This document shows, in pieces, positions 1-64,000 of a stretch of 64,000 bases of DNA. The stretch's first letter is position 1, and the number at the start of each line of letters is the position of its first letter. A program made the translations under genes and the position numbers. The stretch is taken from NCBI RefSeq assembly GCF_026109735.1, contig NZ_CP069620.1, forward strand, positions 1,736,001-1,800,000, written 5' to 3'. The notes under the pieces are model-generated. The model ran no database searches. It had not been told where the DNA came from and saw only the letters and a list, made by a program, of their open reading frames with translations. This DNA comes from Salinimicrobium tongyeongense. Lineage in GTDB: Bacteria; Bacteroidota; Bacteroidia; Flavobacteriales; Flavobacteriaceae.

Positions 1-1
1 T

Positions 2-457
2 TTTTATGAGAAGTATGAAGAGCTGCGCAAAGATCTCAGGCTGCTATCCATTGCAGTGATTATTGGGGGTATTTGCGGGGTGGTAAGCATAGTTGTTTTT
101 ATGCTTCTGCTGGGCATGCCGCTGTTTTTGATACAGTCTCTGGCAGCAAAATCTGTTACCACTCCTATTGCTGTTGAGATCACCAAAAACGTGGGCGGAA
201 TTCCCGATATTACCGCAGGCATAGTAATAGCTGTAGGGGTTTTTGGAAATGTTTTCGGGCTTTACTTCCTCAATAAAATGGGGATTACCAGTCAAAGGGC
301 GATAGGTGCGGCCCTTGGCACTGCCGCTCACGGTATAGGCACTGCCCGTGCGATCGAAGAAGGGGTGATTCCAGGCGTCTACAGTGGTATTGCGATGTGC
401 CTAAATGGAATAGTAACAGCTGTAAGCACACCTGTGATTCTGCACCTTATCCTCTAA
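2..457 (+). CDS. LrgB/CidB-family membrane protein, C-terminal part
   Basis: The reading frame is open from the window edge, so the N-terminus is missing. About 150 residues remain, with several hydrophobic segments. The family signature is visible: SVTTPIA, then a Gly/Pro-rich stretch, GNVFGLYFL and GTAAHGIGTARA, typical of the LrgB/YohK half of the LrgAB/CidAB holin-like pair. Known members are inner-membrane proteins linked to murein hydrolase control and to export of small organic acids. An LrgA partner would lie upstream, outside the window. The specific substrate cannot be told from the sequence. Confidence 0.85.
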   Translation, partial: FYEKYEELRKDLRLLSIAVIIGGICGVVSIVVFMLLLGMPLFLIQSLAAKSVTTPIAVEITKNVGGIPDITAGIVIAVGVFGNVFGLYFLNKMGITSQRAIGAALGTAAHGIGTARAIEEGVIPGVYSGIAMCLNGIVTAVSTPVILHLIL

Positions 458-568
458 TTGAAAGTGAATGTTCTTGGGCTTTGATAAAAGAAGCCGACTC
501 CTGTGCAGCCTTAGAACTCTTGCAGAAAAAGATTTTTTCTGGCAACAGCAACAGCGGCAGCAAAAATC

Positions 569-599
569 TTTTGTGCTTAGCGCATAAATGCTATATTTG
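569..599 (+). promoter_or_regulatory. Bacteroidetes-type promoter of the TonB receptor gene
   Basis: TTTTG at 569-573 is followed, after 18 bp, by TATATTTG at 592-599. This fits the flavobacterial consensus (TTG, 17-23 bp, TAnnTTTG). The start codon lies 43 bp downstream of the -7 box. No other signal is seen in the 184-bp gap between the LrgB stop and this gene. Confidence 0.6.
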
Positions 600-641
600 T
601 TTGATCTTGTTAACTTTATCAAGTACTAACCACCATACTGC

Positions 642-3056
642 ATGACCAAATTATACAGCCTCCCACTGTGCCTGTTCTTAATATTTTGTTCTTTTTCGGG
701 TTTTAGCCAGCATACTATCGAGGGCCGCGTTCTGGATGTTTCGGGGGAGCCCGTGGCATTTGCCAATGTAATCCTGCTCAATGCGCAAGATTCTACCAGT
801 GTTTACAAGGGAGCCGTATCTGCAGAAGATGGCTTCTTTACTCTTAAATCTATTGAAGCCGATAATTACCTGTTAAAAATAAGCTTCGTAGGCTTTGAGA
901 ACCTGTTGCAGCGCATCGAAGTTACCGGGAATAAGGATTTGGGAGACATTGTTCTTAACGAAGACACCGCTACTCTTAGCGAAGTTTCCATAAATTATAA
1001 AAACCCTTCAGTAAAAAGGGAGGTTGACCGCCTGGTTTTTAGCGTGGAGAATACCACCCTTTCCACCGGGACTTCATGGGATATCCTGAAAAGGACTCCG
1101 GGGGTGATCCTGTCAGGCAATTCCCTTATGGTGAGAAATCAGGGGGTGCAGGTTTATATTAATGACCGCAAGGTGCAACTTACCGCTGCCGAGCTGCAGA
1201 CGCTGCTGGAAAATTACTCAGCTGAAAATATTAAATCTGTTGAGGTGATCACCACCCCGCCGGCCCGCTATGATGCCGAAGGAGGGGCAATCCTCAATAT
1301 TGTCACCACCAAAAGTATTGCCCCCGGCTATAAAGGGAACATAAACGGCGCCTGGACGCAGGCGGTTTACCCAAAATTTCAGGCCGGGACCAGCCATTAT
1401 TACAAGACCGATAAACTCAACCTCTTCGGAAATTACACCTATTCTGCCCGTAAGGAATATAAGGAAGACGACAGCTACATCAACTTTAGAAACAGTTCCG
1501 AAGAAATATTTACCCGATGGGAAACAGATTTTGAGCGCACCACCCGCTCAAATGCGCATACTGCCAACATCCTGCTCGATTACAATTTTGATGAAAAGAA
1601 TATCCTGAATTTTTCTTCGAGCCTTAGCTATTCACCCAATGAGACATTTGATAATAATGTGTCCACATCAGTTTTTGAAGCTAATGAGGAAGTTGAAAAC
1701 CTCATTACCCATAGTGAGCTTGAAGAGGATATCTCAAATGCGGCCTTCGATCTTGAATTTAGGCATTTGCTCGACAAGCCGGGGGCTCAAATCTCTGCAA
1801 AAACCCATTATACCCGCTATGACCAGAACAGGGACCAGGGAATAAACACTAGGATTGTAGAGCTTGGTGCTGGTGCCACCGATTATGCTTTTAACACCAA
1901 AGCCCAACAGGAAATTGACATTTTTACCGCTCAGCTCGACTATGCTACCCCAATTGGGAGCACCAGTTTTGAAAGCGGGATTAAAGCTTCGGTAATTTCT
2001 TCTGAAAGCGGGATAGATTATTTCCGCATGGCTCCCGATACCAGCACTTATATATTTGATGAAGACCAGTCAGATAACTTTCTTTATGATGAGCATATCT
2101 ATGCAGCCTATTTCTCTCTTGCCAGAGATTGGGAGAAATGGAGCGTCAAAGGCGGACTTAGAGGTGAATTTACCGATCGTACCGGGGACTCCAGATCTAT
2201 GGAACAAATTGATACCCGCGAATATTTTGAGTTGTTCCCCACGTTCTATCTGCAGCACAGCTTTAACAACAACCACAGCCTCAGCTTTGATTACAGCCGA
2301 AGAATTCAGCGGCCGCGCTATGAAAGCCTTAACCCGTTTAGGTATTACCTCACTGAATTTGATTACAACTCCGGGAATCCGAACCTGAAGGCTTCCGTAA
2401 GCAACAACTTTACTCTTGGCTACGCCCTCAAAAATGAGTATTTCTTTGACCTTTATTATCGCGATAGCGGCGAGACCCCTCAAACGCTCAGTTTCCAGGA
2501 TAACGATCAAATGCTTGTGCGCAGGGTGAGTATGAACCTGCTTGAGAGTAAATCGTACGGTCTCGATATTACCCACGGCCGTTCTGTGGCCAACTGGTGG
2601 TACGCATACGCCTATGTTTCACTTTTTAATGAGGAGCGTACATTTGTGGCAATTGAAAGTGGCGATGTGCCGGTGACCCTTGAAATAGATGGTTTCTACG
2701 GAAGCCTCTACAATAATGTGATCATTTCCAAAGACGGGACACTTACAGGAGAATTGACCCTCACTTATGTGTCCGACTGGCTTAGTGGTTCCTACAAAAT
2801 GGATCCCATGACCACACTTTCCCTTGGCCTTAGAAAAACTTTCTGGAACAATCGTGCAGAGCTTAGCGTGAATGTGGAAGACCTGCTTGATGAGACCAAC
2901 ACCTGGCTAAGGTCTCGCTACCTCAACCAGGACAACGGCTACTACCCAAGACCCGAAACCCGTTATGTTCGTCTTGGTTTCAAATATAACTTCGGAAACT
3001 TCAGGCTTAGCGACAACCAGAGAGCTATTGAGGCGGCAGAGAGAGACAGGATCTAA
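642..3056 (+). CDS. TonB-dependent outer-membrane receptor, carboxypeptidase-regulatory-like type
   Basis: This 804-residue protein has an N-terminal signal peptide (cleavage near GFSQ). A carboxypeptidase-regulatory-like beta domain follows at about residues 24-110 (IEGRVLDVSGEPVAFANV), then a plug domain to about 230 (ILKRTPGV, SVEVITTPPARYDAEGGAILNIVTTK) and a long outer-membrane beta-barrel ending in aromatic-rich strands. Proteins of this kind import siderophores, oligosaccharides or peptides using TonB energy. No SusD partner is adjacent, so it is not a classical polysaccharide-utilisation SusCD pair. The substrate is unknown. Confidence 0.88.
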   Translation: MTKLYSLPLCLFLIFCSFSGFSQHTIEGRVLDVSGEPVAFANVILLNAQDSTSVYKGAVSAEDGFFTLKSIEADNYLLKISFVGFENLLQRIEVTGNKDLGDIVLNEDTATLSEVSINYKNPSVKREVDRLVFSVENTTLSTGTSWDILKRTPGVILSGNSLMVRNQGVQVYINDRKVQLTAAELQTLLENYSAENIKSVEVITTPPARYDAEGGAILNIVTTKSIAPGYKGNINGAWTQAVYPKFQAGTSHYYKTDKLNLFGNYTYSARKEYKEDDSYINFRNSSEEIFTRWETDFERTTRSNAHTANILLDYNFDEKNILNFSSSLSYSPNETFDNNVSTSVFEANEEVENLITHSELEEDISNAAFDLEFRHLLDKPGAQISAKTHYTRYDQNRDQGINTRIVELGAGATDYAFNTKAQQEIDIFTAQLDYATPIGSTSFESGIKASVISSESGIDYFRMAPDTSTYIFDEDQSDNFLYDEHIYAAYFSLARDWEKWSVKGGLRGEFTDRTGDSRSMEQIDTREYFELFPTFYLQHSFNNNHSLSFDYSRRIQRPRYESLNPFRYYLTEFDYNSGNPNLKASVSNNFTLGYALKNEYFFDLYYRDSGETPQTLSFQDNDQMLVRRVSMNLLESKSYGLDITHGRSVANWWYAYAYVSLFNEERTFVAIESGDVPVTLEIDGFYGSLYNNVIISKDGTLTGELTLTYVSDWLSGSYKMDPMTTLSLGLRKTFWNNRAELSVNVEDLLDETNTWLRSRYLNQDNGYYPRPETRYVRLGFKYNFGNFRLSDNQRAIEAAERDRI

Positions 3057-3416
3057 ACAATGTATATTGTATAAGGTATATTGTATAATGTGCTGGTGAC
3101 CCGGATGAATTTAATAGCCGTTCTCAGGAAAGTTTTTTTCTGCGGAAATCTGTGAATTCAGCGGGAAACAAGTTGATGAAATACGATTTGAGAAGGACGA
3201 AGTGAGAAGTGGTTTGAAAAAGATAAATCCAGGCACCTTGATCAGATTTATATTCAAAAGAAAAAGGACAAATGGTTGAATTTCTGCCTGGCCCTTTTCA
3301 TAGGTTTAATCATTTTTTTAAAATTGGCCTTCTACCGACTATCGACTACCGTCTATCGACTAAAGACTAACGTCTAAATAAATTTCCTTATTTTTGCCGC
3401 CTGAAAAACAGTTGTT
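3057..3416. other. 360-bp intergenic region with decayed repeat sequence
   Basis: No gene is supported here. Just after the TonB receptor stop there are near-duplicate TATATTGTATA words (about 3063-3087). The middle contains fragments such as TCTGCGGAAATCTGTGAATT that look like generic flavobacterial intergenic repeats. The end holds a heptamer tandem repeat, listed separately, and a lone TATTTTTG -7 box at 3389-3396, 20 bp before the dus start. Confidence 0.5.
3332..3380. repeat. Seven tandem degenerate heptamers (CTANCGA)
   Basis: Seven consecutive 7-bp units can be read without gaps: CTACCGA, CTATCGA, CTACCGT, CTATCGA, CTAAAGA, CTAACGT and CTAAATA. The first four are close to identical and the last three decay. 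The array ends 8 bp before the putative -7 box of dus. Confidence 0.75.
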
Positions 3417-4409
3417 TTGGCGAAAATAGGAAACATAGATGTAGGAGAATTTCCGTTGTTGTTAGCACCAATGGAAGATGTGAGCGATCCGCCGTTTCGT
3501 GCGTTGTGCAAGGAACAGGGCGCCGATGTGGTGTATACCGAATTTATTTCTTCGGAAGGGCTTATTCGCGACGCCGCAAAAAGCGTCATGAAACTCGATA
3601 TTTACGAAAAAGAAAGGCCTGTAGGTATCCAGATCTTTGGAGCCAACCTTGAATCCATGTTGCAGTCGGTGGAGATTGTGGAAAAATCGGGTCCCGATAT
3701 TATTGATATCAACTTTGGTTGCCCCGTGAAAAAAGTAGTTTCCAAAGGTGCCGGTGCAGGGATCCTTAAAGATATTCCGCTCATGGTTTCTTTGACCGAA
3801 GCCATGGTAAAGCACACCAAACTTCCTATTACAGTAAAGACCCGGCTTGGCTGGGACGCCGATTCCATTAAGATCGTTGAGGTTGCTGAGAGGCTACAGG
3901 ATGTGGGCGCAAGTGCTATTTCCATTCACGGCCGCACCCGCGTACAAATGTATAAGGGAGATGCCAATTGGGCGCCTATTGCCGAGGTTAAGAACAATCC
4001 GCGGATGCATATTCCAATCTTCGGGAATGGCGACGTAGACACGCCCGAAAGAGCTGTAGAGATGCGTGATAAATACGGTTTGGACGGAGCAATGATTGGC
4101 CGTGCCAGTATTGGCTATCCCTGGTTCTTTAAAGAGATAAAGCATTTCTTTAAAACCGGTGAACACCTTGCGCCTCCCACTATGGAAGAGCGTCTTGACG
4201 CCGCCCGCCGCCACCTGCAAATGGCTATAGATTGGAAAGGGGAGAAGCTGGGCGTTTTTGAGACCAGGCGGCACTATACCAATTACTTTAAAGGGATTCC
4301 GCACTTCAAGGAATACCGTCAAAAGATGGTGACCAGCGACGATGCCGCCGATGTTTTTGCAGCCTTTGACGAGGTGGAAAAAGAATTCTCCGGCTACCAG
4401 TTCGTATAG
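3417..4409 (+). CDS. dusB: tRNA-dihydrouridine synthase (DusB-like)
   Basis: This flavoenzyme of about 330 residues reduces uridine to dihydrouridine in the tRNA D-loop using FMN and NADPH. The TIM barrel begins with LLAPMEDVSDPPFRALC. The catalytic cysteine lies in the DINFGCPVKKV motif near residue 100. FMN/phosphate-binding motifs KTRLGW, SIHGRTRVQMYKG, FGNGDV and GAMIGRASIGYPW follow in order. The start is TTG at 3417; no in-frame ATG gives a complete N-terminus and GNIDVGEFPLLLAPMEDVS is the usual family beginning. It appears to be monocistronic. Confidence 0.92.
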   Translation: MAKIGNIDVGEFPLLLAPMEDVSDPPFRALCKEQGADVVYTEFISSEGLIRDAAKSVMKLDIYEKERPVGIQIFGANLESMLQSVEIVEKSGPDIIDINFGCPVKKVVSKGAGAGILKDIPLMVSLTEAMVKHTKLPITVKTRLGWDADSIKIVEVAERLQDVGASAISIHGRTRVQMYKGDANWAPIAEVKNNPRMHIPIFGNGDVDTPERAVEMRDKYGLDGAMIGRASIGYPWFFKEIKHFFKTGEHLAPPTMEERLDAARRHLQMAIDWKGEKLGVFETRRHYTNYFKGIPHFKEYRQKMVTSDDAADVFAAFDEVEKEFSGYQFV

Positions 4410-4668
4410 GATCAGCTGTTGCTAAGTGGTCAAAAATGGCATTTTAAGCAGGGATTTCTTTGAAGCTGTAACACCTACATTTGATATCTTACATACTGAA
4501 TTCCAGTATAATACTCCTTAAATTTATTTCTCAGGATTGACAAATATCATGTTCGGGATTTTTGAAGGGTTGTAGCTTTGCCTGTAATGCTAAACAAAGT
4601 GGGATCTATTGTTCTTATGGGTATCCTTCATTAGCAATAATCTTCCCTTTGTCTTAAACAAACAGGTC

Positions 4669-5241
4669 ATGAAAAACTTTTTAATCTTCTCAGGGTTCCT
4701 GTTGTTGTTCTCTATTCAAATGACAGCACAGGAGAAATGGGCTGTGGAGCTTCGTCCACAGGTGAATTTCCCAACTCAGCAGCCGGATGTTATGGATCTT
4801 AAAATTGGTTATGGGTTTGAGGCAATGCTTTTATATAATTTCACGGAAAGCCTGGGAGTCTATGCCGGTTGGGGCTGGAATAATTTTGGAATAGATGAAG
4901 AAAATGAATTTGCAGATCTGGAAATTGATGAGACCGGCTATTCCTTTGGATTAAACTATGTAAGGCCAATAAGTAACAATATGTCTTACCTTATTGGGAT
5001 TGGCGGGATCTATAAACATTTTGAATTCGAAGATAATTCAGGAGATATTACTGCAGATTCGGGACACGAATTGGGGTTTGAAGTTAAAGGCGGATTGGTA
5101 TTTGAACTGGGGAACAATTTTGATCTAAAGCCGCAGGTTGTGTACAGGTCCCTTTCGGCAACGGCAGATTTTGGTGCTGTTGATGCCGATATGGAGCTCC
5201 AGTACATTAGTTTTGGATTGGGAATTTCGAAGAGGTTCTAA
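4669..5241 (+). CDS. Small outer-membrane beta-barrel protein
   Basis: The protein has about 190 residues. A longer frame opens at 4609, but the ATG at 4669 is preferred because it starts a clean signal peptide (MKNFLIFSGFLLLF, cleavage near MTAQ). The rest alternates polar and hydrophobic residues (GYGFEAMLLYNF, GVYAGWGWNNFG, YLIGIGGIYKHFEF) and ends in a C-terminal aromatic residue (SKRF), as in OmpW/OmpX-like 8-stranded barrels. Function is unknown. A TAGCTTTG -7-like box lies at 4573-4580. A copy of the 19-bp palindrome overlaps its stop codon. Confidence 0.7.
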   Translation: MKNFLIFSGFLLLFSIQMTAQEKWAVELRPQVNFPTQQPDVMDLKIGYGFEAMLLYNFTESLGVYAGWGWNNFGIDEENEFADLEIDETGYSFGLNYVRPISNNMSYLIGIGGIYKHFEFEDNSGDITADSGHELGFEVKGGLVFELGNNFDLKPQVVYRSLSATADFGAVDADMELQYISFGLGISKRF

Positions 5242-5332
5242 AAATGACATTTTTGGCTCTCTTTTCAGGCTCTGAATATGTATTTCCCAACCATGGATCT
5301 TCAGAATTCTTGAGTTAAAAGCTATAGATGTC

Positions 5333-6532
5333 TTAGGCTCCCAAAGCTTTTTTGCTTCGGCTTGCCGCAATGTAAGATGCCATGGTTCCCAGCGCAGTAA
5401 TGGTGAGCATTACCACCAGTATATTCTGCCAGGTGATGGCCACAGGGTAAGGCAGGGTGGGGGTGATCATCACCAGGTCGTACTGCAGCTGCAAAAAGAC
5501 CAGCGCGATAGAAAAGACAAGCCCAATACTACCTCCCAAAAGTGTCATAAATACGCCCTGGGTAAAAAAGATATTTTTAATTTGCCCGGGCGTGGCCCCA
5601 AGGCTGTGCAAGGTCTTGATATTTTCCCTTTTGTCTAAAATCACCATGATAATTGAACCCACCACGTTAAAGAGTGCAATGATCAAAACCAGGGTAAAAA
5701 TAAGGTATACGGCCAGGTTTTCGGTATTCAGCATTTTGTAGAGCGCGTCGTTGAGCTGTGCCCTGTTCTTGATTTCCACCTCGTCATTAAGGGCTGCCTG
5801 TACGGCCGATTTTACAGTTTCGGGGTCTGCGTCGGGTTTTAACCTGAGTTCGAGGGCGGTGATCTCATCGGGTTTTAGCTCAAGGAGCTCTCTGGCCATG
5901 CGAATTGGGGCAAACACATATTTTCCGTCAAGCTCTTCGTTGATGCTGTAAATACCCGAAACTACGGTTCTTTCTGAATTGAAAGCACTGGTAGGATCGA
6001 GCACCTGTCCTGTTCCGGGGCGCGGCACCATGATCTCAAGCAGGCTCATATAATCAAAAGTCCCCAGGTTGAGCTCGTGGGATATGGTGTTTCCAATCAC
6101 CACCTGGGCTTCTTCAGGATGAAACCAGCCTCCCAGGCCAACCGCACTGTCCAGTTGGTTCACCTTCAGGAAATTTTCATCTACGCCTTTGATATAGGCC
6201 GTTTTATTCTTCGATTTAAAATCCAGGAATACCCGTTCTTCTATTACTTCTGAAAAAGTGGAAATTCCGCTGATGTTTTTCAGCTTCTGATTTTCTTCCG
6301 CAGAAAAGCTGAATGTCTTCCCCGTTGCCGGAAGCACTTTAAGATCGGGGTCATACTGGTTTGAAAAAGATAAGCTGAAGTCTCTGAGCCCCGTAAAGCC
6401 CGAAAGTACGATAAACAGGGCAAAAGACCCCGCAAAAACCCCTACTGCCGCGATGAAGGTGATGATGTTGATGGCATTGTTGCTGCTTTTTGAGAACAAA
6501 TACCTGCGGGCTATGTAAAAGGGGAATTTCAA
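5333..6532 (-). CDS. FtsX/LolC-LolE-family ABC transporter permease
   Basis: This 399-residue inner-membrane protein begins MKFPFYIARRYLFSKSSNNAINIIT, the LolC/E signature N-terminus. It has one membrane segment near residues 20-45, a large periplasmic domain (MacB-like, about 45-265) and three membrane segments in the C-terminal 130 residues with the FtsX motif (LGATPGQIKNIFFTQGVFM). LolCDE moves lipoproteins from the inner membrane to LolA. The ATPase LolD is not adjacent. It starts 3 bp after rbfA on the same strand, so the two are probably co-transcribed. Confidence 0.85.
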   Translation of the reverse strand: MKFPFYIARRYLFSKSSNNAINIITFIAAVGVFAGSFALFIVLSGFTGLRDFSLSFSNQYDPDLKVLPATGKTFSFSAEENQKLKNISGISTFSEVIEERVFLDFKSKNKTAYIKGVDENFLKVNQLDSAVGLGGWFHPEEAQVVIGNTISHELNLGTFDYMSLLEIMVPRPGTGQVLDPTSAFNSERTVVSGIYSINEELDGKYVFAPIRMARELLELKPDEITALELRLKPDADPETVKSAVQAALNDEVEIKNRAQLNDALYKMLNTENLAVYLIFTLVLIIALFNVVGSIIMVILDKRENIKTLHSLGATPGQIKNIFFTQGVFMTLLGGSIGLVFSIALVFLQLQYDLVMITPTLPYPVAITWQNILVVMLTITALGTMASYIAASRSKKALGA

Positions 6533-6535
6533 GCC

Positions 6536-6928
6536 TTAAGATTTTTTGCGCTTCGAAAGCAAATCGGGCTGTGCTATAGGGTTGTTCTCCCCTTTCATAG
6601 ATTTTTCGATGTTCTCAATATAATCGAGGGAATCATCAATAAAGAACTCGAGGTTGGGCATACGCCGCAGCTGGTTCTTTGTGCGCTGTGCCAGTTCGTG
6701 CTTGAGTTGTGGTTTAAGCAGGTTGAGTTCTCCCAGTATATCCTGCGCATTCTTTGCAGGGAAGATGCTCAAATAAGCCTTTGCCTGCGACAGGTCTGTA
6801 GTGACCTTAACTTTCGAAACAGAGATTAAAATTCCTGTTCTTCCCGCATCCCTCAAGTGAGACTGCAGCACATCGGCAAGATCCTGCTGTAATACGCCTC
6901 CTATTTTTTTTTGTCTGTTCGTTTCCAT
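6536..6928 (-). CDS. rbfA: 30S ribosome-binding factor A
   Basis: This KH-like fold protein of 130 residues matches the family length and acts in late 30S maturation around 16S rRNA helix 1. Visible signatures are the N-terminal RQKKIGGVLQQDLADVLQ, KVKVTTDLSQAKAYLSIFP and RTKNQLRRMPNLEFFIDDSLDY. A TATTTTTG -7-like box lies only 4 bp upstream of the ATG (complement of 6933-6940), so the leader would be very short. It is the first gene of a two-gene unit with the LolC/E-like permease. Confidence 0.93.
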   Translation of the reverse strand: METNRQKKIGGVLQQDLADVLQSHLRDAGRTGILISVSKVKVTTDLSQAKAYLSIFPAKNAQDILGELNLLKPQLKHELAQRTKNQLRRMPNLEFFIDDSLDYIENIEKSMKGENNPIAQPDLLSKRKKS

Positions 6929-7093
6929 GGCACAAAAATAGCATATTTAGTGCTCAAATCTTAAAATATGCGTTAATAGCTTTAGCTTTTTGCCACTAAA
7001 CGCTGCCGACTTTCTATATTTAAAACTCAAAACTTCCGGAGCGACTCATGTTGCTTCGGAAATTTGCATTTTAAAAACTATTGAAACTGAAAA

Positions 7094-7543
7094 ATGAAAA
7101 AGATCGAACACATAGGAATAGCGGTAAAAGACCTGGCAGCCGCCAATGAACTTTATGCGAAACTGCTGCAGACAGAAAGCTACAAAACCGAAAAAGTGAA
7201 AAGTGAAGGCGTGGAAACCTCATTTTTCAAGACCGGGGAGAGCAAAATTGAACTGCTGGCCGCAACTACCGAAGACAGTGCCGTGGCAAAATTTATCGCC
7301 AAAAGGGGCGAAGGCATTCACCACATCGCTTTTGAGGTAGACAATATTAAAGCTGAAATGAAACGCCTCAAGGCAGAAGGTTTCGAGCTCATTTCGAAAC
7401 GCCCTAAAAAAGGTGCCGACAATAAGCTGGTGGCTTTTTTACATCCAAAATCGGCTAACGGGGTGCTGGTTGAGCTCTGCGAGGAGATCAAGACCGGAGA
7501 GGAGTATATTCCCATTGGCGATGAGGTGTGGGAGGATTTATAG
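7094..7543 (+). CDS. mce: Methylmalonyl-CoA epimerase
   Basis: The 149-residue VOC-fold enzyme interconverts (R)- and (S)-methylmalonyl-CoA in the propionyl-CoA/succinyl-CoA route. It starts KIEHIGIAVKDLAAANELY with the first metal-binding His. GEGIHHIAFEVDNI carries the second, and the glutamate in GVLVELCE is the third ligand. Length and motifs fit the family closely. No mutase gene is adjacent. Confidence 0.92.
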   Translation: MKKIEHIGIAVKDLAAANELYAKLLQTESYKTEKVKSEGVETSFFKTGESKIELLAATTEDSAVAKFIAKRGEGIHHIAFEVDNIKAEMKRLKAEGFELISKRPKKGADNKLVAFLHPKSANGVLVELCEEIKTGEEYIPIGDEVWEDL

Positions 7544-7570
7544 CCTATCAAAAAATATATTTTTAAATGC

Positions 7571-7601
7571 TTGTTAGGTATTGGACAAATCTTTAAATTT
7601 G
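7571..7601 (+). promoter_or_regulatory. Promoter of the tRNA(CAT) gene
   Basis: TTG at 7571-7573 and TAAATTTG at 7594-7601 are separated by 20 bp, within the flavobacterial spacing. Transcription would start near 7608, so the transcript would include the truncated tRNA-like copy before the mature tRNA. Confidence 0.6.
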
Positions 7602-7624
7602 CGCCCTCATAACACCAATGAGCC

Positions 7625-7667
7625 GGTCCTGTAGTTCTCCCGATAGTTATCGGGAGGTTAGAGCACC
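7625..7667 (+). pseudogene. Truncated tRNA 5'-half copy split by a palindrome
   Basis: GGTCCTGTAGTTC (7625-7637) and GGTTAGAGCACC (7656-7667) match the 5' acceptor and D-arm of the intact tRNA 50 bp downstream. In place of the four D-loop bases AGCT there is an 18-bp inverted repeat, TCCCGATAGTTATCGGGA (7638-7655). The copy lacks the anticodon and T arms, so it cannot make a tRNA. Confidence 0.7.
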
Positions 7668-7675
7668 AAGCAAAC

Positions 7676-7749
7676 GGTCCTATAGCTCAGCTGGTTAGAG
7701 CACCTGACTCATAATCAGGTGGTCCCTGGTTCGAGCCCAGGTGGGACCA
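7676..7749 (+). tRNA. tRNA with CAT anticodon (Met elongator, or Ile2)
   Basis: The 74-nt cloverleaf is complete. Acceptor GGTCCTA pairs with TGGGACC, the D arm is GCTCAGCTGGTTAGAGC, the anticodon stem-loop CCTGACTCATAATCAGG gives CAT, and the T arm is CTGGTTCGAGCCCAG. CCA is not encoded. The sequence alone does not separate elongator Met from lysidine-modified Ile2. It is not the initiator type, because the first acceptor pair is intact. Confidence 0.93.
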
Positions 7750-7758
7750 CAATCATAA

Positions 7759-7783
7759 CCTCGCCTTTTGGCGGGGTTTTTTT
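7759..7783 (+). terminator. Rho-independent terminator after the tRNA
   Basis: CCTCGCC and GGCGGGG form a 7-bp stem around a TTTT loop, followed by seven T residues. Confidence 0.85.
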
Positions 7784-7807
7784 ATGCCTGAACCTGGGCG
7801 AGAAGCC

Positions 7808-7845
7808 TGTCCCGAGCGAAGTTTTTGCGGAGTCGAGGGAAGCCT
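7808..7845. repeat. Short dispersed flavobacterial repeat
   Basis: TCCCGAGCGAAGTTTTTGCG followed by GAGTCGAGGGA resembles the CGAGCGAAGTCGAGGGA-type repeats that are common in Bacteroidetes intergenic DNA. The outer parts (TCCCGAG/TCGAGGGA) are imperfectly complementary. It lies between the tRNA terminator and the AT-rich operon. The next 70 bp show nothing more. Confidence 0.4.
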
Positions 7846-7918
7846 TGATAGGAGTACAAAAAACACCTTAAAAGAGGAAGATTTTTCTAAGTATATATAA
7901 ATAAAGAGAATTTCAATA

Positions 7919-8521
7919 CTACAAGTACCATCCAGATAATTGAAGATAACATCTGTCTTCAACTCGTTCACTGGGCAACCACTTTGCCAGTGATACTCTT
8001 ATAAGTGTACCTGCTGGGATTACAGGAATGGCAGGCTGCATTCCTTTGTAAGGAAGCCGTTTGTCTACTGCAAGAAGTCTTCTCGTGTAGCGATAATATC
8101 TTTCACCGTCCCAAAGGAGGTCCCTGTCACTACTCCAAAAGCCAACACTATTAGTTGGTAAATCACTGGGGTTGTTGATATGTCCACTTCCATTGCCTGT
8201 CCATTTCAATTTCCCAGAGAATAAAGAATTGTAATTCCCCTGCCATACAGTGCAATGTTGTAAAATAAATTCTGCAATATCATCTAATTTTCTCAAAGGT
8301 CCTTGACGTCTGTCTACTCTAACATCTTCTATATGAGGAGGCTTGCCAGGGTGATAACGATAGTTTAAATCCCAAACTTCACCAATTTGGAAAGGAGAAT
8401 TTATCGGCTGATAACTTCCTATAGAAGTCATTAAACGAAGAAATCTTCCTGTGGTAATTTCCAAACCTCCTATGCAACAGCAGTCACTCCATCTTGTTTT
8501 TGATGTAATAAGAACTTCCAT
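7919..8521 (-). CDS. Dual OB domain-containing protein
   Basis: The 200-residue protein resembles the dual-OB (DuOB) family in its beginning (MEVLITSKTRWSDCCCIGGLEITTGR), the motif GRFLRLMTS and FQIGEVWDLNYRYHPGKPPHIEDVRV. OB folds usually bind nucleic acids; the exact role of this family is not known to me. Cysteines are concentrated near residues 14-16 (DCCCIGG). It is the last gene of an operon with two DUF488 proteins; its ATG lies 1 bp after the preceding stop (TAATATG), so translation is probably coupled. Family assignment is from memory of the motifs. Confidence 0.65.
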   Translation of the reverse strand: MEVLITSKTRWSDCCCIGGLEITTGRFLRLMTSIGSYQPINSPFQIGEVWDLNYRYHPGKPPHIEDVRVDRRQGPLRKLDDIAEFILQHCTVWQGNYNSLFSGKLKWTGNGSGHINNPSDLPTNSVGFWSSDRDLLWDGERYYRYTRRLLAVDKRLPYKGMQPAIPVIPAGTLIRVSLAKWLPSERVEDRCYLQLSGWYL

Positions 8522-8522
8522 A

Positions 8523-9002
8523 TTACAAATGGGTAATTTTATAATTGAATTTTCGGGATAAGTAGGAAGTAACTAATGATCTATGACAAGACTCGCTATT
8601 TTCTTCTACACAGAAAAAAACAATTTTTTCAGATCCTAATTTTTCCAAGTGGTTGAAAAATTCTTTATAATTAAATTGTTCCAAGATATCCTTGTTGTAC
8701 TTAGAAATAAAGAGTTCTCCTAACCCCCTCCGGTTTCTTTTTAATAGTCCAGATTTAAGATCATTTTTTTTTTGAAGTTCTCGAATTTCTTTTGTTGGAG
8801 CGAGGGATAATTGATGAATATATTTGACTCCTATATCTCGCAGTTTGTTCTGAAGTTTGGTGCTATTGACGAAAGAATATTTGGCTCCTCGCACTCCTCT
8901 TCTTTGACGTATATCGCAAAAAGTATCAATTCCATTTGACTTTATTTTTTGAAAAAAAGCTCTTTCTTCTGAATTGTAAACTCCAATAGTATAAAATTCC
9001 AT
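8523..9002 (-). CDS. DUF488 family protein (short form)
   Basis: The 159-residue DUF488 protein shows the family hallmarks: YTIGVYNSEE at the N-terminus, DIRQRRGVRGAKYSF (usual DxR motif), IHQLSLAP, and near the C-terminus CVEENSESCHRSL, where the cysteine-glutamate-CHR set suggests an active or metal site. The biochemical activity of DUF488 is not established. It overlaps the upstream DUF488 gene by 1 nt (TAATG) and is much more AT-rich than the flanking core genes. Confidence 0.8.
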   Translation of the reverse strand: MEFYTIGVYNSEERAFFQKIKSNGIDTFCDIRQRRGVRGAKYSFVNSTKLQNKLRDIGVKYIHQLSLAPTKEIRELQKKNDLKSGLLKRNRRGLGELFISKYNKDILEQFNYKEFFNHLEKLGSEKIVFFCVEENSESCHRSLVTSYLSRKFNYKITHL

Positions 9003-9547
9003 TACAGATATTCTTTTCTAGAAGTAAAATCGTTTACACCAAATAAATCTTTTAGTCCTTGTCCATTGGTCAATTCAGATATAATTTTTTCTTGCTTTTT
9101 TAAACCCTCTGGTGTAATATGATTTATTGATATATCATTATAAAGCAGTTCTTGTCCAATTAGTTTACTTCGATGGCATTCTTCGGGTTTCCGTTCACTA
9201 CACATCAAAGCTATTTTTAAATCTGCTTCATGAGCTTCTATTAATAACCTTATACCTTCCTTAAAAAAATCCTTGTCTCTTACTTTTTTATAATCTACTC
9301 TTCCATTTGTAAAACAACTTTTGTCTTTTGGCAACCCTCCTAAATAGTCACCTAAAAAAACATATGTAATTCCTTTTTTTGCCAATTCATATTCAAGTAC
9401 AGGTCTATTGAAATGTGGACAAAAATTAGAAACTGGCCTAGACCTTACATCAAAGACATATTCAATAAAGAAATTTTCTAATTCTTGAATAAAATCTTTA
9501 AGATCTTTATTTCCATGACCAATTGTATACAAGGACGTCTTCTCCAT
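9002..9547 (-). CDS. DUF488 family protein (long form)
   Basis: The 181-residue protein is the first gene of the three-gene operon. Family motifs are LYTIGHGNKDLKDF, FDVRSRPVSNFCPHFNRP, YVFLGDYLGGLP and MCSERKPEECHRSKL. The C-terminal 40 residues after the CHR motif are longer than in its neighbour. It is diverged from the second DUF488, so the two are not a recent duplication. A TATATTTG box (complement of 9552-9559) is 4 bp upstream of the ATG, so the mRNA may have almost no leader. Sampled 60-bp stretches here (9001, 9421) are only about 25-27% GC. Confidence 0.82.
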   Translation of the reverse strand: MEKTSLYTIGHGNKDLKDFIQELENFFIEYVFDVRSRPVSNFCPHFNRPVLEYELAKKGITYVFLGDYLGGLPKDKSCFTNGRVDYKKVRDKDFFKEGIRLLIEAHEADLKIALMCSERKPEECHRSKLIGQELLYNDISINHITPEGLKKQEKIISELTNGQGLKDLFGVNDFTSRKEYL

Positions 9548-9551
9548 ATAC

Positions 9552-9559
9552 CAAATATA
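9552..9559 (-). promoter_or_regulatory. -7 box of the DUF488 operon
   Basis: CAAATATA on the plus strand reads TATATTTG on the minus strand, an exact TAnnTTTG box. No TTG box is seen at the usual distance. The predicted start point falls at or next to the ATG at 9547. Confidence 0.4.
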
Positions 9560-9723
9560 AAGTTTTTATTTCAAGTGTAGATTCTTTGGGAAGATCTTCA
9601 CATCACATTTATAGTTTAAAAAGTACGCCTAAAACAATTCCAAACCTCACATTTAAAGAAAAAATCCCCCGCAGGCTCTACAAGGGATTTTTAGCAATAA
9701 GTAATAAAACCGGTTTTTAACCT

Positions 9724-10746
9724 CTATTTAAATGGGTTCTGTTTTGCCTCGGGGCGAACGTCGGCAGAAAGGCTTTTCAGGAAGGCTACTATATCTTCAA
9801 TCTCAGTTTCAGAAAGTTCTTTGGCGGTTTGCAGTGCTACCATAATCTCAACTGCTTTATTAAGATCTTCTACAGAGCCGTCGTGGAAGTATGGCGAGGT
9901 ATGTTCAATATTGCGCAGGCCGGGAACTTTAAAGAAATATTTGTCCATTTCATCCTGGCTTATCTCATACAGCCCCAAATCTATGGTTTCAGATTCGGTG
10001 TATTTCCAGTAGTCTTCGTACAAACCAAATTTCTGGAACATTTGCCCGCCCATGGCAACGCCGCTGTGGCAGGTGATGCACCCCGCATTGATAAAGCTTT
10101 TAAGTCCGGCTTTCTCCCTTTCGTTAAGTGCGGCATGATCTCCTTCAAGGTAGCTGTCAAACCGGCTTTTTGGCATGAGGGTGCGTTCAAAAGCCCCAAT
10201 GGCTTTGAGCACGTTTTCAAAAGTAATAGCCTCCTCGCCATAAGCCCGGGCAAACAAATCCTGGTACAGTTCCACTTCTTTCAGGCGGTTCACCAGTTGT
10301 TCTTCCTGTTTAATATTGTGTTCTACAGGGTTCAAAATAGGGCCTGCAGCCTGTTCTTCCACGGTTTGGGCACGGCCATCCCAAAACTGCATTTTGTGCA
10401 GGGCTGCGTATAGCACGGTGGGGGAATTCCGGTTTCCGAAGCTTCCTTCAACATCCCCGGGAGAGAACTGCCGGTTGTCTACCCCATACGTGTTCAGGTT
10501 GTGGCAGGAATTACAACTGATATTCCCTTCTCCCGACAAACGGGTGTCGTAAAATAAATGCTTGCCCAGTTTTACTGCATTTGAATCGGGTTCCTCCATT
10601 TCTACCGAAGACAAAGGCTGAAAATAGACACTTGCATCGGTGAGCAGCTCATAACCTTCATCGGTTAAGTCTTTTTGGGTATCCTCATTTTTGTTTTTGC
10701 AGGAAATGATCGCAAGAAGCGATACCAGGAGTAAAATGCGTTTCAT
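9724..10746 (-). CDS. Di-haem cytochrome c peroxidase (MauG/CcpA family) lipoprotein
   Basis: The 340-residue protein begins with a lipoprotein signal peptide (MKRILLLVSLLAIISC, Cys 16). It has two c-type haem sites, CNSCH at residues 78-82 and CITCH at about 223-227, at the spacing typical of bacterial di-haem peroxidases that reduce H2O2 in the periplasm. The conserved SFGNRNSPTVLYA and FKVPGLRNIEHTSPYFHDG segments also match. It is likely anchored to a membrane and facing the periplasm. Electron donors are not encoded nearby. Confidence 0.9.
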   Translation of the reverse strand: MKRILLLVSLLAIISCKNKNEDTQKDLTDEGYELLTDASVYFQPLSSVEMEEPDSNAVKLGKHLFYDTRLSGEGNISCNSCHNLNTYGVDNRQFSPGDVEGSFGNRNSPTVLYAALHKMQFWDGRAQTVEEQAAGPILNPVEHNIKQEEQLVNRLKEVELYQDLFARAYGEEAITFENVLKAIGAFERTLMPKSRFDSYLEGDHAALNEREKAGLKSFINAGCITCHSGVAMGGQMFQKFGLYEDYWKYTESETIDLGLYEISQDEMDKYFFKVPGLRNIEHTSPYFHDGSVEDLNKAVEIMVALQTAKELSETEIEDIVAFLKSLSADVRPEAKQNPFK

Positions 10747-10935
10747 ATTTAGAGAATTAGCGGTCAGGAACTAAAAATAGGAAAGCATGAGGGTAGAAAA
10801 CAATGACAAAAGTCAGGTGTTGAAGCTGGCATGCAGATTTTTTCTGAAAAAAGGGAACATTTTCCTGAAAACCCCATGTAAATCGGGTGCCTTTCGCAAA
10901 AAAACCAGAATCGGGAGGCTTTGATTTCAAGGCCT

Positions 10936-10954
10936 TCAAAAATGCCATTTTTGG
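10936..10954. repeat. 19-bp palindrome copy (TCAAAAATGNCATTTTTGA family)
   Basis: TCAAAAATGCCATTTTTGG matches the family consensus at all but the last base. It lies between genes. Confidence 0.75.
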
Positions 10955-10978
10955 AAAGCCTTTCCGAAGAAAATAGCT

Positions 10979-10997
10979 TCAAAAATGACATTTTTGG
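10979..10997. repeat. 19-bp palindrome copy
   Basis: TCAAAAATGACATTTTTGG, one mismatch to the consensus, is the second copy in the same intergenic region. Confidence 0.75.
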
Positions 10998-11036
10998 AAC
11001 CTGATCATGAGGAGGTAAAGATAAGGCCCGGGCTAA

Positions 11037-13574
11037 TTATTTTTCCTTCAGGAGTTCATCTGTTGCGTTCACCAGAAAGATATAACTGGCTCCAATATCA
11101 ACAATGTATTCGTTCTCGCCCCAGAAAAATGGCCAGTTTTCTTTGTTTTCAGGGTAATCGGGGCTCATTAACAGGATGCCGGGCACCACGCCGCCGGCAA
11201 TAAAACTAAAGTCGGCGCGGTTGCTTCCGTAAGCCACCTTTTTGCTCCTGGTGCCTACGCCCGAGACAAATGAAAGGTTGGAATGCGGATGCCTTCCGAA
11301 GATATAGTGTAAGCCTTTAAATACATGCTCTTTATCTATGAGCTCCGGAAATACCTTATGTGCCCTGTAGTTGGCGATGGCAAAATCTATGATCCCGTGG
11401 TTACCACCCCATCCCGGCCTGCGGAACATGGGCACTCCATAGGGGTTGTCTTTTTCAAGCTGCTCAATTTCTGAAGCATATTTTTGAACATAGGCTTTTA
11501 ATTTTTTTCTGAATGCTGCATCCATATGGGGCGCGGCGTGCAGGGCGATATCAATGGTCCGGTCAAGATTTTCGTCCATCGCGCTCCAGATCTTTGATTC
11601 AAAGGCTTCAGCATATTTAGCTTCTTTAGTGGTGACGTAGAGCTGCATGGCAGCATTCATTTCACTGAGCTTGAGAAAACGGGCAAAGTAGCCGGAAGAG
11701 GAATCGGGCGCAGGCATATTTTTATTCTCCCGCCAGAGTTTTTTTGCCAGTTCAAGACATTCGGCAGCCAGAGACGGGTTGTAATCCTTTAAAGCCCGGC
11801 TTGCGGCAGCCAGTGCCCCTGCGGTGCTGTAGTCCAGGTAAGGGGAGCGTTCAGAAAACACCCATCTGTCATCCATATTTCCGCTGGACACTCCGTCGCT
11901 TTCGAATGGCTTCAAATTGGGATTGTAGGGCAGGTTGTCAGTCTCTGTTGAGGCGTCTCCCAGATGATGGTACTGGTGAAGGTTAGGAACTATGATGCCC
12001 CTAACCGGGTGCCCTATATTATTGATCTGCGCTACCAGGTTTAAGGTACCATGTTCTATTTGCTGCAGGATATCTATTTGCCCATCGGGCCTGTGGATAT
12101 CCACGTAACGATTTTCCTGGTTGATATGGGTTTGATCGCGGTCCAGCCCAAACTCTTCCCAGGAAGCAACCAGATCGGTAATGGTTAGGCAATGCGTACC
12201 TGTTTGAATGTCATAATCTCCGGCGTCAAACCATCCGCCAACATCAAGGCCGGGGATGTGTTCGTAGGGTTGAAACCTGGTATCTGTAGATGATCCCATG
12301 CTATAACCGTCAAAATGTTCCTGCTCCAGCGGTGCCTGCAAGGCGTCATCCATAAATGGTCTCCCGTGCCAGGTTTTGTAGGCTTCATTTACCTTCATGT
12401 GATCCATTTGTACGGGGAAGAAAACATCCAGGGTAGGGTGCCAGGCGGTTTCGTACACCTGCTCACTTATGGGAAAAGTATTTGTGGTTTGATCCCCGTA
12501 TTTTATAAAATAGACCCCCGTTTCGGTTATTTCCGAAAAATCAAACTCTACATAATTGTACCTGAAATGATTACCCCATTCGCTAACCTGGCCGGTCAAT
12601 TCTTCCACCGTTTTTCCCTGCGGGGTTACCTGATACAAAGTGGCAGGTTGCAACCTGTCGTCGTTTTTATCCAGTTCTATGATGGCAAGTTTTTTTTGTT
12701 CAGGATGATAGCCAATCTGGGAAAAACCAATATTAGGCTCCCGGATCCAGTCAGTAACGGTGTTGGCTTCCAGATGCCACTCCAATACTTTTCCCGTTTT
12801 ATTCGCCGGCAGGATACTGCGGGTAACAAACCAGCCATTTTGGGCAAGGCTTCTCCCGTCAAATAAAGAGATCTCGGTTTCTGAAGAAATTTTTACGTGG
12901 TGATAAGGATCCTCAGGTGCCAGGATAATGGTTTTCCCGGCAGCCAGGGGCTGGGGTTCAATGAATTCTTCTTCCCCGCGGGTGTCTAAGGTGGAATGCC
13001 CGGCAAACTGCGGAACTTTTTCATTTATGGGTTTAATCCTGGTATTCCCCGATGGATAAAGGGGGAAGATACCCGGTTTCCCATTGACCAGGTAAGACTT
13101 TTCAAAATAAGCAGCAGGCAAAAATTCCAGGTTAAACCCGGCTTTTCCTTCCAGGTTTTCAGGCAGGGGTTTATCGAGATGCACAGAAATATTCACTCCC
13201 TTTCCTTCGGCCCTGACGATGATCCTGGAGGTGAAATCCAACTGGTTATAACGGGTGGTCACCTCTATGGTATTGGAAGCAGGGTCTACCTTTCGTTCTA
13301 CAAGGGAAGGTACAAGGTCCCATTGTTCGGGCGTGTTCTGCAACCTTACAGCCCCTCCGGTACTACTTCTCATCCCGTGGTGAATGAGCTCGATTCCGGC
13401 GTTTTTTTCGTCAAAAAAGAAGCCGTTGTACTCATTGCTAAAGACAAGAACATTGAGCCCGTGGGTTTCAAAATATTCTTTTTCGTTAATGCTGAGTTGT
13501 GCGAATAGCGGTTTGGCATTGAAGATACAAATAACAAGAAGTGCCCAATTTCTGAGTGCTGATCTTTTACCCAT
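11037..13574 (-). CDS. Glycoside hydrolase family 9 (endoglucanase-type) with N-terminal Ig-like domain
   Basis: The 845-residue secreted enzyme has a signal peptide (cleavage near LFAQ). An N-terminal region of about 300 residues is not assigned. A cellulase Ig-like domain follows (ANIGFSQIGYHPEQKKLAII-like, EFDFSEITETGVYFIKYGD), then the GH9 (alpha/alpha)6 barrel. The catalytic Asp pair lies in DVGGWFDAGDYD near residue 450 and the general-acid Glu in WGENEYIVD near 815. GH9 enzymes cut beta-1,4-glucans by inversion; some act as exo-glucosidases on oligosaccharides. No SusCD pair is beside it. Confidence 0.9.
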   Translation of the reverse strand: MGKRSALRNWALLVICIFNAKPLFAQLSINEKEYFETHGLNVLVFSNEYNGFFFDEKNAGIELIHHGMRSSTGGAVRLQNTPEQWDLVPSLVERKVDPASNTIEVTTRYNQLDFTSRIIVRAEGKGVNISVHLDKPLPENLEGKAGFNLEFLPAAYFEKSYLVNGKPGIFPLYPSGNTRIKPINEKVPQFAGHSTLDTRGEEEFIEPQPLAAGKTIILAPEDPYHHVKISSETEISLFDGRSLAQNGWFVTRSILPANKTGKVLEWHLEANTVTDWIREPNIGFSQIGYHPEQKKLAIIELDKNDDRLQPATLYQVTPQGKTVEELTGQVSEWGNHFRYNYVEFDFSEITETGVYFIKYGDQTTNTFPISEQVYETAWHPTLDVFFPVQMDHMKVNEAYKTWHGRPFMDDALQAPLEQEHFDGYSMGSSTDTRFQPYEHIPGLDVGGWFDAGDYDIQTGTHCLTITDLVASWEEFGLDRDQTHINQENRYVDIHRPDGQIDILQQIEHGTLNLVAQINNIGHPVRGIIVPNLHQYHHLGDASTETDNLPYNPNLKPFESDGVSSGNMDDRWVFSERSPYLDYSTAGALAAASRALKDYNPSLAAECLELAKKLWRENKNMPAPDSSSGYFARFLKLSEMNAAMQLYVTTKEAKYAEAFESKIWSAMDENLDRTIDIALHAAPHMDAAFRKKLKAYVQKYASEIEQLEKDNPYGVPMFRRPGWGGNHGIIDFAIANYRAHKVFPELIDKEHVFKGLHYIFGRHPHSNLSFVSGVGTRSKKVAYGSNRADFSFIAGGVVPGILLMSPDYPENKENWPFFWGENEYIVDIGASYIFLVNATDELLKEK

Positions 13575-13749
13575 AAGGAATCATTTTTTATAAATGTAAA
13601 AAATAATTGTTAAAAACACACTTTATTAATTGTTTTTAGATTAGGCGGGAATAACTTCTGCCGGAAATGAGTGGCGCCTTCAAAAAATGTTAGCCTAAAG
13701 AAACCTAAAGGCAATTCAGGTTCTTCTAAAGACCATTCAAAATTACCTC

Positions 13750-13814
13750 TCAAAAACGCCATTTTTGACACCTTTTTTTCAGAATAGATTCACCCTCTAA
13801 AACCGCATTTTTGA
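13750..13814. repeat. Two neighbouring 19-bp palindrome copies at the 3' end of the DUF5916 gene
   Basis: TCAAAAACGCCATTTTTGA (13750-13768) has one mismatch. A degenerate copy at 13796-13814 (TCTAAAACCGCATTTTTGA) overlaps the last codons of the minus-strand DUF5916 gene, where it encodes SKMRF and the stop. Confidence 0.6.
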
Positions 13815-16268
13815 CTCCCTGTAGCCAATCACATCTTGAGGCACGTTGGGTTTTGCAGGCGACTTGAACCAGCTTTTTACGCGGTTGTAATCTAGGTAAT
13901 ATGAAATTCGCAAAGAAAGGCTGTTTACCTGTGGCTGGTCAAAGAGGTTCTTGAAATTATTGCCAATATTGATGTGCGAGCGCTCCAGATAGCTGTCGGT
14001 CGCGTTGCGGTAGAGCAGTGTCATCTGGCTGCCGGGGGCGAACCACCAGGAAAAGCGCAGATCGAGGTTCCAGCTGTTGTAAGTGGTGTTGTATTCGTCA
14101 TTTTTGGGGCCGTAAAAACTAAGGTCGCCATCGTTTTGAAGCGTGTAGAATTCGGTATAAAACACTTCGGAATAATAGTGCCTAAAAGCCAGGTTGAGCC
14201 CCATTTTATTGTTGAAGATATAATTTGCACCCAGCGAGTTCACAATGGTATTTCGATCGCGCTGCCCAAAAAGGATATCGTCATCGAGGAAATCTACAAA
14301 GCCCTCTTCTTTGTCAGACAACCGCAGGTTGGTAGACAGTCGTAGATTGAACTTATCTGAAAACCTGTACCGGGGGGCAAAATCGAAAATAAGGTCTCCG
14401 CGGCCCCGCTCATCATACTTGTACCAGTCGGCTACTGCCTCTAGCACGAGCTTCTTTCTAAAATCTGTATTGAACCACACCCACACATCGTAGTAGGGCG
14501 GAATACTAAAATACCTGCCGTCTACCCGCGGCTCGTAAATGTCGTTTGTGCCAATGGGTGTGGTCTCAAAACCGCCCCCAAAGTTGAAGAATTCGCGCGT
14601 GGTGAAGCTGCAATTAAAGTTGAGGATCCATTTGCTGTGCAGGTCGGGCTCCAGGCGCCGTTCATGAACGCTCACCCAGTTGAGGTACATATTGTTTAAA
14701 AACCCTTTGGGCTGCAAAAGCCTGCGCTGGTAAAGGCCCTGGTAACGCACAAAATTTGTGGCGCTCGAATAGCCCAGGTCGTTAATATCATAATCTTTGG
14801 TGCGTAAATTGGCGTTGAGGTCCATGCGGTTCTTTCCACTTATTTTTGACACTCCGGCCTGGGCTTCCATGCCTGCTTTGGTGCCTTCTTCCATCACCCA
14901 GCTGCCTTCTATTCCGCCAAAATAATTAAAGGTGTTGGTCTTGTTGGTGTGGTCAATGTAAAGCCCCGTGGCGTTAGCGTCCCTAAAATTACCTTCGCGG
15001 GTGGTGTTGGTATTCACCAGCGAAACCGAAGAATTGTCTCCATACCTCTGGTCGAGTACCAGGATATTGTAATTGGTAAAAGGTTCAATAAGTTGGCGGC
15101 GGGTAGTGCCGGTTTCGGTGTTTTTAACGCTCACGTAGGTTTTTTCGGTGATGGCATTGAAAAAGCCAATCCCCAGGCCGCCATCGGTCCTGCCCGAAAC
15201 TTTTAAGGCGTTTATAAGATCTACGGAAGAAGGGAAATCAAGCACCTCTTCCTCTTCAGAGAGTTGAATGTCACCAAAAGGCGCACCCCCCACCCGGCGG
15301 GAGTAGAAGAGGTCTCCTTTGGTAAAGAGCTCGGTTCCTTCGGTAAAAAAAGGCCGCTGCTCGTCATACTGCACCTCAAAAGCCGAAAGGTTGAGCACAG
15401 ACTCGTCGAATTTGGTTTGTCCAAAATCGGGGATCAGGATCATGTCTAGCGTAAAGGCGTCATTAATGCCATATTTCAGGTCCATTCCGCCATTAATACT
15501 GGTAGTGGTCTCCCCGTCATAATTGTTGAGGTAGGTAGAAACATACGGTTGTACCGAGAGGCGTACAGGGGTTTGAATATGCTCAATGCCGTGAATCTCG
15601 CCGTCGTAGATAGAAAAAGAACCTTTGGCATTGTCAACGGGGCTCCAGCTGTAGCGGGTACCGCTGCGTTTAAATTCCCGCTCCATTTGCAAGCCCCATT
15701 CCTGAACGGCCTTTTCGGGAAAACGCAATTCAGAGTAAGGAATAAAGATCTCGGCCGTCCATCCGCGGTCGTTTATGTCCACGCCGCTGTACCAAATGGC
15801 ATTCCAGGAAGAATCTTCGTTGCCGTTGGTCATTTTTGCGTCATATTGCACGCCGGCCGCGGTGACAATGAACTGCATGCTTTGCTGGTGGTCGTTGTAC
15901 CCGTTGAGCAGGATAAAAAAGAAATCGTCATTGCCTATGCCGTCGCGTTCGGTGAGTTCTTTTCTTATTTCTGAAGGTTCGGGGTCCAGCATTTGGGCAG
16001 CAAAGTAAATTCCCAGGTTGTCGTAAGCCACCTTTACGCTGGTAGCAAGGCTGTCGGGGATGGGTCGGCCGTTATTTGGGAGCCGTTCCACGAAATTTGT
16101 GGCGGTGGCAGCATTTTTCCAGGCAGCATCGTCTAACAGGCCATCAATCTTTGGCGCTTCTAAAATGCGGGAGATGTAGATCTGTTTCCTCGGAATGCTG
16201 TCTTTTTCCTGTGCAAAAGCCGAAAAGCTTAACAAGAGAAAAAGAGCTGAAAAAAGTGGTTTCATCAA
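13797..16268 (-). CDS. DUF5916 protein with N-terminal CBM9-like domain
   Basis: The 823-residue protein has a signal peptide (SAFAQ) and then a carbohydrate-binding family 9-like domain (ILEAPKIDGLLDDAAWKNA, about residues 30-220). A long C-terminal barrel-like region follows (MILIPDFGQTKFDESVLNLSAFEV, EQRPFFTEGTELF), as in the DUF5916 family of Bacteroidetes outer-membrane proteins. Function is not established; sugar binding is inferred from the CBM9-like part. The stop overlaps a palindrome copy. It lies downstream of no obvious operon partner. Confidence 0.82.
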   Translation of the reverse strand: MMKPLFSALFLLLSFSAFAQEKDSIPRKQIYISRILEAPKIDGLLDDAAWKNAATATNFVERLPNNGRPIPDSLATSVKVAYDNLGIYFAAQMLDPEPSEIRKELTERDGIGNDDFFFILLNGYNDHQQSMQFIVTAAGVQYDAKMTNGNEDSSWNAIWYSGVDINDRGWTAEIFIPYSELRFPEKAVQEWGLQMEREFKRSGTRYSWSPVDNAKGSFSIYDGEIHGIEHIQTPVRLSVQPYVSTYLNNYDGETTTSINGGMDLKYGINDAFTLDMILIPDFGQTKFDESVLNLSAFEVQYDEQRPFFTEGTELFTKGDLFYSRRVGGAPFGDIQLSEEEEVLDFPSSVDLINALKVSGRTDGGLGIGFFNAITEKTYVSVKNTETGTTRRQLIEPFTNYNILVLDQRYGDNSSVSLVNTNTTREGNFRDANATGLYIDHTNKTNTFNYFGGIEGSWVMEEGTKAGMEAQAGVSKISGKNRMDLNANLRTKDYDINDLGYSSATNFVRYQGLYQRRLLQPKGFLNNMYLNWVSVHERRLEPDLHSKWILNFNCSFTTREFFNFGGGFETTPIGTNDIYEPRVDGRYFSIPPYYDVWVWFNTDFRKKLVLEAVADWYKYDERGRGDLIFDFAPRYRFSDKFNLRLSTNLRLSDKEEGFVDFLDDDILFGQRDRNTIVNSLGANYIFNNKMGLNLAFRHYYSEVFYTEFYTLQNDGDLSFYGPKNDEYNTTYNSWNLDLRFSWWFAPGSQMTLLYRNATDSYLERSHINIGNNFKNLFDQPQVNSLSLRISYYLDYNRVKSWFKSPAKPNVPQDVIGYRESKMRF

Positions 16269-16369
16269 TGTGTTTAGTTAAAAGACATAAAAAGAGGTGA
16301 TTTGTTGCAGTACAACAGAAAATTTTCTGGTTTTTTCGGTTATTTCTGAAGTTTTAGCTGAAATTCCTT

Positions 16370-16388
16370 TCAAAAATGCCATTTTAGA
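16370..16388. repeat. 19-bp palindrome copy, with adjacent TTCTTCGGAA inverted repeat
   Basis: TCAAAAATGCCATTTTAGA has one mismatch to the consensus. Just beyond it, TTCTTCGGAA (16408-16417) and TTCCGAAGAA (16435-16444) form a perfect 10-bp inverted repeat with a 17-bp gap. The whole 272-bp region before the BLUF gene contains no supported gene. Confidence 0.65.
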
Positions 16389-16540
16389 AGCGTATTTTTT
16401 CTGAAGCTTCTTCGGAAATTCAAAAGAAAAGATCTTCCGAAGAAATTGAAGAAATCCTGCTGAAGGCCGGCGGGAATTATGAAAGTCTTGGGAGCACCTG
16501 TAGCGATACTTCTTTATATTAGTTTGCAAAATGATTTTTT

Positions 16541-16954
16541 ATGCAGCATGCTATATGTTTTGTAAGTAGCGCCAGTGCGCACTTACCCGAAGATAAAGTT
16601 GAAACCCTGCTCATGGAATGGCGGGAAAAAAATAACGCCAACAACATTAAAGGAATGCTCCTTTTTTCTGAAGGCAACTTCTTCCAGGTGCTGGAAGGGG
16701 AAAAGAACAAGGTTCTGGGGCTTTTTGAGCAGATCAGGGAAGACCCGCGGCACCACAGCATCATACAGGTGGTGGGAAAAGACCTTTCAACCGGCTCTTT
16801 TGATGATTATATCGCAGAACATTTAAAACACACCACGTTCTCAAAGCCCGAGCTGGTAAGCGAGTACTGCGAATCTGTAAAAGGTATGGACCCTCAAACC
16901 CAGAGGCATATCAAGATCATCCTTGAAACTTTTATTGACACCAGGGCTTTGTAG
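16541..16954 (+). CDS. BLUF-domain protein lacking the photoactive tyrosine
   Basis: The 137-residue protein is almost wholly a BLUF (blue-light, FAD-binding) domain of the short PixD type: NNANNIKGMLLFSEGNFFQVLEG and IREDPRHHSIIQVV are characteristic. The flavin-contacting Gln (Q49) and Asn (N34) are present. Aligned by hand to PixD (Tyr 8 in LIYSS), the essential Tyr is replaced by Phe 7 in ICFVSS. Tyr-to-Phe changes at this site are known to abolish normal photocycling, so light sensing may be lost or altered. No output domain is attached. Confidence 0.85.
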   Translation: MQHAICFVSSASAHLPEDKVETLLMEWREKNNANNIKGMLLFSEGNFFQVLEGEKNKVLGLFEQIREDPRHHSIIQVVGKDLSTGSFDDYIAEHLKHTTFSKPELVSEYCESVKGMDPQTQRHIKIILETFIDTRAL

Positions 16955-16974
16955 TATTTAATTAGCTTGCCGTG

Positions 16975-17355
16975 ATGAAATTCAATGCAGGTTATTTTTG
17001 GGCGGCCGTTCTTCTTTTCTTTACAGAGGTTTTAATTGCTGCTTTTATAAACGATGCGGTCATTAGGCCCTACGGCGGCGACTTTCTGGTAATCATATTT
17101 TTGTATTGCCTTTTAAAGAGCTTTTTTGACATTCCTGTCAAAAATGCCATTTTTGGAGTGCTGCTTTTCGCTTTTGCTGTTGAAGCTTCACAGTATTTCA
17201 ACCTTATTTTTCTGCTGAAGCTTCAGGATAACGGGATTGCTTCGGCGGTGTTGGGAAATCATGCTGAATGGCTGGATATATTTATTTACACGCTTGCGGC
17301 ACTCGGCATTTATTCCGCAGAAAAATTAAAAGCAGGTTATTTGAAAGCTGAGTGA
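16975..17355 (+). CDS. DUF2809 family small membrane protein
   Basis: The protein has about 126 residues. A GTG at 16972 precedes an ATG at 16975, and the ATG is the likelier start. There are four hydrophobic segments. The motif VIRPYGGDFLVIIFLYCLLKSF and VEASQYFNL with a later EWLDIFIYTLAALGIY fit DUF2809. Function is unknown. It follows the BLUF gene by 20 bp on the same strand and is probably co-transcribed with it. An intact palindrome copy at 17138-17156 lies inside the gene and encodes VKNAIFG. Confidence 0.78.
   Translation: MKFNAGYFWAAVLLFFTEVLIAAFINDAVIRPYGGDFLVIIFLYCLLKSFFDIPVKNAIFGVLLFAFAVEASQYFNLIFLLKLQDNGIASAVLGNHAEWLDIFIYTLAALGIYSAEKLKAGYLKAE
17138..17156. repeat. 19-bp palindrome copy inside a coding region
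   Basis: TCAAAAATGCCATTTTTGG, one mismatch to the consensus, lies inside the DUF2809 gene in the frame VKNAIFG. Confidence 0.65.
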
Positions 17356-17426
17356 GGTTAAATCGCCAGTGCAAATAATAAAATATTTTCCGGGATATTT
17401 CAGCTGTATTTTCTTCCGAAGAAAAG

Positions 17427-18812
17427 CTAGAACAGCTGTATGTTGAAGAACTTTTGAAGCAGGGTAAGTATGAACATGAGCCCCAAAACTACAGGACAGA
17501 TAAATTTGATCATTACATTTAAAAAGCTTTCCATAAAAGAGCCTTTGTAATTTTTTGCTCCCTGGCTTATTTCTTCAGAAAATTTGGCAGTGGTCCACCG
17601 GGTGGCGATAAATACACTAAGCAGGAAGCCTCCAAGGGGCAGCGCAATAACCGAAAATACATCCTGTACAAGGTCCATAAAGCTTTTTGAAGTGCCTTCG
17701 TAAAAAGTAAAGCTGGTTAAACTTTGAACGGCACCGTAACCCAGCATACTGGGGATGCCAATAAAAAAGATGACAAGAGCCATCAAAGAAACTGCCCTGC
17801 GGCGGGACCATTTGCGCTCGTCAATGAGATAGGCAACGGCCACCTCCAGCAGGGAGATGGTAGAGGTGAGGGCGGCGAAACACAGCAAAAGGAAAAAACT
17901 GCTTCCTATAATTTTCCCCAACACTGGCCCCATGGCCTGAAAGATTCCGGGAAGAGCCACAAATACCAGCCCCGGGCCTTCTGAAGGAGACTGCCCCTGA
18001 GAAAAAACAAGGGGGAAAATCATTAAACCTGCCAAAAATGCCACCATGGTATCTGCAATTACCACCAGGCTGGCAGAGCTTAAAATGTTTTCCTGTTTGC
18101 TGAGATAAGAGCCGTAAGTAATCAAACCGCCCATTCCCAGACTTAGGGAAAAGAAAGCCTGCCCAAGGGCAGAATAAATAGTTTCGGCATTTATAAGGCT
18201 GAAGTTGGGCAGCAAATAAAACTTCACGCCCTCTATTGCTCCCGGCAAAGTGAGCCCGTAAACTATGATTCCCAGTAACAGGAAAAAAAGAGCCGGCATC
18301 AATATTTTTGCAGAACCCTCAATCCCTTTTTTGACACCCTGCAGTACGATAACGGCAGTAATAGCCATAAACCCAAAGCTAAACCAGAGGTTATCTGAAT
18401 AATCGGCTACGTATTCTCCAAAAAAGGATGAAAAATCATTTTCTTCCAATAGGTTTCCGAAGGCTGTTTCAAGAAAATAACCGAAAGCCCAGCCAGAAAC
18501 CACATTGTAGAAAGAAAGGATCATGATGCCCGAAAGAATGCCGAACAGCCCTACAAGCCCCCAGGCTTTTCCGCCGTATTTTTTATAAGCCCCGTAAGGG
18601 TTCGACTTTGCACTTCGGCCCAGGGTGATCTCTCCCAGCATTACCGGAAAACCAATAAGGAAAATCCAGAAAACATAGATTATTAAAAAAGCAGCCCCTC
18701 CGTTTTGTCCTGCCACATACGGGAACTGCCAGATATTTCCCAGGCCTACTGCCGATCCTGCGGCTGCGGCTATAAAGCCTAACCTGCTTGAAAAACCACC
18801 TCTTGCTGCCAT
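17427..18812 (-). CDS. Sodium-dependent transporter, NSS (SNF) family
   Basis: This 461-residue integral membrane protein has about 11-12 helices. The family TM1 signature AAAGSAVGLGNIWQFPYVAGQNGG is clear, with the GN-W-P sodium/substrate-binding motif. GLITYGSYLS and later helices match LeuT-type carriers of amino acids or related compounds. The substrate cannot be deduced. The gene stands alone. Confidence 0.92.
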   Translation of the reverse strand: MAARGGFSSRLGFIAAAAGSAVGLGNIWQFPYVAGQNGGAAFLIIYVFWIFLIGFPVMLGEITLGRSAKSNPYGAYKKYGGKAWGLVGLFGILSGIMILSFYNVVSGWAFGYFLETAFGNLLEENDFSSFFGEYVADYSDNLWFSFGFMAITAVIVLQGVKKGIEGSAKILMPALFFLLLGIIVYGLTLPGAIEGVKFYLLPNFSLINAETIYSALGQAFFSLSLGMGGLITYGSYLSKQENILSSASLVVIADTMVAFLAGLMIFPLVFSQGQSPSEGPGLVFVALPGIFQAMGPVLGKIIGSSFFLLLCFAALTSTISLLEVAVAYLIDERKWSRRRAVSLMALVIFFIGIPSMLGYGAVQSLTSFTFYEGTSKSFMDLVQDVFSVIALPLGGFLLSVFIATRWTTAKFSEEISQGAKNYKGSFMESFLNVMIKFICPVVLGLMFILTLLQKFFNIQLF

Positions 18813-18953
18813 TCGGCAAAAGTAGATTATTCTTCCTAAATTTTTGAGGGAATTTTGCAGGCTTTAAAAAATAGCTCACCGTATTATGCCATTGAAGACG
18901 AGGTAAGGTGTCACCAAAAAATACCCGGGTTTTATAACCTGCTCATGGGAATA

Positions 18954-18982
18954 AAAAAAAGCTCCCGCGAACACGGGAGCTT
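18954..18982 (-). terminator. Terminator of the M16 peptidase gene
   Basis: AAGCTCCCG and CGGGAGCTT pair around CGAACA. Read on the minus strand the hairpin is followed by a run of T residues (plus-strand A run 18952-18960). It lies about 20 bp beyond the stop at 19005. Confidence 0.85.
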
Positions 18983-19004
18983 ATAATGGAATTTAAAAAA
19001 TTGT

Positions 19005-21881
19005 TTAGGGCTTTACTGCTTCGGGTTTTACTTCTTCCCCCTGTTTATTGATCAATTTAACTTCATCAAAGCCCATATCTTTGAACTGCTCAAACTGGGT
19101 AGCGGCATCTCCCACCACCAGGTAAGCCATTTTTGACTCGTCAAGGTATTTTTGGGCCAGTTTTCTATGCTGCTCGAGGCTCATGTTGCGAATCACTTCC
19201 TCCTCCTGTTTTATATAATCGGCCGGAAGGTCGTAAGCACTTCTTTCCTGAAGCATGCCCAGTAGTGAGGATTGTGTTTCAAAACGGCGGGCATTAGATT
19301 TGATTAGGGCATTTTTGGTGAACTCGAGATCTTCGGGGGTGATCCCTTCCCTGTATTTGGCGATCTCATCTTTAAAAATACCTACAGATTCTCCCGTGGC
19401 ATTGGTGCGCACGCTGGAAGAAGCAGTAAATGTGCCGGGGATCTTAGAACCGCTAAAGCCACTTCGGGCCCCGTAGGTATATCCCTTTTCTTCCCGTAGC
19501 ACAAGGTTCACGTTACCAGAGAAAGAACCTCCCAGCTTGTAGTTCATTACCTCGGCAGGGAAGAAATCTTCACTGGTGCGCGGCAGGGCCAGGTAACCTA
19601 TATTGATCACCGACTGCTTGGCACCGGGTACATCTACAAAGTAAAGGGAAGCTTTATCCCTGTTGGTCACTACTTCAAATTCAGGGATGCTAACCTCTTT
19701 AGGTTCCCAATTGTCTTTGAGGTCGGCGAGTACTTCCAGTGCCTGATCTTTTGAGATATCTCCCACAACATGGAAACGACTCACGCTAGGGGAAAAATAT
19801 TTGTTGTAGTAATTTTTAAGATCCTGCATCTTAATGGCCTCTACAGATTCTACGGTACCCGAAGTTGGGTAGGCAAACGGGTGGTTCTCGCCGTAAAGGA
19901 GTCTGTCATACACCTGGCTGGCAATGACATTTGGATTTGCCTCATTTCTTTTTATGGAATTGATTGTGCTGGTTTTGATGCGGGCCAGCTCTTCCTCATC
20001 CCACCTTGGCTGAAGGAGGATCTCCTCTACCAGGTCAATGGTTGCTTCAAAATTCCTGGCAAGACTGTTTCCCCTTATCACGATAGACTCATCTGTGGTG
20101 TACATATACAGGTTAGCCCCAAGAAGGTCTATGGCCTCTTCAAGTTCGGCAGGTGTTTTATTGGCAGTACCTTCCATCATAATATCGGTCATCAGGTTTG
20201 CCACTCCGTTTTTACTGAGGTCGTCAAGTAAATGTCCGCCTTCAATCACCAGGCTAAAGTTTACCAGTGGCAATTCGTTTTGCTCAATGCCATAAACCTC
20301 CAGGTCATTTTCGAGCACCAGGTTCCATGATTCAGGCACATTTAAGCCCGGAGCCTCTCCCAGTGCCGGGGGTGTAGACCGGTCGATTTTTGAAGGCGTC
20401 TTTTCGATCGTCTTTTCTGTGGTGGTTGCAACTTCGGTCTCTACGTTTTCGGTAATTTCTTCTTCTACCACCTGGGCTTTTTCAGAATTTTCAGCAATAA
20501 GCTCGAGCTGGCCTTTAGGCACAAAGCTGGTCATCACGTAAGGCTTGTCTTTGATGTAGGTGTTATATACCCGCATCACATCTTCTTTGGTCACTTTTTT
20601 GATGTTTTCAATATCTTTTTCAATGTAACCAGGGTCCCCGGTGAATACATCATACTGTGCAAGCTGGAAAGATTTGCCCAGCACGCTGCTTATGCCATTG
20701 TAAAAGTCGGTTTCAAGCCCGGCTTTTATGCGCTCAATATCGCGCTCTGTGACTCCTTCTTTTTCAAATCGAGCAAGGGCTTTTTCAATACCGGCTTCAA
20801 CACTGTCTAAATCTACCCCTGCGTTGGCAGTGACCAGGATTCGAAATTTTCCTGCAATTTGTTCAGAGCTGTTGAAGGCCACTGGTTCTGAGGCCAGTTC
20901 TTCTTCTTTTACAAGCACTTCATAAAGCGGCGCTTCTTTTCCTTCGGAAAGGATCTCTCCCAGGAAATCGAGTGCATAGGCATCGGCAGTATAATGCTCC
21001 ACTGTTGGCCACACCATGTTGAGCTGAGGTGCGGTAGCAAAGTTGTCTTCGTGGTAAAGTCGTTTGGTTTCTGAAAGCTTTACATTCTGAACTTCAAGCG
21101 GGGCAACTTCCTGGCGCTTTTTGATCTCACCAAAATACTTTTTGATCATTTCTTTGGTCTCTGCCCTGTCAAAATCTCCGGCAATGACCAGGGTGGCGTT
21201 GTTGGGCCCGTAGAATTTGTCGTAGAATTCTTTCACGTCTTCTACGGTGGCATTTTGAAGGTCTTCAAGCTCCCCAATTACCTGCCAGCTGTAAGGGTGG
21301 CCGTCGGGGAAAAGGTTTTTATCAATCACCCAGCCGGTGTGCCCGTAAGGGTTGTTATCTACCCGCTGACGCTTTTCGTTCTGTACTACCTCCTGCTGGT
21401 TGGCAAATGCAGCTTCAGTTACTGTATTGATGAAATACCCCATACGGTCAGATTCGAGCCAGAGCACCATTTCAAGTGCATTTTGGGGCACTACTTCGTA
21501 GTAAACGGTTCCATCCTGCCAGGTGCCGCCATTCAATGTTCCACCCACATCCTGAATCTTTTTGAAGAACTGGTCCTGGGGAACATTTTCAGATTCCTGG
21601 AACAGCATGTGCTCAAAAAGGTGCGCAAATCCTGTGCGGCCTTTTTTCTCGCGGTTAGAACCCACGCCATACTGAATGGCCACAGAGACAATAGGATCCG
21701 ATTTATCCTGGTGCAGTACCACGTTAAGGCCGTTGTCGAGTTCATATTTCTCGTACTCAATAGACAGGCCCTGGTCCTGGAGGCTGTCTGATTCCTTTCC
21801 CTGAAGGTTTTCACAGGAAGTAAAGGTTGAGGTTAACAAAGGCAACATAATGGCCATTGCGAAGAACCTTACTTTTTTCAT
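19005..21881 (-). CDS. M16-family zinc metallopeptidase, two-domain, lipoprotein
   Basis: The 958-residue protein is a tandem M16 (pitrilysin/insulinase-like) peptidase. A lipoprotein signal ends at Cys 23 (STFTSC). The zinc motif HLFEH is at residues 87-91, with the further Glu ligand in the ANQQEVVQNEKR stretch near 168. The second half (from about 490) is a non-catalytic M16 domain with the R/Y pair region VLREEKGYTYGARSGFSGS. A Glu/Thr-rich linker separates the halves. It probably degrades peptides in the periplasm or on the surface. Confidence 0.92.
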   Translation of the reverse strand: MKKVRFFAMAIMLPLLTSTFTSCENLQGKESDSLQDQGLSIEYEKYELDNGLNVVLHQDKSDPIVSVAIQYGVGSNREKKGRTGFAHLFEHMLFQESENVPQDQFFKKIQDVGGTLNGGTWQDGTVYYEVVPQNALEMVLWLESDRMGYFINTVTEAAFANQQEVVQNEKRQRVDNNPYGHTGWVIDKNLFPDGHPYSWQVIGELEDLQNATVEDVKEFYDKFYGPNNATLVIAGDFDRAETKEMIKKYFGEIKKRQEVAPLEVQNVKLSETKRLYHEDNFATAPQLNMVWPTVEHYTADAYALDFLGEILSEGKEAPLYEVLVKEEELASEPVAFNSSEQIAGKFRILVTANAGVDLDSVEAGIEKALARFEKEGVTERDIERIKAGLETDFYNGISSVLGKSFQLAQYDVFTGDPGYIEKDIENIKKVTKEDVMRVYNTYIKDKPYVMTSFVPKGQLELIAENSEKAQVVEEEITENVETEVATTTEKTIEKTPSKIDRSTPPALGEAPGLNVPESWNLVLENDLEVYGIEQNELPLVNFSLVIEGGHLLDDLSKNGVANLMTDIMMEGTANKTPAELEEAIDLLGANLYMYTTDESIVIRGNSLARNFEATIDLVEEILLQPRWDEEELARIKTSTINSIKRNEANPNVIASQVYDRLLYGENHPFAYPTSGTVESVEAIKMQDLKNYYNKYFSPSVSRFHVVGDISKDQALEVLADLKDNWEPKEVSIPEFEVVTNRDKASLYFVDVPGAKQSVINIGYLALPRTSEDFFPAEVMNYKLGGSFSGNVNLVLREEKGYTYGARSGFSGSKIPGTFTASSSVRTNATGESVGIFKDEIAKYREGITPEDLEFTKNALIKSNARRFETQSSLLGMLQERSAYDLPADYIKQEEEVIRNMSLEQHRKLAQKYLDESKMAYLVVGDAATQFEQFKDMGFDEVKLINKQGEEVKPEAVKP

Positions 21882-22059
21882 ACTTCGTTTGTTTTAGTTA
21901 AAATTTGGCTAAATAAAATGCGTGCTAAATAGTAATGTGTCTGATTTTCAGCAGTAATGTTACAAATTTTAATAAAGCGAATGCAAACAAAATCATCAAA
22001 GCTTCAAAAGCTGAGGCTGCATCTTCTATTCCTGCGAAAAAAATTTAGGGAGTTCAGAA

Positions 22060-23118
22060 TTATTTATATTCAGAAATAAGGCTGTTCCACTCCATGGTTT
22101 TGAGGCTGCCAACCAGGATGGGGTTTATTCGGTCTAAAAGTTCAGAATTCTTTGGGAAGCTGTAACTGTAGTAATCTTTTTTGAGGCTGTTCTCCAAAAC
22201 TGTAAGCTCCTCCTGCACCTCTTTTTCTTCGATATAATAGCTCAAAATAGGTTTGTCGTACACGAGTAGGTTCTTGTCATTTTCCAAAAGCGCATCTATG
22301 CCCTCACCGGCATTGGGAACTTTGTGCGAATCAATATTGTATTGATCGAGCAATTCCTGCGCACTTGAACTTCTTACGGTATATACCTCAAATCTTTCCA
22401 GATCCCGAACGCTGCCAATATCATCCTGAATATTTTGCACGGTAAGGGAGGAGGCGATACCTGCAGTAAGGGTAGAGATCATAATAATGGCCATGAACAT
22501 CCAGATAAAGCCAATCACCCTACCGCCTAAAGTGCGGGGAGATTTATCACCGTACCCAACAGTGGTCATGGTAACCGCACTCCACCAAAAGCCCTGGAAT
22601 ATGCCCCTGGGGCCGAGTCCAAATTCTTCCTTGTTCTTTTTGTGCTCAAAGACCCACACCAGCAGTCCGAAAATAAAGATCACCCCCACCAGGATAAGGA
22701 TAGCCGAGAAGAAATTCCAGCTAAAGATATTAGACAGGTATCTCCAGACGGCAGAACCACTTTTCCTGGCAATACCGGTATAGGAAATAAAATAAGGTTG
22801 AGAAAAATCCATTTTCTGCATTCTCCTGTCGGTTACTGTAATGGGGTTGATGCTTAGGTCAACCTGTCCCTGTTCTACGGCCTGTAACAGGGCTTCAAGG
22901 CTTTCATATTGCTTGAATTCATAATCGGCATCCAGCTGCCTGTTCACCAGTCTCCATGAATCTATGCTAAGGCCCGCGAAATCACTGTCTTCCTTTATCA
23001 CAAAAGGAGGGGCCTCGGTGACTCCTATAACAAGTTTGCCCCCCGCGTTGAGAGAATCCTGGGCGTTGGTATTTAAAAGGCTTAAACAGAAGAAAAGGAA
23101 AAGGAAAATTTTATTCAT
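22060..23118 (-). CDS. GluR0-like ligand-gated potassium channel
   Basis: The 352-residue protein has a signal peptide (NTNAQ), then a periplasmic amino-acid-binding fold split by an ion channel: binding lobe S1 (about 28-115), TM1 (about 136-157), pore helix with TTVGYGD selectivity filter (185-191), TM2 (about 200-226) and S2 (about 230-352). This is the prokaryotic ionotropic glutamate receptor (GluR0) plan. The TVGYG filter predicts K+ selectivity. The TM2 end, TLTAGIASSLTV, resembles the SYTANLAAF motif of animal receptors. Ligand is unknown. Confidence 0.9.
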   Translation of the reverse strand: MNKIFLFLFFCLSLLNTNAQDSLNAGGKLVIGVTEAPPFVIKEDSDFAGLSIDSWRLVNRQLDADYEFKQYESLEALLQAVEQGQVDLSINPITVTDRRMQKMDFSQPYFISYTGIARKSGSAVWRYLSNIFSWNFFSAILILVGVIFIFGLLVWVFEHKKNKEEFGLGPRGIFQGFWWSAVTMTTVGYGDKSPRTLGGRVIGFIWMFMAIIMISTLTAGIASSLTVQNIQDDIGSVRDLERFEVYTVRSSSAQELLDQYNIDSHKVPNAGEGIDALLENDKNLLVYDKPILSYYIEEKEVQEELTVLENSLKKDYYSYSFPKNSELLDRINPILVGSLKTMEWNSLISEYK

Positions 23119-23238
23119 AAGATCTAAAAAAGGACCTCAATTTATAAAATTATAAGCAAAACAGCTTTTCGCGAGAAAAAACAGGGAAGAAGGCAGAATA
23201 TCCTGTAATTTTGTAAGAAAAATATTCTTTTGAAGAGG

Positions 23239-23272
23239 TTGGGAAATTCAGAACCTGTAATTTATATATTTG
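23239..23272 (+). promoter_or_regulatory. Promoter of the small surface protein gene
   Basis: TTG at 23239-23241 and TATATTTG at 23265-23272 are 23 bp apart, the upper end of flavobacterial spacing. The start codon is 82 bp downstream. A second -7-like box (TAATTTTG, 23206-23213) lies upstream without a clear partner. Confidence 0.45.
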
Positions 23273-23354
23273 ATTACCAGGAAGAAGATGGAACTTCTGA
23301 TATTCAATGACAGTCAGCTTGTTTATTATTTTTAATTATTAGAATATTGTGGAT

Positions 23355-23666
23355 ATGGGTAAACGGGGAAAATACCAGATCTTACTTATTCTGTTTTCAA
23401 CTCTAAGCTTCGGATTTTATCCGAACGCCATCTATGCGCAGGAGTCACATCCGCCGCCCCCAATGATGCAGAGTACCCAGGATACCACTGATAACGGATG
23501 TGGGGAGACCGATGATGAGAGTGGGACGCCGCCCCCGCCACCGGGTTTTTGCTTACCCATAAACGATTATTTACTGCCCCTGTTCCTTTCGGGGGTTGCG
23601 CTGGGTGCTTTTCAGTTATTCAGGTTAAAAAAGAAAGAAGAGGAGCTTAAGAATTTAACTGAGTAA
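23355..23666 (+). CDS. Small secreted protein with PID-CTERM-like sorting tail
   Basis: The protein has 103 residues from the ATG at 23355 (an in-frame GTG lies 6 bp earlier). It has a signal peptide (cleavage near YAQE), then a Pro-rich, acidic middle (HPPPPMM, TPPPPPG), the motif LPIND, a hydrophobic segment and a basic end (RLKKKEEELK). This resembles the PID-CTERM type of short Bacteroidetes surface proteins, in which a Pro-rich linker and L/P-I-D motif precede a membrane helix and positive tail. The two cysteines (NGCGE, GFCLP) could pair. It converges with ribE and overlaps its end by 20 bp. Confidence 0.6.
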   Translation: MGKRGKYQILLILFSTLSFGFYPNAIYAQESHPPPPMMQSTQDTTDNGCGETDDESGTPPPPPGFCLPINDYLLPLFLSGVALGAFQLFRLKKKEEELKNLTE

Positions 23667-24237
23667 GTCGTTTTACGTACTTTCCAATCACATCAAATTC
23701 GAGGTTTACCCTGGTTCCCTTCCCGATCATTTTGAAAGTAGTATGTTCAAAGGTGTAGGGTATGATGGCCACGCTAAAACTATTCCTGCCCGAATTCACC
23801 ACGGTAAGGCTCACGCCATTCACGGTAATTGATCCTTTTTCTATGGTAATGTTCTGCAAATTAGGGTCATATTCAAAGCTGAACTCCCAGCTTCCATTCT
23901 TCTCGGCTACTTCAGTACATAGGGCTGTTTGGTCTACATGGCCCTGTACAATGTGACCGTCAAGCCTGGCGCCCAGTTTCATTCCGCGTTCCAGGTTCAC
24001 CACATCTCCTTTCTTTAATTCTCCCAGGTTGGTTTTTAAAAGGGTCTCGGCAATAGCAGTTACCGTATACTCGTCTTGAGCAATATCTACTACAGTAAGA
24101 CAAACGCCATTGTGAGCCACGCTTTGATCTATTTTTAATTCGGAAGTAAAGTTTGCTCTAATACTAATATCGAGGTTGTCTTCACTTTTTTTTAGTGCCG
24201 TAACCACTCCCAGTTCTTCAATGATGCCTGTAAACAT
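23647..24237 (-). CDS. ribE: Riboflavin synthase, alpha subunit
   Basis: The protein has 196 residues when started at the family-typical MFTGIIEELG (24237); a longer frame upstream is not used because it would overlap pdxA. It has two lumazine-binding repeats, the first with NGVCLTVVD and RLDGHIVQGHVDQTA and the second with GSITVNGVSLTVV and FDVIGKYVKRL. It makes riboflavin from two 6,7-dimethyl-8-ribityllumazine molecules. It is divergent from pdxA, with 58 bp between the start codons. Confidence 0.94.
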   Translation of the reverse strand: MFTGIIEELGVVTALKKSEDNLDISIRANFTSELKIDQSVAHNGVCLTVVDIAQDEYTVTAIAETLLKTNLGELKKGDVVNLERGMKLGARLDGHIVQGHVDQTALCTEVAEKNGSWEFSFEYDPNLQNITIEKGSITVNGVSLTVVNSGRNSFSVAIIPYTFEHTTFKMIGKGTRVNLEFDVIGKYVKRLTQLNS

Positions 24238-24252
24238 TCTCCTATTATTAAT

Positions 24253-24260
24253 TACCTTTG
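24253..24260 (+). promoter_or_regulatory. -7 box of pdxA
   Basis: TACCTTTG fits TAnnTTTG and lies 35 bp before the ATG in the 58-bp divergent gap. No clear -33 box was seen. Confidence 0.35.
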
Positions 24261-24295
24261 CAGGTATAAAATTAGTGTAAATACAGGAAATCATT

Positions 24296-25342
24296 ATGAA
24301 ATCATCCGACAAAATAAAAGTGGGAATTAGTATTGGAGATCTCAACGGGATTGGAAGTGAGATCGTGCTCAAGACTTTTGAGGATGTTAGAATGATGGAA
24401 CTCTGCACCCCGGTGGTATTCGCATCGGCCAAAACGATCACCTTCATTAAGAAAAAGCTGAACATAGATATTGCTTTTCAGGGAGTTGATGATGCGGCAC
24501 AGGCCATAGACAATAAATTTAATGTGGTGAATGTGTGGAAGGAGAATGTTACGGTGAACTTTGGGGAAGAGACAGAAGAGGCCGGGAAGTATGCCTTTCT
24601 TTCTTTACAGGCCGCAACAAATGCCCTAAAGAAAGGGGATATTGACATTCTTGTCACCGCGCCTATAAATAAACACAACATACAGAGTGAGGAGTTCAAA
24701 TTCCCCGGCCATACAGATTACCTGGCAAAGGAACTGGAAGGCGAAAGCCTAATGTTCATGATCACCGATACCCTTAAAGTGGGGTTGTTAACAGATCATG
24801 TGGCGGTTAAAGATGTGGCCGCGGCTATCACGCCTCAGCTTATTGAAAAGAAGGTTAGGATCATTCATAAAACCCTGCAGCAGGATTTCAGGATTTCCCA
24901 GCCTAAGATAGCGGTTCTGGGGATAAATCCGCATAGTGGCGATGGCGGGGTTATTGGCAAAGAAGACGAGGAGGTCATGAAACCCACCCTCGAAAAAATA
25001 AGGAACTCCGGAAAGCTCATTTTTGGCCCCTATTCTGCCGACAGTTTCTTCGGAAGCGGTAACTACAAGAACTTTGATGCCATTATTGCTGCTTACCACG
25101 ACCAGGGATTAATTCCTTTTAAAACCCTTTCCTTCGGAAGTGGTGTGAATTTTACGGCAGGCCTCAGCAAAGTGCGCACTTCGCCCGATCATGGCACGGC
25201 CTATGAAATTGCCGGTAAAAATGAAGCCGATTACCATTCATTTAAAGAGGCTGTGTTCAAAGGAATAGACATCTTTAAAAGCCGTGAGGAATATGAAGAG
25301 CTCACTCAAAACGTGCTGAGAAAACAAGGTAAAAAGATATAA
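24296..25342 (+). CDS. pdxA: 4-hydroxythreonine-4-phosphate dehydrogenase
   Basis: The 348-residue enzyme of DXP-dependent pyridoxal phosphate synthesis oxidises 4-phosphohydroxy-L-threonine with NAD+. Family motifs are GISIGDLNGIGSEI, TAPINKHNI, FPGHTDYLAK (metal His), LGINPHSGDGG, AAYHDQGLIPFKTL (metal His) and RTSPDHGTAYEIAG (third His). Length fits. It is divergently arranged with ribE, both cofactor genes. Confidence 0.95.
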   Translation: MKSSDKIKVGISIGDLNGIGSEIVLKTFEDVRMMELCTPVVFASAKTITFIKKKLNIDIAFQGVDDAAQAIDNKFNVVNVWKENVTVNFGEETEEAGKYAFLSLQAATNALKKGDIDILVTAPINKHNIQSEEFKFPGHTDYLAKELEGESLMFMITDTLKVGLLTDHVAVKDVAAAITPQLIEKKVRIIHKTLQQDFRISQPKIAVLGINPHSGDGGVIGKEDEEVMKPTLEKIRNSGKLIFGPYSADSFFGSGNYKNFDAIIAAYHDQGLIPFKTLSFGSGVNFTAGLSKVRTSPDHGTAYEIAGKNEADYHSFKEAVFKGIDIFKSREEYEELTQNVLRKQGKKI

Positions 25343-25385
25343 ACAAAAATTTGTTTATAAAGAATAGGCAATTCATTAATTTTTA

Positions 25386-25393
25386 TATCTTTG
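25386..25393 (+). promoter_or_regulatory. -7 box of the yceD-rpmF operon
   Basis: TATCTTTG, followed by CAC, exactly fits TAnnTTTG. The same TATCTTTGCAC word precedes queD at 57663. The start codon is 45 bp downstream. No good -33 box is visible. Confidence 0.5.
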
Positions 25394-25438
25394 CACCCGC
25401 CTTATCCTGAGGGGTAGGCACTTGAAACTGATGATGAA

Positions 25439-25975
25439 ATGAGGAAACTAAAGGAGTTTACGATCCCATTTGTGGGTCTTAAACAAGGAAAACACCAGTT
25501 CGAGTACGAGATTGACAATAAGTTCTTTGAACATTTTGACTACGATGAATTTAACAGTGCCAACATCAAGGTAGATCTTCAGTTTGAGAAGAAATCTACA
25601 ATGCTGGAGCTCACTTTTAAAGCATCGGGAACAGTAAACGTTTATTGTGACCTTACAAATGAACCTTATGACCAGCCAATAGAAAGTCAGCTATTCCTGG
25701 TAATCAAGTTTGGGCAGGAGTATAACGACGATAATGAGGATATTCTTATTTTGCCGCATGGTGAGTACGAGGTGAATATCCAACAGTACATTTATGAAAT
25801 GCTGGTTTTGGCTGTTCCGTCAAAAAGAGTTCATCCCGGGGTGCTTGACGGCACTTTAGAGTCAGATGTACTTGAAAAACTCGACGAATTAAGTCCGCGT
25901 GAAAAAGAGACTAAAACAGAGGAGGACATAGATCCCCGCTGGGACAAATTGAAAAATTTATTAAACGATAAATAA
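25439..25975 (+). CDS. DUF177/YceD family protein
   Basis: The 178-residue protein fits the YceD (DUF177) family, which is typically encoded directly before rpmF and linked to 23S rRNA/ribosome assembly. Visible features are a beta-rich N-terminal half, TFKASGTVNVYCDLTNEPYDQPIESQLFLVIKFG in the middle and a charged C-terminus (SPREKETKTEEDIDPRWDKLKNLL). An upstream ATG at 25434 is followed at once by a stop, so 25439 is used. rpmF follows 9 bp downstream. Confidence 0.85.
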   Translation: MRKLKEFTIPFVGLKQGKHQFEYEIDNKFFEHFDYDEFNSANIKVDLQFEKKSTMLELTFKASGTVNVYCDLTNEPYDQPIESQLFLVIKFGQEYNDDNEDILILPHGEYEVNIQQYIYEMLVLAVPSKRVHPGVLDGTLESDVLEKLDELSPREKETKTEEDIDPRWDKLKNLLNDK

Positions 25976-25984
25976 TACGCAGCC

Positions 25985-26182
25985 ATGGCACATCCTAAGA
26001 GAAAGACCTCAAAAACGAGGAGAGATAAAAGAAGAACGCATTATAAAGCCTCTGTACCGCAAATAGCTACAGATCCTACTACAGGAGAAGCTCATTTGTA
26101 CCACAGGGCACACTGGCATGAAGGTAAATTATACTACCGTGGTCAGGTGTTAATTGATAATACTGAAGAAGTAGAAGCTTAG
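25985..26182 (+). CDS. rpmF: 50S ribosomal protein L32
   Basis: The 65-residue protein starts [22 protein letters not shown], the conserved basic N-terminus of L32. The zinc-binding cysteines of some L32 forms are absent; the middle reads [16 protein letters not shown]. It shares an operon with the YceD protein and ends in a strong terminator before fabH. Confidence 0.96.
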
Positions 26183-26207
26183 TAAACAAGAGCTTTGAAA
26201 ATATTCC

Positions 26208-26236
26208 AAACTCTCACATCGTGAGAGTTTTTTGTT
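26208..26236 (+). terminator. Terminator after rpmF
   Basis: AAACTCTCAC and GTGAGAGTTT pair around ATC and are followed by T residues. Confidence 0.88.
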
Positions 26237-26350
26237 TTAAGTTGATAAAGTGCTAAAAACACCTTAATTTGCACCGCTGTATTTAAAGTTTTATTAGTTT
26301 ACTGTTTTTCAGTAATTTAACTATTTTGCAGGGGCATTAAATGCATTTTT

Positions 26351-27346
26351 ATGAGTAAAACAACAGCAGCGATTACAGCTGTAGGCGCATATGTACCGGA
26401 ATTTGTTTTGTCAAACAAGATCCTTGAGACCATGGTGGACACCAACGATGAGTGGATCACCTCAAGAACCGGCATAAAAGAGCGCCGCATCCTTAAGGAT
26501 GCTGATAAGGGAACTTCCTACCTGGCCATAAAAGCCGCCCAAAACCTCATTGAGAAATCGGGAATCGATCCTGCCGAAATTGACCTCATCATCATGGCTA
26601 CTGCAACGCCCGACCTTCCGGTGGCAGCAACAGGAGTTTATGTGGCCACTCAGATAGGTGCCGTAAATGCCTTTGCTTACGACCTGCAGGCAGCCTGTTC
26701 CAGCTTCCTCTACGGGATGTCTACCGCAGCAGCATACATAGAAGGTGGCAGGTACAAGAAAGTACTGGTCATTGGTGCCGATAAAATGTCTTCAATTATT
26801 GATTATACAGACAGAACTACCTGTATCATCTTTGGGGATGGCGCAGGGGCTGTGTTGTTTGAAGCCAATGAAGAAGGCCTTGGGCTACAGGATGAGATCC
26901 TTAGAAGTGATGGTGCCGGAAGAGAGTTCCTCAAGATCTCTGCCGGAGGCTCCCTTATTCCTGCTACGGCACAAACCGTGGCCGATAAGCAGCACTACGT
27001 TTTCCAGGATGGAAAAACGGTTTTCAAATTTGCCGTCACCAATATGGCCGATGTGAGCGCCAAAATCATGGAACGCAACAATCTTACAAAAGAAGATGTA
27101 GACTGGCTGGTGCCGCACCAGGCAAACCGCCGTATCATAGATGCAACTTCCAGCCGAATGGGGCTCGAAGATTCAAAAGTACTTATGAACATTCACAGGT
27201 ATGGCAATACCACTTCGGCTACCTTGCCTTTACTATTGAGTGACTTCGAAAAACAGCTGAAAAAAGGGGATAATCTCGTTTTCGCTTCCTTCGGAGGTGG
27301 CTTTACATGGGGTTCCATTTACCTCAAGTGGGCTTATAATTCTTAA
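26351..27346 (+). CDS. fabH: Beta-ketoacyl-ACP synthase III
   Basis: The 331-residue condensing enzyme starts fatty-acid synthesis by joining acetyl-CoA (or a branched starter) and malonyl-ACP. The catalytic triad is visible: Cys in DLQAACSSFLYG, His in VPHQANRRI and Asn in HRYGNTTSAT. The GDGAGAVLFE and GGGFTWGSIYLKW ends fit the family. It heads the fabH-accB-accC cluster, with 21 bp to accB. Confidence 0.96.
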   Translation: MSKTTAAITAVGAYVPEFVLSNKILETMVDTNDEWITSRTGIKERRILKDADKGTSYLAIKAAQNLIEKSGIDPAEIDLIIMATATPDLPVAATGVYVATQIGAVNAFAYDLQAACSSFLYGMSTAAAYIEGGRYKKVLVIGADKMSSIIDYTDRTTCIIFGDGAGAVLFEANEEGLGLQDEILRSDGAGREFLKISAGGSLIPATAQTVADKQHYVFQDGKTVFKFAVTNMADVSAKIMERNNLTKEDVDWLVPHQANRRIIDATSSRMGLEDSKVLMNIHRYGNTTSATLPLLLSDFEKQLKKGDNLVFASFGGGFTWGSIYLKWAYNS

Positions 27347-27367
27347 AAACACCCAACACTAAATAAT

Positions 27368-27868
27368 ATGGATTTAAAAGAAATTCAGAATCTGATCAAG
27401 TTTGTGGCAAAATCTGGTGCCAGCGAAGTAAAGCTGGAAATGGACGATGTAAAGATCACCATTAAAACCGGATCTGACGAAAGGGAAACCACAATCCTTC
27501 AGCAGGTACCCATGCAGGCTGCACCACAAGTGCAACAGCCGGTACAGCAGCAACAGCCTTCTGCTCCACAACCTCAGGAGACCCCTGCAACCGGGGGCGA
27601 TGCAGGTGCCGCGCAGGAAGATAAAGGATATGTTACTATTAAGTCTCCCATAATAGGAACCTTCTATAGAAAACCATCTCCAGACAAAGGACCTTTTGTT
27701 GAGGTTGGAGATACTGTTAAAGTAGGCGATGTTCTTTGTGTGATCGAAGCTATGAAGCTTTTCAACGAGATTGAAAGTGAGGTTTCCGGAAAGATCGTAA
27801 AAGTACTGGTAGATGACTCATCACCGGTAGAATTTGATCAACCTCTGTTCCTGGTAGATCCGTCATAA
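27368..27868 (+). CDS. accB: Biotin carboxyl carrier protein of acetyl-CoA carboxylase
   Basis: The 166-residue protein has an N-terminal helical region, a Pro/Gln-rich linker (residues about 50-80, with PQVQQPVQQQQPSAPQPQE) and a C-terminal biotinyl domain. The biotinylated lysine lies in CVIEAMKLFNEIESE. It carries the biotin between carboxylase (AccC) and transferase. It lies between fabH and accC in one operon. Confidence 0.95.
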   Translation: MDLKEIQNLIKFVAKSGASEVKLEMDDVKITIKTGSDERETTILQQVPMQAAPQVQQPVQQQQPSAPQPQETPATGGDAGAAQEDKGYVTIKSPIIGTFYRKPSPDKGPFVEVGDTVKVGDVLCVIEAMKLFNEIESEVSGKIVKVLVDDSSPVEFDQPLFLVDPS

Positions 27869-27907
27869 TAGCTGTAAGGAGCTACCCTAAAGCCAAAACT
27901 ATACAGT

Positions 27908-29253
27908 ATGTTTAAAAAAATATTGATTGCCAACAGGGGGGAAATTGCCTTGCGCGTTATTCGCACCTGTAGGGAAATGGGCATAAAGACCGTTGCGGTA
28001 TACTCTACCGCCGATGCCGAGAGTCTGCATGTTCGTTTCGCCGATGAAGCAGTATGCATTGGCCCTCCTCCCAGTAATCTTTCCTATTTAAAGATTTCAA
28101 ACATCATCGCAGCAGCCGAGATTACCAATGCCGATGCTATTCACCCGGGCTACGGTTTTCTTTCTGAAAATGCCAAATTTTCGAAGATCTGTGCAGAACA
28201 CGACATCAAGTTTATTGGTGCCAGCCCCGATATGATAGACAAAATGGGAGACAAGGCCACGGCCAAAGCTACCATGAGAGCTGCCGGGGTTCCCTGTGTT
28301 CCGGGCTCTGAAGGCGTTCTCGAATCTTACGAAGAAGCCGAAAAGATCGCCGATGATATGGGCTATCCCGTTATGCTTAAAGCAACCGCCGGTGGTGGTG
28401 GTAAGGGAATGCGAGCCGTATGGAAAAAGGAAGACCTGCGCAAAGCCTGGGAATCTGCCCGGCAGGAAGCAGGAGCCGCCTTCGGCAATGACGGGATGTA
28501 CATGGAAAAGCTCATTGAAGAGCCACGCCATATCGAGATCCAGATCGTGGGAGACAGCTCGGGAAAAGCCTGTCACCTGTCAGAAAGGGATTGCTCTGTA
28601 CAGCGCCGCCATCAAAAACTTACCGAAGAAACCCCGTCGCCATTCATGACCGATAAACTTCGGAAGCAAATGGGGGAAGCTGCAGTTAAAGCAGCCGAGT
28701 ATATCAAGTATGAAGGGGCCGGGACCGTAGAATTCCTTGTAGACAAACACAGGAACTTCTACTTCATGGAAATGAATACCCGTATCCAGGTAGAGCACCC
28801 AATCACCGAGCAGGTGATAGATTACGATCTTATAAGGGAACAGATACTAGTGGCAGCCGGGGTGCCAATCTCGGGTAAGAACTATGAGCCACAGCTGCAT
28901 TCCATTGAGTGCCGAATCAATGCTGAAGACCCATACCACGATTTTAGGCCTTCTCCAGGAAAGATCACCAACCTGCATGCGCCCGGGGGCATGGGGTGAG
29001 AATAGATACCCACGTTTACAGTGGATATGTTATTCCGCCTAACTATGATTCCATGATTGCCAAGCTTATTACCACGGCTCAAACCCGTGAAGAAGCGATA
29101 AGCAAAATGAAACGTGCGCTAGACGAGTTTGTGATTGAAGGGGTAAAAACTACCATTCCTTTCCACAGGCAGTTAATGGATGAACCGGATTATGTTTCGG
29201 GGAATTACACTACCAAGTTCATGGAAAGCTTTAAGATGAAGCCCATAGAATAG
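27908..29253 (+). CDS. accC: Biotin carboxylase subunit of acetyl-CoA carboxylase, frameshifted
   Basis: The 5' frame gives 363 residues ending at a stop at 28997-28999 in the conserved HAPGGMG(V)RIDTHVY motif. The rest ([19 protein letters not shown] onward) continues in the -1 frame to 29253. Restoring one G in the run 28993-28996 gives about 448 residues, the normal AccC length. ATP-grasp motifs are intact: [33 protein letters not shown] and [12 protein letters not shown]. AccC is usually essential, so a sequencing or assembly error is more likely than a real pseudogene. It lies 39 bp after accB. Confidence 0.93.
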
Positions 29254-29282
29254 CCGCAAAAAATATTTGTATCTAAGATATT

Positions 29283-29320
29283 AGGCCTCACAGGTTTTCA
29301 AAACCTGTGAGGCCTTTTTT
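29283..29320 (+). terminator. Long palindromic terminator after accC
   Basis: A 16-nt arm (starting AGGCCTCACAGG) pairs almost perfectly with its complement ending in CCTGTGAGGCCT, followed by six Ts. Related, more degenerate hairpins occur at 36188-36217 and 53495-53528. Confidence 0.85.
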
Positions 29321-29405
29321 ATTTATGGGCTTGAATCCCGATCCTTGGAGGGCAGCAGTCTTTTTTTATACCTTTAGATGCTTCGGAAGTTTATTTGCTG
29401 AAGTT

Positions 29406-29424
29406 TCAAAAATGACATTTTCAT
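29406..29424. repeat. 19-bp palindrome copy touching the start codon of the FAD oxidoreductase gene
   Basis: TCAAAAATGACATTTTCAT has a perfect left half. Its right end runs into the ATG at 29423, so it overlaps the translation start region. Confidence 0.55.
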
Positions 29425-30544
29425 GAGCTTTTCTTTTTGGGAACACGATTCCTGGTTTTCTAATATTGATTTTACCATTGTTGGCAGCGGGATTACCGGC
29501 CTTACCTGCGCCCTGCAGTTAAAGACCCGCTACCCTGAAGCTAAGGTGGTAATTCTCGAACGGGGGCTCCTGCCCAATGGTGCCAGCACCAAAAATGCCG
29601 GGTTTGCCGCTTTTGGCAGCCTTAGCGAACTTCTTGACGATTTGCAGCAGCATTCCGAAGAAGAAATGCTCGAACTGGTAAGGCAAAGGCTAGAAGGCCT
29701 GGAATTACTCAAAAGAACCCTGAGCCCCGGCAGCATAGATTTGCAGGTTCACGGCGGGTATGAACTCTTTACAGCGGCAGAAGGGAATCTTTTTGACTCG
29801 TGCCTCTCAAAAATGGCAAAAATTAACAGCCTTTTATATCCCGTTTTTGGAGAGGATGTTTTCAGCGTTACCAGCAATACCTTCGGCTTTGCAAAAGTGG
29901 AAGACAGCCTTATCTACAATAAATTCGAAGGCCAGCTGGATACCGGGAAACTGATGAGCGCCTTGCTTCAGAAGGTGCAGGCGGCGGGTGTTAAGATCCT
30001 CAATTCGGTTACCGTAAATGCTTTTGCTGAAGTAGGCGATTCCGTAGAAATAGAAACCGAACATTTTAGCTTCTACACCGGTAAACTGCTTATTGCCACC
30101 AACGGTTTTGCCTCGCAACTGGGTATTCCCGAAGTAAAACCCGCCCGGGCACAGGTGTTGATCACAGAACCTATCCCAAACCTGCATCTAAAAGGAACTT
30201 TTCACCTTGAAAAGGGCTTTTACTACTTCCGGAATATTAACAACAGGATACTTTTGGGTGGCGGCAGGAACCTAAACCTGAAAGGGGAAGAAACCACCGA
30301 AATGGCATTGACGGCACTCGTACAGCAGCGGCTGGAAAGCCTGCTCAAAAATGTCATTTTACCCGACACTCCTTTTAAGATCGAAAGGAGGTGGAGCGGC
30401 ATCATGGGAATGGGCGGGCAGAAGAAACCGGTGATCAAAAAGGTTTCCGATAATGTTTACTGCGGAGTGCGCTTAGGCGGAATGGGAATAGCAATTGGCA
30501 GCCTGGTAGGAAAAGAGCTGGCCGGTCTAATTGAATCACGATGA
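29423..30544 (+). CDS. FAD-dependent amine/amino-acid oxidoreductase (DAO family)
   Basis: The 373-residue flavoprotein has the Rossmann motif FTIVGSGITGLTCALQL at the N-terminus and the ILERG end of the second strand. The DAO-type KNAGFAAFGSLSELL and a C-terminal GVRLGGMGIAIGSLVGKELA follow. Substrate is unknown; glycine oxidase or sarcosine oxidase-like relatives act on secondary or primary amines. It overlaps mtgA by 4 nt (ATGA), so it heads a three-gene operon. A palindrome copy at 30345-30363 is in-frame (LLKNVILPD). Confidence 0.85.
   Translation: MSFSFWEHDSWFSNIDFTIVGSGITGLTCALQLKTRYPEAKVVILERGLLPNGASTKNAGFAAFGSLSELLDDLQQHSEEEMLELVRQRLEGLELLKRTLSPGSIDLQVHGGYELFTAAEGNLFDSCLSKMAKINSLLYPVFGEDVFSVTSNTFGFAKVEDSLIYNKFEGQLDTGKLMSALLQKVQAAGVKILNSVTVNAFAEVGDSVEIETEHFSFYTGKLLIATNGFASQLGIPEVKPARAQVLITEPIPNLHLKGTFHLEKGFYYFRNINNRILLGGGRNLNLKGEETTEMALTALVQQRLESLLKNVILPDTPFKIERRWSGIMGMGGQKKPVIKKVSDNVYCGVRLGGMGIAIGSLVGKELAGLIESR
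30345..30363. repeat. Degenerate palindrome copy inside a coding region
   Basis: TCAAAAATGTCATTTTACC, perfect left half and three mismatches at the right end, encodes KNVIL in the oxidoreductase gene. Confidence 0.4.
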
Positions 30545-31212
30545 AAAGAGTCTTCAGGTTTATTGGAAAGCTTATTTTAGGGCTCATCCTCTTCAGCATA
30601 TTCATGGTGCTGGTTTACAAGTGGGTGCCGGTTCCATTTACTCCACTAATGGCCATCAGGTATTTTGAACATCCCGATGAAAAGATCTCTCACGATTGGG
30701 TGCCTTCCGAAGAAATTTCAGATAACCTGAAGCTGGCGGTAATTGCGAGTGAAGATCAGAATTTTCCGAAGCATAACGGGTTCGACTATGAGGCAATTCA
30801 AAAGGCGATGGAGGAGAACAAGAAGGGCAAAAGAGTAAGAGGGGCCAGTACCATTTCGCAGCAAACCGCCAAAAATGTCTTTTTGTGGCAACAGCGCAGC
30901 TGGTTCAGGAAAGGCCTGGAAGTTTATTTTACCTTCTGGATCGAACTGCTGTGGAGTAAAGAGCGTATTCTTGAGGTGTACCTTAACAGCATAGAAATGG
31001 GAAAAGGCGTGTACGGGGCCGAAGCCGCAGCCCAATCCTGGTTTGGGAAAAGCGCAGAAAACCTTACGGCCTATGAAGCTGCTGCCATTGCGGCCGTACT
31101 CCCAAATCCGCGGGAATACAGGGCCAACCCTGCCAGTAATTACATCAGGGGAAGGCAAAGCTGGATTGTGAGGCAAATGAGGAACCTTGGCACCATAAAT
31201 CTTTCGGAATGA
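30541..31212 (+). CDS. mtgA: Monofunctional biosynthetic peptidoglycan transglycosylase
   Basis: The 223-residue GT51 enzyme polymerises lipid II into glycan strands. An N-terminal membrane anchor (about residues 8-28) is followed by the GT51 motifs: catalytic Glu in IASEDQNFPKHNGFD, RGASTISQQTAKNVFLW, KERILEVYLNSIEMGKGVYGAEAAAQSWFGK and AAIAAVLPNPREYRANP. No transpeptidase domain is present. It overlaps the oxidoreductase and the following GreA-like gene by 4 nt on both sides. Confidence 0.95.
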   Translation: MKRVFRFIGKLILGLILFSIFMVLVYKWVPVPFTPLMAIRYFEHPDEKISHDWVPSEEISDNLKLAVIASEDQNFPKHNGFDYEAIQKAMEENKKGKRVRGASTISQQTAKNVFLWQQRSWFRKGLEVYFTFWIELLWSKERILEVYLNSIEMGKGVYGAEAAAQSWFGKSAENLTAYEAAAIAAVLPNPREYRANPASNYIRGRQSWIVRQMRNLGTINLSE

Positions 31213-31664
31213 ATCTGCAGCTAAAAAGGCAACTTGTGGAGGCCTGTGAGGCTTATGTTGATGCAAAGCTCGGCAACGTGCAGCAGGTGATTCGCGAACT
31301 TGAGGCTGCCCTAAAACTGGAGACCAAATGCTCTATGGGCGACAAGTATGAAACTGAAAGAGCCATGCTGCACCTGGAATTTGAGAAAGTGGCAGGCCAG
31401 GCCGAAGGTTTTAAAAAACTCAAAAGAACCCTGAAAGATGTCCCCCTTCAAAATACCGGGCCTGTGGCTGGCTTTGGAAGTGTAGTGAAAACTACAGTGG
31501 CTAATTATTTTATTGCCATTCCTGCCGGCGAAATTAGTGCGGGCAATGAGAAATTTTATGCGGTGGGGGTAGGCGCACCTATAGCCCAAATTTTTACAGG
31601 AAAAGCGGCAGGAAGCAGGGTGAAATTCAACGGCAGGGAAATACAGATAGAAGAAGTTTTCTAA
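31209..31664 (+). CDS. GreA/GreB-like C-terminal domain protein
   Basis: The 151-residue protein has a helical N-terminal half (coiled-coil-like, KLGNVQQVIRELEAALKLETK) with SMGDKYETERAMLHLE. The C-terminal half, AVGVGAPIAQIFTGKAAGSRVKFNGREIQIEEV, resembles the GreA/GreB C-terminal domain that docks on RNA polymerase. It may be a transcription factor of the Gre/Rnk group, though Bacteroidetes homologues are often named otherwise. It is last in the operon with mtgA. Confidence 0.65.
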   Translation: MNLQLKRQLVEACEAYVDAKLGNVQQVIRELEAALKLETKCSMGDKYETERAMLHLEFEKVAGQAEGFKKLKRTLKDVPLQNTGPVAGFGSVVKTTVANYFIAIPAGEISAGNEKFYAVGVGAPIAQIFTGKAAGSRVKFNGREIQIEEVF

Positions 31665-31717
31665 AGGGAAATCTCTGTATTTTGGAATGGCATAATTTCT
31701 ACGGAAGAAATTCCCGC

Positions 31718-32685
31718 TTAGCCTGACCTTTTTTCAAGTAAACCCTGTTCGATATGTAAGCGAACAGATTTGCCTTTTTCCAGGCCTTCAGGATGTTCCA
31801 CGAAAATGGATTTCCCTTGCATTTCAACTTCAGTAAGAAAAAAACTTCCTTTAAAAAACACATTTTTGACTACCGCCCGGTACTTACCATTACTGGATAA
31901 ACGTATATCGTGTGGATAAAGAATTATTTTCTTTCGCGGGGGCTGGCCTTCGAAAAATAGGGAGGCCGGGAGCTCATTTACCTCCCCAAAAAGGGATGCG
32001 ACATAAGCGTTTGGCGGATGGTTGTAAAGTTCTATGGGAGATCCCATGGCTGTGATCCTTCCGGCTTTCATCACGATGGTCTTATCGGCAAAAGAAAGGG
32101 CATCTGTGCTGTCGTGGGTGGCTACCAGTACGGTAGTGCCCGATGCTTTAAGGTGGCTGAAGAGATTTCGGCGCAGCTTGTTCTTCCTGAAATGATCAAT
32201 ATGGCTAAAGGGTTCATCGAGGAGTAATACTTCGGGGGATTGGCCAAAGTTCTTGCCAGTGCTACCCGCTGTTGTTGACCTCCACTCAGGAATTTTGCCT
32301 TTGTTTTTGCCAGTTCCTTTATTTCTACCAGGGCGAGAAGTTCATTTACGCGTTGTTGTTTTTTGCGGGGATAGGCGTTGGAGAGGTATTTTCCAACATT
32401 TTCGGCTACAGTAAGGGGCGGCATCAGGTCGAAATCCTGCGTGAGGTATTTCATGAAATCTTCACCGGGAACGAGGTTGAAGTTTGGCCCCAGCAGCTGC
32501 TTTTCTTTCCAGAAGATCTTTCCGTTTACATCATGAAGCCCGTAGAGAGACTGGAGCAGGGTACTCTTGCCGCAACCGCTGGCTCCAATGATTGATATAT
32601 TTTCCCCTTTTTGGATGTTAAAGCTGAGGTTCTTTAACACCGGTTTGTCTCCATAAGCAAAAGAAAGGTTTTTGACCTTTAGCAT
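31718..32685 (-). CDS. ABC transporter ATP-binding protein, frameshifted
   Basis: Two frames together give about 322 residues of an importer-type ATPase (PotA/FbpC-like). The 5' frame has Walker A (GASGCGKSTLL) and the signature LSGGQQQRVALARTLA. The 3' frame has Walker B (VLLLDEP), the H-loop (VATHD) and a C-terminal TOBE-like domain (ILYPHDIRLSSNGKY). The frame changes at the G run 32234-32238 (five; six restores one frame with NPPEVLLLDEP). With a similar deficit in accC, homopolymer undercalling is likelier than decay. No permease is adjacent, so the substrate is unknown. Confidence 0.85.
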
Positions 32686-32726
32686 CTTCTTTAGGTTAAG
32701 GCTGTAAAATTAAGGCTTTAATAATA

Positions 32727-32860
32727 AAAAGAGGCTGTCTCAAAGCCTTATTTCCGCTAAGCTGAACCTTGATAAGAACCTAGTGCCGGTTGTGATGAGC
32801 AGGCAGGTTCCTGGCAATAATTCAGAATAACTTTAAAGTGCTTTAAAACAGCCTCTTCTA
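32727..32860. repeat. Intergenic inverted-repeat element, type A copy 1
   Basis: AAAAAGAGGCTGTCTCAAAGC (first 20 bases from 32727) is imperfectly complementary to the stretch ending at 32860 (AAAACAGCCTCTTCTA). The arms span about 130 bp. Nothing coding is visible between them. A related element is at 42718-42840. Confidence 0.45.
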
Positions 32861-32869
32861 AAAAGGTCT

Positions 32870-32888
32870 GTAAAAATGCTATTTTACA
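32870..32888. repeat. Palindrome variant at the 3' end of the prolyl oligopeptidase gene
   Basis: GTAAAAATGCTATTTTACA is a variant of the 19-bp palindrome with two changes per half that keep the symmetry. It overlaps the stop codon of the minus-strand gene. Confidence 0.45.
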
Positions 32889-35053
32889 GGCTTAGGGAGT
32901 TTGTTGAATCCCATGTTGTAAAGGGTAAAGCCAAATATGTCGGCATACTGTTCAATGGTCTTGCTCACCGGCGTACCCGCACCGTGGCCTGCATTGGTTT
33001 CAATCCTTATTAAAACAGGATCGTCGCCTGCCTGTTTTTCCTGAAGCTCAGCCGCAAATTTGAAAGAGTGTGCCGGTACCACGCGGTCGTCATGGTCTCC
33101 GGTAGTCACTAAAGTAGCCGGGTATTCTTCTCCGCTCTTCACGTTGTGAACAGGAGAATATCCTTTCAGGTAATTGAACATGGCTTCACTGTCTTCGGCA
33201 GTACCATAGTCATACGCCCAGCCCGCACCAGCTGTAAAAGTGTGGTATCGCAGCATATCAAGCACACCCACTGCCGGCAGGGCAACTTTCATAAGGTCTG
33301 GCCGCTGGGTCATGGTAGCCCCTACTAAAAGTCCGCCGTTAGAGCCGCCGCGAATGGCCAGGTAATCCCTGGAAGTGTAGTTGTTTTCGATGAGGTATTT
33401 TGCAGCGGCAATAAAATCGTCAAAAACGTTTTGCTTCTGCATTTTAGTACCGGCATCGTGCCAGTCTTTCCCGTATTCCCCGCCTCCGCGCAGGTTGGGC
33501 ACGGCATAGATTCCGCCCTGTTCCATCCACACGGCATTGGCAATACTAAAGGAAGGGGTGAGGCTTACATTGAACCCGCCGTAACCGTAAAGTATGGTTG
33601 GGTTCTTCCCGTTCATTTCGATCCCTTTTTTGTAGGTGATGATCATAGGCACTTTAGTGCCGTCTTTAGAGGTGTAGAAAACCTGCTCGCTGGTGTAGTT
33701 ATCGGGGTTGAAGGCCACCTCGGGGCGGTTGTACAATTGTGATGTGCCGGTTTCTACATTGTACTTGTAGATGCTTCCGGGGGTTACGTAGTTAGTAAAG
33801 CTGTAGTAAAGGTCTTTTTCGTCTTTTTCCCCGCCAAAACCGCCGGCAGTTCCAATTCCGGGAAAATCAACTTCCCTTACCAGTTTTCCTTCATAATCGT
33901 ACTGTTTTACGTTAGAAACCGCATCCTGCATATATTCGGCAAAAATATATCCACCTCCGGTTGACGGGCTTAGTACATTTTCGGTTTCAGGAATAAGGTC
34001 TTTCCAGTTTTCAGGCTGTGGATTTTCGGCATCTACGGTAACTATCTTCCTGTTTGGCGCATCAAGATTGGTCACTATGAACAGCTTGCTGCCGCGGTTG
34101 TCTATTACGTAACTTTCGTTGTCTTCGTGCCCAACAATCGTATCAATAGTAGGATGGTCTTCTTTGAGGTCTATCATGAACAGTTTGCCTCCCGAAGTTG
34201 AGGTTCTGGCCGAGATGAACAGGTAGCGGTTATCTTCTGAAACATTCCCGCCCACGTAACGGTGCTTTTGCTCGGGCGTGGCACCAAAGATCACTTTATC
34301 TTCACTTTGGGGCGTGCCCAGTTTGTGGTAGTAAAGCTTATGCTGGTCTGTTTTTGCTGAAAGTTCGCTTCCTTCAGGCTTGTCGTAGCTTGAGTAATAG
34401 AAGCCTTCATTGCCTTTCCATGACAGGCCGCTGAATTTTACATCAATAAGCGTGTCTTCTTTGATCTCACGGGTTTCGGCGTCCATAACGATGATCTTTC
34501 TCCAGTCGCTTCCACCTTCAGAAATACTGTAGGCAAGGGTCTTTCCGTCTTCAGAAAAACTCATTCCGGAGAGAGAAGTAGTTCCGTCTTCACTAAATTT
34601 ATTCGGATCTAAAAATACTTCGGGCGTGGCATCTTCCGATTTTTTGCGGTAGATCACACTTTGATTCTGGAGTCCGTCGTTTTTGCTGAAGTAAATCCAG
34701 CCGCCTTCTTCACTTGGGGCACTTATTTTCTCGTAATTCCAGAGTTCGGTGAGCCTTTGTTTTAGTTCATCCCTGAAGGGGATCTGGTTGAGATAGTCAA
34801 AAGTGACTTCATTTTGGGCTTTTACCCAGGCTTCGGTCTCGGCGCTGCGGTCATCTTCGAGCCAGCGGTAAGGGTCTTTCACCTCGTTGCCAAAATAAGT
34901 GTCTACGGTATTACCTTTTCGGGTGGTGGGATATTCCAAAGCAGTAGATGGGGTTTGAGTGGTTGCCCCCGGGGCAGGTTCAGGTTGTTGTTGTGAACTT
35001 CCGCAGGAGATCAAAGCTCCGGCAGCCAGGGCAGTAATTAATATTCTGTTCAT
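32879..35053 (-). CDS. Prolyl oligopeptidase (S9A) lipoprotein
   Basis: The 724-residue serine peptidase cleaves short peptides after proline. A lipoprotein signal peptide ends at Cys 16 (AALISC). A seven-bladed propeller fills about residues 100-440. The hydrolase domain has the nucleophile in [14 protein letters not shown], the acid in [13 protein letters not shown] and the His in NAGHGAG. The oxyanion-side motif [14 protein letters not shown] matches the family. It probably acts in the periplasm. Confidence 0.94.
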
Positions 35054-35151
35054 TTATCAGTAGTTTAAGAGGTCCTAAAATAGGTAATTTTCTCATTAAA
35101 AGATGTAAGAAAGGCTGCACAAGAAGTATGCAGCCTTTAAATTATGACTCT

Positions 35152-35170
35152 TCAAAAATGCCATTTTTGG
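35152..35170. repeat. 19-bp palindrome copy, 3' of asd
   Basis: TCAAAAATGCCATTTTTGG has one mismatch to the consensus and lies 12 bp beyond the asd stop. Confidence 0.7.
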
Positions 35171-35181
35171 CACCTCTTATT

Positions 35182-36171
35182 TTAAACGAGTTTATTATCT
35201 ATCAGATATTCGGCGATTTGCACTGCATTGGTGGCAGCACCTTTTCGCAGGTTATCGGCCACGATCCACATGTTGAGCGAGTTGGGCTGGGAGAGGTCGC
35301 GCCTTATGCGGCCCACAAAAACATCGTCTTTACCTTCGGCATAAATTGGCATGGGGTAAGTGTTCACGTCGGTATTATCCTGCACGCTAACACCCGGAAA
35401 TTCCTTAAGCAGGCATCGAACCTCGTTCACGTCAAAATCTTTGCTGAAAGTGATGTTTACCGACTCGCTGTGGCCGCCCACTACCGGGATCCTAATCGCG
35501 GTGGCAGTTACTTCTACCGCATTATCTTTTAAGATCTTTTTGGTCTCGTTGGTGAGTTTCATCTCTTCCTTGGTGTAGCCGTTTTCTTCAAAAACATCAC
35601 ACTGCGGAATGGCATTTCGGTGAATGGGGTATGGATATGCCATTTCGCCCTGCTCGCCCTTGTATTCATTTTCTAACTGCTGCACCGCTTTTACGCCGGT
35701 GCCGGTTATAGACTGGTACGTAGAAACCACCACACGGGTAATGCCGTACTCCTTGTGAAGAGGGGCAAGCGCCATCACCATTTGAATGGTTGAACAGTTG
35801 GGGTTGGCGATAATTTTATCTTCGGAAGTCAATTCTGAAGCATTGATCTCGGGCACGATAAGTTTCTTCTCCGGATGCATTCTCCATGCCGAAGAATTGT
35901 CTATCACGGTAGTGCCTGCTTCAGCGAATTTTGGCGCCCATTCGAGGGAAGTTTCACCGCCGGCCGAAAAAAGGGCAATATCTGGCCTTTGTGCCACAGC
36001 CTCTTCCAGGCCAATCACTTCGTACTCTTTGTTATTGAAGCTTATCTTGTTGCCTACAGATCTTTCTGAAGCTACCGGAAGTAGTTCGGTAACCGGAAAG
36101 TTCCTCTCTGCCAATACTTTTAACATTACCTGGCCCACCATCCCGGTAGCGCCTACAACTGCTATTTTCAT
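35182..36171 (-). CDS. asd: Aspartate-semialdehyde dehydrogenase
   Basis: The 329-residue enzyme reduces aspartyl-phosphate to aspartate semialdehyde with NADPH for lysine, threonine and methionine synthesis. NADP motif GATGMVGQVML is at the N-terminus. The catalytic Cys lies in NPNCSTIQMVMAL and the catalytic His in PVVGGHSESVN. Length fits the short bacterial form. A degenerate hairpin lies 17 bp upstream (36188-36217) and could be in the leader. A TACATTTG -7 box (complement of 36249-36256) is about 80 bp upstream. Confidence 0.95.
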   Translation of the reverse strand: MKIAVVGATGMVGQVMLKVLAERNFPVTELLPVASERSVGNKISFNNKEYEVIGLEEAVAQRPDIALFSAGGETSLEWAPKFAEAGTTVIDNSSAWRMHPEKKLIVPEINASELTSEDKIIANPNCSTIQMVMALAPLHKEYGITRVVVSTYQSITGTGVKAVQQLENEYKGEQGEMAYPYPIHRNAIPQCDVFEENGYTKEEMKLTNETKKILKDNAVEVTATAIRIPVVGGHSESVNITFSKDFDVNEVRCLLKEFPGVSVQDNTDVNTYPMPIYAEGKDDVFVGRIRRDLSQPNSLNMWIVADNLRKGAATNAVQIAEYLIDNKLV

Positions 36172-36187
36172 GTTATATTGATTTAAA

Positions 36188-36217
36188 GACCTCCCAGGCT
36201 TCAGAAAGCTGTTAGGC
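36188..36217. repeat. Degenerate terminator-like hairpin before asd
   Basis: GACCTCCCAGGCTTC is partly complementary to GAAAGCTGTTAGGCTTC. It is related to the strong hairpin at 29283-29320 and the one at 53495-53528. Confidence 0.4.
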
Positions 36218-36356
36218 TTCCATTCCCTGATCGTCTTGATATTTTATACAAATGTATTGTACTACATATAATAAAAAGAGTTGGCGCAAAGAAATTCTGC
36301 TGCAAATGACTTTTTATAACCACTTTGTACAGTTTGTTAAATATGAAGGGTTTTAG

Positions 36357-36388
36357 TAAAAAAAGACCCCCGGTTGTTCCGGGGGTTT
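36357..36388 (-). terminator. Terminator (mscL side)
   Basis: ACCCCCGG and CCGGGGGT form a stem around TTGTT; on the minus strand a T run follows, so it most likely ends mscL transcripts, 115 bp beyond the stop. A second, weaker hairpin (AGCACAAAG/CTTTTGTGCT, 36441-36465) lies between. The remaining 36172-36500 interval shows no gene. Confidence 0.7.
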
Positions 36389-36485
36389 AAGGTTGAGATA
36401 TGTAGCGTAGCGGTTACTACGTGCTGTTATGCTGTTTTGTAGCACAAAGTTAATGCTTTTGTGCTCGTAATGTGATGCTTAGGTG

Positions 36486-36504
36486 TCAAAAATGACAGTT
36501 TTAG
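36486..36504. repeat. Degenerate palindrome copy at the mscL stop
   Basis: TCAAAAATGACAGTTTTAG has a perfect left half and three mismatches on the right. It overlaps the mscL stop at 36501. Confidence 0.4.
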
Positions 36505-36929
36505 CTGTTCTTTTTCCTCAATTCATCCCTGATTTCGGTGAGCAGCTGTTCCTGGGAAGGGCCTTTAGGTTCGGTAACTTTTGGGGCTTCCTTCGCAGTC
36601 TTGGTTCTTTCATAAGCCCGTAACACCAGGAAGATAAAGAAAGCCACAATCACGAAATAAATAATGGCCTGAATGACATTTCCGTAGGTGAGCACGGCAG
36701 CTTCGGCTTCTTTTGCGGCGTCAAGGGTCTCGTACTCATTGCCGTCAAGCGAAATGAACTTTTGGGAGAAGTCTATTCCCCCGGTAATCACGCCAATAAT
36801 TGGCATAATGATATCGGCCACCACAGAAGACACGATTTTGTTAAAAGCGCCTCCTACAACAACTGCTGTAGCCAGGGCGATAATGTCACCTTTCATTAGA
36901 AAAGCCTTGAAATCCTTAAAAAATGCCAT
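36501..36929 (-). CDS. mscL: Large-conductance mechanosensitive channel
   Basis: The 142-residue protein begins [33 protein letters not shown], the conserved N-terminal helix and TM1. A periplasmic loop and TM2 ([21 protein letters not shown]) follow. The cytoplasmic C-terminal helix is charged ([19 protein letters not shown]). It opens under membrane tension to release solutes in osmotic down-shock. Start region overlaps a weak palindrome (36917-36935). Confidence 0.96.
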
Positions 36930-36967
36930 TTTTCAGATGTTTTGAGTTAGTAGGCTAAATGTATGAA

Positions 36968-38083
36968 TTAATCTGTAACAAGCACTCTTTTCACTCTTTG
37001 GGAGATACCGGTGATTAGTTCATAAGAAATGGTATTCCCCTTTGCCGCAAAATCGGTAGCATGCTGTGCTCCTCCAAAAACAATCACTTCGTCGCCTTCC
37101 TGGCAGTCAATTCCGGTTATATCGACCATAACCATGTCCATGCATACATTTCCTATAATTGGGGCGTAGCTGCCGTTGATGATCACCCCTGCGCGGCCAT
37201 TGCCGTACTGCCTGTTGATCCCGTCGGCATGGCCAATGGGAAGTGTGGCCGTTTTTGTCCGTTTTTCGGCGATAAAGGCGCGGTTATAACCCAGGGACTG
37301 GCCTTTCTCCAGCTCATGGATTTGCGAAACTATGGTTTTAAGCGTTCCAATGGGCCTTAATTTTTCATCATTGGGCTCATCATTTCCGAAGCCGTAAAGC
37401 CCGATCCCCGATCGCACCATATCGAAATGGGCTTTGGGGTAGTTAATGATGCCCGAAGTATTGCAAATGTGCAGCATTGGCCTGTACCCCAGCTCATCGT
37501 AGAGTTTCACTGCAATTTTTCTGAAAGTGTGGATCTGCATGAGGGTAAATTCCCTTTCCTTCCAGTCTTCACTTGCTGCCAGGTGAGAGAAGAAAGATTT
37601 TGCTTTCACTGAAGTGCTGGCGCTTAGCAGGTTTTTCACTATACCGGTCTCTTTTTCTGAAAAGCCGAGCCGGTTTAAGCCGGTATTGAATTTAATATGC
37701 ACGGGATAAGCTTCCTGGTTCTTGCCTTCAGCTGTTTTGATGAACTCCTTCAGTACAAATTCGCTGTAAAGGCTGGGCTCCAGGCAGTGCTCTATAATCT
37801 CTTCAAAATTTAGGGACTGCGGGTGCAGTACCAAAATTGGGGTTTCAATTCCTGCCTCCCTTAACGCAATACCTTCCGAAGTATAAGCAACCGCAAAATA
37901 GTCGGCGCCCAGCTCCACGAGTTTATGGGCTATGCCGGCTACGTCACTTCCGTAGCCAAAAGCCTTGACCACGGCCATGAACTTCACATCTTCATCGAGT
38001 TTTGACCTAATGTATGTATAGTTGTGCGCTAAGGCATCGAGGTTGATTTCAAGTACGGTCTCCCTGGCTTTCGGCATGTTCAC
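36968..38083 (-). CDS. alr: Alanine racemase
   Basis: The 371-residue PLP enzyme makes D-alanine for peptidoglycan. The PLP lysine lies in [14 protein letters not shown] and the catalytic Tyr in [22 protein letters not shown] and [12 protein letters not shown] are further signatures. An ATG at 38077 is an alternative start two codons later. Its first 35 nt overlap the end of tdk, so the two are translated from one mRNA. Confidence 0.95.
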
Positions 38084-38717
38084 TTCTTTTGGTGTCTTTT
38101 AGTTCTTCGGGTTCTGTAACCTCGAAATTTTTTAGTTTTTCCCTTAAGCGGGCTTTGTAAAAGGCTCCGCGGCTCAAAGGTTCATATTCTTCGGTCTCTC
38201 CCAGCATTACCAGGTCTTCGTTTGAAGTTTTGCGGTAGCTGTACTGGGCGAGGTTCCCGGTGCGGGTACAAACGGCGTGTACTTTGGTCACATATTCGGC
38301 AGTGGCCATTAGGTTGGGCATGGGCCCGAAGGGATTGCCTTTAAAATCCATATCCAGCCCGGCAACGATTACCCTAACGCCCCTGTTTGCAAGGTCATTG
38401 CATACAGAGACGATTTCTTCGTCAAAGAACTGGGCTTCATCTATACCCACCACATCGCAGTCATCGGCCAGCAGGCGTATGTTGGCTGCGGCAGGAACAG
38501 GTGTAGACCTTATTTCGTTAGAGTCGTGCGACACCACCATCTCTTCATTGTAGCGGGTGTCTATGGCCGGCTTAAAGATCTCGACCTTTTGTTTGGCAAA
38601 TTTGGCGCGTTTGAGCCGGCGAATAAGCTCTTCGGTCTTCCCAGAGAACATCGAACCGCATATAACTTCAATCCACCCAAATTGCTCTTTATGATTTACT
38701 GTATTTTCGAGAAACAT
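38049..38717 (-). CDS. tdk: Thymidine kinase (TK1-like), reduced zinc motif
   Basis: The protein has 222 residues from MFLENTVNH. An in-frame start at 38828 would run through the start of the opposing gene at 38808 and is not used. Walker A is [14 protein letters not shown], followed by [11 protein letters not shown] (Walker B) and a lasso-like [15 protein letters not shown]. The zinc domain is reduced: only Cys in [18 protein letters not shown] is obvious instead of four ligands. It phosphorylates thymidine in salvage. Confidence 0.93.
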
Positions 38718-38768
38718 TTTGTATTTTTCAAGACCAAAAAGCGGACTTCGCTTTTGATAAAGGTGACA

Positions 38769-38776
38769 CAAATTTA
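38769..38776 (-). promoter_or_regulatory. -7 box of tdk
   Basis: CAAATTTA on the plus strand is TAAATTTG on the minus strand, an exact match. The tdk start is 51 bp downstream. No -33 box at a standard distance was found. Confidence 0.4.
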
Positions 38777-38807
38777 TTAAAAATACAACCGTAGTCGGGT
38801 TGCAAGA

Positions 38808-39614
38808 ATGAAAGTTATGAAAAAGCAATTGAAAGAGGAATTAGTAGCTTTGGCCGAAAAAGTTGCTCTTTTAAAAGATCAGGAACAGGTCGCTACCGGG
38901 GAATTGAAAGAGCTGGCCAGGAGATTATACGAAAAGCTTACCGTCTATAATTTTACTGAATCAAATTTATACACTGCTTCTGAGATCAGAGAGCAGGAAG
39001 CTGTGAAAACTGCTCAAAAAGTGGAAGCCCCGCAAGAAAAAGAACAGCCTGTAAAAGTTTCCGAAGAAAAAAAGCAGCCTGTAGCAGTGAAGCAGGACGA
39101 AGAGGCTCCCGAACCCGATGAATACAACCCCACCGGGCTCGAATACAACGATTCTGAAGAGATCACCGAGCCCAACACCGAAAAAATAAAGGATATTGTA
39201 GCACAAATGCCACCTGAAACCCAGCAGATAGACGATCTTTTTGCACATATTGAACCTCGCGACTACAAGAAGAACGATATGAACGATATTGGAGGGGTGC
39301 ATTATGACAACCTGCCGCAGTTTGAACCTGTGAACAGGGCAGGCTCTGCCCAGGAAAAGCCCAGGTCTCTCAACGACAGGCTTAAAAAAGGGATCAATAT
39401 TGGCCTTAACGACAGAATGGCCTTTGTAAAGCACCTTTTTGACGGAAGTACTTCAGATTACAACAGGGTGTTGTCCCAGCTTTCCACCATTAGAACTAAA
39501 GAAGAAGCTTTCAACTTTGTCGCCAACATGGTAAAACCCGATTATAATAACTGGGAAGGCAAGGAAGACTATGAAAGCAGGTTCCTGGCTATAGTTGAAA
39601 AGAACTTCGAGTAA
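38808..39614 (+). CDS. Conserved Bacteroidetes protein of unknown function
   Basis: The 268-residue soluble protein has a helical N-terminal region ([21 protein letters not shown]), a charged, low-complexity middle with Glu/Lys/Pro ([18 protein letters not shown]) and a conserved-looking C-terminus ([55 protein letters not shown]). No known catalytic motif is seen. An ATG at 38817 is an alternative start. rsmI follows 6 bp downstream, suggesting a shared transcript. Confidence 0.75.
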
Positions 39615-39620
39615 GGCTCT

Positions 39621-40292
39621 ATGGCAAAACTCTATCTTGTGCCCACGCCTATAGGCAATCTTGAAGATATTACTTTTCGCGCCGTCAGGGTTCTGAAAGA
39701 AGTAGACCTAATCTTAGCTGAAGATACCCGCAACAGCGGAAAACTGCTTAAACACTTCGAGATCAATACTCCCATGCAGAGCCACCACATGCACAATGAA
39801 CACAAAACTGTGGAAAATGTGGTGCGGCAAATTCAGAATGGAAAAACCGTGGCATTAATAAGCGACGCCGGAACCCCGGCAATTAGCGACCCCGGATTTT
39901 TATTGACCCGCGCCTGTGTTGAAGCCGGGCTTGAAGTAGATTGCCTGCCCGGTGCAACTGCTTTTGTTCCGGCATTGGTAAATAGCGGTCTTCCAAATGA
40001 TAAATTTGTTTTTGAAGGTTTTCTGCCGGTAAAAAAAGGAAGGCAGACCCGCCTGGAATTCCTGGCGCAGGAAACCCGTACCATAATATTATATGAATCG
40101 CCGCACAAGCTCCTCAAAACGCTTAGCCAGATAAAGGAGTATTTTGGGGAAGACCGGCAGGTTTCAGTTTCCCGCGAAATTACCAAGCTACACGAGGAAA
40201 CTGTGAGAGGAACAGCAGCTCAGGTTCTTGCGCACTATGAAGAAAAACCTCCAAAAGGGGAGATTGTGGTGGTGGTTGCAGGGAATAAATAG
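39621..40292 (+). CDS. rsmI: 16S rRNA (cytidine1402-2'-O)-methyltransferase
   Basis: The 223-residue tetrapyrrole-methylase-fold enzyme methylates the 2'-OH of C1402 in the decoding centre using SAM. Motifs are LVPTPIGNLEDITFRAVRVLKEVD, LAEDTRNSGKLLKHF, ALISDAGTPAISDPGFLL and PGATAFVPALVNSGLPNDKFVFEGFLP. The stop (40290-40292) directly abuts the stop of the opposing lipoprotein gene. Confidence 0.95.
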   Translation: MAKLYLVPTPIGNLEDITFRAVRVLKEVDLILAEDTRNSGKLLKHFEINTPMQSHHMHNEHKTVENVVRQIQNGKTVALISDAGTPAISDPGFLLTRACVEAGLEVDCLPGATAFVPALVNSGLPNDKFVFEGFLPVKKGRQTRLEFLAQETRTIILYESPHKLLKTLSQIKEYFGEDRQVSVSREITKLHEETVRGTAAQVLAHYEEKPPKGEIVVVVAGNK

Positions 40293-40643
40293 CTATTCTG
40301 TAACCTCGATATCGAGCGTGATGATTGTTTCAGAAAAAACCTCTGCTCCGTTAGATTCAGCTCTTTTGATCTTTACTACTTCGGTCCCGGTAAATCCGCT
40401 TTCTGGAGCATAGACATAGAAGATGCCTTGCTCGCGGTGCTTAATTTCACTCAGAACTGCATGTGCTGCCTGTTCTGAAATACTGAAACCGCCTTCAGTG
40501 GGTATTGCTTTTGAAAGCAGGTGCTCAAGAGTATCGGCTTTTGAAATGGAAATCGTTTCTTCAGGTGCTTCTGTTTCTACTGAAGTTTTATTTTTGCAGG
40601 CAAGGAAAATCAGGGAAATGGCGAATAAAATGATCTTTTTCAT
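40293..40643 (-). CDS. Small lipoprotein of unknown function
   Basis: The 116-residue protein has a lipoprotein signal peptide ending at Cys 16 (LIFLACKNKT). The mature part (about 100 residues) contains SISEQAAHAVLSEIKHREQGIFYVYAPESGFTG. I recognise no family. The stop is directly adjacent to rsmI's stop on the other strand (TAG/CTA), with no base between. Confidence 0.6.
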   Translation of the reverse strand: MKKIILFAISLIFLACKNKTSVETEAPEETISISKADTLEHLLSKAIPTEGGFSISEQAAHAVLSEIKHREQGIFYVYAPESGFTGTEVVKIKRAESNGAEVFSETIITLDIEVTE

Positions 40644-40805
40644 GGAGTGTGATTTTTAATTCAATTAATAAAGAAATAAATAATTGCTTGAATAAATCTT
40701 TACAAAAGATGAATTTCGGCGTCAGATTTTCCTTCAAGTTCTCGATGAGGTCGGTTTGTAGGACGTAAATTATAAAGAACAATCAGTATTTTTGAAAAAA
40801 AATCT

Positions 40806-42503
40806 ATGCGCTGGACCCTCAAACCCAAACCCGATCCCAAAACCGTAGCACATCTTGTAGAAGTCCTGGGCGTGGAGGAGCCTATCGCTTCTTTACTGGC
40901 TCAGCGCGGTATAGAAACATTCGAGGAGGCCAAAAAATTCTTTCGTCCCAGTCTTGAAGACCTTCATGACCCGTATTTAATGAAAGACATGGAAGCGGCG
41001 GTAAAGCGTATTGAGCTCGCCCTTCAAAAAGGGGAAAATATCATGGTCTTTGGAGACTATGATGTAGACGGTACTACCAGTGTGGCACTGGTTTCTTCTT
41101 ACCTCAAAAGCATCTATCCCAATATTGCAACTTACATTCCAGACAGGTATGAAGAAGGATACGGAGTGTCTTATAAAGGGATAGACTTTGCGGCCGATAA
41201 TGACATTAGCCTTATCATTGCCCTTGACTGCGGGATTAAAGCCATTGAAAAAGTGGCTTATGCCGCCGGGAAAGGGATCGATTTTATTATTTGTGACCAT
41301 CACAGGCCGGGGGCAACGATACCTAACGCGGTAGCCGTGCTCGACCCAAAAAGAGAAGATTGTGAGTATCCCTACAAAGAGCTCTGCGGGTGTGGTGTGG
41401 GTTTTAAGCTGTTACAAGCGCTAAATGAAAAGCGGGGAGAGCCTTTTGAGCTGCTTATCCCATACCTTGACCTGGTGGCCACGGCTATTGGGGCCGATAT
41501 AGTTCCGGTGACCGGAGAGAACAGGATTTTGGCTTACCACGGCCTGCAGGTGATAAACCTTGCACCGCGCCCCGGGATAAAAGCCATTCTTGCCCAGGTC
41601 AAAAAAGAGCAGCTCACGCTTACAGATGTTGTATTTATAGTGGCGCCGCGCATCAATGCGGCCGGAAGAATGAAGCACGGGTTGCACGCCGTAAACCTTT
41701 TAACTGAAGAAGACCCCGAAAAAGCAAAAGAATTTGCTGCGGAAATTGAAGCCTACAACACAAGCCGCCGCGATACCGATAAGGTCATTACCGAAGAAGC
41801 ACTTGCCCAGATTAATGAACTAAGGGAGCAGGATCGCAAAACTACGGTAGTGTACCGGGAGAACTGGCATAAAGGGGTGATTGGAATTGTGGCGTCAAGG
41901 CTTACCGAAACCTACTATAGGCCTACCCTGGTCTTTACCCGTAGCGGAGAGAAACTTGCGGCATCGGCACGGTCTGTAAGTGGCTTTGATGTCTACGACG
42001 CTCTCGAAGGCTGCAGCGAATTCATTGAGCAGTTTGGCGGGCATAAATATGCGGCGGGTCTAACCCTGCTTTCCCACCAGTATGATAATTTCAAGCGAAA
42101 ATTTGAAGAGGTGGTTTCGGCTACAATAGATCCGCGCCTGCTAACGCCCGAGATCCAGATCGATGCCGAAATAGACTTAAGCGATATTACGGCTAAATTC
42201 CACAGGATCCTCAAGCAGTTTGCCCCTTTTGGCCCCGGGAATATGTCGCCTGTATTTATGACTAAAAATTTGCGCGATACCGGCTATGCGCGTTGCGTGG
42301 GGGGTGAAGACAAGCACCTGAAAGCCCGCTTTTTTCAAAAAGGGAATGACCGAAGCTTTGACGCCATAGGTTTTGATTTGGGCAGGAAGTGTGAGCTGGT
42401 GAGTGAGGGCAAAAAAGTGAAAGCTGCCTTTTGTATAGACGAAAATGAATTTCAGGGCAATGTGACGCTGCAGTTGAGACTAAAAGATTTAGAGGTAAAT
42501 TAA
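40806..42503 (+). CDS. recJ: Single-stranded-DNA-specific exonuclease
   Basis: The 565-residue DHH-family nuclease degrades single-stranded DNA 5' to 3' in recombination and mismatch repair. Motifs in order are VFGDYDVDGTTSVALV, ALDCGIKA, CDHHRPG, DLVATAIGADIVP and the DHHA1/OB half (GGHKYAAGLTL, FGPGNMSPVF). Length fits RecJ. A TATTTTTG -7 box is only 11 bp before the ATG (40787-40794). Confidence 0.95.
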   Translation: MRWTLKPKPDPKTVAHLVEVLGVEEPIASLLAQRGIETFEEAKKFFRPSLEDLHDPYLMKDMEAAVKRIELALQKGENIMVFGDYDVDGTTSVALVSSYLKSIYPNIATYIPDRYEEGYGVSYKGIDFAADNDISLIIALDCGIKAIEKVAYAAGKGIDFIICDHHRPGATIPNAVAVLDPKREDCEYPYKELCGCGVGFKLLQALNEKRGEPFELLIPYLDLVATAIGADIVPVTGENRILAYHGLQVINLAPRPGIKAILAQVKKEQLTLTDVVFIVAPRINAAGRMKHGLHAVNLLTEEDPEKAKEFAAEIEAYNTSRRDTDKVITEEALAQINELREQDRKTTVVYRENWHKGVIGIVASRLTETYYRPTLVFTRSGEKLAASARSVSGFDVYDALEGCSEFIEQFGGHKYAAGLTLLSHQYDNFKRKFEEVVSATIDPRLLTPEIQIDAEIDLSDITAKFHRILKQFAPFGPGNMSPVFMTKNLRDTGYARCVGGEDKHLKARFFQKGNDRSFDAIGFDLGRKCELVSEGKKVKAAFCIDENEFQGNVTLQLRLKDLEVN

Positions 42504-42670
42504 CCCCTCTTCTGTTAATATTGTTGCTGAATTCTTACAGCCTGTATTCTTCATTTGCTGTTCAACAATTTTCCATGTACTTGATCTAAAAAAGTTTTTG
42601 ATAATGAGATGTTTAGCTACTTTAGAAGAGCCATAACATAAGTAGGTTAAGTTCATGGTAGATTTGGGGC

Positions 42671-42700
42671 AAAAAAAGGTGGAGTCATCCACCTTTTTTT
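42671..42700. terminator. Bidirectional terminator between recJ and sod
   Basis: AAAAAAAGGTGGA and TCCACCTTTTTTT form a 13-bp stem with a GTCA loop. A runs and T runs on both flanks let it work in both directions. Confidence 0.88.
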
Positions 42701-42717
42701 ATGCGTGAAATTCAGCA

Positions 42718-42840
42718 AAAAAAGAAGCTGCCTTAAAAGCCCTTTTTCGAAAGTCCGGAGTTTAGGTTCTTTTAAGTTCTTAGGTCTGAAAAGAATCCGG
42801 AAGTACGCTTTAGGTTTTAAGACAGCCTGTCTTCTTAAAA
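42718..42840. repeat. Intergenic inverted-repeat element, type A copy 2
   Basis: AAGAAGCTGCCTTAAAAGCC near the left end is imperfectly complementary to GGTTTTAAGACAGCCTG at the right. Arms and spacing resemble the element at 32727-32860. Confidence 0.4.
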
Positions 42841-42857
42841 TCTGTGTTCGATCTTAA

Positions 42858-43466
42858 TTATTTATGTTGTGCATATCGCTTGGACACTTCTTCCCAGTTG
42901 ATCACATTGAAGAATGCTTCAATATAAGCAGGACGCTGGTTTTGATACTTCAGGTAGTATGCATGCTCCCACACATCCATTCCAAGGATTGGGTATCCGC
43001 CGCAACCAACTCCCGGCATTAAAGGGTTGTCCTGGTTTGGAGTAGAGCACACTTCCAGTTTTCCGCCTTCTTTTACACAAAGCCAGGCCCAACCAGATCC
43101 AAACTGGGTAGCACCGGCTTTAGAGAACTCATCTTTAAAAGCTTCAAACGATCCAAAGTCCCTGTCTATTGCAGAGGCCAGATCTCCCTGAGGCTTTCCA
43201 CCGCCATCAGGTCCCATAATTTCCCAGAAAAGGTTGTGGTTGAAATAACCACCGCCATTGTTGCGCACAGCCTTATCTTCCATGTCGAGGTTGTTCAGAA
43301 TATTCTCGATATTCTTGCCTTCCATATCTGTGCCTTTAATGGCATCATTTAATTTGCTGGTATATCCTGCGTGGTGTTTATCGTGGTGGATCTCCATTGT
43401 TTTTGCGTCAATGTGAGGCTCCAATGCGTCTACTGCATATTTTAATTTTGGTAACTCGAAAGCCAT
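42858..43466 (-). CDS. sodB: Superoxide dismutase, Fe/Mn family
   Basis: The 202-residue enzyme destroys superoxide. Metal ligands are visible: His 27 in [12 protein letters not shown], His 78 in [11 protein letters not shown], and Asp/His in [12 protein letters not shown] near residues 164-168. The [18 protein letters not shown] segment is typical. Fe or Mn use cannot be fixed with certainty, so the symbol could equally be sodA. A TAAATTTG -7 box (complement of 43504-43511) precedes it. Confidence 0.93.
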
Positions 43467-43690
43467 AGTTAAATCTTTTTTACATTATTAATTAGGTCAA
43501 CTTCAAATTTAGAGATAAACCTTTTTAATAGGAATTATAAAATGTTATAAAATCCTTAAAGATGTGGCTTTTTAGGAAACTTAATTAGATATACCGAAAA
43601 ATTATCCCATTTCTTCGGCATATTTTCTTGCTAATGAACAGCTAAGAGGAGGTCATTTTAAACAGCATTTCTTACATTAGTGGAAAAAAT

Positions 43691-46600
43691 TTGAAGGACG
43701 CTAATATCTTCAGGATTTATGATGCTTCGGCCGGGTCTGGCAAGACCTATACCCTTGTAAAACAGTATCTTTTGCTCCTGCTTTCTTCGCCCCGCGTAGA
43801 CAGTTATAAAAACATTCTTGCCATAACTTTCACCAATAAAGCTGTGGGGGAAATGAAATCGCGCATTGTTGAGAGCCTGCATGGGCTGGCAAACCCCAGC
43901 CGCAATTCAAAAGAAAATGATTTGCTCATGGCACTTTCTGAAAGTTCGGGAATGCCGGCAGAGCGTATTCAGAAGAAAAGCAGTGATATCCTGAAGCATA
44001 TTATCCATAATTATGCAGCGTTTGAAGTTTCTACCATAGACGGGTTTACCCACAGGGTTTTGAGAACTTTTGCCAAAGACCTCGGGCTGCCCCTTAATTT
44101 TGAAGTTGAACTTAGAACCGACGAAGTAATTGGGGAGGCCGTAGACAGGCTCATTAGCAAAGCCGGTAAAGACAAGGCCCTCACCCGCATTTTAGTGAAT
44201 TTTGTGCTCTCCAGGACCGATGATGACAAGAGCTGGGACATAGCCCGTGACCTTTTTGCCATTGGCCGTTTACTCACCCAGGAAACCAGCAGCAAATTCC
44301 TGGAGATCCTAAAGACAAAAAAACCTGAAGATTTTGAAGATCTCAAAAAGAAGATAACACAGGAACAGAAAAAACTGGAAAATGCAGTTGTTGAGACAGC
44401 GAATTATTTTTTCGGCTTGCTTGATGAAAACGATCTTGACAACGGCTGCTTCAGTGGTGGTTATTGCCCTAAGTTTTTCCTGAAGCTTCAAAAAGGGGAT
44501 TTTAACGTGAACTTTTCCGCAGGCTGGCAAAGGGACCTGGCAGAAAAAGCCCTTTATCCTTCCAGACTTGATACCGCAAAAAAGCAGGTGCTCGATAAGC
44601 TTCAGCCGCAAATTATAGAGCTGTACAAGCAGGCAAAATTACTCCTCACCCGCATACAATTTCTGGAAGCGGTAGAGAAGAACCTCGTGCCGCTGTCGCT
44701 TTTAAATGCCATACAGGCACAAATTGAAGAGATAAAAGCTGAAAATTCGCTGGTGTTGATTTCAGAATTCAATGCCACCATCAGTAAGGCGGTGAAAGAT
44801 CAGCCCGCGCCTTTTATCTATGAAAGGCTGGGAGACCGCTACCGGCATTATTTTGTTGATGAATTTCAGGATACCTCCCAGTTACAGTGGGAAAATTTGA
44901 TCCCGCTTGTAGACAATACACTTTCTATTGAACACCCGGCCGGCGAATTTGGTTCCCTTACGCTGGTGGGAGACGCAAAACAGTCTATTTACAGGTGGCG
45001 TGGCGGTAAAGCCGAACAATTCATGGAGCTGTGCCAAAAGCGGCATCCGTTTAGCGTTGAAGAGCTCGAAATGCTGGTGTTGCCAAACAACTACCGCAGC
45101 GCGAGAACAGTAGTGGAGTTCAATAATGATTTTTTTAAGTACACTTCCGGATTTTTTCTGCATGAAACGCATAAAAACCTGTTTCTGAACAGCGGGCAGG
45201 GGGTGGTGAGCTCAAAAGAGGGTTATGTGAACATATCTTTTATTGAAGCCGAAAATGCTTCCGAAGAAATGGAGGCCTACCCCGTAAGAGTACTCGAAAT
45301 TATTGAGGAAGTGCAGGAAAACGGCAGGCGGCTTTCAGATATTTGCATCCTCACCCGAACGCGACGGGAGAGCATAGCCGTTGCCAATTACCTGAGTGAA
45401 CATGCCGTGCCGGTGATTTCTGCGGAAAGCCTGCTCATCAACAGGTCGCCAAAAATCAGGTTTATAACTGCCATTTTACAGTATTGCCTTGACCCGGGCG
45501 ACAAGTCGCTGAAATTTGAGATCCTCGATTATCTTTTGTCTGAAAACATTGAGGTAGAAAATGACTTCCAGTTTCTGGAAGAGCATTTAAAGCCTGAAGG
45601 AGAGGAGTTTTTTAAAGCCCTGGAAAAAAACGGGATCAGTTTTTCACCCGTGGCAGCCACGGCAATGTCGGTTTATGAGGCAGTTGAATATATCATCAGG
45701 GCTTTTTCACTGGAAGCAGTTTCTGATGCTTACCTGCAGTTCTACCTCGATTTTGTGTATGAGGTTTCCAGTTCTGAAGGCGTGGGTTTTTTCAGCTTTT
45801 TGGAACAGTGGGAGCGAAAAAAAGACGAATTGAGCATAGTGGTGCCACAGGGGGAGAATGCCGTGCAAATAATGACCATTCACAAGGCAAAAGGCCTTGA
45901 ATTTCCTGTGGTTATTTATCCTTTTGCCAATACCCAGATTAACGATACTGCCAGGGAACATTTTTGGATAGAACTGCCCGAAAACCTCAATAACAACGTA
46001 GAGATCGCTTACCTGCGCGCGGCCGACAAGATGAAGGAATGGGAAGGGGAAGCTCCTCAGATCTATCATGAGTTGAGTTGTAACAGTCAGCTTGACGCGC
46101 TCAACGTTTTGTATGTGGCCATGACGCGGCCCGAACAGCAGTTGTATGTCATTTCAAAGATGGACCTCGATAAAAAAGGCAATGAGAATACCAACCGCAT
46201 TTCAGGTTTGTTGATCTCTTACCTGCGCTCTACAGGAAAATGGGATGATGGCCACGTATACCACTTCGGAAACCCGCATGAAATTATTTCCGAAGAAAGA
46301 AAACCGGCAAACAGCTTTGAGCAGGAAAGTTTCTTTTCTTCCCCAACCCAGGGCAATGGGATTTCCATCATCACGCGCTCGGGGCTTATGTGGAATACTA
46401 GGCAACAGCAGGCCATTGAAAAAGGTCAGCTTATCCACGATCTTTTTGCAAAAATAGATACCGAAGCAGATGTGGAGCAGGTGCTTGAAAATGGCAAAAA
46501 TGACGGACTTTTTGCTTCCGAAGAAAAAGAAGAACTCAAAAGGTCTATTCTGGAAGTCACCGGCCACGGGGAGTTAAAAAAGTATTTCGCACAGGGGGTC

Positions 46601-46834
46601 GTGAATTTTAACGAGCGGGAAATCATTTCTGAAGACGGAGCTATTTTGAGGCCCGACAGGCTGATTTTTTCAGGTCAAAAAGTAAGCGTCATTGACTACA
46701 AAACAGGTGCGGCAGATCCAAAACATAAAGCGCAGATTTCAGAATATGCTCATATTCTGGAAAAAATGGATTTTGAGATCGAAAAGAAGATCCTGGTATA
46801 TATAAACGACCAGATTGAAGTAACTTTTGTGTAA
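43691..46834 (+). CDS. AddA-like helicase-nuclease (UvrD family)
   Basis: The 1047-residue protein starts at TTG (43691), with no in-frame ATG that keeps IYDASAGSGKTYTLVKQ. Superfamily 1 motifs follow: Walker A ASAGSGKT (about residues 13-20), VDEFQDTSQLQWENLI (motif II), LVGDAKQSIYRWRGG (III), MTIHKAKGLEFPVVIYPF (V) and LYVAMTRPEQQLYVI (VI). A C-terminal RecB-type nuclease reads LRPDRLIFSGQKVSVIDYKTG. It likely resects double-strand breaks with the AddB-like protein encoded from 49820. Confidence 0.9.
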   Translation: MKDANIFRIYDASAGSGKTYTLVKQYLLLLLSSPRVDSYKNILAITFTNKAVGEMKSRIVESLHGLANPSRNSKENDLLMALSESSGMPAERIQKKSSDILKHIIHNYAAFEVSTIDGFTHRVLRTFAKDLGLPLNFEVELRTDEVIGEAVDRLISKAGKDKALTRILVNFVLSRTDDDKSWDIARDLFAIGRLLTQETSSKFLEILKTKKPEDFEDLKKKITQEQKKLENAVVETANYFFGLLDENDLDNGCFSGGYCPKFFLKLQKGDFNVNFSAGWQRDLAEKALYPSRLDTAKKQVLDKLQPQIIELYKQAKLLLTRIQFLEAVEKNLVPLSLLNAIQAQIEEIKAENSLVLISEFNATISKAVKDQPAPFIYERLGDRYRHYFVDEFQDTSQLQWENLIPLVDNTLSIEHPAGEFGSLTLVGDAKQSIYRWRGGKAEQFMELCQKRHPFSVEELEMLVLPNNYRSARTVVEFNNDFFKYTSGFFLHETHKNLFLNSGQGVVSSKEGYVNISFIEAENASEEMEAYPVRVLEIIEEVQENGRRLSDICILTRTRRESIAVANYLSEHAVPVISAESLLINRSPKIRFITAILQYCLDPGDKSLKFEILDYLLSENIEVENDFQFLEEHLKPEGEEFFKALEKNGISFSPVAATAMSVYEAVEYIIRAFSLEAVSDAYLQFYLDFVYEVSSSEGVGFFSFLEQWERKKDELSIVVPQGENAVQIMTIHKAKGLEFPVVIYPFANTQINDTAREHFWIELPENLNNNVEIAYLRAADKMKEWEGEAPQIYHELSCNSQLDALNVLYVAMTRPEQQLYVISKMDLDKKGNENTNRISGLLISYLRSTGKWDDGHVYHFGNPHEIISEERKPANSFEQESFFSSPTQGNGISIITRSGLMWNTRQQQAIEKGQLIHDLFAKIDTEADVEQVLENGKNDGLFASEEKEELKRSILEVTGHGELKKYFAQGVVNFNEREIISEDGAILRPDRLIFSGQKVSVIDYKTGAADPKHKAQISEYAHILEKMDFEIEKKILVYINDQIEVTFV

Positions 46835-46865
46835 AAGAATGTAATTTTGTAAAAAACCAGTCAGT

Positions 46866-48062
46866 ATGTACGGAAAAATGAAAGAATACCTTGAAAAGGA
46901 AATAAAAAATATCAAGGAAGAAGGGCTTTACAAAAAGGAAAGGATCATTACATCTCCACAGGGCGCAGAGATTACGCTTGAAGGTGGGAAAAAGGTCCTT
47001 AATTTTTGTGCTAACAATTACCTTGGGCTGTCTTCACATCCTGAAGTGATACAGGCGGCGAAAGACGCTATGGATTCCCATGGCTTCGGAATGTCGAGTG
47101 TAAGGTTTATATGCGGTACTCAGGATATCCATAAAGATCTGGAGCGCAAGATTGCCGATTTCTACGGAATGGATGACACCATTCTTTATGCTGCTGCATT
47201 TGACGCGAACGGCGGCGTTTTTGAGCCACTTTTGACTGCTGAAGACGCCATAATTTCTGATTCCCTCAACCACGCCTCCATTATTGATGGGGTGCGGCTG
47301 TGTAAGGCGGCACGCTACCGTTATGAAAACGGGAATATGGAAGACCTTGAAGAACAGCTTAAGGCGGCTAATGAAAAAGGGGCCCGTTTTAAAATTATCG
47401 TTACCGATGGGGTCTTTTCTATGGATGGGCTTGTGGCACCCCTTGATGAGATCTGCGACCTTGCCGACAAGTATGATGCTTTGGTGATGATAGATGAATG
47501 CCATGCAACAGGATTTATAGGCCAGGATGGGATTGGAACTCTTGAAGAAAAAGGAGTATTGGGCCGTATTGATATTATTACCGGAACCCTGGGGAAAGCC
47601 CTTGGCGGTGCGATGGGCGGTTATACCGTGGCCAAAAAAGAGATCATAGAGATCTTGCGTCAAAGGTCAAGGCCATACCTTTTCTCCAATTCACTGGCCC
47701 CGGCTATAGTGGGAGCTTCAATCAAGGTTTTTGAGATGTTGGCTAAAGACGATTCGCTTAGAAACAAGGTGAAGGAGAACACCAAATACTTTAAACAAGG
47801 TATAAAGGATGCCGGATTTGAAATTATTGACGGGAAAGCTGCTATAGTGCCGGTGATGCTTTATGATGCCAAGCTTTCGCAAAAAATGGCCGACAGGCTT
47901 CTGGAGGAAGGTATCTATGTAATTGGGTTCTTCTATCCTGTAGTGCCAAAAGGAAAAGCGCGAATAAGGGTCCAGCTATCGGCTGCCCACACCCGTGAAC
48001 ATTTAGATAAAGCTATTGCCGCCTTTAAAAAGGTGGGCAAAGAGCTTGACGTGATCAGGTAA
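46866..48062 (+). CDS. kbl: Glycine C-acetyltransferase
   Basis: The 398-residue PLP enzyme of the alpha-oxoamine synthase family cleaves 2-amino-3-oxobutyrate to glycine and acetyl-CoA in threonine breakdown. The PLP Lys lies in [15 protein letters not shown] near residue 242, with [10 protein letters not shown] before it. No threonine dehydrogenase is adjacent. The start is 31 bp after the AddA-like gene, so co-transcription is likely. Confidence 0.92.
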
Positions 48063-48070
48063 ATTAAAAT

Positions 48071-48103
48071 AAAAAGCTGTTTCTTTGCGGAAGCAGCTTT
48101 TTT
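48071..48103 (+). terminator. Terminator after kbl
   Basis: AAAAAGCTGTTTC pairs with GAAGCAGCTTTTT, with one G-T pair, around TTTGCG, and is followed by further Ts. Confidence 0.8.
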
Positions 48104-48144
48104 ACTGTCTTTATAGCCTCTTCATTCTTTGAAGATTATACCTC

Positions 48145-48162
48145 TCAAAAAGGCCTTTTTGG
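48145..48162. repeat. Even-length relative of the palindrome family
   Basis: TCAAAAAGGCCTTTTTGG keeps the TCAAAAA/TTTTTGG arms but has a GGCC centre instead of TGNCA. It lies in the gap between kbl and the OmpA gene. Confidence 0.4.
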
Positions 48163-48188
48163 AGGCGTGATCTACCTGCTGATGCAAC

Positions 48189-48210
48189 TTAAAATTTTGT
48201 TAAAATTTTG
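48189..48210. repeat. Perfect 11-bp tandem repeat upstream of the OmpA gene
   Basis: TTAAAATTTTG occurs twice with no gap (48189-48199, 48200-48210). The unit length is about one helical turn. It lies about 150 bp before the OmpA start. Confidence 0.65.
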
Positions 48211-48360
48211 ATGTTTTCTCAAAATTATTGTGTCCAAAATCTTTTCTGACTGCCCCGAATGCCAGTGTTATTAAGAAAACTTTATTATATTGGGCTTTGT
48301 TAATAGTGAATATCGGTCTACTTTTGTTTCTGCTAACTAATTAAAATTAAACTCTGCAAT

Positions 48361-49752
48361 ATGAAACATCTAAACAGATTATTATTGGCTTCATTATGCA
48401 TCCTGAGCTTTAGCACCATGCAGGCACAGGATGACAATAATCCCTGGGCTATTGGAATAGGAATAAACGCAGTGGATTTTTACCCTACAGGTGAAGACGC
48501 ACCTCTAGGTGGTTATTTTGACGAATTCTTCAACACCGGAGACCACTGGAACGTACTTGCGGGTATTTCCCGAATTTCTGTTGCCCGTAACATTGGCGCA
48601 GGATTCTATTTTGAAGCAGCTGGTTCGGTTAACCAGATTGGTAAATATGGAGATGAAGGATGGGATGACCTTATGTACTACGGTCTTGATGGTACTTTTA
48701 ACTACAGCTTTCGCAATGATGCCAACGCAGGTTGGTTAGATCCTATCGTGGGAGTTGGTGGGGGTTACACCTGGATAGACGAAGAAGGTTTCGCCACTCT
48801 TGATGGTACTGTGGGTTTCAACTTCTGGTTCACAGATAACCTTGCCCTTTCAATCCAGACTATCTACAAGCATGGATTTGATGACGATATGAACTCACAC
48901 TTCCAGCATGCAGCAGGGATCAAATTTGCCTTTGGAGGCCAGGATACTGACGGAGATGGTATCTACGACAAAGATGACGAGTGCCCTGAAGTAGCCGGAT
49001 TGGAACAGTTTAACGGGTGTCCCGATTCTGACGGTGACGGAATTCAGGATAGCATGGACGAATGTCCAAACGAAGCAGGTCTTGCACAATTTAATGGTTG
49101 CCCAGATACCGATGGTGACGGGGTAGCCGATCCTCAGGATGAATGTCCTACTGTAGCAGGTCTTGCTGCCATGAACGGATGTCCAGATGCCGACGGGGAT
49201 GGAGTTAAAGACAGTGAGGATGAATGTCCTAACGAAGCAGGTCCGGCAGAGAACAATGGTTGCCCATGGGAAGATATGGACAATGACGGTGTGCTTGACA
49301 AAGATGACGAATGTCCTGAAGTAGCAGGAACTGCTGCAAACAACGGATGTCCTGAACCAACTGTAGAAGTTATCGAAGAATTGAATGAATATTCAAGAAC
49401 TATTCTTTTTGATCTTGATAAAGCTACAATCAGATCTGAATCTGAAGAAACCCTTCAGGCTATCGCAGATATCATGATGGAGTATCCTAACACAGTTTTC
49501 CATATTGGAGGACATACAGACAGCACCGGTAGTGAATCTTACAACGAGAAACTATCAAGAGAAAGAGCACAGTCTGTAGAGACTTTCCTTGAAAACGCTG
49601 GTATTCCTTCTAACAGATTGACTTCTGAAGGATATGGAGAATCTCAGCCAATCGCTTCTAACAGCACTGCTAAAGGAAGACAGGAAAACAGAAGGGTAGA
49701 GATATCTTTAGATAAAGAAAAAGAGATGAGAGATAATCAGGGAGGAATGTAA
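48361..49752 (+). CDS. OmpA-family outer-membrane protein with thrombospondin type 3 repeats
   Basis: The 463-residue protein has a signal peptide (cleavage near STMQAQ), an N-terminal beta-barrel (about 25-195), about five calcium-binding TSP3 repeats (DTDGDGIYDKDDECPEVAG, then similar units to about 335) and a C-terminal OmpA peptidoglycan-binding domain (LFDLDKATIRSESEETLQ, SRERAQSVETFLENAGI, RRVEISL). It likely links the outer membrane to the cell wall. It is flanked by its own terminators. Confidence 0.93.
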   Translation: MKHLNRLLLASLCILSFSTMQAQDDNNPWAIGIGINAVDFYPTGEDAPLGGYFDEFFNTGDHWNVLAGISRISVARNIGAGFYFEAAGSVNQIGKYGDEGWDDLMYYGLDGTFNYSFRNDANAGWLDPIVGVGGGYTWIDEEGFATLDGTVGFNFWFTDNLALSIQTIYKHGFDDDMNSHFQHAAGIKFAFGGQDTDGDGIYDKDDECPEVAGLEQFNGCPDSDGDGIQDSMDECPNEAGLAQFNGCPDTDGDGVADPQDECPTVAGLAAMNGCPDADGDGVKDSEDECPNEAGPAENNGCPWEDMDNDGVLDKDDECPEVAGTAANNGCPEPTVEVIEELNEYSRTILFDLDKATIRSESEETLQAIADIMMEYPNTVFHIGGHTDSTGSESYNEKLSRERAQSVETFLENAGIPSNRLTSEGYGESQPIASNSTAKGRQENRRVEISLDKEKEMRDNQGGM

Positions 49753-49777
49753 CCTGGCTTTCATTAAATTTATTTAG

Positions 49778-49808
49778 AAAACGCCCCGGTTTGACCGGGG
49801 CGTTTTTT
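49778..49808 (+). terminator. Terminator after the OmpA gene
   Basis: AACGCCCCGGT and CCGGGGCGTT pair around TTGA with a T run after them. Confidence 0.9.
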
Positions 49809-49819
49809 ATTTTTAAGGC

Positions 49820-52579
49820 ATGATATCATTTATTGAACAGGTTCTTCAGGAATTATTGTCCCGAAACACTAACATCTCTGAAACCACCTTTATCCTGCCC
49901 AGTAAACGGGCAGGTGCCAGCCTGGTAAACCGGCTTTCAAAGCTTAGCTCAAAGCCTATGTTTGCTCCCAGGGTATTGAGTATAGAAGACTTTTCCGAAG
50001 AAATAGCCGGCCTTAAATCTATTGATAATATTACGGCGCTTTTTGAGTTTTACTCGGCTTACCTGGCCTGTACCCCAAAAGAACAAAGTGAAGGCTTTGA
50101 GACATTCTCTGCCTGGGCGCAAACGCTGCTGTACGATTTCAATGAAATTGACCGCTACCTCATAGATTACAAATCTTTTTTTGGTTACCTGGGCGATATC
50201 CAGGAAATGAACCACTGGTACCTTCAGGAAGAGCGCACGCCGCTTATGGAGAACTACCTGCTCTTCTGGAATAAAATTCCGGAGTATTATGAAGCCCTGC
50301 AGCAGCAACTTGAAAAAAAGCAGCTGGCTTACCAGGGAATGGTCTACAGGCGGGCTTCTGAAAAAATTTCTGAATATGCCGGCAAGCTAACAGGGCCTTT
50401 TGTGTTCATAGGTTTTAATGCGCTAAATACTGCGGAACAAAATATTCTTCAGTTCCTGCTGGAAGCGGGTAAAGCTGAAGTTTTCTGGGATATAGATGAA
50501 GTCTTTCTCAAAGATGAACAGCACGACGTATCTCTTTTTCTTCGGAATTACCTTAAAACCTGGCCGTACTTCCGGGACAATAAACCTCAATTAGTTTCCC
50601 GTTCCTACAGCGAGGCCAAGAACATCAGGATGATTGGGGTTCCCAAAAATATTGGACAGGCAAAATACGTGGGGGAGCTGTTGTCAAAATTGTCTCCCGA
50701 AGCACTAAAGGAGACCGCGGTGGTGCTTGGGGATGAAAGCTTGTTGCTGCCGGTGTTAAATTCCCTGCCGCCCAATGTAGACGAGGTGAACATCACCATG
50801 GGTTTTGCCCTGCAAAATGCCCCCATTGCGTTCCTGTTCGAGCACCTGTTGAAGGTACACAGCCTACAGGGCGACGGCACCCACTATTACAAAGATCTTA
50901 TGCTGGTGCTAAGCCATCCGCTGGTACAGCAGGTAACAGGTGGTTTTTCCCGGCGTTTGCTCGAAACTATCCGCAAAGAGAACCTGGTGTACATTAAGGA
51001 AGCAGATTTGTTCAAAGCTGTTCCTGACGAATTTAAACCGCTGTTTAAGGCTTGTTTCGGAGACTGGAAGAATGACCCCCAAATCGCATTGCAAAACCTT
51101 CAGGAGCTTATTATGCTCTTTAAAAACAGGCTGGATCATGACCGCGATAAGATTACCCTTGAATTCCTCTACCAGTTGCATTTGTTGCTCAACCAGATAA
51201 ACAATCTGGTTTCAGAATATCCCTACATAAATTCTGTGAAGATCCTGTTTTCTGTTTATAAGGATTTCCTGTCTTCAAAGACAGTAGATTTCCGCGGAAA
51301 ACCTTTTTCAGGATTACAGCTTATGGGAATGCTGGAGTCGCGGGTGCTGGATTTCAAAAATGTCATTCTCACCTCGGTCAATGAGGGCGTGCTTCCGGCT
51401 GGGAAAAGCAGTAATTCCTTCATTCCTTTTGACCTTAAATGCGCTTACAAACTGCCTACTTACAAAGAAAAAGATGCGGTGTATACCTACCACTTCTACC
51501 ATTTGTTACAGCGTGCCAGCCAGGTTCATTTGCTGTACAATACTGAAAGCGACGGACTCAATGCGGGTGAAAAAAGCCGTTTTTTACTGCAGCTTGAAAT
51601 GGAAGCCCAAAAGAACCATCACATCGAGAACTTCAGCATTAGCCCTGTAGTTCCACCTGTGGCCTCACAGCTTAAGACAATACATAAATCTGCCGGGGTC
51701 ATTGAAAAACTTAAAGCAAGGGCGGCAGAAGGCTTTTCGCCCTCGGCGCTCACCACTTATATCAGGAATCCGCTTGACTTTTACAGGCAGTACGTACTGG
51801 AGATCAGGGAGCGGGAAGAGGTGGAAGAGACTGTTGCCTATAACACGCTGGGAACCGTGGTCCACGATACTTTAGAGACTTTTTACAGGGAGCTGCTGGG
51901 CGAGGATGTAAGTGTTGAAAAACTGGAAAATGCCCTGGAAAAAAGCAACGCCGAAATTGAAAAGCAGTTTAGGGAACACTACACCAAAGCCCCGCTCAAC
52001 AGCGGACAAAACCTGCTTATTTTTGAAGTCGCCCGCCGCTATGTGCGCAACTTTTTAAGGTCTGAAATAGATCTTTTAAAACAGGGGAATTCCCTAAAGA
52101 TCCTGAAGATAGAAGAGAAACTGAAGGTGCAGATCCCTATTGAAGAGCTCGATTTTCCCGTATTTTTAAAAGGAACTGTAGATCGTGTTGATGAATTCAA
52201 CGGCAGGATGCGCATCATAGATTACAAGACCGGAAAGGTTGAGCAGAATAAGGTGGAGGTTGTAGACTGGGACGAGATTAGTTTAGATTACGACAAGTAC
52301 AGCAAACCGTTCCAGATCCTCACTTATGCGCTCATGATGCATGTAGATTCGGCACTGCCACAAGACCTGGAGGCCGGGATCATTTCCTTCAAAAACCTGA
52401 AAGTCGGGTTCCTGCAGTTCTGCAAAAAGGACAAAAAAGGATATGGCGCCAAAAAAGACACTAACATAACTTCGGAGACTCTGGATGAATTTAAAATTCA
52501 GCTTAAAAACCTTATTTTAGAGATTTGTGATCCCGAAGTTCCCTTCGTGGAAAAAGAAATAAAACAAAATTCATGGTAG
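49820..52579 (+). CDS. AddB-like PD-(D/E)XK nuclease
   Basis: The 919-residue protein resembles the AddB/RexB-like nuclease partner of AddA. The N-terminal helicase-like region lacks a clear Walker A (TFILPSKRAGASLVNRL). The C-terminal nuclease reads GTVDRVDEFNGRMRIIDYKTGK near residues 790-810, following SPSALTTYIRNPLDFYRQYV. No iron-sulphur cysteine cluster is visible. It is separated from the AddA-like gene by kbl and the OmpA gene, and overlaps the following hydrolase by 7 nt. Confidence 0.86.
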   Translation: MISFIEQVLQELLSRNTNISETTFILPSKRAGASLVNRLSKLSSKPMFAPRVLSIEDFSEEIAGLKSIDNITALFEFYSAYLACTPKEQSEGFETFSAWAQTLLYDFNEIDRYLIDYKSFFGYLGDIQEMNHWYLQEERTPLMENYLLFWNKIPEYYEALQQQLEKKQLAYQGMVYRRASEKISEYAGKLTGPFVFIGFNALNTAEQNILQFLLEAGKAEVFWDIDEVFLKDEQHDVSLFLRNYLKTWPYFRDNKPQLVSRSYSEAKNIRMIGVPKNIGQAKYVGELLSKLSPEALKETAVVLGDESLLLPVLNSLPPNVDEVNITMGFALQNAPIAFLFEHLLKVHSLQGDGTHYYKDLMLVLSHPLVQQVTGGFSRRLLETIRKENLVYIKEADLFKAVPDEFKPLFKACFGDWKNDPQIALQNLQELIMLFKNRLDHDRDKITLEFLYQLHLLLNQINNLVSEYPYINSVKILFSVYKDFLSSKTVDFRGKPFSGLQLMGMLESRVLDFKNVILTSVNEGVLPAGKSSNSFIPFDLKCAYKLPTYKEKDAVYTYHFYHLLQRASQVHLLYNTESDGLNAGEKSRFLLQLEMEAQKNHHIENFSISPVVPPVASQLKTIHKSAGVIEKLKARAAEGFSPSALTTYIRNPLDFYRQYVLEIREREEVEETVAYNTLGTVVHDTLETFYRELLGEDVSVEKLENALEKSNAEIEKQFREHYTKAPLNSGQNLLIFEVARRYVRNFLRSEIDLLKQGNSLKILKIEEKLKVQIPIEELDFPVFLKGTVDRVDEFNGRMRIIDYKTGKVEQNKVEVVDWDEISLDYDKYSKPFQILTYALMMHVDSALPQDLEAGIISFKNLKVGFLQFCKKDKKGYGAKKDTNITSETLDEFKIQLKNLILEICDPEVPFVEKEIKQNSW

Positions 52580-53424
52580 TAAAAGAGCAGAAGAATATAA
52601 GCCTTCCGGGCCTTCACGGGCGGCCAATCCCAACCGATGTATTTTCTTCGGAAGAAGAAGGGCGCAAACCGGTAGTCTTGTTCTGTCACGGTTATAAAGG
52701 CTTCAAAGACTGGGGCGCCTGGAATTTGATGGCAGCCGAATTCGCCCGAAACGGGTTCCTCTTTGTGAAATTCAACTTTGCCTTCAACGGCGGCACCCTT
52801 GAAAACCCTATAGATTTTCCCGATCTTGATGCGTTTGGGGAGAATACTTATACCAAAGAACTCGATGATCTAAAAGTCTTAATTGACTGGATAAGCAGCG
52901 AAAATTTCCCGTTTGCCAACCAGGCCGACCTTTCCCGTCTCACTTTAATGGGGCACTCCCGGGGCGGAGGTATTGCGGTGGTTAAAGCTGCGGAAGATAC
53001 CCGTATCCAAAAGCTCATTTCACTTGCGGCAGTAAGTGATTTTGAAGACAGGTTCCCCAAAGGCGAAGAACTGGAGGCCTGGAGGCAAAAAGGAATCTCT
53101 TATATAGAAAATTCCCGCACCAAGCAGAAAATGCCGCACCTGTTCGATTTTTATGAAGACTTCAAGCAAAATGAAGAGCGGCTGAATATTGCCAGATCGG
53201 CTCAAAAATTAGATATTCCTTTTCTAATTGTTCACGGCACCAATGATCCTACGGTGGCTGTAGATAATGCGCATCAACTGCATGAATGGGCTTCAAAATC
53301 AGATTTGTTTCTGCTTGAAGGCAGCGATCATGTCTTTGAAGCTTCGCATCCGTGGGAGCGGGAAGATTTGCCGCCAGCCATGAAGAAGATCATAGAAAAA
53401 GCAACCGGGTTCATTAAAAAATAA
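52573..53424 (+). CDS. Alpha/beta hydrolase (peptidase S9-like fold)
   Basis: The 283-residue soluble hydrolase has the oxyanion region VLFCHGYKGFKDWG, nucleophile elbow MGHSRGGG, acid in VHGTNDPTVAVDNA and His in GSDHVFEASHPWE. Substrate is unknown. It overlaps the AddB-like gene by 7 nt, so the two are translationally coupled. A symmetric palindrome copy follows its stop. Confidence 0.82.
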   Translation: MVVKEQKNISLPGLHGRPIPTDVFSSEEEGRKPVVLFCHGYKGFKDWGAWNLMAAEFARNGFLFVKFNFAFNGGTLENPIDFPDLDAFGENTYTKELDDLKVLIDWISSENFPFANQADLSRLTLMGHSRGGGIAVVKAAEDTRIQKLISLAAVSDFEDRFPKGEELEAWRQKGISYIENSRTKQKMPHLFDFYEDFKQNEERLNIARSAQKLDIPFLIVHGTNDPTVAVDNAHQLHEWASKSDLFLLEGSDHVFEASHPWEREDLPPAMKKIIEKATGFIKK

Positions 53425-53428
53425 GCTT

Positions 53429-53447
53429 CCAAAAATGGCATTTTTGG
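53429..53447. repeat. 19-bp palindrome copy, 3' of the hydrolase gene
   Basis: CCAAAAATGGCATTTTTGG is fully self-complementary around its centre, 4 bp after the stop. Confidence 0.75.
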
Positions 53448-53494
53448 GAAGTATTTCGACAGCTTTTTAGTGATCGTTTTTGAGATTTAACAGC

Positions 53495-53528
53495 AGACCT
53501 CCCAGGTTTCAAAAATCTGGAAGGCCTT
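53495..53528. terminator. Degenerate long hairpin
   Basis: AGACCTCCCAGGTTTC is largely complementary to AAATCTGGAAGGCCTT. It belongs with the hairpins at 29283 and 36188. It may be a weak terminator for the hydrolase transcript. Confidence 0.5.
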
Positions 53529-53560
53529 TATACGTAAGCAGTTAAAAATACCCGGAAACA

Positions 53561-53589
53561 AAAAAACCACCGCAAAACGGTGGTTTTTT
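53561..53589 (-). terminator. Terminator of tRNA-Ala
   Basis: AAAAAACCACCG and CGGTGGTTTTTT form a 12-bp stem around CAAAA. It works in either direction and ends 2 bp from the tRNA. Confidence 0.88.
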
Positions 53590-53590
53590 G

Positions 53591-53664
53591 TGGAGAATAT
53601 CGGAGTCGAACCGATGACCTTTTGGCTGCCAGCCAAACGCTCTAGCCAGCTGAGCTAATCCCCC
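53591..53664 (-). tRNA. tRNA-Ala(GGC)
   Basis: The 74-nt cloverleaf on the minus strand has acceptor GGGGGAT paired to ATTCTCC with two G-T pairs, D arm GCTCAGCTGGCTAGAGC, and anticodon loop CTGGCAG giving GGC. The T arm is TCGGTTCGACTCCGA. CCA is not encoded. A -7 box lies 12 bp upstream. Confidence 0.93.
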
Positions 53665-53675
53665 ATTGATGAGGG

Positions 53676-53683
53676 CAAATTTA
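53676..53683 (-). promoter_or_regulatory. -7 box of tRNA-Ala
   Basis: The complement reads TAAATTTG, the same box as at the tRNA(CAT) promoter. It is 11 bp before the mature 5' end. No -33 box at standard spacing was found. Confidence 0.45.
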
Positions 53684-53755
53684 TAAAATATATTCCAATG
53701 TTTAAAGCCTTTATTTCTTTCTATAAAATTATTTTTGTCAAAAAGCCTTTTTTAG

Positions 53756-54268
53756 ATGATCAAACCCGCCAAAATAGAAGATCTCCCAAAGATAAAGAAC
53801 CTTACTGAAGCCTGTGCCCTGGCCATGCAGAAAAGAGGGATCCTGCAATGGAATGAATTCTACCCTTCTTTAGAAAGGCTCAAAAATGACATTTTACAGG
53901 GGGAAATGTACCTGCTTGAAGAGGAAGGAAATATTGAGGGGATCATTGTTTTAACGCCGGCCATAGATGAAGAATACATTCCTGTAGAATGGCTTACGCC
54001 AAACGGGAACAACCTTTACGTGCACCGCCTGGCAACGAAGCCCGAAAAGTGGGGCAGCGGGCATGGGCGTAGGCTTATGGATTTTGCTGAAGATTTTGCC
54101 AAAAAACAGCATTGCGTTTCAGTAAGGCTGGATACCTTCAGTGAAAATAAACGCAACCAAAAATTCTATGAAGCCCGGGGCTACAAAAGGCTGGGGAACA
54201 TTTATTTTCCGAAGCAAAGCGAATCCCCTTTCTACTGCTATGAAAAGATACTGGGCTCATGGCGGTAG
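53756..54268 (+). CDS. GNAT-family N-acetyltransferase
   Basis: The 170-residue protein has the GNAT fold. The acetyl-CoA-binding motif is LATKPEKWGSGHGRRLMDFAEDFA, followed by VRLDTFSENKRNQKFYEARGYKRLGNIYF. Substrate is unknown. It overlaps the MATE gene by 10 nt. An in-frame palindrome copy (53880-53898, TCAAAAATGACATTTTACA) encodes KNDIL near residue 45. A TATTTTTG box is at 53730-53737. Confidence 0.85.
   Translation: MIKPAKIEDLPKIKNLTEACALAMQKRGILQWNEFYPSLERLKNDILQGEMYLLEEEGNIEGIIVLTPAIDEEYIPVEWLTPNGNNLYVHRLATKPEKWGSGHGRRLMDFAEDFAKKQHCVSVRLDTFSENKRNQKFYEARGYKRLGNIYFPKQSESPFYCYEKILGSWR
53880..53898. repeat. Palindrome copy inside the GNAT gene
   Basis: TCAAAAATGACATTTTACA: perfect left half, two mismatches at the right end. 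Confidence 0.45.
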
Positions 54269-55584
54269 TGAACTTTAAAAATATCAATAGGCTGGCTATT
54301 CCGGCAATCATCGCGGGAATAGCTGAACCGCTCATCTCCCTGACCGATATTGCCATTATTGGGAATGTGGACAAAGACCCGGTTGAGGCTCTCGCGGCAG
54401 CAGGAATTGTAGGTTCATTTCTTTCGGCCATCATCTGGATCGTGGCGCAGACCAAAACTGCTATTTCGGCTTTGGTGTCACAGCATTTTGGCGCCCGCCG
54501 CATTCACGCGGTAAAAACCCTGGTACCGCAGGCTATCTTCTTCAATTTTTTGCTCAGCCTGTTGATCTATGCCGTGACGGCATATTTTGCCGCGGCCATC
54601 TTTAGTGCCTATAATGCCGAAGGAAAGGTGCTCAACTACGCTGCCGATTACTATCAGATCCGCGCTATGGGCTACCCGCTTACCCTGGTGACTTTCGCCC
54701 TTTTCGGGGTTTTTAGGGGGCTTCAAAATACCTTATGGGCCATGAAGTGCAGCCTCACGGGGGCGCTTGTAAATGTGGGGCTTGATTTTGCGCTCGTCTA
54801 CGGAATTAAAGGCTGGATTCCTGCCATGCACCTCACAGGCGCCGCTTATGCCAGTGTGATCGCGCAATTGATCATGCTAGTCATGGCACTGTATTTTTTC
54901 TTTAAAAAAACGCCATTCCACCAGGGCCTAAGCCGCACCATAAATCCGCAGATGAAAGCCCTGCTTTTAATGAGCGGAAACCTTTTTGTGCGTACCGCCG
55001 CCCTGAATTTCGCCATTTACCTGGCAAACGCCTATGCGACAGATTACGGCAAGAATTATATTGCTGCGCAGAGTATCCTCATGAACATCTGGCTCTTTTT
55101 CAGCTTCTTTATTGATGGCTATGCAAATGCCGGAAATGCCATGGGCGGCCGGCTCCTGGGGGCAAGGGATTACAATGGCTTATGGCAGTTGAGCAAAAAG
55201 ATCAGCAAATATTCTGTGATCATCGCTGTTTTTTTAATCGGGATTTGTGCGCTGTTCTATGAAGAAATAGGCTTGATCTTCAGTAAAGAAGCGCCGGTGC
55301 TGCTGCTGTTCACTTCGGTTTTCTGGATGGTGCTGTTCATGCAACCCATTAATGCCATCGCTTTTATGTTCGACGGGATCTTTAAAGGGCTGGGGGAAGC
55401 AAAATATCTTCGGAATGTGTTGCTGGCGGCCACCTTTCTCGGGTTCACCCCGGCATTGCTCCTCGGCGATTACTTCGGATTAAAACTCCACGCCATCTGG
55501 ATCGCCTTCTTTGTATGGATGCTCATTAGAAGCAGTGCACTGGTGATAAAATTCCGCAGGAAATATCTGTACAAAGAAACCTAG
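54259..55584 (+). CDS. MATE-family efflux transporter
   Basis: The 441-residue protein has about twelve membrane helices in two related halves. The MATE signature regions are INRLAIPAIIAGIAEPLISLTDIAIIGN and, in the middle, ALFGVFRGLQNTLWAM with GALVNVGLDFALVYG. Members export drugs or metabolites with Na+ or H+. The substrate is unknown. It overlaps the GNAT gene by 10 nt. Confidence 0.93.
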   Translation: MAVVNFKNINRLAIPAIIAGIAEPLISLTDIAIIGNVDKDPVEALAAAGIVGSFLSAIIWIVAQTKTAISALVSQHFGARRIHAVKTLVPQAIFFNFLLSLLIYAVTAYFAAAIFSAYNAEGKVLNYAADYYQIRAMGYPLTLVTFALFGVFRGLQNTLWAMKCSLTGALVNVGLDFALVYGIKGWIPAMHLTGAAYASVIAQLIMLVMALYFFFKKTPFHQGLSRTINPQMKALLLMSGNLFVRTAALNFAIYLANAYATDYGKNYIAAQSILMNIWLFFSFFIDGYANAGNAMGGRLLGARDYNGLWQLSKKISKYSVIIAVFLIGICALFYEEIGLIFSKEAPVLLLFTSVFWMVLFMQPINAIAFMFDGIFKGLGEAKYLRNVLLAATFLGFTPALLLGDYFGLKLHAIWIAFFVWMLIRSSALVIKFRRKYLYKET

Positions 55585-55635
55585 AAGTACATGACTGAAA
55601 ATAAAAAATGTAACTTTACGGGAAAGACTAAAAAA

Positions 55636-56403
55636 ATGACCACGAACAGGGAGAATGGAAGTTTGTACACCAAGATTGTAAACGGGGTTGCTGCTCTTGA
55701 ATTTGGGCACCCGGCAAGTAACTCTTTTCCCGGAGTGTTGTTAGAACGGCTTGAAAAGGAACTGCATAAACTGTCAGATGACGATGAGGTAAAGATCATT
55801 ATTTTAAGAGCTGAAGGAGACAGGGCATTTTGTGCCGGGGCATCATTTGATGAGCTCTTGGCGGTAGAGAATATGCAGCAGGGGAAAGTGTTTTTTTCGG
55901 GATTTGCCAATGTGATCAATGCCATGCGCAGCTGTAAAAAGCTGATTATTGGCCGCATTCACGGAAAAACCGTGGGCGGCGGGGTAGGCCTGGCAGCAGC
56001 CTGCGATTATTGTTTTGCGACCGAACAGGCCGCTATAAAATTATCTGAACTAAGTATAGGAATAGGGCCTTTTGTCATTGCCCCGGCAATTGAGCGAAAA
56101 ATGGGCGTAGCCGCCCTTGCCGAACTTAGCCTTGCGGCACACGAGTGGAAAAATGCTTATTGGGCAAAGGAGAAAGGCCTTTATGCCCGGGTTTTTGAAA
56201 ACACAGCTGATATGGATAAGGAACTGGGTTTCTTTTCGGAGAAACTGGCTTCTTATAATCCTGATGCCCTTCTGGAAATGAAACAGGTGCTGTGGGAAGG
56301 GACCAAAAACTGGGATTCATTGCTTCAGGAACGTGCGGCAATTTCGGGAGAATTGGTCCTTTCGGAATTTACCAGGAATGCTTTATCAAAATTCAGGAAA
56401 TAA
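55636..56403 (+). CDS. Enoyl-CoA hydratase/isomerase family protein
   Basis: The protein has 255 residues from the ATG at 55636; an earlier frame start at 55591 lies 6 bp after MATE, but family members begin near the later one. Crotonase features are FGHPASNSFPG, IILRAEGDRAFCAGASFDEL (oxyanion hole) and IIGRIHGKTVGGGVGLAAACDYCFA. The usual C-terminal catalytic Glu position reads KLSELSIGIGPF. It may act in fatty acid or menaquinone pathways; the substrate is unclear. Confidence 0.85.
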   Translation: MTTNRENGSLYTKIVNGVAALEFGHPASNSFPGVLLERLEKELHKLSDDDEVKIIILRAEGDRAFCAGASFDELLAVENMQQGKVFFSGFANVINAMRSCKKLIIGRIHGKTVGGGVGLAAACDYCFATEQAAIKLSELSIGIGPFVIAPAIERKMGVAALAELSLAAHEWKNAYWAKEKGLYARVFENTADMDKELGFFSEKLASYNPDALLEMKQVLWEGTKNWDSLLQERAAISGELVLSEFTRNALSKFRK

Positions 56404-56404
56404 T

Positions 56405-56584
56405 ATGGAGGTATTGCGAATTGTACTCTTTCAGGAGATAGAGAAGACCAAAGCTTTCCAGGTAGGCTATGAAATAGGTTATTTTGTAGGTTCTAATTTT
56501 TGGGAAGTAGTGACCGCAGCCGTGGTGATCTTGGCAGTAATTCTTTACCTTGCTTTCTTCAGAAAGAAAAAAAGCATCGGCTAA
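56405..56584 (+). CDS. Small single-span membrane protein (59 aa)
   Basis: From ATG 56405 the frame reads MEVLRIVLFQEIEKTKAFQV, then an amphipathic or hydrophobic segment FWEVVTAAVVILAVILYLAFF and a positive tail RKKKSIG. The start is 1 bp after the preceding stop. Function is unknown. The palindrome at 56581-56599 overlaps its stop. It is the first of three small membrane proteins. Confidence 0.65.
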   Translation: MEVLRIVLFQEIEKTKAFQVGYEIGYFVGSNFWEVVTAAVVILAVILYLAFFRKKKSIG

Positions 56585-56599
56585 AAATGTCATTTTTGA
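56581..56599. repeat. 19-bp palindrome copy at the stop of the 59-aa gene
   Basis: CTAAAAATGTCATTTTTGA has two changes at the left end only. Confidence 0.65.
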
Positions 56600-56618
56600 C
56601 ACCTAAAACACGAGCAGT

Positions 56619-56795
56619 ATGAGTTTTCAACAAGAGCATTTACCCAAAGATCAACCCGCCAGTGAAAGGGAGGGTTACGGATTTTCTTTAGAGCATTTCC
56701 TCGAAGACCAATGGATGTACCTGGTGGGCATCCTTATCGTATTGGGCATATTTTTCTACGCGAGGTACGCCTGGCGCAAAAGAAATGAACGCTAA
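56619..56795 (+). CDS. Small single-span membrane protein (58 aa)
   Basis: The protein starts MSFQQEHLPKDQPASEREG and has one membrane segment (WMYLVGILIVLGIFFYARYAW) with a positive tail RKRNER. It is too short for most gene callers. Its stop overlaps the start of the next small gene (TAATG), a sign of real translation. Function is unknown. Confidence 0.65.
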   Translation: MSFQQEHLPKDQPASEREGYGFSLEHFLEDQWMYLVGILIVLGIFFYARYAWRKRNER

Positions 56796-56923
56796 TGCAG
56801 GAAGATCTCCCCGTAAATGAAGAAACCTTTGACCTGCTCAGGTTTTTGAGCGGTTACGGCTGGTGGCTTATCATTGCCCTGCTGCTTGTGGCAGTGGTTT
56901 TATATAAAAAATTCAGGAAGTAG
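56795..56923 (+). CDS. Small single-span membrane protein (42 aa)
   Basis: The protein starts MQEDLPVNEETFDLLRFLSG and has one membrane segment (WWLIIALLLVAVVLY) and tail KKFRK. Its ATG overlaps the preceding stop by 1 nt. The three in tandem (59, 58 and 42 aa) share an acidic N-terminus, one helix and a basic tail. It ends 2 bp before the convergent oxygenase gene. Confidence 0.6.
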   Translation: MQEDLPVNEETFDLLRFLSGYGWWLIIALLLVAVVLYKKFRK

Positions 56924-56925
56924 TT

Positions 56926-57552
56926 TTAGCGGGTCTTCAGCCAGCCCGTAATGCTGAGGCGTTCGGTTTTTACCGGTTTTACTTCGTGCTCCAGGATCTG
57001 GCTTTCAAAAATGACCATTCTGCCGGGAAAGGGATAAATGCTTTTGGAAATCTCCATTCCGTCCTCTTCGGTATAGATCACCAGTTCGCCGCCATATTCC
57101 GGTTGCCAGTCCTGCTCATTGAGGTAGCACACCATAGAGAGCTTGCGCCTGTCGTCATTCTGAAAAGTATCCAGGTGCCTTTTGTAGAAGGTGCCTTCGG
57201 GATATAAGGCGTAGTGGAATTCTTTGTGAAGAATACCCATATAACAGGTGCGGTTAAGGTAATCTACAAAATCTTTGATCTTCCTAAAAAAGGCTTTTTC
57301 GGCCTGCGCTGCTTCAGCTTCATTTAACCACAAAATAAAATCCCCGCGAATAGATTTTGCAATGATCTCATTGGTACGGTTTCCTATGGCAGCTTTTTTG
57401 AAGTTGTCTTCTTCATATTTGTGCAGTAAGGAATCGCGCAGCTCCAAAACTTCTTCGGGGCTGAAGAAATCTTCAACAATAGAGTAGTGCTGCTCTGAAA
57501 GATCTGAAATGATCTTTTCGTAAACCGGGTTTTCTATAATCTCCAATGTCAT
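56926..57552 (-). CDS. 2-oxoglutarate/Fe(II)-dependent oxygenase (prolyl 4-hydroxylase-like)
   Basis: The 208-residue protein has the double-stranded helix fold iron ligands: HLD in FYKRHLDTFQNDDRRKLSMVCYLNEQ and His in LEHEVKPVKTERLSITGWL, where Arg binds 2-oxoglutarate. YGGELVIYTEEDG is the usual middle strand pattern. The target is unknown, possibly a ribosomal or elongation-factor proline. It faces the three small membrane genes end to end. Confidence 0.82.
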   Translation of the reverse strand: MTLEIIENPVYEKIISDLSEQHYSIVEDFFSPEEVLELRDSLLHKYEEDNFKKAAIGNRTNEIIAKSIRGDFILWLNEAEAAQAEKAFFRKIKDFVDYLNRTCYMGILHKEFHYALYPEGTFYKRHLDTFQNDDRRKLSMVCYLNEQDWQPEYGGELVIYTEEDGMEISKSIYPFPGRMVIFESQILEHEVKPVKTERLSITGWLKTR

Positions 57553-57662
57553 TTTTTTAGGCGTGCAAATGTACGCCTGAATTTGTCAATTTTTGAACAG
57601 TCTCCAAAGCAAAGATTTATAATTTTTTGGTCTTAATAGTTAAATTTCGGCTGGCCAAGCTC

Positions 57663-57670
57663 TATCTTTG
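57663..57670 (+). promoter_or_regulatory. -7 box of queD
   Basis: TATCTTTG fits TAnnTTTG, 14 bp before the ATG, and is followed by CAC as at 25386. Confidence 0.45.
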
Positions 57671-57684
57671 CACAAAACCTGAGT

Positions 57685-58137
57685 ATGGCAACAATTCGCA
57701 TCACCAAGCAATTTTCTTTTGAGACAGGCCACGCGCTTTTTGGCTATGACGGCAAGTGCAAAAATGTGCACGGGCATAGCTATAAACTGGGGGTAACGGT
57801 TCAGGGAGAGCCCATAGAAGATGAAGATAATGTGAAGCTGGGAATGGTCATTGATTTTGGTGACCTCAAGAAAATAGTGAAGCAGGAGATTGTTGATAAG
57901 TTTGACCACGCCACTGTTTTTAACAAGAACACGCCCCACATTGAGCTGGCTGAAGAGCTGCAAAAGAGAGGCCACAACATTATTCTTGTGGAATACCAGC
58001 CCACCAGCGAGAATATGATCCAGGATTTTGCTGAAAGAATAAAGCGCCGCCTGCCAGGGCATATCAAACTTTTCTCCCTGAAGTTACAGGAGACCGAGAC
58101 TTCTTATGCCGAATGGTTTGCTTCAGATAACCCTTAG
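57685..58137 (+). CDS. queD: 6-pyruvoyl-tetrahydropterin synthase / 6-carboxytetrahydropterin synthase
   Basis: The 150-residue enzyme of the T-fold superfamily has Zn-binding His residues in FETGHALFG and VHGHSYKLGV. GMVIDFGDLKKIV and EDFDHATVFN-like DKFDHATVFNKNTPH follow, then PTSENMIQDFAERI and ETETSYAEWF. It probably makes 6-carboxytetrahydropterin for queuosine (QueD); pterin synthesis is an alternative. Its stop overlaps the stop of the opposing esterase. Confidence 0.9.
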   Translation: MATIRITKQFSFETGHALFGYDGKCKNVHGHSYKLGVTVQGEPIEDEDNVKLGMVIDFGDLKKIVKQEIVDKFDHATVFNKNTPHIELAEELQKRGHNIILVEYQPTSENMIQDFAERIKRRLPGHIKLFSLKLQETETSYAEWFASDNP

Positions 58138-58781
58138 GGCTTTTCGTTTTTCATCCCCGAATATCCGAAGATAAAATTATTGGCCCGCCCCAGTTCTTCT
58201 GGTAAGATCACATGGCCGGCATCGGGGAAAATTTGCAGCTCTACCTGTGCGTTTTTATTTCTTAGAATATCTGCGGTTTGCTGCACCCTTTCGGCAGGTA
58301 CATGCGCATCGGGGTCACTGGTGCCCAGGTAGACCGGCGTGCCTTCAAAATTGGTAAGGTAATTCCCGGTGTTGATGTCTTTGCCTATAAGTCCGCCAAT
58401 TATCCCAATGACGCCGCCATACCTTTTGGCATTTCGTGTTACATACTCAAGGGTGAGGCAGGCGCCCTGTGAAAATCCGAAGAAATAAATATCTTCTGAA
58501 GCTATTCCTTCCTCGTTTAGCTCCCGTTCCAAGAGCTGCAGCATCTCTATGGCCGAATCGAGCCAGGGCTGATTTTGTTGTACCGGGGCCATAAAAGAAA
58601 GCGGATACCAGCTGTTGTTATAAGCTTGCGGGGCCACCAGCGCAAAGTCTTCTATTTTAAGATGATCGGCCACCGCCAGGATGTCTTCGGCAAACCCGCC
58701 CCGGCCATGAACCATGATGAGTGCCTTTTTTGCATCTTTTAGAGGAGTTCCGTTATACTTAAAATCTTTTTGATGTAACAT
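58134..58781 (-). CDS. Phospholipase/carboxylesterase (MhqD-like)
   Basis: The 215-residue alpha/beta hydrolase has MVHGRGGFAEDILAVADHL, the nucleophile in FGFSQGACLTLEYV, the acid in LGTSDPDAHVP and the His in PDAGHVILPEEL. It lies 2 bp after the ring-cleaving dioxygenase gene. In Bacillus subtilis such a pair (MhqO/MhqD) is part of the quinone and hydroquinone response. By analogy only, this pair may handle aromatic electrophiles. Confidence 0.8.
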   Translation of the reverse strand: MLHQKDFKYNGTPLKDAKKALIMVHGRGGFAEDILAVADHLKIEDFALVAPQAYNNSWYPLSFMAPVQQNQPWLDSAIEMLQLLERELNEEGIASEDIYFFGFSQGACLTLEYVTRNAKRYGGVIGIIGGLIGKDINTGNYLTNFEGTPVYLGTSDPDAHVPAERVQQTADILRNKNAQVELQIFPDAGHVILPEELGRANNFIFGYSGMKNEKP

Positions 58782-58783
58782 GT

Positions 58784-59734
58784 TTAAAATTTTGAAGGGT
58801 TTAGGTTTACCGGTTTTACGGCTTTTTCTATGAGTTCCCGGCGCGATTCATATTGCGGCGGAAGTTTAAGCTCCTGCCCCAGCTTGTCATGTGCTTCATC
58901 TATGGCAAAACCGGGTTCGGCTGTAGCCACTTCAAATAGTACGCCGCCGGGCTCCCTGAAATAAATGGATTCAAAATATTGTCGATCTAACACCGGCGTG
59001 GGATTATAACCCGAACTGGCCAGCTTCTCCCTAACTTTTAACTGACTTTCTTTATTTGCCGTTGAAAAGGCCAGGTGGTGTACCGTGCCGCCGCCGCCAA
59101 GACCCCTCAGCGCATCGGGCCGGCACAGAATGTCTACGTAATTTCCCGGTGCGTTTGTAGCCGCAAAGCGAAAGCGGTTGCCTTTTTCGGCAATTAATTT
59201 GTGGTCAAGGCCTTCCTGCAGCAAACCTGCCGTGCGTTCGTAGCCTTCCTGCCATATTTCTACACTGTAAAATCCGCGGATGGAATGCTCCAGCGGAATT
59301 TGCCCGTAAGTAAACCCCGGCCGCTGGTCGCGTTCATTAAAGACCAGTTCGAGCCCCAGGCCGTCGGGATCTTCAAAATAAATCACCGCTTCGCCGTCAA
59401 ACCTGTCTTGTGCAGGTTTAAAATTAATATTGAATTTCTTCAGGCGCTCTTCCCAAAAAAGAAGGGAATTTGCAGGCACCGAAAAGGTGGTGACGTTGAG
59501 CATGCCTTTTCCATGGCGGCCTCTCTGGATTCCTTCATAAGGAAAGAAGGTCATAATAGATCCCGGTTTGCCCTGCTCATCGCCGTAATAAAAGTGGTAA
59601 ACATCGGGCGCGTCAAAATTTACTGTTTTCTTGACCATGCGCAGGCCCAAGATTCCTGTGTAAAAATCGAGGTTCTTTTGGGGTTCGCCCGCAAGTGCAG
59701 TGACATGATGTATTCCGGTAATCAACTGGTCCAT
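58784..59734 (-). CDS. Ring-cleaving dioxygenase, VOC family (MhqO-like)
   Basis: The 316-residue protein has two VOC halves. Ligand candidates are His in GIHHVTALAG, HHLAFS and Glu in GVLFEVATAEPGF; RGRHGKGMLNVTTFSV is typical of the MhqO/LinE group. It starts from an intergenic region of about 130 bp shared with lpxH. It is 2 bp upstream of the esterase on the same strand. Confidence 0.82.
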   Translation of the reverse strand: MDQLITGIHHVTALAGEPQKNLDFYTGILGLRMVKKTVNFDAPDVYHFYYGDEQGKPGSIMTFFPYEGIQRGRHGKGMLNVTTFSVPANSLLFWEERLKKFNINFKPAQDRFDGEAVIYFEDPDGLGLELVFNERDQRPGFTYGQIPLEHSIRGFYSVEIWQEGYERTAGLLQEGLDHKLIAEKGNRFRFAATNAPGNYVDILCRPDALRGLGGGGTVHHLAFSTANKESQLKVREKLASSGYNPTPVLDRQYFESIYFREPGGVLFEVATAEPGFAIDEAHDKLGQELKLPPQYESRRELIEKAVKPVNLNPSKF

Positions 59735-59862
59735 ATTATCTGTTTCTTTTAAAGATACCTTTATTTCCTAAAATGCCCAAGCAGAGCATGGGGGGATGGC
59801 ATTTTTTCTGAAGATTTTAACTTCGGAAATTTTAAAACTATCTTTACCGGCAAATCTTTAGC

Positions 59863-60615
59863 ATGCAGATACCCGAGGGGAAGAAGATCTATTTTGCCAG
59901 TGACAACCACCTGGGAGCACCAACGGCCGAAGAAAGCCGCCCGCGTGAAGAGAGGTTCGTGGCCTGGCTGGAGCACGTAAGCAAAGATGCTGCGGCAATA
60001 TTTCTCCTGGGAGATTTGTTCGATTTCTGGTTTGAGTACAAACACGTGGTTCCAAAAGGTTTTGTTCGAACTTTGGGAAAACTCGCCCAGTTGAGGGACA
60101 GGGGTATTCCCGTTTACTTTCTTGTAGGCAACCACGATTTGTGGATGGATGATTATTTTGAAAAAGAACTCGATATTCCGGTATATAGAAAGCCTAAGGA
60201 GTTTGTTTTCAATGACAGGAAGTTCCTTATTGGCCACGGCGACGGGCTGGGGCCGGGAGACAAAGGCTACAAGCGCATGAAAAAGGTGTTTACCAACCCG
60301 CTTTCCAAATGGCTGTACAGGTGGCTGCACCCAGATTTGGGCGTGCCTTTGGCCCAGTATTTTTCGGTGAAGAACAAGGCCATCTCGGGAGAAGAGGATG
60401 TGAAGTTCCTGGGAGAAGAGAAAGAATGGCTCATCCAGTACTGCCGCCGAAAGCTGGAAACACAACATTACGATTACTTTATTTTTGGACACCGCCATTT
60501 GCCGCTAGACATAAAGCTTCAGGAGCACTCAACCTACATGAACCTGGGTGACTGGATCAATTTCTACACTTACGGCGTCTTTGACGGCCAAGAACTTCAG
60601 CTTAAAGAGTGGTAA
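59863..60615 (+). CDS. lpxH: UDP-2,3-diacylglucosamine diphosphatase
   Basis: The 250-residue calcineurin-like phosphoesterase cleaves UDP-2,3-diacylglucosamine to lipid X in lipid A synthesis. Metal motifs are ASDNHLGA, LGDLFDFWFEY, VGNHDLWM, GHGDGLGPGD and GHRHLPLD. The C-terminus (YMNLGDWINFYTYG) fits LpxH. It stands alone on the plus strand. Confidence 0.92.
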   Translation: MQIPEGKKIYFASDNHLGAPTAEESRPREERFVAWLEHVSKDAAAIFLLGDLFDFWFEYKHVVPKGFVRTLGKLAQLRDRGIPVYFLVGNHDLWMDDYFEKELDIPVYRKPKEFVFNDRKFLIGHGDGLGPGDKGYKRMKKVFTNPLSKWLYRWLHPDLGVPLAQYFSVKNKAISGEEDVKFLGEEKEWLIQYCRRKLETQHYDYFIFGHRHLPLDIKLQEHSTYMNLGDWINFYTYGVFDGQELQLKEW

Positions 60616-60990
60616 CGCTTAAGAGCCAGGAAACAGGAGCCAAGATTTTTGGTAAAAGCAGGGAAAAAAACTTTAGGGAGCTGCAGAAAAACTTTTTCCG
60701 GCGCATTCAGCCATTTTAAAAAGAGTTCGCGGTTTTTAACTTTTTGCCTCGACTCCTGCCTTTCGTAGCACATAATAATTTCGTCTTTTAGGCGGTCAAA
60801 AATGCCATTTTTGACAGCTGTTTTTCCGCAGTGGTAAAACTGAAAAACCTGCAATCGTTTTCGAGGCTAAAATGTTGATTTCTTTCAATATGCAAATGAT
60901 ATTTGTCATGCTACAGGGCTTTTTATAGAGGTATCTTTAGGTGATATAAATCAGGAAATATGTCCAGCAGTTTCCGCAATTTTTAAAGCC
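60616..60990. other. 375-bp intergenic region with a palindrome copy
   Basis: No supported gene is present. It holds AGCCAGGAAACAGGAGCCA words like generic flavobacterial repeats and an intact palindrome (60796-60814). An 85-residue minus-strand frame has no recognisable feature. A TATCTTTA -7-like box lies near 60932. Confidence 0.5.
60796..60814. repeat. 19-bp palindrome copy, consensus
   Basis: TCAAAAATGCCATTTTTGA, the exact consensus, lies mid-way between lpxH and the universal stress gene. Confidence 0.75.
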
Positions 60991-61770
60991 ATGAAAAATA
61001 TCCTAATCCCCTTCGATTTTTCTGAAGTATCTAAAAATGCTTTAGATTATGCTGTGAAATTTGCAGATAAGGATCCCTTAATTAATTTATTCCTACTGAA
61101 CATTACTGAAGAAGGCGCTGATGTTAATGCTGTACGTGAAGATTTCAAAAAAGTCATTAAAAAATACAAAAAACCGCTTTCTCCTGAGATCTATACACTG
61201 GTACAAACGGGAGAGCTGGTCTCTTCTATAATTCAGCTTCAAAAAGAGCTAAAAGTAGACATCATTATGATGGGAACCAGAGGTGCCAATCTCGAAGAAG
61301 AGAATGTGGCCACCACTACATCCCGTCTTGTTCATGAAGCCGACCTTCCGGTACTGGTGATCCCGGAAAAATATAAAAAGTTCAGGCTTGAGAGTATTAT
61401 CCTTTCTTTAGGCAACGAAAAGATAGCCGACAGGTCCCCTTTATATGTATTGCTCGATGTTTCCCGCAAACACAAGGCGCAGGTGCATGTTTTGACCATT
61501 CAGCAACATGAAATGGCCATGGGCTACACCGAAGATGACGAGAGCAACGAAACCACCCTCAATTATTTTCTTGAAATGTTCTATTCTCACCACACCTTCC
61601 ACGAAAGTGAAGACATTGAGCAGGGAATTTTGAACTATATCAAGAAGAACGACATGGATATGCTTGCCATTATGCCAAAAACCCACTTACCGGGGGAAGA
61701 AGCATCTCCGGGCCGTCTCACAAGACTGCTCACTTTACATTCTAATGTTCCTTTACTGGTGCTCGATTAG
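60991..61770 (+). CDS. Universal stress protein, tandem two-domain
   Basis: The 259-residue protein has two USP domains. The first ends in the ATP-binding GxxG pattern MMGTRGANLEEENVATTTSRL. The second half (from about 145) has YVLLDVSRKHKAQVHVLTI and a more divergent end. The N-terminus NILIPFDFSEVSKNALDYAVKFA is a family hallmark. It probably responds to stress, but the target is unknown. pckA follows 99 bp downstream. Confidence 0.88.
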   Translation: MKNILIPFDFSEVSKNALDYAVKFADKDPLINLFLLNITEEGADVNAVREDFKKVIKKYKKPLSPEIYTLVQTGELVSSIIQLQKELKVDIIMMGTRGANLEEENVATTTSRLVHEADLPVLVIPEKYKKFRLESIILSLGNEKIADRSPLYVLLDVSRKHKAQVHVLTIQQHEMAMGYTEDDESNETTLNYFLEMFYSHHTFHESEDIEQGILNYIKKNDMDMLAIMPKTHLPGEEASPGRLTRLLTLHSNVPLLVLD

Positions 61771-61775
61771 GCAAT

Positions 61776-61794
61776 GCTGGAATGCCATTTTACG
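61776..61794. repeat. Half palindrome, 3' of the universal stress gene
   Basis: GCTGGAATGCCATTTTACG keeps only the core AATGCCATTTT. Confidence 0.3.
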
Positions 61795-61868
61795 CTCCTG
61801 AATAGAACTTAAATTTTTATTGCCGCCATATAACATGGCAACATTTATAACCACTCAATATTTAGATC

Positions 61869-63503
61869 ATGAAAAATGTTTTAGAAAGACCTCAAGCCAC
61901 AAACCTCGATAAATACGGGTTGAAAAACTGTAGAGTTAACTGGAACCTTCCCGGCGAAGAACTTCAGGAAATCACAGTACGAAAAGGAATGGGTACTGAG
62001 ACTGAAAACGGCACCCTTAGTGTCAATACAGGTACTTTTACAGGCAGATCTCCACAAGACCGCTTCCTGGTAAAAGACGATTACACCAAAGACAAAGTGT
62101 GGTGGGGAAATATCAATAAGCCTTTATCTTCAGAAAACTTTGGTTTACTCTACGATAAAGTGACCAAATACCTCTCTGGCAAAGAAGTATACGTACATGA
62201 CGGTTATGTGTGTTCACATCCCGACTACAGAATGAACGTGCGCACCATTGCCGAGTACCCATGGTCTGCCTTTTTTGTAAAAAATATGTTTTTACGCCTT
62301 AGCGAAGAAGAACTTCAGGATTTTACTGAAGAATGGCTGGTAGTTTGTGCACCGGGTTATGTTGAAACCGAACCTGCCAAATACGGCCTGCGCCAGGGGA
62401 ACTTCAGTATTCTTGACTTTACCCGAAAAATTGCACTGGTAGGAGGTTCTGCCTATACAGGGGAAATGAAAAAAGGTATTTTCTCTGCCCTTAACCTCAT
62501 TCTTCCCATAGAAAAAGATGTATTGCCCATGCACTGTTCTGCCAACGTGGGTAAAGAGGGAGATACTTCCATTTTCTTCGGACTTTCAGGAACAGGAAAA
62601 ACCACACTTTCTGCCGATCCCGATCGTAAACTCATTGGAGATGATGAGCACGGCTGGACTTCAGAAGATGTGATCTTCAACTTTGAAGGCGGTTGTTACG
62701 CCAAAGTAATTGGCCTTACCGAAGAATCTGAACCAGATATCTACCGCGCGATAAAACCGGGAGCTTTACTTGAAAACGTGATCTTCAAAAAAGGCACTAA
62801 AGAAGTAGACTTTTTTGATGCCAGCATCACTCAGAATACCAGGGTGAGTTACCCCATAGATCACATTGCCGATATACAGTCACCATCTTACGCCAAAAAC
62901 CCAAAGAATATTTTCTTCCTTACCTGTGATGCGTTTGGGGTACTGCCTCCGGTTTCAAAATTAACCCCGGGGCAGGCAGCATACCACTTCATTTCGGGGT
63001 ATACAGCAAAAGTAGCCGGAACAGAAGCCGGAATTACTGAACCTGTACCTTCATTCTCAGCCTGTTTTGGTGCGCCTTTCATGCCGTTGCACCCAACTGT
63101 TTATGCTGAAATGTTAAGCACCAAGATGAAAGAAGCCGGGGTGAACGTCTGGCTTGTGAATACAGGATGGAGCGGTGGCCCATTTGGAGTAGGATCAAGG
63201 ATCAAACTGAAATATACCCGTGCCATGATCACTTCTATCCTTAAAGGTGAACTTGAAAACGTAGAATTTGAAATGCACCCAATATTTGGTCTTTATATGC
63301 CGAAATATTGTCCTAATGTGCCTATCGAAATGCTGAACCCAATCAATACCTGGCTGCAAAAAGGAGCCTATATTCAAAAGTCGATCCAGCTGGCACATTC
63401 TTTCCACCTCAACTTTGAGAAATTCTCTGCTGAGGCGTCTGAACAGATTATCAATGGAGGTCCGCTAATTGACGAGCACCACCACATGGAAGCAGAATTT
63501 TAA
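61869..63503 (+). CDS. pckA: Phosphoenolpyruvate carboxykinase (ATP)
   Basis: The 544-residue enzyme converts oxaloacetate to PEP in gluconeogenesis. Walker A is FFGLSGTGKTTLSADP, with IGDDEHGW following. NTGTFTGRSPQDRFLVKD near the N-terminus, MHCSANVGKEGD and NTGWSGGPFGVGSRIKL are hallmark segments. The ATP-type motifs make the GTP form unlikely. A terminator follows 20 bp beyond the stop. Confidence 0.97.
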   Translation: MKNVLERPQATNLDKYGLKNCRVNWNLPGEELQEITVRKGMGTETENGTLSVNTGTFTGRSPQDRFLVKDDYTKDKVWWGNINKPLSSENFGLLYDKVTKYLSGKEVYVHDGYVCSHPDYRMNVRTIAEYPWSAFFVKNMFLRLSEEELQDFTEEWLVVCAPGYVETEPAKYGLRQGNFSILDFTRKIALVGGSAYTGEMKKGIFSALNLILPIEKDVLPMHCSANVGKEGDTSIFFGLSGTGKTTLSADPDRKLIGDDEHGWTSEDVIFNFEGGCYAKVIGLTEESEPDIYRAIKPGALLENVIFKKGTKEVDFFDASITQNTRVSYPIDHIADIQSPSYAKNPKNIFFLTCDAFGVLPPVSKLTPGQAAYHFISGYTAKVAGTEAGITEPVPSFSACFGAPFMPLHPTVYAEMLSTKMKEAGVNVWLVNTGWSGGPFGVGSRIKLKYTRAMITSILKGELENVEFEMHPIFGLYMPKYCPNVPIEMLNPINTWLQKGAYIQKSIQLAHSFHLNFEKFSAEASEQIINGGPLIDEHHHMEAEF

Positions 63504-63523
63504 CCAGAGCTTTTCTAACCACG

Positions 63524-63558
63524 AAAAGGCCGTCTTAGATTGTCAAGACGGCCTTTTT
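63524..63558 (+). terminator. Terminator after pckA
   Basis: AAAAGGCCGTCTT pairs with AAGACGGCCTTTTT around AGATTGTC. Confidence 0.9.
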
Positions 63559-63583
63559 AATTGCAAAAACTTTGACCAAAAAT

Positions 63584-63606
63584 AAGGGAGCCGTAAAGGC
63601 TCCCTT
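63584..63606 (-). terminator. Terminator of sdhB
   Basis: AAGGGAGCC and GGCTCCCTT form a perfect 9-bp stem around GTAAA, just beyond the minus-strand gene's stop. Confidence 0.8.
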
Positions 63607-63631
63607 GCTTGTTAAAAATGAAATATGACTT

Positions 63632-64000
63632 CTACTTTTTTGCCAGTCTAGATCTGTTGTACTCGTAGTTCATCCTGGCTATATTGAGAACAGAAATACC
63701 TTCGGGGCATTCTACCTCACAGGCTTCGGTATTGGTGCAGTGGCCAAAACCTTCTTCTTCCATCTGGTTCACCATGCTCACCACCCTGGTTGAGGTCTCC
63801 TTATCTCCCTGCGGCAGTTGCGCCAGGTGAGAGATCTTGGCACTGGTAAAGAGGGCAGCACTCGAATTTTTGCAACTGGCCACACAGGCACCGCAGCCAA
63901 TACAGGCAGCGGCATCAAAAGCAGATTCTGCTTCTTCAAAAGTTACGGGGATAGAATTTGCTTCGGGCGCCTGGCCGGTATCTACCGAAACATATCCGCC
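63632..64000 (-). CDS. sdhB: Succinate dehydrogenase/fumarate reductase iron-sulphur subunit, C-terminal part
   Basis: The visible 122 residues run from the window edge. CIGCGACVASCKN and CEVECPEG carry the ligands of the [4Fe-4S] and [3Fe-4S] centres. GQAPEANSIPV at the edge precedes the conserved SAFDAAAC. The rest of the gene and the other subunits lie outside the window. The complex links the TCA cycle to the quinone pool. Confidence 0.93.
   Translation of the reverse strand, partial: GGYVSVDTGQAPEANSIPVTFEEAESAFDAAACIGCGACVASCKNSSAALFTSAKISHLAQLPQGDKETSTRVVSMVNQMEEEGFGHCTNTEACEVECPEGISVLNIARMNYEYNRSRLAKK

Follow-up and report, generated by a model that had tools for sequence, protein, structure and literature searches.

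The 64-kb window, i.e. the whole stretch of Salinimicrobium DNA analyzed here, contains a palindrome of 19 bp that recurs at many dispersed places, which raises the question of what kind of element it is. An earlier note had listed a roaming repeat, a nucleoid-protein site and a 3'-end signal as possibilities. The palindrome family is confirmed to be real. At up to two mismatches, CAAAAATGNCATTTTTG has 683 matches in the Salinimicrobium host genome (3.51 Mb), versus 8 for the reversed word, and in 844 kb it has 175 copies, versus a mean of 0.52 and a maximum of 8 for 593 shuffled control palindromes that remained after near-copies of the motif (7 of 600, with up to 76 matches) were set apart. 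These numbers bear out the claim that its frequency exceeds that of a composition model. Within the window, the 19-mer occurs 19 times at up to three mismatches, versus 0.22 expected (100 shuffles, largest value 2). The 17-mer core, which begins one base after the start of the 19-mer, is the better-defined word and is present at 16 places at up to two mismatches. The arms are separated by a single base, as had been noticed before: AAAATG-N-CATTTT occurs 14 times in the window, and spacers of 0 or 2 to 6 bases gave no copies. When 464 kb were screened with 6- and 7-base arms and spacers of 0 to 13, no other gapped palindrome family reached 8 copies. In agreement with the earlier note, which could not name the element, no named element matching the palindrome was found in Rfam or in the open-access PMC papers searched, nor was the motif itself found in print there.

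All ten copies previously described as near-perfect exist; against the 19-mer, three mismatches are present in the copy at 5238, two in those at 53429 and 56581, none in that at 60796 and one in the other six. The copy at 5238..5256, which has one mismatch in the 17-mer, is located in a convergent gap and overlaps the stop codon of an OMP beta-barrel gene (4609-5241). Two copies with a perfect core, 10936..10954 and 10979..10997, form a pair 43 bp apart; the former is located 3' of a glycosyl hydrolase family 9 gene (11037-13574, minus strand) and is perfect in the related genome G003, in which the latter differs at the free center base only. The copy at 13750..13768 has one mismatch and is perfect in G003 and G005. 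Another with one mismatch, 16370..16388, is present in a divergent gap, flanked by a DUF5916 gene on one side and a BLUF gene on the other; it has one mismatch in G008 and a gapped alignment in G003 and G005. The perfect core at 17138..17156 is located within a DUF2809 gene (16975-17355), is translated as KNAIF and has 0-1 mismatches in G003, G005, G006 and G008. The centers of two other perfect cores are located shortly beyond stop codons: 35152..35170, 21 bp beyond that of a semialdehyde dehydrogenase gene (35182-36171, minus strand), with 0-2 mismatches in G003, G005, G006 and G008 and gapped alignments in G007 and G002, and 53429..53447, 14 bp beyond that of an alpha/beta hydrolase gene (52573-53424), with 0-2 mismatches in G003, G008 and G006. 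The copy at 56581..56599 (one mismatch) has 1, 2, 3 and 4 mismatches in G007, G006, G008 and G005, respectively, and is gapped in G003, G010 and G011. Finally, 60796..60814 is a perfect 19-mer in a tandem gap and has two mismatches in G006 and three in G008.

The ten weaker copies listed before stood up in part. Those at 4430, 29406, 30345, 36486 and 53880 pass the cut of two mismatches in the 17-mer; those at 13796, 48145 and 51354 have three, the one at 32870 has five mismatches in the 19-mer, and that at 61776 is not matched within five. Each of the passing copies has two mismatches. The center of 4430..4448 is located 30 bp beyond a dihydrouridine synthase gene. The copy at 29406..29424, 8 bp upstream of a start codon, is not conserved (four mismatches in G010, gapped in G007 and G011). 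The copy at 30345..30363, within an FAD-dependent oxidoreductase gene, has two mismatches in G003 and 4-8 in six others, and that at 36486..36504, at the mscL stop, has three in G003 and is gapped in five others. The copy at 53880..53898, within a GNAT acetyltransferase gene, is kept in G003 and absent, with 10-12 mismatches in ungapped alignments, in G008, G006, G005, G007, G011 and G002. Two places were missing from the earlier list: one at 31851 with three mismatches, and 36917..36935 with two, which is located beyond or overlaps the mscL 5' end, depending on the start chosen, and has two mismatches in G005 and gapped alignments in eight others.

The element is larger than the 19 bp recognized initially. 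The whole site is symmetric and about 41 bp long, comprising the 17-19-bp core, G/C at 12-13 bp from the center and, outermost, T-tracts on one side and A-tracts on the other at 16-20 bp from the center. The unsymmetrized logo is its own mirror out to about ±20 bp, and no conserved asymmetric head is present. The A/T-tract letters at 16-18 bp have a frequency of 0.61 for intergenic and 0.52 for coding copies, versus 0.35 in 971 A-tract/T-tract decoys; for G/C at 12-13 bp, the values are 0.74, 0.66 and 0.45, respectively. Flank composition is similar for coding, tandem, divergent and convergent copies; the tract fractions on the two sides are 0.55 and 0.59 for tandem copies, and 0.46 and 0.76 for convergent ones. 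When covariation was analyzed as base pairs, no pairing excess was detected at ±9 to ±20; beyond the site, two of the 25 offsets, 23 and 25, had more pairing than expected by chance (z of 2.2 and 3.0, respectively). Because the flanks are alike in every context and show no base-pair covariation, the palindrome is most simply explained, judging from its sequence, as a DNA site for a dimer, and the earlier assessment of a poor RNA hairpin but a good dimeric site holds. An intrinsic terminator was rejected: neither a covarying stem nor a T-tract restricted to the downstream side was found, and just 4 of the 68 intergenic copies are located at the tip of a long hairpin, with 9-11 further bases paired.

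In related genomes, many of the sites that can be aligned are present at the orthologous position, so that neither of the two refuting conditions of the earlier note (a frequency no higher than in a base-composition model, and no conservation in relatives) holds. In plain alignments with congeners, the site is kept in 32 of 36. Since the site itself can seed such an alignment, we relied on a masked test in which the site is hidden from the aligner. Of the 26 alignments obtained, five are gapped; among the 21 without a gap, 17 retain a site. The masked core identity is 0.877, and the values for six shifted places are 0.64-0.82, with 0.824 for the closest of these controls (-90 bp); the center base is the least conserved (0.67). 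Of 153 sites, just 26 could be aligned through in this test; they correspond to about 20 places of G000, at 11 of which at least one alignment keeps the site, and the alignments are not independent. Conservation was thus measured on a minority of the sites, and alignable sites tend to be more conserved than their own flanks.

The palindrome is confined to the genus Salinimicrobium. In a survey of the family at up to one mismatch, four genus genomes (the host included) have 9-365 copies, and 393 others have at most five. In a named-species scan (at least 120 stretches, 80 used), which yields names and not counts, other taxa account for 15 of the 80 loci among the matches listed. Some viral contigs contain one exact site each, which may be chance. 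Within the genus, the number of sites per genome rises along a one-gene tree, from 2 through 43 and 112 (G002) to 316-410 (361 in G005) and about 690. Nine of the 12 genus genomes are rich in sites, and G001, G002 and G004 are poor. No clear replacement motif was seen in 200-kb samples of the site-poor species G002 and G004; their low counts could reflect a shifted motif.

What, then, might recognize these sites? On sequence grounds we give an about even chance to the copies being the sites of one chromosome-wide, DNA-bending homodimeric protein, either nucleoid-associated or chromosome-organizing. The dimer would read the arms AAAAATG and CATTTTT over one free base and would probably bend or wrap about 41 bp, and such bending or wrapping would account for the G/C preference at 12-13 bp and the A/T-tracts at 16-20 bp. 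New sites would originate from point substitutions in the resident DNA, and weak selection would maintain them, least in coding DNA and near starts and most strongly shortly after gene ends. Such a system would be young and belong to Salinimicrobium, with a site number that differs stepwise between branches. In line with sites of chromosome-organizing proteins, the palindrome is present over the whole chromosome and is not bound to promoters. Each of 20 sampled 20-kb stretches contains 2-8 sites. By hand these counts seemed under-dispersed, but even spacing was dropped because spacing in a 504-kb block is roughly random (variance/mean 1.1-1.3), as fits a chromosome-wide family. The sites of other chromosome-organizing systems (matS, Noc and SlmA sites) are palindromic dimer sites present in tens of copies with regional placement; the palindrome is likewise repeated and not tied to promoters, but differs in its 683 copies and its presence in every sampled stretch. 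The search for the binder, in the HU family and among DNA-binding genes next to sites, yielded no protein, which counts against this explanation. HU was rejected: each of the 12 genus genomes, whether site-poor or not, encodes two strong HU (PF00216) paralogues, and HU thus does not follow the site counts; a weak third HU match is present in G007, G009 and G011. A gene that looks Crp/Fnr-like (L033:4335-4916; named by eye) is located between a perfect and a two-mismatch site, but Crp sites have an even center, and 15 of 711 genes are flanked by sites on both sides within 300 bp.

A purely architectural role does not predict that intergenic copies lean toward gene 3' ends, which counts against this best explanation. 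In tandem gaps (n=61), the median distance of a site is 42 bp from the stop and 133 bp from the start (KS p = 8e-5), and the number of sites per kb decreases from convergent (1.79) to tandem (1.13) to divergent gaps (0.65; chi-square p = 0.014). These data would suit a roadblock, i.e. a protein that, bound just past stop codons, halts or separates transcription coming from either direction with no RNA hairpin involved, as might the four copies at hairpin tips. We consider such a role doubtful. Of the 175 copies, 73 are within genes, where the control mean is 0.37 (a ratio of about 200), and divergent gaps contain a further 12; the lean is therefore a tendency and not a definition, so that the 3'-end signal proposed earlier is upheld for the placement of intergenic copies and not for the family. 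These coding and intergenic counts are approximate, gene boundaries being from a home-made caller (coding 85%) that overlooks some genes (e.g. window 7919-9547) and may misplace starts. Moreover, the two sides of tandem copies do not differ much in their tracts, and the lean may reflect avoidance of promoters.

It is unlikely that the palindrome serves as a self-recognition signal for the uptake or other transfer of DNA. Like the DUS and USS uptake sequences, some of which are located inside terminators, it comprises hundreds of copies, within genes as well as between them, and is restricted to a lineage, and a 58.5-kb low-GC, acquired-looking island has no copy and is also nearly devoid of CTTCCGAAGAAA, a second iterated word. 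However, uptake sequences are asymmetric, whereas the palindrome is two-fold symmetric over 41 bp with a near-symmetric logo, and its density in coding DNA is about 11-fold below that in gaps (0.10 versus 1.12 per kb). If either word were an uptake signal, the asymmetric CTTCCGAAGAAA would fit better. The two do not form a composite element, with just 13 of 126 CTTCCGAAGAAA copies located within 80 bp of a palindrome.

The operator-like shape would also be compatible with a transcription factor of ordinary type that has a very wide range of targets. This is quite improbable given that sites lean away from starts and divergent gaps and that no common function was apparent by eye among the genes located up to 130 bp downstream (the listed ones under 400 aa, of 43 rows). 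We regard it as highly improbable that the palindrome is a mobile, REP-like element and that a Y1 (RAYT-type) transposase has spread it. REP and REPIN elements are likewise gap-enriched palindromes with hundreds of copies, G000 has four Y1_Tnp matches, and 1-2 copies are present near 4 of 11 inspected Y1_Tnp loci. However, the other seven have no copy in about 3.3 kb, and copy number does not track the transposase, G005 having 361 sites and no Y1_Tnp match and G002 four matches and 112 sites. The logo lacks the asymmetric head, and no insertion signature was seen: a gap of at least 12 bases is present in 0 of 36 congener-site alignments, a weak test since the site is missing from just four, and six congeners differ from the host at site 53880 through substitutions in ungapped alignments. 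No copies are present in the island, a region expected to tolerate insertions. The last three results likewise leave the roaming repeat suggested earlier without support, and the interpretation in the earlier note is, overall, partly supported. Equally remote is a word that arose from repair directed by the methylation of a short core. Elhai (2015, PMC4390886) describes HIP1 and the alternate HIPs of cyanobacteria as short iterated palindromes that are lineage-specific and scarce or nearly absent in some genomes, HIP1 being an 8-base GC-rich word tied to methyltransferases. The palindrome resembles HIPs, as there described, in being iterated genome-wide, lineage-specific and low in some genomes, but differs in its A/T-rich 17-19-bp core and 41-bp symmetric site, whose flanks extend 20 bp out. 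For the candidate short core ATGNCAT, the number of matching arm letters has a bimodal distribution: 107, 42 and 29 copies have all six, five and four, respectively, and 224 have 0-3, a number near the 206 expected for all copies; without arms, it occurs about as often as expected, and no over-represented short core was found.

Returning to the DNA-bending dimer, a fuller and less probable picture is that of a young, genus-specific organizing system caught at several stages of growth, in which a new dimer would bind sites of about 41 bp, a handful to about 700 per chromosome in different living species, that are added base by base to resident DNA and concentrated at gene 3' ends, where the bound dimer may block transcription independently of direction. 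If true, a sequence-specific architectural protein would be added to the Bacteroidota. The sites distinguish resident from acquired-looking DNA in one large island. If a protein holds them, the genus would constitute a natural series in which to follow how a genome-wide binding landscape grows, with orthologous positions available for comparison.

The palindrome, whose arms AAAAATG and CATTTTT are separated by one free centre base, occurs in the host genome more often than a composition model predicts. On the chromosome of 3,509,958 bases, of which the window covers positions 1,736,001-1,800,000, CAAAAATGNCATTTTTG is present in 683 copies at up to two mismatches, 16 of which are in the window, versus 8 for the reversed word. 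An 844-kb sample, composed of a 504-kb block and 17 stretches of 20 kb, contains 175 copies, whereas 593 shuffled palindromes with matched composition average 0.52 and reach at most 8; seven further shuffled palindromes are near-copies of the motif and were excluded from this comparison. The palindrome was also the sole family recovered when 464 kb were screened for gapped palindromes (6- or 7-base arms, spacers from 0 to 13, at least 8 copies). The exact 19-mer has at least 80 loci, and among the 80 matches listed, 65 are Salinimicrobium loci and 15 are from other taxa.

The spacer is strictly one base, with 14 cases in the window and none with spacers of 0 or 2-6. We built a symmetrised logo from 175 sites (102 intergenic, 73 coding). 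Starting at the free centre and moving outward, it gives C A T T T T T G A/G; farther out come a weakly preferred A at +11, G/C at both +12 and +13, and T at +14 and from +16 to +20. Because the information runs out near +20, the site is two-fold and about 41 bp long; both halves are separately visible in an unsymmetrised logo of 98 sites. Core-based selection of sites inflates the information in the core but not that in the flanks. Compared with 971 A-tract/T-tract decoys drawn from the same DNA, tract letters at positions 16-18 are enriched (0.61 intergenic and 0.52 coding versus 0.35), as is G/C at 12-13 (0.74 and 0.66 versus 0.45).

The earlier note regarded the palindrome as a poor RNA hairpin but a good site for a dimeric protein, and our analyses agree. 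Opposite flank positions at ±9 to ±20 show no excess of pairing over composition; pairing is above expectation at offsets 23 and 25 (z = 2.2 and 3.0, with 25 offsets examined). The tracts are similar on both sides in tandem, divergent and coding copies, and in convergent copies T on the right (0.76) exceeds A on the left (0.46). The folding energy of the core alone is -2.8 kcal/mol, and the palindrome forms the tip of a long terminator-like hairpin in 4 of 68 intergenic copies. Judged by these sequence features, the palindrome is a DNA site and not an RNA element.

A 3'-end signal had also been proposed, and this stands in part. In the 844-kb sample, site density is 0.10 per kb in coding sequence (73 sites in 734 kb), 0.65 in divergent gaps (12 sites), 1.13 in tandem gaps (61 sites) and 1.79 in convergent gaps (21 sites), with the gap classes differing at p = 0.014; 8 of the 175 sites, in gaps over 800 bp or at stretch ends, were left out. 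Within the 61 tandem gaps the site lies a median of 42 bp from the upstream stop versus 133 bp from the downstream start (KS p = 8e-5), which favours a 3'-end signal, but 73 of the 175 copies are coding. The coding share is 42% for the motif, versus 70% of the hits of control palindromes. Sites in coding sequence are weaker: 7 of 73 are perfect there, versus 32 of 102 intergenic ones (p = 0.0008), and 21 of the 30 coding copies in a first sample use the K-N-x-I-F reading frame. Along the chromosome, every one of 20 stretches of 20 kb contains 2-8 sites. A sign change of the GC skew at about 1.63 Mb indicates that the window is probably close to the origin; by eye, the 20 stretches show no gradient of site counts away from the origin.

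For conservation, we sampled 154 sites at up to one mismatch (139 Salinimicrobium, 15 from other taxa). Of these, 36 could be aligned to the sampled part of the host genome, at about 24 places, none being from other taxa; 32 of the 36 have a host site at up to two mismatches and 4 are gapped. None of the seven sites sampled from the congener G007 aligned. Since an alignment can be seeded by the very site that it is meant to test, the analysis was repeated on masked sites. Of 153 sites, 26 then aligned through, at about 20 places, 5 of these alignments having gaps. The site is kept in 17 of the 21 ungapped alignments, with at least one kept at 11 of the 20 places. Core identity is 0.877, whereas six shifted places give 0.64-0.82; the least conserved core position is the free centre base (0.67). 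Window sites at up to one mismatch are kept in congeners G003 (6/8), G008 (4/6), G005 (3/5), G006 (5/5) and G007 (1/2), and in none of one each in G002, G010 and G011. Alignable sites, a minority of the sample, thus tend to be conserved at orthologous positions. Most coding matches with three mismatches in the window are not kept as sites in congeners, and are probably due to chance.

At up to two mismatches, the congeners contain 2 (G001), 112 (G002), 698 (G003), 43 (G004), 361 (G005), 382 (G006), 316 (G007), 410 (G008), 325 (G009), 357 (G010) and 323 (G011) copies, the G001 and G009 genomes being 74-75% complete. Another 48 genomes from the family and order have 1-24 each, with 0-20 for the reversed control. 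At up to one mismatch among 397 family genomes, the host has 365, G005 171, G002 42 and G004 9, and the other 393 have at most 5 each. In a tree of one gene, PdxA, from 19 genomes, G001 branches first, then G002 and G004 (the forks around these three weakly supported, 88/89 and 81/75), then G009, followed by G007/G011 and G010, and then G005/G006/G008 and G000/G003, the host being G000. Together, the counts and the branching order indicate that copy number rises stepwise towards the host species; the low-copy species may represent either the ancestral state or site loss, both being compatible with the tree. G001 is placed in the genus, yet its divergent, incomplete genome has 2 palindromes, lacks exact CTTCCGAAGAAA copies and gives no DNA match to positions 9700-17500 of the window.

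The asymmetric 12-mer CTTCCGAAGAAA is a second iterated word found throughout the host genome, with 172 exact copies on both strands versus 1 for the reversed control (in the window, for example, at 3547, 16434, 17413, 25045, 30704, 45258, 46515 and 52643). Of 126 copies at up to one mismatch, 99 are coding, and the 19 exact coding copies are spread over 5 of the 6 strand-frame combinations. Many genera of Flavobacteriaceae have it in high number (for example, 168 copies in G311, 140 in G072, 123 in G096, 122 in G275 and 103 in G022), and many others have almost none. The word is a candidate signal for uptake or chromosome processing, but its abundance may instead come from coding bias (SEE/SSE peptides). 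Two other repeats lie in the window. A dispersed terminator-like hairpin at 29283-29315 (stem CCTCACAGGTTTT / AAAACCTGTGAGG, then T's) has short matches in all nine congeners searched and occurs at three places in 844 kb of the host genome. Just ahead of a hairpin and T-run, a conserved 48-base stretch at 42629-42676 has an identical second copy on the other strand near position 1,813,800 of the host chromosome, and copies 90-94% identical in 8 of 9 congeners searched (80% in G003). An Rfam search of 42611-42705 gave no family near cut-off; this region is a candidate paired small RNA.

Sites are spaced near-randomly across the 504-kb block, except for one palindrome-free gap of 58,529 bp (chromosome positions 1,668,992-1,727,521), which exceeds the longest in all 1000 simulations. 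This low-GC island (G+C 38.8% versus 43.8%) lies ahead of the window, its start some 67 kb and its end some 8.5 kb away from it. By eye, carbohydrate genes are abundant in it, and some of its genes resemble glycoside hydrolases, a transporter and a SusC/SusD-like pair. If sites were as dense there as in the remainder of the block, 11.8 would be expected (P(0) = 7e-6, for a region chosen after the gap was seen). In the island, CTTCCGAAGAAA has no exact copy and 1 at up to one mismatch, versus 27 and 113 in the block. The island is a single case.

HU as the binder was rejected, being equally present in site-rich and site-poor species, and a REP/RAYT element fits the palindrome poorly. The nearest known system by description is HIP1, whose short methylated-core logic (PMC4390886) is not matched by the palindrome. 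Searches of open PMC papers for the motif letters, for the genus with palindromes and, within Flavobacteria or Bacteroidetes, for uptake words or iterated palindromes revealed nothing on this palindrome. A putative homodimer would read both arms over the single free base, with sequence preferences extending as far as 20 bp from the centre, and would bend DNA and bind along the whole chromosome. The copy at window position 53880 is the one clear case of gain or loss by substitution; together with the conservation of positions and the empty island, it suggests that sites form slowly in resident DNA and are retained by selection. The lean of the sites towards 3' ends would be compatible with the putative binding helping to separate transcripts.
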